Positions 1 to 30,558 of a DNA stretch of 30,558 bases are shown in pieces. The number at the start of each line of letters is the position of its first letter. Positions within the stretch are counted from its first letter, which is position 1. The position numbers and the translations under genes are program-made. The notes below the pieces were generated by a model. It searched no databases. It was not told the origin of the DNA and worked only from the letters and a program-made list of their open reading frames with translations. The stretch is from Candidatus Poribacteria bacterium (GTDB lineage: Bacteria; Abyssobacteria; SURF-5), in NCBI GenBank assembly GCA_016215705.1, contig JACRIR010000041.1:1-30558 (forward strand). Direction: 5' to 3'.

Positions 1-54
1 GACGAAATCCACCGGCTGGTGACCGAACTCATAAAAGACATTGCAGAGAGATAA
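1..54 (+). CDS. 3' end of an unidentified gene (partial)
   Basis: Frame 1 is open from the window edge to a TAA at 52-54 and encodes only 17 residues, DEIHRLVTELIKDIAER. The charged, helical composition looks like a genuine protein C-terminus, and the next promoter starts about 50 bp downstream, which fits a gene ending here. The family cannot be named from so little. It could also be chance open frame. Confidence 0.45.
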   Translation, partial: DEIHRLVTELIKDIAER

Positions 55-102
55 GGCCGGGGTGGAGATGAGCGTCTTACTACCACGCAATGCATGTTCC
101 TC

Positions 103-131
103 TTGACAGCCGGCATGATGTATGGTACTAT
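103..131 (+). promoter_or_regulatory. sigma70-type promoter of the TetR gene
   Basis: A perfect -35 TTGACA lies at 103-108, followed after 17 bp by TACTAT at 126-131. An overlapping perfect TATAAT at 129-134 would leave a 20-bp spacer. Transcription would start near 138-142, so the gene must begin downstream, which supports the ATG at 180. The upstream ATG at 90 lies outside the transcript. Confidence 0.7.
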
Positions 132-179
132 AATTATAGGTGGGTTGTTCCATCTATTATTTTAGAGAGGGAGCGGCAA

Positions 180-818
180 ATGGCAAAAAGAGGCAGAAAA
201 AGCATTGCCAATGAGAGACGCGCCCAGATATTGGATGCGTTTCACATCTGCGCGGTGCGAAAGGGGCTGGAAAGAGCCTCTCTACGAGAGGTGGCCGAAG
301 AGGCCGGCTTACCAGTGAGCAACTTGCATCATTTCTTCGAGAACCGCGATGAAATGGTCAGCGAGTTGGTGAAACGAATCGTAGGCGGCATCATTGACAA
401 CCTCAGGACCGAGGTTCGGGACTTGGAAGATGCCCAAACACGTCTCAAGAGGATTTTTGAGTTCCTGTTCAGTCCCAAGGCGCAAAAGCTCGAAGATGGC
501 AGCCTGTATTATGACTTTTGGTCATTGGCTCATCGGAGCCACACAGTACGCCAGACGCTTCAGAACCTGATTCGAGATCAGCGCGAGACGTTTTTCGAAA
601 TGCTCCTTGGAACAAGCGATATTTCCAAATTGTCGAAGACCGAGAAAAGGGAGATTGCAAACATAATCATAGCGCTTGTAGAGGGAACATTTTATGTTCT
701 TGACATGGACGGCGAAAATGTTTCCTCGAGGAGGATGGCTCATTTGATACAGCGTTTTCTGGAACTCCACGCGGAAGAAAGGATGCGAAAGAAGAACAAG
801 AAGGATATCGCCCCCTGA
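180..818 (+). CDS. TetR/AcrR-family transcriptional regulator
   Basis: This is a dimeric DNA-binding repressor of about 212 residues, the usual TetR length. The N-terminus has the family pattern: basic lead, a helix (RRAQILDAFHICAVRKG), then a helix-turn-helix (LREVAEEAGLPVSNLHHFF) at about residues 25-50. This is followed by the typical F-x-N-R-D-E-M-V segment and an all-helical ligand and dimerisation domain. An ATG at 90 in the same frame would add 30 residues, but a TTGACA/TACTAT promoter lies across that extension. The ATG at 180 also has a purine-rich ribosome site (GAGAGGGAG). The oxidoreductase gene begins 67 bp downstream on the same strand, so the two are probably co-transcribed, with the regulator sensing a substrate or product of that enzyme (inference). 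The ligand is unknown. Confidence 0.9.
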   Translation: MAKRGRKSIANERRAQILDAFHICAVRKGLERASLREVAEEAGLPVSNLHHFFENRDEMVSELVKRIVGGIIDNLRTEVRDLEDAQTRLKRIFEFLFSPKAQKLEDGSLYYDFWSLAHRSHTVRQTLQNLIRDQRETFFEMLLGTSDISKLSKTEKREIANIIIALVEGTFYVLDMDGENVSSRRMAHLIQRFLELHAEERMRKKNKKDIAP

Positions 819-885
819 TATTCATGAATCCATCGCACTATTACGCGGAAATTTATGCGACTTACGGCGCCAAGGGAGGTCGAAA

Positions 886-2199
886 GTGGAAAACAGGAAA
901 GTGATAATCATCGGGGCCGGTATCGGCGGGCTCTCAGCCGGCTATTGGCTCAGTCAGAGAGGCTATGAGGTCGAGATTCTGGAGGCGTTGGATTACCCGG
1001 GCGGCCGCATGGCGACCATTGAGCGGAAAGGGGACAAGGTGGACGTCGGAGCCCAGTTTTTCCACTCCAACTATCGACACGCGTTCGATCTTATGGACGC
1101 GGTAGGCCTTCGACGGAGCGAACCAATCAAAGGAAAGGTAAAATTCAGATTCGAAGACGGCGCTGTACTTGATTTCGAGTCTCAGAGCCTGTACTTGCGC
1201 GGATTGGGACTGGCGAACAATGTAAAACTCGATTGGTTCGTTCTCAAACATATTATCTTTGGGCATCGTTCGCCGATGTACCGGATTGTTGAGGACCGCC
1301 CCGAATATGACAATATAGAACTGGCGGAGTTGTTCAGGGCTCCTTCGGAGTTGAAGTTGAGGGCCCTTGTGTCTGCAATAAGCTTGGCAAGCAATATGAG
1401 CGAGCCCGAGTGGATGAGCCTCTGCCATTTCATCCAATTGCTCCGTATCGACATGTTCACGAAATACTCTGTCCTGGCTGGCGGGACTGCTTCACTCGCA
1501 GAAGGGCTGGCCAGAAAACTTGTGGTGAGATACGAATCGCCCGTGCAACAATTAGTGATGGAGAAAAGCCGCGTCGGCGGCGTGCAGATGAAAAAGGATG
1601 GCTCGGTGAAGAAGGCTGGCCATGTCATAGTGGCGGCGGCGGCACCGTCGGTCGGGCGGATGCTTCCCGATGAACTTAAAGAGCAGCGGGACTTCTTCGA
1701 GTCTGTGGTCCAGGCCCCGCTTCCGATGCCGGTTTTCTTCCTTGACCGTCCAGTGAATAAGAATGTTTGGGCATATTTCAATGAACCCACGGTCAAAAGG
1801 ACATTCAGTTTTGCAGTTGATGGGTCTGTCAAATGCCCGGCAATGGTTCCGAGCGGGAAGGGCGTAGTGAGTTCATGGTCATGCTATCCACATACATTGG
1901 ACCTGATTGATCGACCCGACGACGAGATTCTCAAGAAAGCACTGGCGGATACGGAGTTGATGATACCGGGCATCTCGAACTGGGTGGAGGAGGCCAGGGT
2001 ATTCTGGCACAAAGAAGCCGGGATGGGACATTTCCCCACCGGATCATACCGGAAAGTGTTGGATTTCAAGGAGAAGATCAAGGACCTGGAGGGTGTTTCT
2101 TTCGTCAGTGACATCTTAGGTGGCTGCTTCATGGAAGCGGCTATGGTAAGTGCAACGGAGGCCGTTAAGCGAGTTTGCGCATGGGGTGGAACCAAATGA
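886..2199 (+). CDS. FAD-dependent amine-oxidase / protoporphyrinogen-oxidase-like flavoprotein
   Basis: The 437-residue protein opens with a dinucleotide-binding Rossmann motif at residues 7-16 (IIIGAGIGGL) and the acidic residue E33 that binds the FAD ribose. The GGRM motif at 39-42 is typical of the flavin amine oxidase / phytoene desaturase / HemY superfamily. The C-terminus has the second FAD-contact region (SDILGGCFMEAAMVSATEA, about 405-425). These show a flavoprotein oxidase or dehydrogenase, but the substrate cannot be read from the sequence; porphyrinogens, amines and carotenoid-type substrates are all possible. The start is a GTG at 886 preceded by a strong AGGGAGGT ribosome site at 873-880. 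It follows the TetR gene and is probably its regulated partner. Confidence 0.85.
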   Translation: MENRKVIIIGAGIGGLSAGYWLSQRGYEVEILEALDYPGGRMATIERKGDKVDVGAQFFHSNYRHAFDLMDAVGLRRSEPIKGKVKFRFEDGAVLDFESQSLYLRGLGLANNVKLDWFVLKHIIFGHRSPMYRIVEDRPEYDNIELAELFRAPSELKLRALVSAISLASNMSEPEWMSLCHFIQLLRIDMFTKYSVLAGGTASLAEGLARKLVVRYESPVQQLVMEKSRVGGVQMKKDGSVKKAGHVIVAAAAPSVGRMLPDELKEQRDFFESVVQAPLPMPVFFLDRPVNKNVWAYFNEPTVKRTFSFAVDGSVKCPAMVPSGKGVVSSWSCYPHTLDLIDRPDDEILKKALADTELMIPGISNWVEEARVFWHKEAGMGHFPTGSYRKVLDFKEKIKDLEGVSFVSDILGGCFMEAAMVSATEAVKRVCAWGGTK

Positions 2200-2721
2200 A
2201 AAAGGATGCGTCCTTCCGTAGGATGCTACTTCCTAACGCCGTTGGCATTTACTGCATTCAGGAAGCATCGATGAGCCGATAGGTGCTATTGTTAGCAGAT
2301 GAACATATTTTGCTCCCCCAGTAAGCACAGGTTTCAACAATCATTCTTTACTTTTTCCAATCTCTGAGAGAGCGCACATTCCGTTTTCCTTTCTACAACC
2401 AAATAAAGGCGGCTTGTCATTTTCTACATCAACTCTTCCTATTTTCCAATTCCAAGAAGTCCAACTTCCGCCGCCGTTCTTCACTTGTCTCTATTTCCAG
2501 GAAGTGAAGAATCCGTTCTTAACTCTGCACTCATCGGCTGCCGAGAACTCCTGTGCACATGCATCTCAGTGGCTTCATGCATGTTTTGCCGTTTTCACAC
2601 GTGCAGGTGTTTTGGGTGGCAGGCCGCAAAGGCGCCTCCAGAAGACATGATTGAAGAAGCTGCCTTGCAGATGCCCGCCTCTCTCCATCTCCGGAGGCAC
2701 GGCAAGAGTGGGCAGTATGGA
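2200..2721. other. 522-bp region without a recognisable gene
   Basis: It separates the plus-strand flavoprotein gene from the minus-strand HPP gene, so transcription converges on it. Open frames here have no recognisable domain and low-complexity composition. It is rich in pyrimidine runs on the plus strand. It contains a perfect inverted repeat at 2477-2511, listed separately. No T-rich intrinsic terminator is visible on either strand. Confidence 0.6.
2477..2511. repeat. 10-bp perfect inverted repeat, possible bidirectional termination hairpin
   Basis: TTCTTCACTT at 2477-2486 is the exact complement of AAGTGAAGAA at 2502-2511, with a 15-nt loop. It sits between two convergently transcribed genes, a reasonable place for a terminator. 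The stem is AT-rich and has no U-tract, so the role is only a suggestion. Confidence 0.35.
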
Positions 2722-3264
2722 TTATAGCCAAAAATGGGGATATCTGCGGCGCCGGGGGATGTTGTTTACGAGGAGCGCGACCGCAAGCATTATCAGAGCC
2801 CCAAGCCCGGCCGGTATGAGCGCGTAGCGGTATCCGAGGGCATGAATCTGGTCGCTGCCGATCACCGCAATGAGGGCAGTGGCGCCGCCCGGCGGATGAA
2901 GGGTCTTGGAGGCGTGCATGACCGCGATTGCCGTCGCAACGGCTCCCGCTGCGGCGAGCCACATATGCGAGCCGAATACGTGGTAGAAACTCACGCCGAT
3001 CAGGGCCGAGAGGACATGGCCTCCGACGAGATTGCGGGGTTGCGCCAGCGGGCTCTCGATGGCGCCATAAACAAGGACTGCCGACGCGCCGAATGAGGCG
3101 ATGAGGTATACCCGGTCTGTTTCCGCGAATTTGCTGAAGTTGATGTAGGCTACAACGGCAATACCAAGAAACGCCCCGACCCAAGACCAGAAGATGTCGG
3201 CCATGTGCACCCGCGCGGGGCTCTTTGTATGACCAAGCATTTTCCGAAAATACCGAGTGAGCAT
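2722..3264 (-). CDS. HPP-family integral membrane protein
   Basis: The protein of about 180 residues has four or five hydrophobic segments (WSWVGAFLGIAVVAYI, IASFGASAVLVYGAI, AGAVATAIAVMHA, LIPAGLGALIMLAVALLV). It also has the diagnostic HPPGGATALIAV motif after the third segment, which names the HPP family (PF04982). Characterised members of this family have been linked to nitrite transport in plastids and cyanobacteria; the substrate here is not shown. I chose the ATG at 3264 (MLTRYFRK) because AGGAGAGG lies 11 nt before it. An in-frame ATG at 3315 has only a badly spaced AGG. Upstream lies a CRP/FNR-like palindrome at a class II position, so expression may respond to a global regulator. 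Confidence 0.88.
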   Translation of the reverse strand: MLTRYFRKMLGHTKSPARVHMADIFWSWVGAFLGIAVVAYINFSKFAETDRVYLIASFGASAVLVYGAIESPLAQPRNLVGGHVLSALIGVSFYHVFGSHMWLAAAGAVATAIAVMHASKTLHPPGGATALIAVIGSDQIHALGYRYALIPAGLGALIMLAVALLVNNIPRRRRYPHFWL

Positions 3265-3338
3265 GTCGAGATTTTCCTCTCCTATTGCCGCAACAGAGCC
3301 GAAGGCATCGTGCATATCCTACGCGCAAGATTGCAGAT

Positions 3339-3382
3339 ATTATGCACCAGGGCCTTCGACTCCGTATGTGACAAAGGTCACA
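3339..3382 (-). promoter_or_regulatory. CRP/FNR-family activator site and -10 element upstream of the HPP gene
   Basis: TGTGA-CAAAGG-TCACA at 3367-3382 is a perfect match to the CRP consensus TGTGA-N6-TCACA. On the minus strand a CATAAT -10 lies at 3344-3339, giving a start near 3332-3333. The palindrome is then centred about 41.5-42.5 bp upstream, the standard class II activator position overlapping the -35 region. No good TTGACA is present, as expected of an activator-dependent promoter. Confidence 0.55.
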
Positions 3383-3436
3383 ATGCCTGGTCAATCACAC
3401 TGCGGCGCAGCCGCAACCAACCAATAGGGCGATAGG

Positions 3437-3479
3437 GCATATTCGGGGACACCATGCCACATGGTGTCCCCGAATATGC
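3437..3479. repeat. Palindromic element copy 1 (20-bp perfect arms)
   Basis: The left arm at 3437-3456 and the right arm at 3460-3479 are exact complements around the trinucleotide CCA. The core reads GGGGACACCATG, CCA, CATGGTGTCCCC. It lies between the 3' end of the amidase gene and the promoter of the HPP gene. It belongs to a family with copies near 6035, 8340, 21882, 24159 and 26306. Confidence 0.9.
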
Positions 3480-3509
3480 AGTGACTGCGTTGCCTATTTG
3501 TTATCCGGC

Positions 3510-4946
3510 TCATACCGATACAGAGGGCCGGCGTTCAGCCCATGGCCTGGCTTTTTCAAGCTGAGCGGCAAGGCGGAAGAGCGTCGCCTCATCGCCGAAA
3601 CGGCCGACGAAATGAGTCCCAATGGGCAGGCCGTCGCCGTTCCAGTAAAGCGGAATAGACACGGCAGGCTGTCCGGTTGCATTGAATATCGGGGTGAAGG
3701 GAACATAGTCGCCCGCCCGGAACAGTCCTTGCAGCGGATTCTCCGGTGGAGAATCGAGCGTACCCAAAGGCAGGGGCGGCTCGGCGAGTGTCGGCGTGAG
3801 CAATACATCGTAATCGACCATGAATCGGGCTATCTGCCGGGACACTTGTTGCAGCAGCGTTACAGCCATAACGTAGTCCGGAGCGCTCTGCTGTTTGCCC
3901 ATTTCAGCAACCGCCCACGTGAGCGGCTCGAACTGGTCGGGCGTGGGTGTCCGTCCTGTAATCATCGCAAGTGCCTGCATCATGAATGCCGCCCCGCCGG
4001 CGGTAAACACTGTTATAAACGCCTGATTCAGCGCGGCTGCGTCTAAAGCGGGGGCGGCCTCGGTGACTTCGTGTCCGAGGTCCGCGCAGAGTTTGGCGGC
4101 CTCGCGCACTGCCTTTTTGCAGTCCTCATGCACCGGCACGCCGGTCGGCGAATCAATCATAAACGCGATTCGGAGTTTTCCGGGGTTTGCGCCGACCTCT
4201 TGTATAAAAGGACGCTCTTGAGGCGGAGCCCAGTATGGATCGCCAAGGTCAGGGCCGGCAGTCGCATCGAGCAGGGCAGCGCTGTCGCGGACTGAACGGG
4301 TAACCGCGTGCTCGACGACGAATCCGTTCATCATGTCGCCGAAATCGGGTCCCAGCGGATTTCGACCGCGCGTGGGTTTCAGGCCGAAGAGTCCGCAGCA
4401 TGAAGCCGGGATACGGATTGAACCACCGCCGTCGTTGGCATGCGCGATCGGGACGATTCCGGCGGCAACAGCGGCAGCCGAGCCACCGCTCGAGCCGCCG
4501 GTGGAATGCTTTGTGTTCCAAGGGTTGCGGGCGGGTCCTAAGAGGTGTGATTCGGTCGTTGGCAGGATGCCGAACTCAGGGGTATTGGTCTTTCCTATGA
4601 AGACCAGACCTGCGCGCTTGTGGCGCTTCACCAGTTCACTGTCGTGATCGGGCACAAAGTCTTTCACGAAGGCCGAGCCCGATGTTTGTCGCACTCCGGC
4701 ATACGTGGCCCCGAGGTCTTTTAGAAGGAATGGCACACCAGTAAAAGGCCCGTCGGGTAGTTTGCTTTTGGCGGCTGCGCGTCCTTGCTCATACATCGGT
4801 GTGACCACGGCGTTGAGTTGCGGATTCAGACGCTCGATTCTCTCGATAGCCGCTTCTACCAGTTCAATCGGCTTAACCTCTTTTCGTCGCACCAACTCAG
4901 CCTGGGCGGTGGCGTCGAGAAAGGCGATATCATCCATTTTGCTCAT
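3510..4946 (-). CDS. Amidase-signature family hydrolase
   Basis: The 478-residue enzyme hydrolyses a carboxamide bond by the Ser-cisSer-Lys mechanism. All three residues are visible: K76 in PFLLKDLG, S152 in the GGSSGGS signature (150-156) and nucleophile S176 in [10 protein letters not shown]. Length and overall layout match GatA/6-aminohexanoate-dimer-hydrolase-type amidases. No gatB or gatC neighbour is seen, so a tRNA amidotransferase role is unlikely. The start at 4946 follows AAAGGAG by 8-9 nt. The gene is 46 bp downstream of an ATC-hydrolase-family gene on the same strand, so the two are likely one transcript and may act on consecutive C-N bonds (inference). The natural substrate is unknown. 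Confidence 0.92.
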
Positions 4947-4992
4947 TGTTGCTGCTCCTTTCTTGATGGACCAATGGGGTGATCATGACACA

Positions 4993-5622
4993 TCACTGTA
5001 TTTTGCGCTCATGAATGAATTTACAGAAAGGTTGTCCCTTTTCGATTGTCTTGCCTTTTCCTCCCCTGTGGAAGATGATCTCATTGGGTAGGTAGGCGTT
5101 GTAAAGAGCGTTATCCAGAGTGCAAAAGGGCTCGGTCAGCTCAGGAATTCCCAATTTTGACAAGAAATGATGGATCATGCAAAAGGTGCATCGATATTCA
5201 TAGAGCGTTTCGGTTCGTTCATCCATTTCCACTTTGCTCCATCGGATAGCGCCTTGCCGGTTGCTGATCTCGACGAAATCTATAAAGTTATTCCACGTGC
5301 GCGGAGCTTCCACCAGACAAAACTCCGCTCCATATACAGCCACTCCGAGGGGAATAATAATCGCTCGCGCAAGCGCAAAGGCTTCCTCTTGTCCCATTCT
5401 CTCCTTTAGACGCATATATATCCATGTTGGAAAGGCAAAAAGTTCGACGAAATCATTTGGAATGTCCTTTGGAAGCCGCTTCTTGAAGCGACCCACCGTC
5501 AAAGCGGTTCCCACCAGGAATGCGAGAGGATGATTAACATATTCTCTGAGCACGGAATAGACTATCAAAGCCTTGGAAATCGCACCGAATCGCGCGGGAT
5601 TCTTGACCGTGGTTTTGAGCAT
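4993..5622 (-). CDS. L-2-amino-thiazoline-4-carboxylate (ATC) hydrolase-family protein
   Basis: The 209-residue protein has the pattern of the ATC_hydrolase family (PF14196). A C-terminal half carries the YRCTFCMIHHFL motif, then FCTLDNALYNAY and a terminal GKTIEKGQPFCKFIH strand, with conserved cysteines, histidines and aspartate. ATC hydrolase of Pseudomonas opens L-ATC to N-carbamoyl-L-cysteine; most relatives have unknown substrates. The ATG at 5622 is preceded by GAGGAG, very close, and an AGGT further up. A TTGTAA/TATACT promoter is at 5717-5689. The amidase gene follows 46 bp downstream, which could supply the next hydrolytic step. I recognise the family by motif only, so specific function is low confidence. 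Confidence 0.7.
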   Translation of the reverse strand: MLKTTVKNPARFGAISKALIVYSVLREYVNHPLAFLVGTALTVGRFKKRLPKDIPNDFVELFAFPTWIYMRLKERMGQEEAFALARAIIIPLGVAVYGAEFCLVEAPRTWNNFIDFVEISNRQGAIRWSKVEMDERTETLYEYRCTFCMIHHFLSKLGIPELTEPFCTLDNALYNAYLPNEIIFHRGGKGKTIEKGQPFCKFIHERKIQ

Positions 5623-5688
5623 AGCTCCTCGACCTATCTTTCAAAATCGCGCATATGCATTTTCAGACTATCCGGGATATTTTGGCAA

Positions 5689-5717
5689 AGTATACATCAT
5701 CCGAAAGCTCTTTACAA
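5689..5717 (-). promoter_or_regulatory. Promoter of the ATC-hydrolase/amidase pair
   Basis: On the minus strand TTGTAA (5717-5712) is followed after exactly 17 bp by TATACT (5694-5689), a 4/6 and 5/6 match. The gene start at 5622 is about 60 bp downstream of the predicted start of transcription. Confidence 0.5.
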
Positions 5718-5748
5718 ATGGTCGTTTGCGGTATGAGTCGGCCACCGC

Positions 5749-5777
5749 TTGATTTTTGTCACGTCCGGGGCTATAGT
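5749..5777 (+). promoter_or_regulatory. Promoter of the small membrane protein gene
   Basis: TTGATT at 5749-5754 and TATAGT at 5772-5777 are separated by 17 bp. The predicted transcript would begin near 5784, about 40 nt before the ATG at 5823, which favours that start over earlier in-frame ATGs. Confidence 0.45.
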
Positions 5778-5822
5778 GGATTCGGTGGAACAAGAAGAAA
5801 CAAGGAAGGGAATCGGGCTTCG

Positions 5823-5936
5823 ATGGAGCTTATCGAAAAAGCAAAGCAGTATAAGGCCGAGATTGCGCTGGCGGCCCTTTATATTTATGTTATCATCCTC
5901 GGTGTAGCCACGCTCAAGGAACTCGGCATAATCTGA
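5823..5936 (+). CDS. Small single-helix membrane protein (37 residues)
   Basis: The product begins with a charged, amphipathic stretch (MELIEKAKQYKAEI) followed by one hydrophobic helix of about 20 residues (ALAALYIYVIILGVATL) and ends KELGII. The layout is that of a small bitopic membrane protein. A purine-rich AAGGAAGGGAA lies about 10 nt upstream, and a sigma70-like promoter is suitably placed. Earlier in-frame ATGs at 5655 and 5727 would add residues without membrane or domain character, so I do not use them. I do not recognise a family. It may be a stand-alone membrane peptide, or chance; no neighbour argues for a pathway. Confidence 0.5.
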   Translation: MELIEKAKQYKAEIALAALYIYVIILGVATLKELGII

Positions 5937-5960
5937 ACGTTGTCGCTGCCATTTTTGTAA

Positions 5961-5980
5961 GGGCGCAATGAATTGCGCCT
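5961..5980. repeat. Short palindrome of the GGCGCAAT family
   Basis: GGCGCAAT, a short centre, then ATTGCGCC forms an 8-bp perfect stem. Related copies lie at 8286-8306 (degenerate) and 8392-8411. Both clusters lie within about 80 bp of a GGGGACACC-type palindrome, so the two families tend to accumulate together. Confidence 0.6.
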
Positions 5981-6030
5981 CCACAAAATAGGGGCCGACG
6001 GTGACGTCTATCCCGCCGTATAATGCGCAG

Positions 6031-6126
6031 AAACGGGGACGCGATGTCGCATGGTGTCCCCGATTTTGTGTGTCACGATGTAGCATCATGTTCTCGATTA
6101 CGCCGCTGATGCCGCATCGCGTCCCC
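6031..6126. repeat. Composite palindromic element, copy 2 of the GGGGACACC family
   Basis: GGGGACGCGATG (6035-6046), TCG, CATGGTGTCCCC (6050-6061) is an imperfect copy whose two arms differ. The exact complement of its left arm, CATCGCGTCCCC, is found 53 bp on at 6115-6126 after GATG-CCG. Between them lies a decayed ACGATG-TAG-CATCAT core. The stretch looks like two or three elements whose arms were exchanged or partly lost. It sits between convergent genes, 8 bp from the end of the CooC-like gene. Confidence 0.7.
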
Positions 6127-6133
6127 AATCTTC

Positions 6134-6889
6134 CTAGATATTCAGGCGGTCGGCGATTTCCTTGAGCGCGCGGACGGTGCTCGAGTCGTCGGGCAATTCC
6201 ACCAATGGCCTCCCGTTCCCGTCAAAGTCGTGCACCATATTTTCTTCGGGAATTGCGCCTATTAAAGGAATTCCTATTGCGTCAGCTCGTTTCTTGACCT
6301 CGGCCGGAATTCCGTTGTGCACCCGATTCAGCAGGAGATACATCGAGCCCACGGTGAGCTTGAGTTCTTTCACAAGTTCCACAATTCGCTCTGCTGCAAG
6401 CATCGAGCGCAGTGAGGTGTCGGACACTATGAGCAGGTGATCCATCGTGGTGGTTATGCGACGACTCATGTGCTCCATTCCGGCCTCGTTATCAATCACG
6501 ATTCTGGGGTACTGTTTTGCGAGAATCTTGAGCACGTCGCGGAGCACGTTGTTCGTGAAGCAGTAGCAGCCCGGCCCTTCCGGACGCCCCATGACTACAA
6601 GGTCGAATCCTTTCGCCTCGACCATGCATTCCTGGACCTTCATTTGCAGGTACTCATGCTTCGCCATTCCGGCGGGCAGAGTGCCCGATATCGCCGACAT
6701 ATCTTCGCGGATCGAACCGATCGTTTCACCCACCTGAAGCCCGAAAACTTCGTTGAGGTTCGAGTTTGGGTCGGCATCGACAACGAGGATAGGGCTGCTC
6801 CCTTTCTGCAGCATATATTGAACGAGCAACGCGGAGATGGTCGTTTTTCCCACCCCGCCCTTGCCCGTAACAGCAATCAGTTTTCCCAT
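6134..6889 (-). CDS. cooC: CooC-like nickel-insertion ATPase (paralogue 1)
   Basis: This is a 251-residue MinD/Mrp-type ATPase with a deviant Walker A (GKGGVGKTT, 9-17), including signature lysine K10. It has the VVDADPNSN switch at 37-44 and a C-x-C pair at C108 and C110 in GPGCYCFTNNVLR. The CxC pair followed by NN-x-LR and the IDNEAGMEHMSRR motif are features of CooC/AcsF, dimeric ATPases that help load nickel into CO dehydrogenase or acetyl-CoA synthase. The start at 6889 has AAGGAG nine nt upstream. A paralogue starts 165 bp upstream in the same direction. No CODH or ACS structural gene is in the window, so the client enzyme is inferred from the family. Confidence 0.88.
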   Translation of the reverse strand: MGKLIAVTGKGGVGKTTISALLVQYMLQKGSSPILVVDADPNSNLNEVFGLQVGETIGSIREDMSAISGTLPAGMAKHEYLQMKVQECMVEAKGFDLVVMGRPEGPGCYCFTNNVLRDVLKILAKQYPRIVIDNEAGMEHMSRRITTTMDHLLIVSDTSLRSMLAAERIVELVKELKLTVGSMYLLLNRVHNGIPAEVKKRADAIGIPLIGAIPEENMVHDFDGNGRPLVELPDDSSTVRALKEIADRLNI

Positions 6890-6951
6890 GCGCAGTCTCC
6901 TTAAATGAAGTCAATTAATCCGCAGATTTCCAAGATAAATAAACCTGCTTC

Positions 6952-6985
6952 GGCCACAGAGATCACGGAGGTCATGGAGAAAAGG
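6952..6985. repeat. Dispersed CACAGAGATCAC-type repeat
   Basis: The stretch GCCACAGAGATCACGG followed by AGGTCATGGAGAAAAGG is built of degenerate CACAGAG/CACGGAG steps. This is a class of intergenic repeat I recognise from many bacterial genomes. It lies between the two CooC-like genes. Only one copy occurs here, so the assignment rests on recognition. Confidence 0.4.
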
Positions 6986-7053
6986 CGTTGAATCAGTGTC
7001 AATCTGAAATCCGTGGATAGCGATTCCAATTCGTCTTTACGCTTTCCGCGCGC

Positions 7054-7863
7054 CTAATGCGGTTGCCCTTTTACGCCTTCTGCTATGAGATCAATCACCT
7101 TACCTTTTATCTCTTTCATTTCATTGAAAAAACTTGTGTCTGTATTTCTGAAGAAGTCATACGGGGCTTGTCCTTCGCGGTCCAGCCTCATGAGCTCCCG
7201 ATCATACGATATGTAACCGAGAATCTGATCGGCCTTAAAATTCTGTGTCAGCAAGTCCGCGTCCGCCTTGTCGACCACCTTGTTCATGACAAGGCGCATC
7301 GACTGGATTCCGAGATCGGTCGCAAGCTTCATGATTGCCCGCGCGGTCTCGATACTTCTTTGGCCCGGCTCGACGACAATAATCAGCAAGTCCACTGCTC
7401 GCGCGGTTCCTCTGCCCAAATGCTCGAGGCCCGCCTCCATATCGAGTATCACCGTTTCCTCGCGGTATTCGAGAACCTCTTCCAGGAACCGGCGCAGCAC
7501 GATGTTTTCCGGACAAAGGCATCCGGTTCCGCCCGTATCAAGTGAGCCCATGACGAGGAACTTGACTCCTTCGACGTCGCGGCTGAATTTGTCCGGTATG
7601 TCGTCAACCTTCGGATTCAGTTTGAACACACCTCCGAAACCCTCGCCGCTGCCCGTCCGCTCGCGGATGAAATCCTTCATATCCGCTATTGGTGTAATCG
7701 CGCGGGCGATTTCAGGCACGCATCCGAGGGCGGAAGCAAGGTTGGCATCGGGGTCTGCGTCGATCGCCATCACCCTATAGCCGTCGTCTGCAAGCATGCG
7801 AGCAAGTGTGCCCGCAACCGTAGTCTTTCCCACGCCGCCTTTTCCCACAATCGCAACTTTCAT
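7054..7863 (-). CDS. cooC: CooC-like nickel-insertion ATPase (paralogue 2)
   Basis: This 269-residue ATPase has the deviant Walker A GKGGVGKTT (7-15, signature lysine K8), the AIDADPDANLASALG switch, the C-x-C metal-binding pair C115/C117 in GGTGCLCPENIVLR, and the LDMEAGLEHLGRG motif. These are the classical CooC pattern, with CxCPEN closer to CooC1 than its neighbour's CYCFTNN. Its role would be ATP-driven nickel delivery to CODH (family knowledge). It has its own strong promoter (TTGACA/TATACT at 7949-7920). The second copy lies 165 bp downstream on the same strand. Two different CooC paralogues fit a cell with both a CODH and an acetyl-CoA synthase to mature (inference). Confidence 0.92.
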   Translation of the reverse strand: MKVAIVGKGGVGKTTVAGTLARMLADDGYRVMAIDADPDANLASALGCVPEIARAITPIADMKDFIRERTGSGEGFGGVFKLNPKVDDIPDKFSRDVEGVKFLVMGSLDTGGTGCLCPENIVLRRFLEEVLEYREETVILDMEAGLEHLGRGTARAVDLLIIVVEPGQRSIETARAIMKLATDLGIQSMRLVMNKVVDKADADLLTQNFKADQILGYISYDRELMRLDREGQAPYDFFRNTDTSFFNEMKEIKGKVIDLIAEGVKGQPH

Positions 7864-7919
7864 AACTGTAAATATCCTTATGACTTAGGTTCTTGGTTCA
7901 AAGCGTTGACCTCATGACA

Positions 7920-7949
7920 AGTATAACAATACGCGGGAAGGACTGTCAA
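7920..7949 (-). promoter_or_regulatory. Strong promoter of the CooC-like operon
   Basis: On the minus strand a perfect TTGACA (7949-7944) precedes TATACT (7925-7920) by 18 bp. The leader to the ATG at 7863 is about 50 nt and includes an AAGGAT ribosome site. Confidence 0.75.
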
Positions 7950-8070
7950 AGAGAATCCGACGAATTCACCGACTCTGTTTGACGCTTGGCCGGACCCAAT
8001 GCTACAATAGAGCGTCGGCGAACACCCCGACGAGTAGGGCGTTTGAACTCGCCCCATAGGTATTGGCGCT

Positions 8071-8190
8071 GCAAAATCCCCCCTGGCCCCCTTTGCAAAA
8101 GGGGGGTTACCGGTTTCCTCCCGTATGAAAAGGGGTTTGTAAGACTGTCCGGCGACTCGACCAAAACTCCCCTTTCGTAAAAGGGGACCG
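8071..8190. repeat. CCCCTTT-AAAGGGG dispersed repeat array
   Basis: The block contains CCCCCTTTGCAAAAGGGGG, then a weaker copy around a GTATGAAAAGGGG core, then CCCCTTTCGTAAAAGGGG near 8168-8187, with AAATCCCCCC at the left end. Read in reverse complement it closely matches the in-frame segment at about 20101-20170 inside the second helicase gene. Such elements encode PPF-x-KG-x-RGDF-type peptides when translated. Confidence 0.75.
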
Positions 8191-8339
8191 TTAGGATTTG
8201 AGAAGCTTCTGACACGACGCGGAAGCGTTGCACGCACAGAATTGGGGGATCACAGGCGCACAGCCGCGACCACATGACGCTCATTGGGCGCGATGAATTG
8301 CACGCCTACAGCGCTTCTTTGCTCGTGCCTCGGGAAAAT

Positions 8340-8368
8340 CAGGGACACGATGCAGCATCGTGTCCCTG
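8340..8368. repeat. Palindromic element copy 3 (13-bp perfect arms)
   Basis: CAGGGACACGATG (8340-8352), CAG, CATCGTGTCCCTG (8356-8368) is a perfect stem. Compared with other copies the C of ACACC and its partner G are both changed (ACACG / CGTGT), so pairing is kept by a compensatory change. Flanking AAAAT and GTTTT extend the symmetry imperfectly. Confidence 0.85.
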
Positions 8369-8391
8369 GTTTTCTTGAGGCATGCGTGTAA

Positions 8392-8411
8392 GGGCGCAAT
8401 TCATTGTGCCC
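8392..8411. repeat. Short palindrome of the GGCGCAAT family
   Basis: GGGCGCAAT (8392-8400), TC, ATTGTGCCC pairs with one G-T mismatch. A further degenerate copy, GGGCGCGAT-GAATTGCACGCC, lies at 8286-8306. The family also appears at 5961-5980. Confidence 0.55.
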
Positions 8412-8472
8412 TCGTGATTCACATTCGTGAGGTTTGCGCAAGAAATGAGGGCAAGGATTCGCGATTTCGAAC

Positions 8473-9954
8473 GTGAGCAGCACAGGGGAGGAATCCGAAC
8501 TTTTGGATAATGATTACAGAGAAAACATGAACCGGCTGTTCTACCCGAGGGGTATCGCGGTCATAGGCGCGTCAGATAACTTTGCCAGGGGCTCGAGCAT
8601 GTTCCTGTACAGCCTCATCGGCCTCAAGTATCCTGGTGGCCTCTACCCGGTCAACATAGTCGCCGACGGCACAATAATGGGGCTTCCGGCATATAAGAGG
8701 GTGACGGATATCGCCGGCCCGGTCGACTATGCGATCATCGGTGTGCCTGCTCCCATAACGCGTGAGGTCCTGGCTGATTGCATACAGAAGGGAGTGCCGT
8801 ACGCACATTTCTTCACCGCCGGCTTCAAGGAGCTCCAGACCGAGGAAGGAGAACGCCTCGAGAGGGAACTCGTCGATATGGCTCGCGGGAAGATCAGGCT
8901 CATCGGGCCGAATTGCATGGGGGTCTACTGCTCGGAGGCGCGAGTCGGCTTTGACGCCAACCATCCGACTGAACCGGGAGAGGTTGCGTTCATCTCGCAG
9001 AGCGGCGGGCATGCAATCAACTTCATCCGCTGCGCGGCTGAGCGCGGCCTCACTCTCAGCAAGGCCGTCAGCTATGGCAACGCAAGCGATCTGTCATCAA
9101 GCGATTTCCTCGAGTACTTTGCTGAAGACCCAAAGAGCGCCGTCGTCGGCATTTATATTGAAGGCGCAAAAGAGGGGCGGTCTTTTTTCGAGACGTTGAA
9201 GAAGGCGGCGAGGAATAAGCCGGTCATAATCTGGAAAGGCGGCCGCACTGCGGCGGGAACTCACGCTGCCAGCGGCCATACGGGCGCGCTCGCGGGCTCC
9301 TTCGACATCTGGAAAGGAATGAGCAAGCAGACGGGCGCCGTCCTCGTGAACGACAGTGACGAAATGATCGACCTCATGCTTGGCCTCAAGTACCTCCCGT
9401 TGCCAAAAGGACTCAACACGGCCCTTGTCTGCACGGGCGGCGGCAACAGCGTGGTCGCCTCGGATCAATGCAACGAACTCGGCTTGAAACTCCCACCGCT
9501 CGCCGACGACATTCAGCGCGAGTTACTCACGATCCTGCGTGAGGCGGGAACGATAAGAAAGAATCCGGTTGACGCGAGCGCTCATGGGATCATTCCTCAT
9601 AACGTTGTAAGGATTGTCGAGATTATCGAACGAGCCCCAAACATCGATTGCGTCCTGTTCACGTATCAGTTGTATTTTCTTGTGAGGAACCTCAAGCGCA
9701 TCGGGATTTCCTTGGATGATGCTCTGGACCATCTCATAGCAGCGCTTGGGAACGCCAAGAATAATGTGTCTAAACCACTCGCATTCGCCCTCGCTCGCGA
9801 TTCCGATGAGCTCGAGGTGGAAGAAGTGCGACTTACTCTTAAGGAAAGGTTGCTCAAGGTTGGTGTTCCTGCGTTTGACTCCGTGAGAGCGGCCTCTTTG
9901 GCGCTTATCAGGATGAATCAACTCAGAGAATATCGCGAGCGCAATTCGCCATGA
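8473..9954 (+). CDS. ADP-forming acyl-CoA synthetase alpha-like protein (CoA-binding / succinyl-CoA-ligase domains)
   Basis: The 493-residue protein has an N-terminal CoA-binding Rossmann domain (GIAVIGASDNFARGSSMF; IGPNCMGVY), then two flavodoxin-like succinyl-CoA-ligase domains. The phospho-histidine motif SGHTGALAG has H269, and E230 lies in IYIEG. Their 39-residue spacing equals that of His257 and Glu218 in archaeal acetyl-CoA synthetase alpha. Such enzymes interconvert acyl-CoA, ADP and phosphate with acid, CoA and ATP. The ATP-grasp (beta) part is absent and no beta gene is adjacent. The GTG at 8473 lacks a well-spaced ribosome site; a TTG at 8503, 10 nt after AGGGGAGGA, or the ATG at 8527 may be the true start. 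Its stop overlaps the next start (ATGA). Confidence 0.87.
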   Translation: MSSTGEESELLDNDYRENMNRLFYPRGIAVIGASDNFARGSSMFLYSLIGLKYPGGLYPVNIVADGTIMGLPAYKRVTDIAGPVDYAIIGVPAPITREVLADCIQKGVPYAHFFTAGFKELQTEEGERLERELVDMARGKIRLIGPNCMGVYCSEARVGFDANHPTEPGEVAFISQSGGHAINFIRCAAERGLTLSKAVSYGNASDLSSSDFLEYFAEDPKSAVVGIYIEGAKEGRSFFETLKKAARNKPVIIWKGGRTAAGTHAASGHTGALAGSFDIWKGMSKQTGAVLVNDSDEMIDLMLGLKYLPLPKGLNTALVCTGGGNSVVASDQCNELGLKLPPLADDIQRELLTILREAGTIRKNPVDASAHGIIPHNVVRIVEIIERAPNIDCVLFTYQLYFLVRNLKRIGISLDDALDHLIAALGNAKNNVSKPLAFALARDSDELEVEEVRLTLKERLLKVGVPAFDSVRAASLALIRMNQLREYRERNSP

Positions 9955-11009
9955 AAGTAGCCATAATCGGTCTTCATCAATCCGGCAAGACAACTGTCTT
10001 CAAGAGTCTGGTCGGGGCTGTTGCAAGTCCCAAAAATTCTCACGGACAAGGCATCCACGTCGGGAACGTAAAGGTCCCGGACAACCGCCTCGACCGCCTT
10101 GTGGAGATTTTCAACCCCCCAAAAATCGTTCACGCCGACATTGACTTTATGGATATGGCAGGCGCGCGACCGGATGAAAAGGGGACTGGTCTGACTCCTC
10201 AGGTGATTATTGAGATGAGAAGCGCCGATGCCATTGTTGCCGTTGTGCGCGCGTTCAACAATCCGTCCGTTCCTCATCCCCTGGACACGATTGATCCGTT
10301 AAGAGATATGAAGAACATCGAGGCCGAGCTTAACGTGACCGATATGATCCAGATTGAGAATCGTTTGCAGAGGATGGCGAGAGAGCGCTCGGACACAATG
10401 GAGAAAGAAGCGCTGCTAAAAGCGAAAGAATGTCTGGATGCGGAGAAACCGCTTCGGCTCCTGGACATGAATGAGACAGAAATCAGGATTCTCACGGGTT
10501 TCCATTTCCTCAGCAGGAAGCCGCTTCTGCTGTTGCTCAATATCAGCGAACAAGACATAGGAAAGCCTCCCGGCAAGGAGCTGACTGATTTTGCCGAAAG
10601 GAACGATTGTTCACTGATGCCTTATTGCGCGGAAGTCGAGCTTGAAATATCCGAACTCCAGCCCGACGAGCAGGCGGGTTTTCTGGTGGAAATGGGGCTG
10701 CACGACTCCGGCAAAGACAGGTTCGTCAGGAAAGTCTATGAAATGCTCCGATTGATCTCGTTCTTCACAGCCGGCGAAACGGAAGTGCATGCGTGGTCGG
10801 TCGCAAAAGGCATACGCGCCATCAATGCGGCCGGAAAGGTACATTCCGACATGGAGCGTGGATTCATACGCGCAGAGATCATCAACTTCGAGGATTTCGT
10901 CAAGATTGGGTCAATGCAAGCTGCGCGTGAGAGCGGGCACTTAAGACTGGAGGGGAAAGACTACGAAGTTTGTGACGGCGACATGGTAGTTTTTCGGTTC
11001 AATGTTTGA
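9951..11009 (+). CDS. YchF/OLA1-like P-loop NTPase with C-terminal TGS domain
   Basis: The 352-residue protein follows YchF order. P-loop GLHQSGKTT is at 7-15, G3 is DMAGARPDEKGTGL, and then come a helical coiled-coil insert (about 125-180) and NISE in place of NKxD, the ATP-preferring signature of YchF. The last 80 residues are a clear TGS/YchF C-terminal domain (FFTAGETEVHAWSV, IRAINAAGKVHSDMERGFIRAE, LEGKDYEVCDGDM). The P-loop differs from canonical GLPNVGKST, so this is probably a paralogue and not the housekeeping YchF. Its ATG overlaps the stop of the acyl-CoA synthetase gene by ATGA, which suggests translational coupling and a shared job. The partner is unknown. Confidence 0.85.
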   Translation: MKVAIIGLHQSGKTTVFKSLVGAVASPKNSHGQGIHVGNVKVPDNRLDRLVEIFNPPKIVHADIDFMDMAGARPDEKGTGLTPQVIIEMRSADAIVAVVRAFNNPSVPHPLDTIDPLRDMKNIEAELNVTDMIQIENRLQRMARERSDTMEKEALLKAKECLDAEKPLRLLDMNETEIRILTGFHFLSRKPLLLLLNISEQDIGKPPGKELTDFAERNDCSLMPYCAEVELEISELQPDEQAGFLVEMGLHDSGKDRFVRKVYEMLRLISFFTAGETEVHAWSVAKGIRAINAAGKVHSDMERGFIRAEIINFEDFVKIGSMQAARESGHLRLEGKDYEVCDGDMVVFRFNV

Positions 11010-11073
11010 GTATCTGCGCTTATTGCAGGGAGTCGTATCCACTCGCTTTTCCATTTCTTTCGTCTTTCGCCTC

Positions 11074-11970
11074 TTATTCCTTTGGTATTTCGGCCGTCGC
11101 GTATTCCGCCAGAATCTCACCCTCCGCCTCGTCTTTCACCCGATTCCGAACCGAAGGCGCATAGAATAGTATTCCGTTGACCGATTCAATGTTGATGCCC
11201 GAATTGTGTGATTGCGTCGTCTGAGCGCCGGCCTGAGAGACAGCGACGCATTCAAACGTCTTGCCGTTGTCGAGCGTCACTTTCCGCGGCTCGAGAACTT
11301 TACAGTCGTAGTTGAAGGTGGTGACAACGGAGTCCGGCGCGGCGCCGGATGTGGTCGTTGTCAACACAGAGGCAACGTGCCAGGTGTCCCCTTTAACCAG
11401 CGGAAACTGGAACTGTTTCACAGGAGGGCTGGCGATCGTTATCGAAGTCGTATCGAAAGGCATAGGACTCGCGCCGAGTTCGCCGGCAATTTCAATCATT
11501 CCCTTTGAGCGTATTTCCGCCCTGACGAAAGCAAGATCGCTCACACGTCTATACTCAATGCCTTCGAATGTGGAAGTCTGCGCAAGGTTGCCCGCTATGG
11601 ATTCGCCTTCAATCGGCGCGGTATTGTAGGTTCCTGTTATCTTCTGATCGCCGCTGACTCTGACGATGTAACAATCCTCATCCTCCATCTTTCCAGTTCC
11701 GGTGACAGTGTAGGACGTGTTGTTCTCGGCTTTCTTAAGTGTCATAGTAACCTGCACCACACCTGCGCCCTGAGTCACTGTCCTGTCGAGGGATTTTTCG
11801 CTGTGGTATTTCCATGTGTCGCCGGCATTCCATTTCGGGACCGTTTCCACAACCGCTTCCATTTCGGCTGAAGCCGGAACAGGATGCAGATAGAGCGCAA
11901 CTATGAGGGAAGCGGCCACTATCGATGCGGCGCCGGAACGTATCACTGTGAACGCAAAAGACCTATTCAT
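11074..11970 (-). CDS. Exported protein of unknown function
   Basis: The product has a Sec signal peptide: basic MNRSFAFTVIRSG, hydrophobic AASIVAASLIVALYL, and a predicted cut after PASA (about residue 35). The mature part is about 260 residues, rich in beta-forming Thr/Ser/Val, starting with WNAGDTWKYHSEKS and containing a second similar segment, FPLVKGDTWHVASV. That W-x2-GDTW repeat suggests two related beta modules in a periplasmic or outer-membrane-associated protein. I do not recognise the family. The ATG at 11970 is chosen over an in-frame ATG at 12012 because ACAGGAGT lies 8-9 nt before it and the signal peptide starts there. Confidence 0.75.
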   Translation of the reverse strand: MNRSFAFTVIRSGAASIVAASLIVALYLHPVPASAEMEAVVETVPKWNAGDTWKYHSEKSLDRTVTQGAGVVQVTMTLKKAENNTSYTVTGTGKMEDEDCYIVRVSGDQKITGTYNTAPIEGESIAGNLAQTSTFEGIEYRRVSDLAFVRAEIRSKGMIEIAGELGASPMPFDTTSITIASPPVKQFQFPLVKGDTWHVASVLTTTTSGAAPDSVVTTFNYDCKVLEPRKVTLDNGKTFECVAVSQAGAQTTQSHNSGINIESVNGILFYAPSVRNRVKDEAEGEILAEYATAEIPKE

Positions 11971-12160
11971 GAGTCTTACTCCTGTCCAATTAAGCGGCCA
12001 ACCTGCCTCCAAGAAGTAGCCAACCTGCCTGCAAGGTAATCTTGAGCAAAAAGAAGAATCTCGTGAGGTAACATCAAAGACATCAGTTTAAACTTATTAC
12101 TTGCCCGGGCGGGGTTGGGAAACAAAACCAGATTGGTAAGAAACAAGGAGGATGGAAGGA

Positions 12161-12898
12161 TTACCAAAACGACTTGAACTGTGTGCCGGCTTCTTTCTTT
12201 TGCTCTTGTTTATACCACTTTTCCCATTTCCCGACGGCATCCATGCGCACGCTTCGGTTTGCCTTTGCGTCAAAGCCGAAATTCTGCCCGGTTATCTTGA
12301 TGAGCGATTCATTTGCCGCCGTACGGAGATAGAAGTCCTCATCGTCCAGAACATGGATCAAATGCGGTATGGCATCCTTCGAGCCAAGGGTCCCGATTTT
12401 CTTGCAAGCATCCAGCCGATCGTAGTATTCACCCTTTCTCAGTTGTTCGATCAGTTTTTCAATCTCACTTTGGCTGATGGCTGGAGCGCTGCCGGTTGAT
12501 TGATCCGTCTGCTTTGTTGAGGTGGGCTTAGTTGACTTCTTCTTAGTGGTCGGCGTTTCTTTTGGCTGCTCCCGCATCTTATCAAGCAGCTCTTGCGCGC
12601 GCGCGACATCATCTCCGGTTGAGGCCTTGTCGGAGGGCGGGTCACTTTTGTCATTGACCGCGCCTTGAGTAGTCTCCTTCGGGCTGTCCTTCTCGATCGA
12701 GAGCACCTGGTCGCGCATGAACCAGATTCTCGCGCCGCTGCCCTCAATCTTCATTTGAACGCGCTTATCTTCCTCTGCGGTGATTTCGCCCTTATGAGCG
12801 GCGCCATTCTTCATTTTAATGATATCGCCGTGGGCAGATGATAAAGAGATGAGAAAGAAGACTGTAAACGATAGGATTGCGCCAAGATACTTATACAT
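12161..12898 (-). CDS. Exported HEAT-repeat protein
   Basis: This 245-residue protein has a Sec signal peptide (MYKYLGAILSFTVFFLISLSSAHG, cleavage near residue 24). A short DIIKMKNGAAHKGEI module follows, of the kind found in periplasmic proteins with K-N-G-x4-G-x-I strands. Then comes a disordered Lys/Thr/Pro/Ser linker (about 70-140) and a HEAT/PBS-lyase-like repeat (DRLDACKKIGTLGSKDAIPHLIHVLDDEDFYLRTAANESLIKITG). It is probably a periplasmic protein-binding scaffold (inference). A strong promoter (TTGACC/TATAAT at 12954-12926) and a GGTGGGGG ribosome site precede the ATG. The exported-protein gene at 11970 follows about 190 bp downstream on the same strand. Confidence 0.8.
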   Translation of the reverse strand: MYKYLGAILSFTVFFLISLSSAHGDIIKMKNGAAHKGEITAEEDKRVQMKIEGSGARIWFMRDQVLSIEKDSPKETTQGAVNDKSDPPSDKASTGDDVARAQELLDKMREQPKETPTTKKKSTKPTSTKQTDQSTGSAPAISQSEIEKLIEQLRKGEYYDRLDACKKIGTLGSKDAIPHLIHVLDDEDFYLRTAANESLIKITGQNFGFDAKANRSVRMDAVGKWEKWYKQEQKKEAGTQFKSFW

Positions 12899-12925
12899 TT
12901 TCCCCCACCTGATTTAGACGCAACA

Positions 12926-12954
12926 ATTATATCAGATTTTTTCGCGATGGTCAA
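12926..12954 (-). promoter_or_regulatory. Promoter of the HEAT-repeat gene
   Basis: On the minus strand TTGACC (12954-12949) and a perfect TATAAT (12931-12926) are separated by 17 bp, close to the sigma70 consensus. The tandem GTCAGTTT array begins 7 bp upstream of the -35. Confidence 0.75.
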
Positions 12955-12961
12955 TCCGGAT

Positions 12962-13014
12962 GTCAGTTTGTCAGTTTGGTCAGTTTGGTCAGTTTGTCAG
13001 TTTGTCAGTTTGTC
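12962..13014. repeat. Tandem array of 8/9-bp units (GTCAGTTT[G])
   Basis: Six units of GTCAGTTT or GTCAGTTTG and a final GTC occur head to tail, with lengths 8, 9, 9, 8, 8, 8. The array lies between the PiT gene end and the promoter of the HEAT-repeat gene. Such short repeats can change length by strand slippage. Confidence 0.9.
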
Positions 13015-13061
13015 TCTGCGCTTTAGGCGCCTTGGCTTACTTTAGAAGCCTCGCACTTCTC

Positions 13062-14048
13062 TCACGACAAATGCTTGAACAATAGAGCTATCAAGAACGA
13101 TAATGTTCCGCATAGAGGAAAAGTAAGCACCCAGGCCAAAACAATATCTGCGGCGATCCGCCAGCGCACGCCGCTCTTCAGATTCTTGGCGGCGGCCACC
13201 CCGATAATGGAGGTAGTGATCGTATGCGTTGTGCTCAATGGGATTCCGCTCATCGAGGCGCCCCAGATTACCATCGCCGCCGAAGATTCCGCCGCAAACC
13301 CTTGCCAAGGCCGAATATCCACCATCCTCATACCCACCTGCCGGATGATTTTCAACCCGCCAATGGATGTGCCGATTCCCATTGTTATCGAACATAGCAG
13401 GATCACCCAAACCGGCGTGGAGAATTTCGGCAACACTCCACCCATCACCAAAGTCATGGCAAACACGCCTATGAATTTCTGCCCGTCATTCATGCCGTGA
13501 TTATACGCCATGAACAGCGATGAAAGAATCTGCAGACGGCCGAAAAGCTTTCGAGATAATTGGGCCGGGATATGATTGGTCAGGAAGATGACCAGTTTTG
13601 CCAGGATAAGGCTGGCGGCAAACCCCACGCCGCTCGAAAGCAACAAGCCGACCCCGACCTTCACCCACCCCGAAAACAAAAGAACCTCCGGGCCGGCCAC
13701 CGCCAATGCGGCGCCCGCCAGGCCCGCTACCAAAGCATGCGACTCGCTTGTTGGTATACCGAACTGCGCTGCGAGGGTGCTCCACATAATCAGACTGATC
13801 ATTGCTGCCGCAATGACTCCCGGCCCCAGCATCGAGGAGTCAACGATTCCCCTGCCGATAGTGAATGCCACTGCCGTGCCCGATAATGCGCCGGCAATGT
13901 TGAGCAAAGTCGCCATTACCACTGCCGTGCGTATGGGCAACACCCGCGTTGAAACCACAGTAGCGATTGCATTCGGCGCATCCGTCCAGCCGTTGACAAA
14001 TTCAGCGCCGAGAACCAGGAACAATATAAGTGTCAGTTGCCATGTCAT
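13062..14048 (-). CDS. PiT-family inorganic phosphate permease
   Basis: The 328-residue protein consists almost entirely of membrane helices. It has both signature repeats of the PHO4/PiT family (PF01384): GWTDAPNAIATVVSTRVL near the N-terminus and GFAAESSAAMVIWGASMSGIPLSTTHTITTSIIGV near the C-terminus. PiT carriers move metal-phosphate with protons, or phosphate with sodium, across the inner membrane. The length of about 330 matches the short bacterial form without the large cytoplasmic loop. The gene follows a DUF47 gene by 14 bp, the standard regulator-transporter pair. The ribosome site is weak, suggesting dependence on translation of the upstream gene. Confidence 0.95.
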   Translation of the reverse strand: MTWQLTLILFLVLGAEFVNGWTDAPNAIATVVSTRVLPIRTAVVMATLLNIAGALSGTAVAFTIGRGIVDSSMLGPGVIAAAMISLIMWSTLAAQFGIPTSESHALVAGLAGAALAVAGPEVLLFSGWVKVGVGLLLSSGVGFAASLILAKLVIFLTNHIPAQLSRKLFGRLQILSSLFMAYNHGMNDGQKFIGVFAMTLVMGGVLPKFSTPVWVILLCSITMGIGTSIGGLKIIRQVGMRMVDIRPWQGFAAESSAAMVIWGASMSGIPLSTTHTITTSIIGVAAAKNLKSGVRWRIAADIVLAWVLTFPLCGTLSFLIALLFKHLS

Positions 14049-14062
14049 TGAACTTCAGCTTT

Positions 14063-14704
14063 CTATTGAGATTTCCGGATTATCGAGACAATGACTTGCG
14101 AAATGTGATGCCCGCGGTCGGCGATTTTCTCGAGTCCCTCTATTATCTCTTTCCAGGAAATAAAGGATCTCGGGTCCTTTTCGGTTTCCTGCCAGAGGCT
14201 CTTTATGCCCATGTCCCGCAAATCATCTGCCTTTCTTTCCATCTGGGCGATGCGCTCATGGTTCTCGACAACTTTTGAGTAGTCCTTTGCTATGAGGTGC
14301 TGGACCGATGCTTCGACAAGCTGGGCGACCGCGACGACGATGTCAGTGAGTTGTGACGCTTCTTTCCGGCCCTCAACTACGCCGTATAATCGCGCGCACC
14401 TCGCGACGCCCCGAATGGAATCGAGAAAGCTGTCAAGATTATTCGCCAGGTCCGTTGCGTCGGACTTGTCGAGCCAACTGGTGATGAAGGCCCGATCGAG
14501 CACTTCATGCAACTCGCGCGTCAGGTCATCGCCATGGTGTTCGCACTCGACTATGTACTGCATGATTTGTTCACCGTTTTCCAGATTACCAAAGAAGCGT
14601 TCCAACTCTCTCGCGCATTCAATGATATTCGTTGCCTGGTTGGTAAACAGCCTCTGCAAGCTGACATCGGCCTTATTCTTGAAGAGTCCACTGAAAAGTG
14701 GCAT
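14063..14704 (-). CDS. DUF47 / PhoU-like Pit accessory protein
   Basis: The protein of about 213 residues is all helical, with the E-x2-D-x3-R/K metal-binding repeats of the PhoU/DUF47 fold (ECEHHGDDLTRELHEVL and ERKADDLRDMG) and the closing GLEKIADRGHHISQVI. DUF47 proteins (TIGR00153 type) accompany PiT transporters and modulate phosphate uptake. The start was chosen at 14704 (MPLFSGLF) because AGGAGG ends 6 nt before it. In-frame ATGs at 14710 and 14752 have poorly placed or no ribosome sites. The promoter TTGACT/TAGAAT is at 14782-14755, and the PiT gene follows after 14 bp. Confidence 0.93.
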   Translation of the reverse strand: MPLFSGLFKNKADVSLQRLFTNQATNIIECARELERFFGNLENGEQIMQYIVECEHHGDDLTRELHEVLDRAFITSWLDKSDATDLANNLDSFLDSIRGVARCARLYGVVEGRKEASQLTDIVVAVAQLVEASVQHLIAKDYSKVVENHERIAQMERKADDLRDMGIKSLWQETEKDPRSFISWKEIIEGLEKIADRGHHISQVIVSIIRKSQ

Positions 14705-15037
14705 CGACATCCTCCTGTGATTTTTCACAACCGCATTTGGAACTAAGCACATTCATTCTACCGGATATCTTCCAAAAGTCAATATCCATTTTGCCCGGGC
14801 TGCCTAGAGTTGAGCCGAAGGGGGAATTGGCGAAGTGTAAAGCATTGAGGAGGTTGCATTCGTGTAGTTTGTCTAATTCGCGATCCCTGGAGTTTTGTTT
14901 TCCTTTGCGCTCTCTGCGGGGAGTATGGTATCTTATGAACGCACAGAAGTCGTGCGGATGAATTCGCCCATAGGAATTCATAACTGTCCGTCTGCATCTC
15001 CTGATCTCTCTTTCTTGGCTGTCAAAATGGGGGATAT
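14705..15037. other. 333-bp divergent intergenic region
   Basis: It lies between the DUF47 operon (minus) and the helicase-nuclease operon (plus). It holds the DUF47 promoter and an 8-bp inverted repeat, ATGAATTC / GAATTCAT (14958-14965 and 14974-14981), about 57 bp before the helicase start. This could be an operator. No convincing plus-strand promoter was found. Confidence 0.5.
14755..14782 (-). promoter_or_regulatory. Promoter of the DUF47-PiT operon
   Basis: On the minus strand TTGACT (14782-14777) and TAGAAT (14760-14755) are separated by 16 bp, each a 5/6 match to consensus. The leader to the ATG at 14704 is about 45 nt. Confidence 0.6.
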
Positions 15038-18000
15038 ATGAAATCGGCGGAGCTTGACGACACACAGCGGCGGGCGGTGGAGTCCGCTGCAAAGACAATC
15101 ATTGTGACAGGTGGGCCGGGGACGGGGAAAACGCATCTGCTTGCGCAGCGATTCGCCTATTTGGCGGGCTCCAAAAGCGTGCCGCTTTCCTCGATTCTCG
15201 TTTTGACGTTTTCTTCGGCTTCGGCCGCAGGACTGCGCCGCTCTATCGAGGCGATGATACGACAGAGCTATGACGAACTCCTGATTCACACTTATCATTC
15301 TTTCGCGAATTCCGTGCTGGCCGAATACACATCGTCAACAGGGTCGTCTCAAGAGCCGGTTTTTGTCAGCCCCTTCAAGGAATATCTCGTCATCAAGGAG
15401 ATTCTCCGGCAAGAACACAAACATTTCCGGAGCGACATGAAGTCGGTCGCTCTGAAAGATGGGTATGCCCGCGAGGTCTCCGACTTCGTTGGGCTATTGA
15501 AGCAGAACCTGATCCGCGCCGATGATCTTACGAGAATGGCAAAGGGTCTTTCAGCGCCTCTTTCTGACATCGCGCGAGTGTATTCTGCCCGCGAGCGTTA
15601 CATGAAGGACAAGAATTGGGTCGGCGTTCGAGATGTCACGCTGCATGTGATCGAACTCTTTGAGGCCAATCCTGATCTGCTCGCCCAATATCACAAGAAG
15701 TTCTCCCACATGCTCATTGACGAGTTTCAGGAAGTTGATCCTGCGCAACTGCGGCTGGTCAAGCTTCTCATCTCCGATTCGACATCCCTCTTCGTGGCCG
15801 GCGACGAGCAGCAGCGCATATATCGATTCCGAGGAAGCTCCATCAGTCAATTCGACGAAATCGCGAAGGACGCGGGGCGAATCGAGGCGTTCAGGCTCGA
15901 GAAGAGTTACCGGCTTCCCGCCGGGCTCAAGAAAGCGGCTCAGAATCTGATAACGCACAATCAAACAAGGGCGCAGCGTGCTGTGTCCCTACAGAGAGAA
16001 AAAGCCATAGAACCGGAAGAGACCCGACAAAGAGAAGAAACCACACAAGCAGAAGAGTCGCTCCAACAAGAGAAGCCGCGACAAACGGAAAAGCCTCTGC
16101 AAACAAAGAGACATTCATTGGACGGATTGACCGACAGCGTGAATCCAGGGACCGACTTGAATGTGATCCCATATGAGGACGCGGTCGAGCAGGCATATGA
16201 CATCGCTCGCAAGATAAAGCGTGAGGTTCTCGACAGCGCGGCCGGTTCGACGCCTCTCGGCTATTCCGATTTCGCGGTCATTTGCCGGAGCACCTCGCGA
16301 TCCGCCGTGCCTCTCGAAGAGGCTTTCTCATACTATGAGATTCCGTACGTGCTCTATAACTCTACCAGTTTCTATAGCCATCCGATGGCGCGATCCGTGG
16401 CTGATTTCGTGCGTCTGCTCATGAATCCGGATGACGACTCCATTCTGATGCGTGTGCTCAGGATTCCTGCATTCAGGCTCGATGCCGTCAAGCTTCGCGG
16501 GATCGCGAACAGCAAGGATGCCGCTGAATCCGTGAGCTTGTTTGAGGCAATTCGCAGGACTGTGCTTGGAGAAGAGGCGAAAGGGGCGCAGCCCCGAGGC
16601 GAAAGGGGCGCAGCCCCGAGGCGAGAGGGGCGCAGCCCCGAGGCGAGAGGGGAAGAAGCCGAAGAAGGGGGCTCCTTCGCTTCGCTCAGAATGACAAAGG
16701 GTGGAGATGGTGGGCTCGAGATACCGGATGAAGAGACCGCCCGAGCGCTGAAAGACTTCATCCGTTACTTCGAGGAGGTTCGAAAACAGGCTGCTGCATC
16801 TTCATGTCCTTCAGCGCTCATTCATTCAATCATGAGCAGGCTGTTCTTCAGTCGGATACTTGGCAATGCCGATGTGGCAGCGGGCAAGCGAGATTCCCGG
16901 AACCTACGCCTCATTCACGAGGTTGTGGCGGATATTGAGGGAGTCTTCTCTCAATTACGCGGCGCATGCACGCTTTCGGATATAGCCGAGTACATGGAAC
17001 ATGCGTTCGCTCATTTCTCGACACAGCAGGAGAACGATCCCGCCGACGAGCCTGCCGACGGTGTGAGAATAATGACGGTTCATCAAGCAAAGGGGATGGA
17101 ATTTCCCTTTGTGTTTCTCGTGGATATGACCGATGAGAATTTCCCGCGCCTCGGCCCGAGCATTTGCCTTTTCGACGGAAAGTCCATCGACGAACTCACC
17201 GCCACTGTCCAGGGAATCAGGAAGGAGAAGGGGCTTCCGAATGAACGGCTCCAGTTTCTGATGGGATTTGAGGAACAACTGAACGAGGAACGGCAACTCG
17301 CTTATGTGGCGGCCACGCGCGCCAGCCGTCATCTTACCATATGCTTTACTCAAGAATCGCGTCTTTCCGAAATCGCGCGGCCGTCTCCCTTTCTTGAGGA
17401 GCTTGTCGGGCAGCCTGTCGAGAATCTGCAAGACTTGCAAGTGGCGCAACCGCCAACCGATGCATACGCGCTTTTGACAGCGGCTCTGAGCAAGCACGAA
17501 ATGGAGAGCGCGCTACGCACGTGCGTCATGGGCCTGCGTCCGGAGCCCGGTGTTCTGAGTCCGGATGAGGGCGCTCTTCGCGCTGGCGCCAGCGGTCTGT
17601 CATCGTTTGTCGAATCTCTCGGCCTTGATTCACATTTCATACTTGCCGAAGCGCCTTTCGAGAGAGAACCCGAACAGATGCCAAGTTTTACGGATCACAA
17701 GTATAGCGCGTCGCAACTCAAGACCTTTCTCACTTGTCCTCGCAGATTCTTCTTTGAGAAGATGCTCAGGATTGCGCCCGAGCAGCCCGAGGACTTCGGA
17801 TTGGGACAGTTGATTCACCGAGTTCTTGAAACGCTGCATAAGACCGTGAAGAGCTTTACCGGCAGACGCTCCACGCTTGAGGCCAATCTTGACGAAGCAT
17901 TCCGGACGATATGGAAGGGTTCTTCGGGCGAATCCGGACCGTGCTCGCGCGACGGATTCCGCCACGAATTTCCGGTGGCGTTGCAGCGCGCAGCCATAGA

Positions 18001-18580
18001 GAGCCGCGCCATGCGGATTCTGAAACGATATATCGAGACAGAAATCGTTCAGTCCGCCGACCACAGGATTATCTCATGTGAACAGTCCGTGGATTTCACC
18101 GTAGGCGGTTATCCTTTCGTCGGAAGAATGGATCGCATAGACGAGACTGCGGCGGGCCATCACATAATCGATTATAAAACCTCCTCGGTCTTTCAAATGC
18201 ATGCGGTTACCATCAAGAAGAACTTCCTCAATATAGAGAATAAGCCGGACTATACTCCGCAAGACTTTCAGTTTCCTCTCTATTTGCTTGCTGCCCGGAA
18301 GGCCGGCTACAAGCCTGTCGAGTTGTCGTACTACTGGCTGGCGAAAGAGGACTCGGAAGGCATGTTCAAGAAGGCTTCTCTGAGCGTCTGTGAAGGCGAG
18401 CCGGATTGTTTGTCGGATGAAGAGATGAAGGAAGTCGAGAGGAGCATTGTGGACGTAGTCATGCGGATTGCCGCAGGCCCGTTTGCGCATGCCCCAAAGT
18501 CGTCCTTCGAGTGCTCGCGGTGCCCGTTCGCTTTCGTGTGCGACGCTGACATAGGAGACGATGACGAAAATGAGCGGTGA
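15038..18580 (+). CDS. AdnA-like UvrD helicase fused to RecB-type Fe-S nuclease
   Basis: This 1180-residue SF1A motor-nuclease has motif I GGPGTGKT (25-32), II DEFQEVD (228-234), III GDEQQRIYRFRG, IV EKSYRLP, V TVHQAKGMEFP (about 680) and VI EERQLAYVAATRA (about 751). The C-terminus is a RecB/AddB-like PD-(D/E)XK nuclease with D1032 and D1045-Y-K1047, plus an apparent iron-sulfur cage of C900, C1159, C1162 and C1168. Helicase and four-cysteine nuclease in one chain, next to a second such gene, is the AdnAB plan for resecting DNA breaks. Two low-complexity insertions interrupt the motor: six-residue repeats at 318-359 and a repeat-derived stretch at about 513-554. Ribosome site GGGGGA; the 3' end overlaps the next gene by 20 bp. 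Confidence 0.9.
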   Translation: MKSAELDDTQRRAVESAAKTIIVTGGPGTGKTHLLAQRFAYLAGSKSVPLSSILVLTFSSASAAGLRRSIEAMIRQSYDELLIHTYHSFANSVLAEYTSSTGSSQEPVFVSPFKEYLVIKEILRQEHKHFRSDMKSVALKDGYAREVSDFVGLLKQNLIRADDLTRMAKGLSAPLSDIARVYSARERYMKDKNWVGVRDVTLHVIELFEANPDLLAQYHKKFSHMLIDEFQEVDPAQLRLVKLLISDSTSLFVAGDEQQRIYRFRGSSISQFDEIAKDAGRIEAFRLEKSYRLPAGLKKAAQNLITHNQTRAQRAVSLQREKAIEPEETRQREETTQAEESLQQEKPRQTEKPLQTKRHSLDGLTDSVNPGTDLNVIPYEDAVEQAYDIARKIKREVLDSAAGSTPLGYSDFAVICRSTSRSAVPLEEAFSYYEIPYVLYNSTSFYSHPMARSVADFVRLLMNPDDDSILMRVLRIPAFRLDAVKLRGIANSKDAAESVSLFEAIRRTVLGEEAKGAQPRGERGAAPRREGRSPEARGEEAEEGGSFASLRMTKGGDGGLEIPDEETARALKDFIRYFEEVRKQAAASSCPSALIHSIMSRLFFSRILGNADVAAGKRDSRNLRLIHEVVADIEGVFSQLRGACTLSDIAEYMEHAFAHFSTQQENDPADEPADGVRIMTVHQAKGMEFPFVFLVDMTDENFPRLGPSICLFDGKSIDELTATVQGIRKEKGLPNERLQFLMGFEEQLNEERQLAYVAATRASRHLTICFTQESRLSEIARPSPFLEELVGQPVENLQDLQVAQPPTDAYALLTAALSKHEMESALRTCVMGLRPEPGVLSPDEGALRAGASGLSSFVESLGLDSHFILAEAPFEREPEQMPSFTDHKYSASQLKTFLTCPRRFFFEKMLRIAPEQPEDFGLGQLIHRVLETLHKTVKSFTGRRSTLEANLDEAFRTIWKGSSGESGPCSRDGFRHEFPVALQRAAIESRAMRILKRYIETEIVQSADHRIISCEQSVDFTVGGYPFVGRMDRIDETAAGHHIIDYKTSSVFQMHAVTIKKNFLNIENKPDYTPQDFQFPLYLLAARKAGYKPVELSYYWLAKEDSEGMFKKASLSVCEGEPDCLSDEEMKEVERSIVDVVMRIAAGPFAHAPKSSFECSRCPFAFVCDADIGDDDENER
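15989..16114 (+). repeat. Degenerate 18-bp (hexapeptide) tandem repeat inside the AdnA-like gene
   Basis: Seven six-residue units (LQREKA, IEPEET, RQREET, TQAEES, LQQEKP, RQTEKP, LQTKRH; residues 318-359) form a Gln/Glu/Lys-rich segment directly after helicase motif IV. The DNA shows matching 18-bp periodicity. It probably adds a charged helical or disordered linker to the motor. Confidence 0.8.
16574..16699 (+). repeat. 22-nt tandem repeat plus dispersed-repeat fragment, in frame within the AdnA-like gene
   Basis: Three units of 22 nt (16574-16595, 16596-16617, 16618-16639) of the form GAGGCGARAGG-GGCGCAGCCCC are followed by a 13-nt partial unit. After 21 nt comes CCTTCGCTTCGCTCAGAATG-ACA (16674-16696), a sequence I recognise as a common intergenic repeat. 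As 22 is not a multiple of three, the units are read in three different frames (KGAQPRGE, RGAAPRRE, GRSPEARG), and three units restore the frame. Confidence 0.85.
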
Positions 18581-21500
18581 GTTCAAGCCCAATGAGGGGC
18601 AGCGGCGCGCCATCGAGTTCGACATCGACAAGCCGCTGAAAGTGGTCGCCGGCGCGGGAACGGGGAAGACGGCCGTGCTTGCGCATCGCTTCATCCATCT
18701 CGTCGAGAAGCGATGCATCTCCCCGCATCGCATCCTTTGCCTGACATTCACCAAGAAGGCGGCGGCGGAGATGCAGGCGAGGATCACCCGCGAGTTGCTG
18801 GAGCGCGAGTTCATGAGCCGGGCCGAGGCCCCGCTGCTCCTATGGATCGGCAACTTTCACTCCATTTGTCTCCGGCTCTTGAGACAAAGACCGCTTCTCG
18901 TGGGCCTGGACCCGCTGTTCGGAGTCATAGAGGAGGCCGAGCAACGCCTGCTCTTGAACGAAACCGCCCATGATTTCTTGAACGGAAAACTGGGAGCAGG
19001 CGTTGACTCCTCTCGCTTTGACACCTTGATGATCAACCGGGTCGAAGATTTCACCGACAACATTCTCACCGTCATCAGTCGCGTGAAAGACCATTTCATC
19101 GCCGTAGAAGACCTCAAGCAGAACGGCTCCGCCATACTGGCTGAGCAGTATAGAATTGTAGAGGAGACACTGAAGTCAAATGTCAGCAGCGCCAAGAGAG
19201 CGGACAGCCGGAGGAAGGCGGAGCGTTCACTGGATGCGATGCCTGCGTCGAAGGCATACGAGCAGCTTCTATTGGACGCCGTCTACGAGATTTACAAGGA
19301 ATACCAGTCAAGATTGGAGAGAAACGACATCCTCGATTTCAGCGATATCGTATTCCAGGCGTTCCGGCTGACGCGGATCGACCCTGCCATAAGGAGTCGG
19401 TTCGACTATATTCTGGTCGATGAATTTCAGGACACTGATAACGGGCAATATCAACTGCTAAAGGCCTTGAGCAACGACTTCAAGAATGTTACCGTCGTCT
19501 GCGACAAGAAGCAGTCCATATATGAATGGAGAGAAGCCCGGCCCGAGAACATCGACAGTTTCCCGGGGACGGAAATCGCGCTTGACGAGAACTACCGTTC
19601 CTTTGGCGAAATACTCGAAGCGGCGAATCATTTCATCAAGGAGTCTATGCCGGAGCAAAAGGCGCTGAGGCCGGCCGGGCAGGGAGGACGAGGCTGGACT
19701 GCTGAACCTCAAGTCAGATTGTTCCGCGCCAAAGACTGCGAGGAGGAATCTGAATTTGTCGCCTGCGAGATTCAGCGACTCTTCGATTCCGATGGCCGCA
19801 AACCTTCCGACGTGGCGATCTTGATGCGCAGCGTCCATGCGGCAAGGTCTTACGAAGACGCTTTGAGGCTCCTCGGGATCAGATACAAGACGGTCGGCGG
19901 TTGTGGTTTCTATGAGCTCAACGAGTCGAAGGATGTTCTTGCACTCCTGGGACTGATAGCGAATCCGTTCGACGACCTCTCAATGGCTCGCGTCCTGACC
20001 AGCCCGATTGTTGGACTGAGCGACGCAACGCTGTATGAGTTGTGCAAAGCCAAGAACGAAGCGGAAAGGGGGAAGCAAACTGAGAGAACGCCCATTAGTT
20101 CCTCTTTATCAAAAGGAGAAGCAAGTTGTTCCCCCCTTTACAAAAGGGGTGTGAGGGAGGATTTTGCAGAACAAGAATCGTGCCGCGTATTCTTGCAACG
20201 GATTACCAGCATTTACGACGTTATGAAAGAGAAGCGGGAGCTAGTCGAAACATTTCGGTCGGAAACGCGGAACAGGCTATGGCATCTCACAAGTGTCATC
20301 GACAAACTCGCAAATGGACGGTGGGCTCTTACAATCGGCGAGCTCATTTCGGAGACGCTCGGCTATACGGGATACCTCAAATACCTCACTTCGATCGAAG
20401 GCCCGCGAGGCCCTCGCTTCTCCAACGTCGCACTCTTCTATCGAATCGCGACCTCGTTCGAGGAGGCGCATCCGGGGGCCGGGCTCGAAGAGTTCCTTTC
20501 CTACGTGGACGAGGCCATGGCCGGCGACGCCGGCGCTGTTGCCTCTGATCCTACTCTTGATGCCGTTCAAATCATGACCGTTCATCAAGCGAAGGGGCTC
20601 GAATTCCCCGTTGTGTTCGCAGTGAATCTGCGGAGTCATTCGTTTCCACTCTCGTTTCGCGCAAACCGCTTCGGGTACGACGAGGATTTCGGTCTTTTTG
20701 CGCGAACAATTTCGGAAGACGTCTTCGGCGCAAGATACAAGGGCGCCAACGGGATTGACATCGAGGACTCCCTGAAGGGAAAGCATTATGGCGAAGAAAA
20801 GCGGGTGATGTATGTTGCAATGACTCGCGCCAAGGAACTTCTTTATCTCACAACGTCCGCCCCAGCAAGAGAAGAAAAAGAAAAGAAGAAAGGGAAAGAG
20901 GATTCGGTTGACTTCTTCGAGTATATCCGAAAGTCCGCGTCTCAAGCCGGCAACCGATACGCCGAGGAAGTGACAATGATTCCTCTTGTGGCAAGGCCTC
21001 CGAATCCGCAGCCGGCGCCGGCAACGAGCATGGATGTCGAGGACATCAAGAGAATAGCGACTGAAGTTCTCGCCAGAATCTCGCAGCCTCCTGCGGTCAA
21101 GGTCGCGGGCGGGGCAGAAGTCCTTACGCTCAGCTATTCGCGACTCTCGGTATACCGCCAGTGCCCGATGAAATACGCGCTTCGCTATGTTTACAATCTT
21201 CCCCTCTCGCCACATGGCGAGGCGGAAGACGAATTTCACCCGCATGGCGGCGTCGACGCGGTCGTTCTCGGGAACCTCATGCACAAAGCCTTGATGCAAT
21301 ATCATAGGCGGCGAAAAGCAGACCCGCGCGTTGACGCATGGAGAATCCTTGCCGAACTTTCTCGCGCCTCCGATTGTCCGAGAGATGTTGCACGGGCAGC
21401 TCAAGGCATGATGAAGAAATATCTGGTTTCTACTCTTTCGCGTATCGATACTCTCTCTGAGGAAAAGGAGTTCCATTGGCGGCTCAAAGAAGGCGCTCTC

Positions 21501-21857
21501 CAAATACTCTTGGAAGGAAAGATCGACCGCATACATCGTGAAGGAGACTCGCTCAAAGTCGTGGACTACAAGACCGGCCTCAGCGATGCCGAAGGACACA
21601 GGCTGCAACTGGGCATTTACCGTCTAGCGATGGAATCAGTTCTCGGAACAAGCGGCATTTTGACAAGCGACTGTTACCTCTCGACCGGCGAGGAAATAGA
21701 GCAGCGGTTCACTACGGAAGAACTGAGCGATATTCGCAACGACATTCTCGATGACGCGCGAAAGATTGCGAGCGGGGACTTCTCGGTAGACAAGAAGGGG
21801 AGCGATGAGGACGGTGACTGCCACGGCTGCGAATACAAAACTTTTTGTCCTTCCTGA
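18561..21857 (+). CDS. AdnB-like UvrD helicase fused to RecB-type Fe-S nuclease
   Basis: This 1098-residue partner has motif I AGAGTGKT (30-37), Ia LTFTKKAAAEM, II VDEFQDTD (D287), III CDKKQSIYEWREA, IV DENYRS, V TVHQAKGLEFP (about 672) and VI EEKRVMYVAMTRA (about 745). The nuclease domain has D989 and D1002-Y-K1004, with cysteines C868, C1087, C1090 and C1096 for an Fe-S cluster. Motif III lacks the usual GD-x2-QSIY-x-FRGA details (GD to CD, RGA to REA). Together with the upstream gene it would form a heterodimeric end-resection machine with two motors and two nucleases, as in mycobacterial AdnAB. The ATG at 18561 is 3 nt after AGGAG; ATG 18570, 12 nt after it, is an alternative. Residues about 512-538 derive from a dispersed repeat. 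Confidence 0.91.
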   Translation: MTKMSGEFKPNEGQRRAIEFDIDKPLKVVAGAGTGKTAVLAHRFIHLVEKRCISPHRILCLTFTKKAAAEMQARITRELLEREFMSRAEAPLLLWIGNFHSICLRLLRQRPLLVGLDPLFGVIEEAEQRLLLNETAHDFLNGKLGAGVDSSRFDTLMINRVEDFTDNILTVISRVKDHFIAVEDLKQNGSAILAEQYRIVEETLKSNVSSAKRADSRRKAERSLDAMPASKAYEQLLLDAVYEIYKEYQSRLERNDILDFSDIVFQAFRLTRIDPAIRSRFDYILVDEFQDTDNGQYQLLKALSNDFKNVTVVCDKKQSIYEWREARPENIDSFPGTEIALDENYRSFGEILEAANHFIKESMPEQKALRPAGQGGRGWTAEPQVRLFRAKDCEEESEFVACEIQRLFDSDGRKPSDVAILMRSVHAARSYEDALRLLGIRYKTVGGCGFYELNESKDVLALLGLIANPFDDLSMARVLTSPIVGLSDATLYELCKAKNEAERGKQTERTPISSSLSKGEASCSPLYKRGVREDFAEQESCRVFLQRITSIYDVMKEKRELVETFRSETRNRLWHLTSVIDKLANGRWALTIGELISETLGYTGYLKYLTSIEGPRGPRFSNVALFYRIATSFEEAHPGAGLEEFLSYVDEAMAGDAGAVASDPTLDAVQIMTVHQAKGLEFPVVFAVNLRSHSFPLSFRANRFGYDEDFGLFARTISEDVFGARYKGANGIDIEDSLKGKHYGEEKRVMYVAMTRAKELLYLTTSAPAREEKEKKKGKEDSVDFFEYIRKSASQAGNRYAEEVTMIPLVARPPNPQPAPATSMDVEDIKRIATEVLARISQPPAVKVAGGAEVLTLSYSRLSVYRQCPMKYALRYVYNLPLSPHGEAEDEFHPHGGVDAVVLGNLMHKALMQYHRRRKADPRVDAWRILAELSRASDCPRDVARAAQGMMKKYLVSTLSRIDTLSEEKEFHWRLKEGALQILLEGKIDRIHREGDSLKVVDYKTGLSDAEGHRLQLGIYRLAMESVLGTSGILTSDCYLSTGEEIEQRFTTEELSDIRNDILDDARKIASGDFSVDKKGSDEDGDCHGCEYKTFCPS
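20099..20171 (+). repeat. CCCCTTT-AAAAGGGG dispersed repeat captured in frame in the AdnB-like gene
   Basis: The segment contains CTCTTTATCAAAAGGAG and CCCCCCTTTACAAAAGGGG, ending GGAGGATTTTGCAG. It matches the reverse complement of the intergenic array at 8071-8110 closely, including the terminal GATTTTGCA. It is translated as SSLSKGEASCSPLYKRGVREDFAEQ with no stop or frameshift and lies between motifs IV and V of the helicase. Confidence 0.8.
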
Positions 21858-21869
21858 TGGGGGACATCA

Positions 21870-21920
21870 CGCCGCATAATCGGGGACACCGTGCCGCATG
21901 GTGTCCCCGATTATGCGGCG
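21870..21920. repeat. Palindromic element copy 4 (21-bp perfect arms)
   Basis: The arms 21870-21890 and 21900-21920 are exact complements and extend the common core with CGCCGCATAATC. The centre is GTG-CCG-CAT. It lies 12 bp after the AdnB-like stop, between convergent genes, so it may also act as a bidirectional transcript-end hairpin. It has no T-run. Confidence 0.9.
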
Positions 21921-21932
21921 CCGGCAGTTTCC

Positions 21933-22355
21933 TTATGGTTTGATCTCCTTTCGCCGCTCATCCGGACGATAGTGCATCCCGCGTCGCTGGGCCATGTTCT
22001 CTTTCTCTATCTGGCTCTTCAAGGTCTTGAGTTCTTCGTTCACTTCTTGCGACATGCGCAGCTTGCAGCGGTCACAGAGCGTGCCGGTCGTAATCGGTTT
22101 GCCGCATGAGTTGCATTTCACTGATTCTGAGACCTCTTTCATCGACAAACGTTTCTGTCTGATCCATCTCAGGATATCGGCTTCTTCGATGTTCGTCGCT
22201 TTGCTCAAAGTCGTAACATTCCGGCCGGGATTGTCACGCAACCAGCGCACGGCGGCCTGAAAGTCGGCTTCCTCCTTTTGGGCGCATTGAGGGCACAAGG
22301 GGTTGTTCGTCCGAGAGAAGACAGTGCCACACTTCAGACAGTTGCCAAGAGGCAT
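21933..22355 (-). CDS. YvyF-like double zinc-ribbon protein
   Basis: The 140-residue protein has two C-x2-C pairs at the N-terminus (C6, C9, C21, C24 in NCLKCG...CPQC). A helix-turn-helix-like middle follows (NVTTLSKATNIEEADILRWIRQKRL), then a second zinc ribbon (C81, C84, C94, C97). Order and length resemble the YvyF/TIGR03826 family, which in Bacillus lies in the flagellar flgM locus. A regulatory or assembly role is only inferred, and no flagellar gene is seen here. AAAGGAG lies about 10 nt before the ATG. The gene starts one nucleotide after the stop of the upstream membrane-protein gene, so the three genes from 23963 form one operon. Confidence 0.75.
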   Translation of the reverse strand: MPLGNCLKCGTVFSRTNNPLCPQCAQKEEADFQAAVRWLRDNPGRNVTTLSKATNIEEADILRWIRQKRLSMKEVSESVKCNSCGKPITTGTLCDRCKLRMSQEVNEELKTLKSQIEKENMAQRRGMHYRPDERRKEIKP

Positions 22356-22356
22356 A

Positions 22357-22701
22357 TCATTGCTCTCCTTTTATGGAATCAGATGCCTTTTCTTGCGGCG
22401 GTTCGCTGATCTGCGGAGATTCGCCAGCCTGCGCAGCATCGCCTTCGGCGCCGCGCCCGCGGTTTTCTTCAATCATCTTGTTCGCGAACCAGGCCGCAAA
22501 CTGGAGACCCGCAAAGACCACCACGTACACGAAAACAGCGCCTGCGATTCCGCGTTTGAACGTGGTAGACGGCGGAATATCCGGGCCGGACCCGAAGCTG
22601 ATCATCAGACCCAGCCAGAGCAATGCCGCAGCGATAGCGGCTGCATCAATCAGGTTGGTATGGCGGAAGCTCTGGGGTTGCCGGCGGTCGAATTTCAGCA
22701 T
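22357..22701 (-). CDS. Two-helix membrane protein of unknown function
   Basis: From the ATG at 22701 the product is 114 residues. After a short basic N-terminus (MLKFDRRQPQSFRHTN) come two hydrophobic helices (LIDAAAIAAALLWLGLMISF and IAGAVFVYVVVFAGLQFAAWFA) and a hydrophilic acidic tail of about 40 residues (about 76-114) rich in Glu, Pro and Gln. Its ATG shares one base with the upstream TAA (TAATG), a coupling arrangement. I therefore reject an in-frame ATG at 22728 inside the preceding gene. I do not recognise a family; it may anchor or partner the FecR/GspG-like protein made from the same transcript. Confidence 0.7.
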   Translation of the reverse strand: MLKFDRRQPQSFRHTNLIDAAAIAAALLWLGLMISFGSGPDIPPSTTFKRGIAGAVFVYVVVFAGLQFAAWFANKMIEENRGRGAEGDAAQAGESPQISEPPQEKASDSIKGEQ

Positions 22702-23963
22702 TACCGGTAGTTCTTGCCGTCCTCCCACCGTCGGGCGTCTTCTTCTTTGATGATTTTTTGCCGGTCGTCGTTTGTGCCCGGGGTTTGGTCGTAGCCGTAG
22801 GTCGTTATTTCGGCAAATACATTGCCATGCGCATCGGTGAGCACGGCGTAGACGTAAGGAACTCCATAGTGGTCCCGTATGGTTTCAGGCGAGCAATATG
22901 GGCCATTCCATTGCGGCACGCCGGTCATACTGATAAGCGCCTTCAATCCGCCTTCCTTGACTGTCGGGAACCTTGCAAAATCAAGATAGAACATCTTCAG
23001 AGCTTTGTCAATCTGGAAAAAGTCCTCGGCCGCTTTCTCCCACCCAGCCTGGATCGCGTCATAAACCTGCTGTCGCTGCGCTTCCGGAAGCCCTGGTTGA
23101 ATCTCGATTTCCTCGACTTGTCCAATTCCGGCCAGAGCCGTGACCGACTTGAAGGACTCTGATCTCTCCATCCATTCCTCCACTACCTGCACGATCCATG
23201 CAAGCAATTCAGACGGTCCAAACTTTCTTGGCTCTTGCCCGGCCTTGACAATCAGGGCCTCTCGTTTGTTCAGGATCATCTCCGGCGCAGCCACGCCTTT
23301 GGAGCCGACGGCGACCTGACCAGAGAGCACCGAAACGCTGGTGTCGGCCGTCGCTTTCTCGACCTCTACGAGGAAGACTGTCCCGCGCACTCCCGTGACT
23401 GCCGTGGGCGTCTCGACCTCGAATTTGGAGTCTTTTGTCTTCAGCCGCCCCACTTCCGACCAAAGCTTTCCTTCGGGCAAATCGATCTTGATCTTCGCTG
23501 CTTTCGTTTCCGGTTCCTGCTCGAAATGCTTAATTGTGAATTGACTGTTTGCTCCGATTCCGCTGATGGCCATTGTCTCAAGGGTTACCACGACTTCCGA
23601 ATCCGGTCCCGTGCGGATTTCGTCACCCGGATTCACACTCATATGTTTGAATGCGGTCACAAATCGAGGCATCCCAGCCTTCTTTATCTCCGCCGTCCCC
23701 TTTATGCTTTCGATTCTCCCCTTGCCGGGAACCGTTCCGTGGGGGTCTACCTTGTCCTTCTGCATGTTGAAGATGATCCGGCCGCCGCCGGGAAGGTCTG
23801 TGCCGACCCGATAAACTTTATCCGCTTCTCCCAGAATCTTGCCCGGAATCTTCTTCCCAGTAGGCGTTTGCAGCGCTGCGCCAAAAACTTGTCCGCCAAG
23901 GAGCATGGATAGCGCCATACACAAGAAAAACGCCGCGAAATTGAGTACCCTCTTGATTTGCAT
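22701..23963 (-). CDS. Exported FecR-domain protein with C-terminal GspG-like domain
   Basis: The 420-residue protein has an N-terminal signal sequence (MQIKRVLNFAAFFLCMALSMLLGG, cut near 29). A FecR-type domain follows at about 83-245, with the characteristic strands VNPGDEIRTGPDSEVVVTL, the KLWSEV-x-RLKTKDSKFEVETPTAVTGVRGT core and VLSGQVAVG. The C-terminal 100 residues resemble the type II secretion major pseudopilin GspG after its helix: DFARFPTVKEGGLKALI, WNGPYC, YGVPYVYA, TTYGYDQTPGTNDD. The pseudopilin N-terminal methylation motif is absent. It is first of three coupled genes. Ligand sensing at the envelope or binding of a surface polymer are possible; function is not known. Confidence 0.82.
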   Translation of the reverse strand: MQIKRVLNFAAFFLCMALSMLLGGQVFGAALQTPTGKKIPGKILGEADKVYRVGTDLPGGGRIIFNMQKDKVDPHGTVPGKGRIESIKGTAEIKKAGMPRFVTAFKHMSVNPGDEIRTGPDSEVVVTLETMAISGIGANSQFTIKHFEQEPETKAAKIKIDLPEGKLWSEVGRLKTKDSKFEVETPTAVTGVRGTVFLVEVEKATADTSVSVLSGQVAVGSKGVAAPEMILNKREALIVKAGQEPRKFGPSELLAWIVQVVEEWMERSESFKSVTALAGIGQVEEIEIQPGLPEAQRQQVYDAIQAGWEKAAEDFFQIDKALKMFYLDFARFPTVKEGGLKALISMTGVPQWNGPYCSPETIRDHYGVPYVYAVLTDAHGNVFAEITTYGYDQTPGTNDDRQKIIKEEDARRWEDGKNYR

Positions 23964-24035
23964 CTCAGTGGCCTGTTCAGTTGCCTTCAGATCTCAGACT
24001 TTGGACTTCCTTGCGCCGGTCCAGTTCCAATAACA

Positions 24036-24060
24036 TAAAAAGGGGCATCATGCCCCTTTC
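24036..24060 (-). terminator. Rho-independent terminator downstream of the glycerate kinase gene
   Basis: On the minus strand AAAGGGGCAT / ATGCCCCTTT forms a GC-rich hairpin followed by TTTTTA. It lies about 140 bp beyond the glycerate-kinase stop and upstream of the FecR gene, so it should insulate the two operons. In the plus direction the T-run is only three long. Confidence 0.75.
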
Positions 24061-24158
24061 CCCGAGCTGGAACCGTGCCAGTTATGTTTCAAGTCGGCAG
24101 ACTTTCAATGATAAGTTTACCATACGAAACGAGTTCTGTCAATTTCGCACGGGCGATC

Positions 24159-24195
24159 ATTCCGGGGACACCATGCCTCATGGTGTCCCCGGAAT
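24159..24195. repeat. Palindromic element copy 5 (17-bp perfect arms)
   Basis: ATTCCGGGGACACCATG (24159-24175), CCT, CATGGTGTCCCCGGAAT (24179-24195) is a perfect stem. It starts 6 bp beyond the stop of the glycerate-kinase gene and could stabilise the transcript end. Confidence 0.9.
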
Positions 24196-24201
24196 AGTCG
24201 C

Positions 24202-25533
24202 TTATCCGATCAGTGCAACAATCAAATCCATTACATTTGTGCCGGTTGGGCCGGTTATCACAAGGTCGCCGATCGGAGCGAGCAGATGATATGAATCATT
24301 GTTTCTCAGGTATTGAGCAGGGTCAAGTTCGAGGCGTTTGGCGCGCTCGAGAGTCGTTGTGTCGACGACGGCGCCGGCGGCGTCAGTCGGCCCATCTGCG
24401 CCGTCTGTGCCGACGCTCGCGACCACGATTCTTCTTGCTCCTGCCAGCCTGATGGCCGCTGAAAGGGCGAGTTCCTGGTTGCGTCCGCCTTTTCCCTCGC
24501 CCCGGACGGTGACGGTCGTCTCGCCTCCCGCCAGGATGCAGGCCGGCGGCGCGATGGGGTAGCCGGAAATTTCAGATTCGATAGCTATAGAGGCAAATAT
24601 GCCGCCGACCTCCCTAGCCTCACCGCATATACGTGTGGAAAGAACGAGAGAATGAAAGCCGAGTGAAGATGCGCGCTTCGAGGCGGACTCAACAGCGGTC
24701 CGATTGCTGCCAATGATAACGTTGCAGACGTTTTCAAAAATCCTTTCGCCAGGCTTTGGCGTTTCCGGAATCTCTCCCCTCAAGCCTTTTTCGAGGAACT
24801 CGCGCACTGTCGTCGGTGTCTGCTCCCAGACTTCATGCTTCTTCAAGACAGCGACTGCATCGGAAAACGTCGAAGGGTCCCCGACCGTCGGTCCTGAGGC
24901 GATCACTTCGATCTGGTCGCCTATGACATCCGAGAGGATTAGCGAAAACAACTTGGCTGGGAACGCCGCCCTTGCGAGTTGGCCCCCCTTGATTTTCGAT
25001 ATATGCTTGCGCACAATATTGATCTCGTCGACAGTCGCTCCGCAACGCAGCAGTAAACCCGTGGTTTGTTGTTTGGCCGACAATGGTATCGCGCTTGCAG
25101 GCAGAGACATCAGCGCAGAGCCGCCGCCCGAGATGAGGCACAACACAAGAGTGTTTGCGTTCGCGTGGTCCTGGAGCAGCGAAAGAATCCGTCCCGCCGC
25201 CTCGACACCGCGCTCATCCGGCACTGGATGTCCCGCCTCCGCGAGTTCAAGCTTCTTCAGCGGGGACCTGTTTCCGTCCTGGACAATCACCAGACCGCCA
25301 TTTACCCTATCGCCGAGTATGCTTTCGATCGCCTTTGCCATCGCCGCGCCGGCCTTGCCGGCGCCGACTACCAGGATTTTTCTGAAGCCGGATAAGTCGA
25401 CGCTGTTCGCTCCAATCGCGAGTCGGCCATCCTCGAGTCTGACCATACGGTGTATCAGTGTTTCAGGATCAACGGACTTCAAGGCGGCCGACACGATCTC
25501 TCGTGCAGCTTGGCGGAGCTCGTTCAGTTTCAT
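24202..25533 (-). CDS. Type-2 (MOFRL) glycerate 2-kinase / TtuD-like
   Basis: The 443-residue protein matches the GckA/TtuD/MOFRL family: an N-terminal KILVVGAGKAGAAMAKAIE glycine loop, CLISGGGSALMS, GGQLARAAFPAKLFSLILSDVIGD, and the C-terminal MOFRL core GEGKGGRNQELALSAA with GTDGADGPTDAAGA. Such enzymes phosphorylate D-glycerate to 2-phosphoglycerate with ATP; early annotations call them hydroxypyruvate reductase. I place the start at the ATG at 25533 (MKLNELRQ), preceded by GAGGTGG. An in-frame ATG at 25596 would add 21 residues encoded by an intergenic palindromic repeat (CFRLRGNDRE). A PHP-phosphoesterase gene ends 69 bp upstream, so co-transcription is likely. Confidence 0.93.
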   Translation of the reverse strand: MKLNELRQAAREIVSAALKSVDPETLIHRMVRLEDGRLAIGANSVDLSGFRKILVVGAGKAGAAMAKAIESILGDRVNGGLVIVQDGNRSPLKKLELAEAGHPVPDERGVEAAGRILSLLQDHANANTLVLCLISGGGSALMSLPASAIPLSAKQQTTGLLLRCGATVDEINIVRKHISKIKGGQLARAAFPAKLFSLILSDVIGDQIEVIASGPTVGDPSTFSDAVAVLKKHEVWEQTPTTVREFLEKGLRGEIPETPKPGERIFENVCNVIIGSNRTAVESASKRASSLGFHSLVLSTRICGEAREVGGIFASIAIESEISGYPIAPPACILAGGETTVTVRGEGKGGRNQELALSAAIRLAGARRIVVASVGTDGADGPTDAAGAVVDTTTLERAKRLELDPAQYLRNNDSYHLLAPIGDLVITGPTGTNVMDLIVALIG

Positions 25534-25557
25534 CTTGTTGTCCACCTCTACCTTCTC

Positions 25558-25592
25558 TCTATCATTCCCGCGAAGGCGGAAGCACATCCGAT
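25558..25592. repeat. ATTCCCGCGAAGGCGGAA-type palindromic repeat
   Basis: ATCATTCCCGCGAAGGCGGAAGCACATCC is the widespread TCATTCCCGCGAA intergenic repeat that I recognise from many proteobacterial genomes. Related copies lie at 26272-26300 (TCATTCCCTCAAAAACGGGAATCCA, as two pieces) and 28186-28213 (reverse orientation). Here it precedes the glycerate-kinase start and is translated only if a wrong upstream ATG is used. Confidence 0.7.
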
Positions 25593-25602
25593 TCAATCAG
25601 CT

Positions 25603-26262
25603 TCACCTTGCGGTCTTTCCCGGCAGGCTAAGGCGATGATATGTTCCGTCTGGTTGCAGACGCGCTGGAGCCACCCGTCCCGCCCGTATCTCTTTGATGA
25701 GGTCTGCGACCGTGGCCACGCTTTTCTCGAACCATGTTGCGCATCTGCCTACTTCGCTCGCAAAATGGCAATCGCTGCCCGCTGTGCCCGGAATCCTCAG
25801 TCTTTCCCATGCCTTGATGGCCTGGTTATTCTCATGCTCTTTGTTTTCTCCGTTCAGCACCTCGAGCGCCGTGATGTAGTTCATCGCAAACAACCCGTCT
25901 GAGGCGGAGGCTGCGCCGACGACTCTGAACGGGTGCGCCGGAATCAGAATGCCTCCGCATGCTTTCACCTTCGGTCTCACCGACTCCATGCGCGAGTAGT
26001 ATCCGCTGTCGGTTTTCCATGAGTCGTCGATCAATCCGAACGAAAGCGTGTGACCCTTATCGGTGTTTATCTCAACGCCTCTGAGCACGAGAAAGTTTTC
26101 CTTCTCCGCTATCCTCGCAACTGGCTCTGACGCGCAAAAAGAATCGTGCTCGGTGACGCAAATGGCGTCGAGACCTCTCTCCCGCGCCATTCGTATCAGA
26201 TCAACAGGCTCGAGATTATTATCTCCCGAATACTTGGTGTGACAATGAAGGTCAATAAGCAT
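25603..26262 (-). CDS. PHP-domain metal-dependent phosphoesterase
   Basis: The protein of about 219 residues has the four PHP motifs that supply metal ligands: DLHCHTKYSGD at the N-terminus, CVTEHDSF, PAHPFR in the middle and GTAGSDCHFASEVG near the end. This composition matches the stand-alone PHP family (as in TrpH-like 5'-3' exonucleases or nucleoside-bisphosphate phosphatases); the substrate cannot be told. I take the ATG at 26262 (MLIDLHCHT), spaced from AAAAGGTGA, over an in-frame GTG at 26268 that lies inside the ribosome site. It precedes the glycerate-kinase gene and follows a NUDIX gene across a palindromic element. Confidence 0.9.
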   Translation of the reverse strand: MLIDLHCHTKYSGDNNLEPVDLIRMARERGLDAICVTEHDSFCASEPVARIAEKENFLVLRGVEINTDKGHTLSFGLIDDSWKTDSGYYSRMESVRPKVKACGGILIPAHPFRVVGAASASDGLFAMNYITALEVLNGENKEHENNQAIKAWERLRIPGTAGSDCHFASEVGRCATWFEKSVATVADLIKEIRAGRVAPARLQPDGTYHRLSLPGKTAR

Positions 26263-26273
26263 AATCACCTTTT

Positions 26274-26299
26274 ATCATTCCCTCAAAAACGGGAATCCA
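26274..26299. repeat. Second copy of the ATTCCC-type palindromic repeat
   Basis: TCATTCCCTCAAAAACGGG-AATCCA pairs TTCCC with GGGAA around a CTCAAAAAC-like centre, a degenerate copy of the element at 25558-25592. It directly abuts the GGGTACGCC-type palindrome at 26299-26349. Confidence 0.6.
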
Positions 26300-26349
26300 A
26301 CTTGTTCGGGTACGCCATGCCGCATGGCGTACCCGAGTAAGGACAAGTT
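26299..26349. repeat. Palindromic element copy 6 with compensatory changes
   Basis: TCGGGTACGCCATG (26306-26319), CCG, CATGGCGTACCCGA (26323-26336) is a perfect 14-bp stem. Outer arms AACTTGT (26299-26305) and ACAAGTT (26343-26349) extend it past a short bulge. Two positions of the common core (GGGGACACC to GGGTACGCC) are changed, and both partners in the other arm are changed to match. Confidence 0.9.
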
Positions 26350-26352
26350 TTC

Positions 26353-26808
26353 TTAAACCCACAGTGCCCCCAGATATTCCGGAGCATCAAGGAACCCTTC
26401 TGAGAGCCCCTTTATGAGCCACTCTTGAATCGGAGGATAAAGTGTCAGTTTCTTCAGCGAGGAGACAGGGATGAATTCGTGTCGGCGGACTCTCGGGTCG
26501 AGGCTTCCAGAGCCTCCGGGCGGCGCCTCTTGCACAGGGACAAGCGTGGATTCATACAAGAAGTGCACAATATGGCGAGATCGATCGGGCGAGACGCTCT
26601 CGCAAATGCACACCAACCTCCCACTTTTTGTTCGAAGCGAAGTTTCCTCCAGCGTCTCGCGCACAACGGCATCGCCGGCGGTTTCACCCGCCTGCATGCC
26701 GCCTCCCGGCAAGAGCCAATATCTGAGACCTTCTTTCTCATGTTCGACAAGTAAGAGGGAATCGTTCTTTCGGCAGATGGCGCTCACTCGAATGCGAAGG
26801 GAAGTCAT
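26353..26808 (-). CDS. NUDIX hydrolase
   Basis: This 151-residue NUDIX-fold protein has a box at about 36-58 (GGGMQAGETAGDAVVRETLEET). GX5E, R-E and E-E metal ligands are intact, but the usual G of EExGU is serine (EETSL). The enzymes split a nucleoside diphosphate linked to another moiety; this one starts like the MutT/ADP-ribose branch, but the substrate is not readable. Its ATG overlaps the stop of hflX (ATGA at 26808-26805), so the two genes are translated from one message. There is no separate ribosome site of note. Confidence 0.92.
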   Translation of the reverse strand: MTSLRIRVSAICRKNDSLLLVEHEKEGLRYWLLPGGGMQAGETAGDAVVRETLEETSLRTKSGRLVCICESVSPDRSRHIVHFLYESTLVPVQEAPPGGSGSLDPRVRRHEFIPVSSLKKLTLYPPIQEWLIKGLSEGFLDAPEYLGALWV

Positions 26809-28094
26809 CCGTTTCTCTTTGTGAATTCTCGCAGTGTTTCAGCCAGCGGTTTGTCGACCTCAGCGGTCAAAACGATCGCTCCGTCCACGTATGCCGACTT
26901 TAGCACTCGACCTCTTTCATGGACGAGGGACGCGACCTCTCCCCGGTCCTGAGGGATGCTGAGCTCCACTATCTCCCGTCGCTCCGACAGAATTCCGACA
27001 ACCAGATTAAACAATTCGCTAATGTTCTGGCCCGTCTTGACTGAGATTCCAGCGCTGTTTGGAGTCCGTTCCACCAATTTCCGGGCGATAAGCGGATCGG
27101 GAAGCAGGTCGATTTTGTTGAAAACCGTAATGGTCGGCTTATCGGCGGCCTCGAGTTCGCGCAAAACTTGTTTCGCGACCGCCATATGGTCCTCGAAATG
27201 CTGGTGGCTCGAGTCGACGACCAGAATAATTATGTCGGCGTGTGTCGCCTCTTCCAGTGTCGCACGAAAAGCGGCTACGAGCGAATGGGGCAGTTTCCGT
27301 ATGAAACCCACGGTATCGGTGAAAACGACGATTTGCCCGTTCGGCAGCTTCACCTTTCGCGAGCGCGGGTCGAGCGTCGCAAAAAGCTTATCCTCGACAA
27401 AGGCATGCGCGTCGGCGACTGCGTTCAGGAGGGACGACTTGCCGGCATTGGTATATCCGACTATTGCCGCGCTCGCGATGTCACGACTGACCCTCCGTTT
27501 GCGCTGAACGCCGCGATGCAATCTGATCGAGTCCAGGTCGCGCCTGAGTCTGGCGATTCGATCCCTGATTCTCCGGCGGTCAACCTCGAGTTTTGTTTCG
27601 CCCGGGCCGCGTCCCGGCCCGCGTGTGCCGATTCCGCCGCCGACCCTCGACATCATCACGCCGTGACCGGTAAGTCGGGGCATCAGGTAGTCAAGCTGCG
27701 CGAGTTCAACTTGAATCTTCCCTTCCTTTGTCTCGGCGCGCTGAGCGAAAATATCAAGGATCAACTGAGTCCGGTCGATCACCTTGCATCCCATGAGGTC
27801 TTCGAGATTGCGCTGCTGCGCCGGACTGAGCTCGCAGTCGAATATCACAATGTCAGCCTGTGATTCCTCCACCGCTGCAGACACCGTCGACGCCTTGCCG
27901 CGTCCAATGAAGTAGGCGCTGTCAGGCACAGGTCTCGATTGGGTCATGGATTGGATTACCTGCGCGCCGGCTGTCCGCGTCAATTCGGCAAGCTCGGCGA
28001 GCGACTCCTCCATTTCCCACGGGGCGCCTGCCGATGTCTGTACGCCTACAAGTATCGCTCTTTCTTCTTTTCTTTCCTGCTTGTCAGTTCGAAT
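26805..28094 (-). CDS. hflX: Ribosome-associated GTPase HflX (probable AUU start)
   Basis: HflX binds the 50S subunit and splits stalled ribosomes. Visible are the N-terminal HflX domain (AYFIGRGKASTV, IVIFDCELSPAQQRNLED, VIDRTQLILDIFAQRA), the glycine-rich linker (VGGGIGTRGPGRGPGE) and the G domain with G1 GYTNAGKSS, G3 DTVGF, G4 NKID and G5 SVKTG. The first ATG, at 28013, would omit the conserved first strand. The same frame continues upstream for 27 codons encoding ERKEERAILVGVQTS, with no ATG, GTG or TTG but an ATT at 28094, 10 nt after AAAAGGAG. The promoter (28159-28130) puts transcription start near 28123. I therefore place the start at AUU 28094; a frameshift in the A/G-rich tract is the alternative. 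NUDIX overlaps its stop. Confidence 0.93.
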   Translation of the reverse strand: MRTDKQERKEERAILVGVQTSAGAPWEMEESLAELAELTRTAGAQVIQSMTQSRPVPDSAYFIGRGKASTVSAAVEESQADIVIFDCELSPAQQRNLEDLMGCKVIDRTQLILDIFAQRAETKEGKIQVELAQLDYLMPRLTGHGVMMSRVGGGIGTRGPGRGPGETKLEVDRRRIRDRIARLRRDLDSIRLHRGVQRKRRVSRDIASAAIVGYTNAGKSSLLNAVADAHAFVEDKLFATLDPRSRKVKLPNGQIVVFTDTVGFIRKLPHSLVAAFRATLEEATHADIIILVVDSSHQHFEDHMAVAKQVLRELEAADKPTITVFNKIDLLPDPLIARKLVERTPNSAGISVKTGQNISELFNLVVGILSERREIVELSIPQDRGEVASLVHERGRVLKSAYVDGAIVLTAEVDKPLAETLREFTKRNG

Positions 28095-28129
28095 ATTGAG
28101 TCAGCTCCTTTTCGGTTTGCCTTCATAGA

Positions 28130-28159
28130 ATTATACGAGTGAGGCAGCATGCATGGCAA
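28130..28159 (-). promoter_or_regulatory. Promoter of hflX-NUDIX
   Basis: On the minus strand TTGCCA (28159-28154) and a perfect TATAAT (28135-28130) are separated by 18 bp. The expected start is near 28123, just after an out-of-frame ATG at 28126, so that ATG is unlikely to be used. Confidence 0.7.
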
Positions 28160-28185
28160 GCAAAAAGTAGAGAAGAACTGTTGAT

Positions 28186-28213
28186 TCGGATTCCTATCTT
28201 CGCAGGAATGACA
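28186..28213. repeat. Third copy of the ATTCCC-type repeat, reverse orientation
   Basis: GGATTCCTATCTTCGCAGG-AATGACA is the reverse complement of the TCATTCC-x-GAAG-x-GGAATCC pattern seen at 25558 and 26274. It lies between the DUF1015 gene end and the hflX promoter. Confidence 0.65.
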
Positions 28214-28267
28214 CGAGGACGGCTATTGCGCAGACTTTTTTGGCTTGTTGGGAAAAGAGCGAAATCG

Positions 28268-29599
28268 TCAGTCAAACTGATTAATGACTAATCCCGAGAG
28301 CAGCTTGGGGTAGAAGAAAGTCGATTTCTGTGGCATTTTCTCACCGGCGTAGGTCACGGACTTGACCTGTTCCGGTCTTGTCGGGTTGAGCAAAAGCGCA
28401 ATCTGAGCCTCACCATGACGGACCGCTTCGAGGGCCGTCCTTCCCCATGGGGTGTATTGCACGTGCTCTTCTTTTGAAATGTTCTTCGTGTCTATTCCGA
28501 GAATGCCTTGCAGGATGACCGTTTGCGCTATCGTGACGTCGAGCGTCTTCCAGCTTTCACAATGATTGTCTTCGACGAATCCGCGAAGTCGCCCGGAGTC
28601 CCGCGCCTTCAGGAGGTCAAACCTGTCACCGCCGAGATAGAGGCCGAACGCATTTGTGTTCTCGCCGGCCCTCGCAAGGTCGGCAAGAAGCATATCGGTC
28701 ACTCCTTCGCAATCGGAGCAAGTGAACGAATAGCTCGTGATCTCGAAGTGTTCCTCGATCCGCCGCCGGAATGTCGCGGGATCAAAGCCGGAAATTCCGT
28801 GCACGATTCTATGAATAGGATAGATTGTCACACCGCCGCCGTCCAGATTCACGAACATCATCATTACATAATCGTATGGTCGCTCGTCAGCGGGGGAATT
28901 CTTGTCACTCCTCTTGATGTGTCGATAAATGAGCGCCGTCTCGTATCTGTGATGGCCGTCGGCTATTATGATGGCTTTGTCCCGCATGTGCGCGATCAGC
29001 GACTTTATGAAAATGCCGTCGTTCACCACCCACAGCCTGTTTCGGATGCCCCCATCATCTGAAAAGTCGGCGATCGGCGTCTGACGGCTCGCGACCTCCG
29101 CCAGCATTTTATCGATTGTGCCCTCCGGCTGCGAAAACAGCGAAAAGATCGGGCTGAGGTTCGCCTTGCATTCCTTCATCAAGTTGAGGCGGTCGAGCTT
29201 TGGAGGCATCAGCGTCTGCTCGTGGCCGAGAATGACTCGCGATTCCTGCTCCTCGAGGCGCGCGAGCGCCATGAAGCCGCGTCTCGTTTTCGGGGTCTCC
29301 GACGAATACCTGTATTCCTGTTCGTAAATATATATCGAGGGTTGTTCCTCCCGCCTCAATATTCCTTCTTGCACCCACTGCTCGAAGTCCTTGCGGGCGC
29401 GCGTGTATTTGTTTTCCTGAAGATTGTCAGCCGGTAGTTCCTTGCCGCGCTCCAGCCTGACAATGTTCTGCGGATGACGTTCATAGAGGAAATCGCGCTG
29501 CTCATCTCCTATCACGTCATAAGGCGGCGCGACAACCTCTTCAAGGCTAACACTCGCCGTGTTGTACCGAAGTCCTCTGAATGGCGCTATCTTTGCCAT
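28268..29599 (-). CDS. DUF1015 family protein (SerK-like)
   Basis: The 443-residue protein has DUF1015 (PF06245) hallmarks: N-terminal IAPFRGLRYN, VVAPPYDVIGDEQRDFLYERHPQNIVRLE, RRGFMALARL, GHEQTL and the conserved IIADGHHRYETALIYR motif near residue 212. Some members have ADP-dependent serine-kinase activity (SerK in archaea); the role here is not shown. A TTGACG/TATATC promoter sits at 29703-29675, and the AAGAAG ribosome site before the ATG is weak. It lies 138 bp downstream of efp. Confidence 0.93.
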   Translation of the reverse strand: MAKIAPFRGLRYNTASVSLEEVVAPPYDVIGDEQRDFLYERHPQNIVRLERGKELPADNLQENKYTRARKDFEQWVQEGILRREEQPSIYIYEQEYRYSSETPKTRRGFMALARLEEQESRVILGHEQTLMPPKLDRLNLMKECKANLSPIFSLFSQPEGTIDKMLAEVASRQTPIADFSDDGGIRNRLWVVNDGIFIKSLIAHMRDKAIIIADGHHRYETALIYRHIKRSDKNSPADERPYDYVMMMFVNLDGGGVTIYPIHRIVHGISGFDPATFRRRIEEHFEITSYSFTCSDCEGVTDMLLADLARAGENTNAFGLYLGGDRFDLLKARDSGRLRGFVEDNHCESWKTLDVTIAQTVILQGILGIDTKNISKEEHVQYTPWGRTALEAVRHGEAQIALLLNPTRPEQVKSVTYAGEKMPQKSTFFYPKLLSGLVINQFD

Positions 29600-29674
29600 A
29601 GTCTTCTTTATTCCGATTTAAATCAGCTTACCGAGATTAGCAGGAAGACGACATTAACCAGGCAGGTAACGTCG

Positions 29675-29703
29675 GATATATACCTTATTCGCACGACCGT
29701 CAA
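29675..29703 (-). promoter_or_regulatory. Promoter of the DUF1015 gene
   Basis: On the minus strand TTGACG (29703-29698) and TATATC (29680-29675) are separated by 17 bp. It lies in the 138-bp gap after efp and would give a leader of about 70 nt. Confidence 0.55.
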
Positions 29704-29737
29704 CAGTCACACAACGCTTGCAGATGCGAGCGCAAAG

Positions 29738-30301
29738 CTACTTCTTCGCGCGTTCAACGAACGAATTGTCCCGAGTGTCGATGCGGACCACGTCGCCGAT
29801 TTGCAGGAACTGGGGTACCTTGACGACAATGCCGGTTTCGAGCTTGGCGGCCTTGGGCGACCCCGAGGCAGTCGCCCCCTTCATAGGCGGGTCGGTCTCA
29901 ACGATCTCAAGGTCAACAGTTATCGGAAGCTCGATGCCTACCGCCATGCTGTTGTAGAACTCCACCTTGAGTTGCGTATTCGGGAGAAGATAATTGACCG
30001 CCTCTCCCAAAACGCCGACCGGTATATCAATCTGCTCGTAAGTGGTGGTATCCATGAACGTGTACGCATCGCCTGTATTGTACAGATACTCCATTGTCTT
30101 GCGGTCCAGCATCACCATTTCGAGGGACTCGTCCGCGCGAAACCGCATGTCGTAGTAGTTGCCATTCTTGAGGTTGTACAGCTTCGCCTGCACCATTGCA
30201 CGCAGGTTGCCCGGGGTGAGGTGCAACACACTGCCCACCCGGTAAAGGTCTTTATTGTAAAGGATCACCATTCCTATTTTGAGTTGTCTTGCAGGTATCA
30301 T
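29738..30301 (-). CDS. efp: Elongation factor P (tip residue Asn)
   Basis: The 187-residue protein has the three beta domains of EF-P: KOW-like domain I (MIPARQLKIGMVILYNKDLYRV), the OB domain, and the C-terminal domain ending IVVKVPQFLQIGDVVRIDTRDNSFVERA. EF-P relieves ribosome stalling at polyproline. In the tip loop HLTPGNLRAMVQAKL aligns with HVKPGKGxAFVRTKL of typical EF-P, so the modified K34 (or R32) position is Asn32, with Arg34 two places on. The KGATASGSPKAA and LETG motifs support EF-P, not eukaryotic eIF5A. GGAAGGA lies close before the ATG. The promoter is TTGATT-17-TATAAT at 30401-30373. Confidence 0.95.
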   Translation of the reverse strand: MIPARQLKIGMVILYNKDLYRVGSVLHLTPGNLRAMVQAKLYNLKNGNYYDMRFRADESLEMVMLDRKTMEYLYNTGDAYTFMDTTTYEQIDIPVGVLGEAVNYLLPNTQLKVEFYNSMAVGIELPITVDLEIVETDPPMKGATASGSPKAAKLETGIVVKVPQFLQIGDVVRIDTRDNSFVERAKK

Positions 30302-30372
30302 GCCTGTCCTTCCGTTGGTTTGCTCATGCGCCGAAATTGAGATAAGAATGAAGTGAGCGACACTTCTACTTT

Positions 30373-30401
30373 ATTATAGAGATATGTCGGCTAAAAATCA
30401 A
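30373..30401 (-). promoter_or_regulatory. Promoter of efp
   Basis: On the minus strand TTGATT (30401-30396) and a perfect TATAAT (30378-30373) are separated by 17 bp; the leader is about 65 nt. It drives efp; DUF1015 has a separate promoter. Confidence 0.75.
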
Positions 30402-30469
30402 CCGCTGGAAAATATGAGGGTGTGCGACATGAATGTCGAGAGTTGAGGAATCCTTTTCTTTTTGTTATG

Positions 30470-30500
30470 CTATCTGCAAGTATATATTACTTGCAGATAG
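30470..30500. promoter_or_regulatory. 31-bp perfect palindrome before the last gene, possible operator
   Basis: CTATCTGCAAGTA (30470-30482) and TACTTGCAGATAG (30488-30500) are exact complements with a TATAT centre. TATATT at 30483-30488 could serve as a -10, with a poorly spaced TTGTTA (15 bp) as -35. The ribosome site AAAAGGAGG and ATG follow within 22 bp. It may be a repressor operator or a 5' hairpin that controls translation. Confidence 0.55.
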
Positions 30501-30521
30501 TAACGGGAAAAGGAGGCCATT

Positions 30522-30558
30522 ATGTCGCAAAGCGATCAGGATCTGGTAGTGCGGCGAA
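30522..30558 (+). CDS. 5' end of an unidentified gene (partial)
   Basis: The ATG at 30522 follows a strong AAAAGGAGG site with 5-nt spacing. The 12 readable codons encode MSQSDQDLVVRR. The D-x-D-L-V-x-R pattern is reminiscent of the N-terminus of ECF-type sigma factors, but the fragment is too short to assign. The palindrome directly upstream suggests regulated expression. Confidence 0.6.
   Translation, partial: MSQSDQDLVVRR

Follow-up and report, generated by a model that had tools for sequence, protein, structure and literature searches.

Intergenic hairpins in a "Candidatus Poribacteria" genome are probably non-autonomous REP-like mobile elements of the TIRYT kind

The closest described systems to the repeats reported here are the TIRtrons, in which RAYT-like Y1 transposases (TIRYTs) have TIRs with the motif GGGGWSAS and which include some self-complementary repeat families (PMC3733652; PMC6006769). 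Among 26 published TIRYTs, 20 belong to TnpA_REP subclass 2.1, with a C-terminal HTH/DnaA-like domain, and 6 to other subclasses (PMC6006769). A second point of comparison is provided by the RAYT-associated REPs and REPINs (PMC2817692; Bertels and Rainey 2011, PMC3116915), which are short intergenic palindromes with hundreds of copies, few of them in divergent gaps, and with an HUH Y1 transposase; compensatory changes have also been reported for REPINs (PMC3116915). The hairpin family described here, from a "Candidatus Poribacteria" genome in a sparsely sampled phylum, resembles REPs and REPINs in these respects, including the compensatory stem changes. It is like the TIRtrons (Di Nocera et al. 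2013, PMC3733652) in its many self-complementary copies, in the fit of GGGGACAC, at the arm end, to GGGGWSAS, and in the related sequences that form inverted ends around a RAYT-like Y1 transposase gene. It differs from them in that no transposase gene was found with the exact core, in the many compensated types of its outer arms, and in abundance, with about 400 copies against the "moderately abundant" published repeats (PMC3733652). We conclude that this is probably an unusually abundant new family in the known TIRYT/TIRtron class, and that its members are probably REP-like mobile elements that are non-autonomous and consist of self-complementary TIR hairpins of the TIRYT/RAYT (Y1 HUH) kind.

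The window, a stretch of 30,558 nucleotides analyzed in full, contains all six palindromes of one family that had been proposed from its sequence, along with a degenerate partial copy (Table 1). The shared core given for them in the original prediction, GGGGACACCATG-NNN-CATGGTGTCCCC, is exact in copies 1 and 5 only; the others depart from it by 1 mismatch (copy 4), 2 mismatches (copy 2), or 4 mismatches (copies 3 and 6). Four window copies match the core within 3 mismatches, against none in shuffled windows. Copies 3 and 6 depart from the core by changes on both arms, and the double changes claimed for them are real: copy 6 has G->T/C->A and A->G/T->C, and copy 3, a member of the ACG/CGT class, has a compensated A/T foot. 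Single-stranded DNA folding gave z-scores of -8.5 to -11.4 for five of the six copies (copy 1, -23.9 kcal/mol and z -11.4), the exception being copy 2, whose core has two broken pairs (GGGGACGCGATG/CATGGTGTCCCC). Five copies sit in gaps, as had been stated for all of them, and occupy all three gap types (the tandem gap of copy 1 is flanked by genes at 2722-3315(-) and 3510-4946(-)), but the copy at 6035 lies inside a 138-aa ORF, which scores low and is unlikely to be a gene. No Rfam family matched the window. Upstream of copy 3, at 8060-8250, are repeats of the CCCCCTTTGCAAAAGGGGG kind, and similar stretches occur elsewhere in the genome.

Table 1. Palindromes and associated repeats in the window
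Feature	Coordinates	Strand	Description
Copy 1	3437..3479	.	Perfect palindrome, 20-bp perfect arms, CATATTC outer arm
Copy 2	6023..6073 (core 6035-6061)	.	Imperfect palindrome, decayed; fold z -3.0
Degenerate partial seventh copy	6069..6095	.	Adjoins copy 2; 8 mismatches to core
Copy 3	8326..8382	.	GAAAATC/GGTTTTC class, ACACGATG core, 28-bp arms, divergent gap
Composite	8286..8411	.	Inverted GTAG-tagged REP-like units (GGGCGCGATGAATTGCACGCCTACA ... GTAAGGGCGCAATTCATTGTGCCC) either side of copy 3
Copy 4	21870..21920	.	25-bp arms, convergent gap 21858-21932
Copy 5	24153..24201	.	Tandem gap 23964-24201
Copy 6	26301..26341	.	Compensated variant GGGTACGCC/GGCGTACCC, tandem gap 26269-26352

The family extends well beyond the window, contrary to the scarcity elsewhere in the genome that would have refuted the original prediction. 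The 5.47-Mb genome contains 385 copies of the core at up to 3 mismatches, with none for a reversed control pattern, and 390 copies at up to 2 mismatches with C or G at position 5. The genome-wide density is thus about 1 per 14 kb, and the predicted one per 5 kb holds locally. About 48 of the 61 strongest hairpins in 412 kb of the genome belong to this family. So does every one of the 140 GGGGWC hairpins that have 10 or more perfect base pairs in a 1.9-Mb sample, the stretches of which were partly picked for holding copies and do not have the average copy density of the genome.

The repeat unit is one symmetric hairpin with a 3-nt loop and a stem of about 20 bp beyond it. Its center is usually ATGC-N-GCAT, so that pairing is unbroken up to the loop. 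By distance from the central base, pairing is 82 to 97% at positions 2 to 20 and 73% at position 21, and it reaches background by position 24. C-G and G-C pairs are about equally frequent at position 5, positions 6 to 13 are nearly fixed as GGGGACAC in nearly all copies, and positions 14 to 20 form an A+T-rich outer arm with [CT]TTATTC / TAATTC and GAAAATC as the main types, plus many others. The family has the extragenic location and the more than 100 copies typical of REPs, but no unpaired GTAG or CGTC tag is conserved beside the stem, and we therefore rejected an identity as GTAG/CGTC REPs. REPINs are doublets of tagged, inverted hairpins with a spacer that form one long hairpin; the unit here is a symmetric single hairpin, although a minority of copies lie within a GTAG REP pair. 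MITEs of IS200/IS605-like elements are likewise gene-less relatives of element ends, but in the present repeats the two ends make up a single fused hairpin, with no internal sequence.

Several other arrangements were observed around or beside the family. About 10% of copies, mostly of the GAAAATC class, adjoin or are enclosed by REP-like units (GGGGCGCAATTCATTGCGCCC) that are inverted and GTAG tagged and are separate repeats; this nesting, with a minority of hairpins inside a GTAG REP pair, occurs around copy 3 (8286-8411) and also at L037, L124, L128, L153, and L156. Tandem arrays of half hairpins with a 29-bp period were found at L216:18101-18263 and L218:5010-5180, in which each unit comprises one arm, the loop, and 4 to 5 bases of the other arm and the array ends with a full hairpin; a similar spacing of 30 to 33 bp is seen at Elusimicrobia loci L083, L103, and L105. 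One chimeric copy (L038:15738) has a left arm of CTTATTC and a right arm of GATTTTC, as if two classes had recombined at the hairpin center. The genome also has a second hairpin family, GTAGGGGCACGGCG/CGCCGTGCCCCTAC, with several copies in 412 kb (L021:14750, L025:6034, L032:18394, and L037:7331).

The two arms covary far more than independent mutation would produce. In an alignment of 58 sequences, 92.6% of cells were paired (77.8% when shuffled) and 158 cells were changed on both sides (58 when shuffled); none of 500 shuffles reached either observed value, and sliding the partners by 1 to 3 columns lowered pairing to 36 to 46%. Across 1.9 Mb, 144 of 214 copies had perfectly complementary outer arms, representing 41 different sequences, whereas randomly re-paired arms gave 13 and at most 23. 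The claim that the stem rather than the sequence is maintained describes the outer arms (positions 14 to 21 from the center); in the inner GGGGACAC the sequence, too, hardly varies. Fifteen full-arm haplotypes have two or more copies and thus constitute separate lineages. Palindromes of one class stop at about position 21, and copy-specific extension beyond it is near chance, as independent arms would give, so the arms look inherited by lineage and not remade at each site. That result bears on hairpin-templated mutation (quasipalindrome correction by template switching at the replication fork), which would restore complementarity in place, without selection, and would account for unique double changes in single copies such as copy 6. 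The half-hairpin arrays beside full hairpins, which suggest replication slippage at stems, also point in this direction. Single changes in the core outnumber double changes 90 to 16, however, so correction is not efficient, and many outer-arm haplotypes are multi-copy, i.e., inherited; together with the near-chance extension, these observations make templated mutation an improbable source of the complementarity.

Genes were placed with a simple coding-potential gene caller in the 1.9 Mb, and 196 of 206 placeable copies (∼95%) proved to be intergenic, against 16.5% noncoding sequence. Divergent gaps held 22 copies where 44 were expected (p 5e-5), tandem gaps held 150 (expected, 134), and convergent gaps held 24 (expected, 18), which is the published pattern for REPs (PMC3733652). 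The A-tract/T-tract class has 14 of 45 copies in convergent gaps and the TTATTC/TAATTC class has 3 of 94 (p 9e-6). Because of this overrepresentation, the A-tract/T-tract class may double as bidirectional terminators. The earlier view that the palindromes are not simply terminators thus fits the TTATTC class, which has no T-run after the stem, but fits the A-tract/T-tract class less well; a T-run is loosely present in the AAAAT/ATTTT class, which is enriched in convergent gaps. Bidirectional intrinsic terminators share with the family a G+C-rich stem and, in one class, A-tract/T-tract flanks with a preference for convergent gaps, but most copies here lack a T-run and all gap types are occupied.

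These placements could also reflect selection on an RNA hairpin in transcripts, as a stabilizer of mRNA 3' ends or a terminator, that keeps the stem after insertion. The intergenic location, the avoidance of divergent gaps, the convergent-gap class, and the position of 95 of the 150 tandem copies nearer the upstream stop than the next start would all agree with such a function. A selected RNA stem should, however, prefer G-U mismatches, and in transcript orientation the tandem copies have 57 G-U and 68 A-C mismatches (p 0.37); given this lack of G-U bias, the data agree better with a hairpin of DNA than with one of RNA. The main class (TTATTC/GAATAA) is also without a T-run, and the orthologous gaps of related genera hold no copies. 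We consider RNA-level selection unlikely as the reason that the stem persists. The original prediction offered two options, selection on an RNA or DNA hairpin and an element moving in hairpin form; the evidence favors a mobile DNA hairpin.

The presence of the hairpin is lineage specific. Two genera of the same family have no copies. Four of the gaps that hold hairpins in the window have conserved gene order around them in at least one of these genera, and the hairpin is absent from all four comparable orthologous gaps, the presence/absence difference expected of a mobile element. Because the sequences of the related genera have diverged too far in these gaps, neither a target duplication nor an exact empty site could be demonstrated. 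In G002, the gap that corresponds to window 23964-24201, the site of copy 5, has instead a different gene-less GGGGTCAG TIR element, with inverted GGGGTCAGACCTTGAAAATTGACAA ends (L201:5643-5735).

In other phyla the distribution is patchy and tracks a specific transposase subfamily. A few Elusimicrobia MAGs carry the exact core, with a maximum of 138 copies in X2_MetaBAT.4, and an Acidobacteriota MAG has a single copy. The Elusimicrobia hairpins have only 13-bp arms, with common asymmetric flanks (GGTAC / CGCTGATGCGG), which makes the symmetric outer arm a trait of the present genome. At up to 1 mismatch, the core was found in only 7 of 340 Elusimicrobiota genomes, and the three with the most copies are the three with the closest transposases (at least 77% identity). 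A transposase relative at E<=1e-40 is present in 6 of the 7 copy-bearing genomes and in 39 of the 340 overall, an association that may be inflated by the kinship of the three genomes, as the counts ignore relatedness; G064 has 4 to 16 copies without a close transposase. Among viral contigs, none has the core with C and one has it with G. On the phage-like contig IMGVR_UViG_3300046652_000019, one GGGGACACGATG hairpin lies between two short genes (L191:4652-4678), in what looks like a phage structural cluster, and a phage is a possible vehicle. A gene-less GGGGACACAATACC pair was also seen in an Elusimicrobium (L094, about 93-171). The very high sequence conservation of GGGGACACNATG and its wide spread over the genome would suit sites that a structural or DNA-binding protein of the host recognizes and that, having spread by conversion or by chance, were retained for this function. 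Such sites should not be missing from genera of the same family, appear with an identical core in a few genomes of a distant phylum, or have covarying outer arms, and we regard this explanation as very unlikely.

The RAYT/Y1 transposase suggested as a partner is present in the genome with related ends but not with the exact core. There are three Y1 genes. Two, on contig C28, are copies of one transposase that are 97% alike and each lie between TTATTCCGGGGACATAATACCTATTT and its complement; a contig end cuts the first, and contig breaks inside multi-copy elements are common. The C28 gene is bounded by TTATTCCGGGGACATAATACC. Its ends have TTATTC and GGGGACA in common with the commonest repeat class but a different inner arm (ATAATACC), and the inner arm of C28 itself, GGGGACATAATACC, repeats only at the transposase copies in the 1.9 Mb. 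The 220-aa protein is above the PF01797 cut-off and conserves both the HUH motif (NHVH, in NHVHLI) and the Tyr in RYVERNPV; it scores 56 against the NCBIfam cut-off of 80 for REP-associated transposases. Unlike most published TIRYTs, which have a C-terminal HTH, it contains no C-terminal HTH or DnaA-like domain. The third gene, C225, does encode a DnaA-like C-terminal domain (HTH) and has GGGGTCAGG ends.

The C28 protein is 55 to 58% identical to Elusimicrobia proteins, and the genes of three Elusimicrobia relatives are flanked by full hairpins (GGGGACACAATACCTATTTC...GAAATAGGTATTGTGTCCCC). The ends of related genes vary around GGGGACAC (AATACC, ATCACT, and, in L282, CATACG); the ends are GGTGACACCATACGG in L275 and GAATTCCGGGGACACCATACG in L282, and one related transposase has ends AATTCCGGGGACACCATACG. 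L282 has GGGGACACCATACG, and its end is identical to the repeat core over GGGGACACCAT and then differs (ACG versus GC). No transposase with exactly GGGGACACCATGC ends was found at any Y1 locus examined in this or the other searched genomes. Across the Y1 loci compared for end type (L016, L053, L055, L060, L065, and L112 versus L018, L056, L067, L110, L111, and L117), longer proteins (about 285 to 325 aa) mostly have GGGGTC ends and short ones (about 220 to 240 aa) mostly GGGGAC, with L114 (320 aa, GGGGAC) as an exception. Based on the related ends and the association among genomes, we infer that the C28-type subfamily may move the element.

Under this mobile-element interpretation, a Y1 HUH transposase (IS200-like, TnpA_REP-like) would recognize the hairpin when the DNA is single stranded, the conserved part that it reads being GGGGACAC in the stem, and would copy or move the hairpin into intergenic gaps, mostly away from promoters. 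The arms would stay complementary because only foldable copies are moved on; source lineages would drift by compensated steps, and fixed copies would decay. The A-tract/T-tract part of the family was probably tolerated or taken over as bidirectional terminators. A more specific version is tentative: the ∼43-bp single-stranded DNA hairpin, with its ends fused, could itself be the mobile unit, moved in trans by a short TIRYT, with compensated stem lineages selected for folding alone, and it could have crossed phyla with its transposase.

To our knowledge, REP-like repeats outside Proteobacteria are poorly described. The present family is an unusually clean case, with hundreds of copies, tens of compensated stem types, and a candidate transposase, to which are added related genera without the hairpin and the occurrence of the same core in a distant phylum. 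Sequence data from this family can be used to test whether REP hairpins are kept folded by mobility, by an RNA function, or by templated repair.
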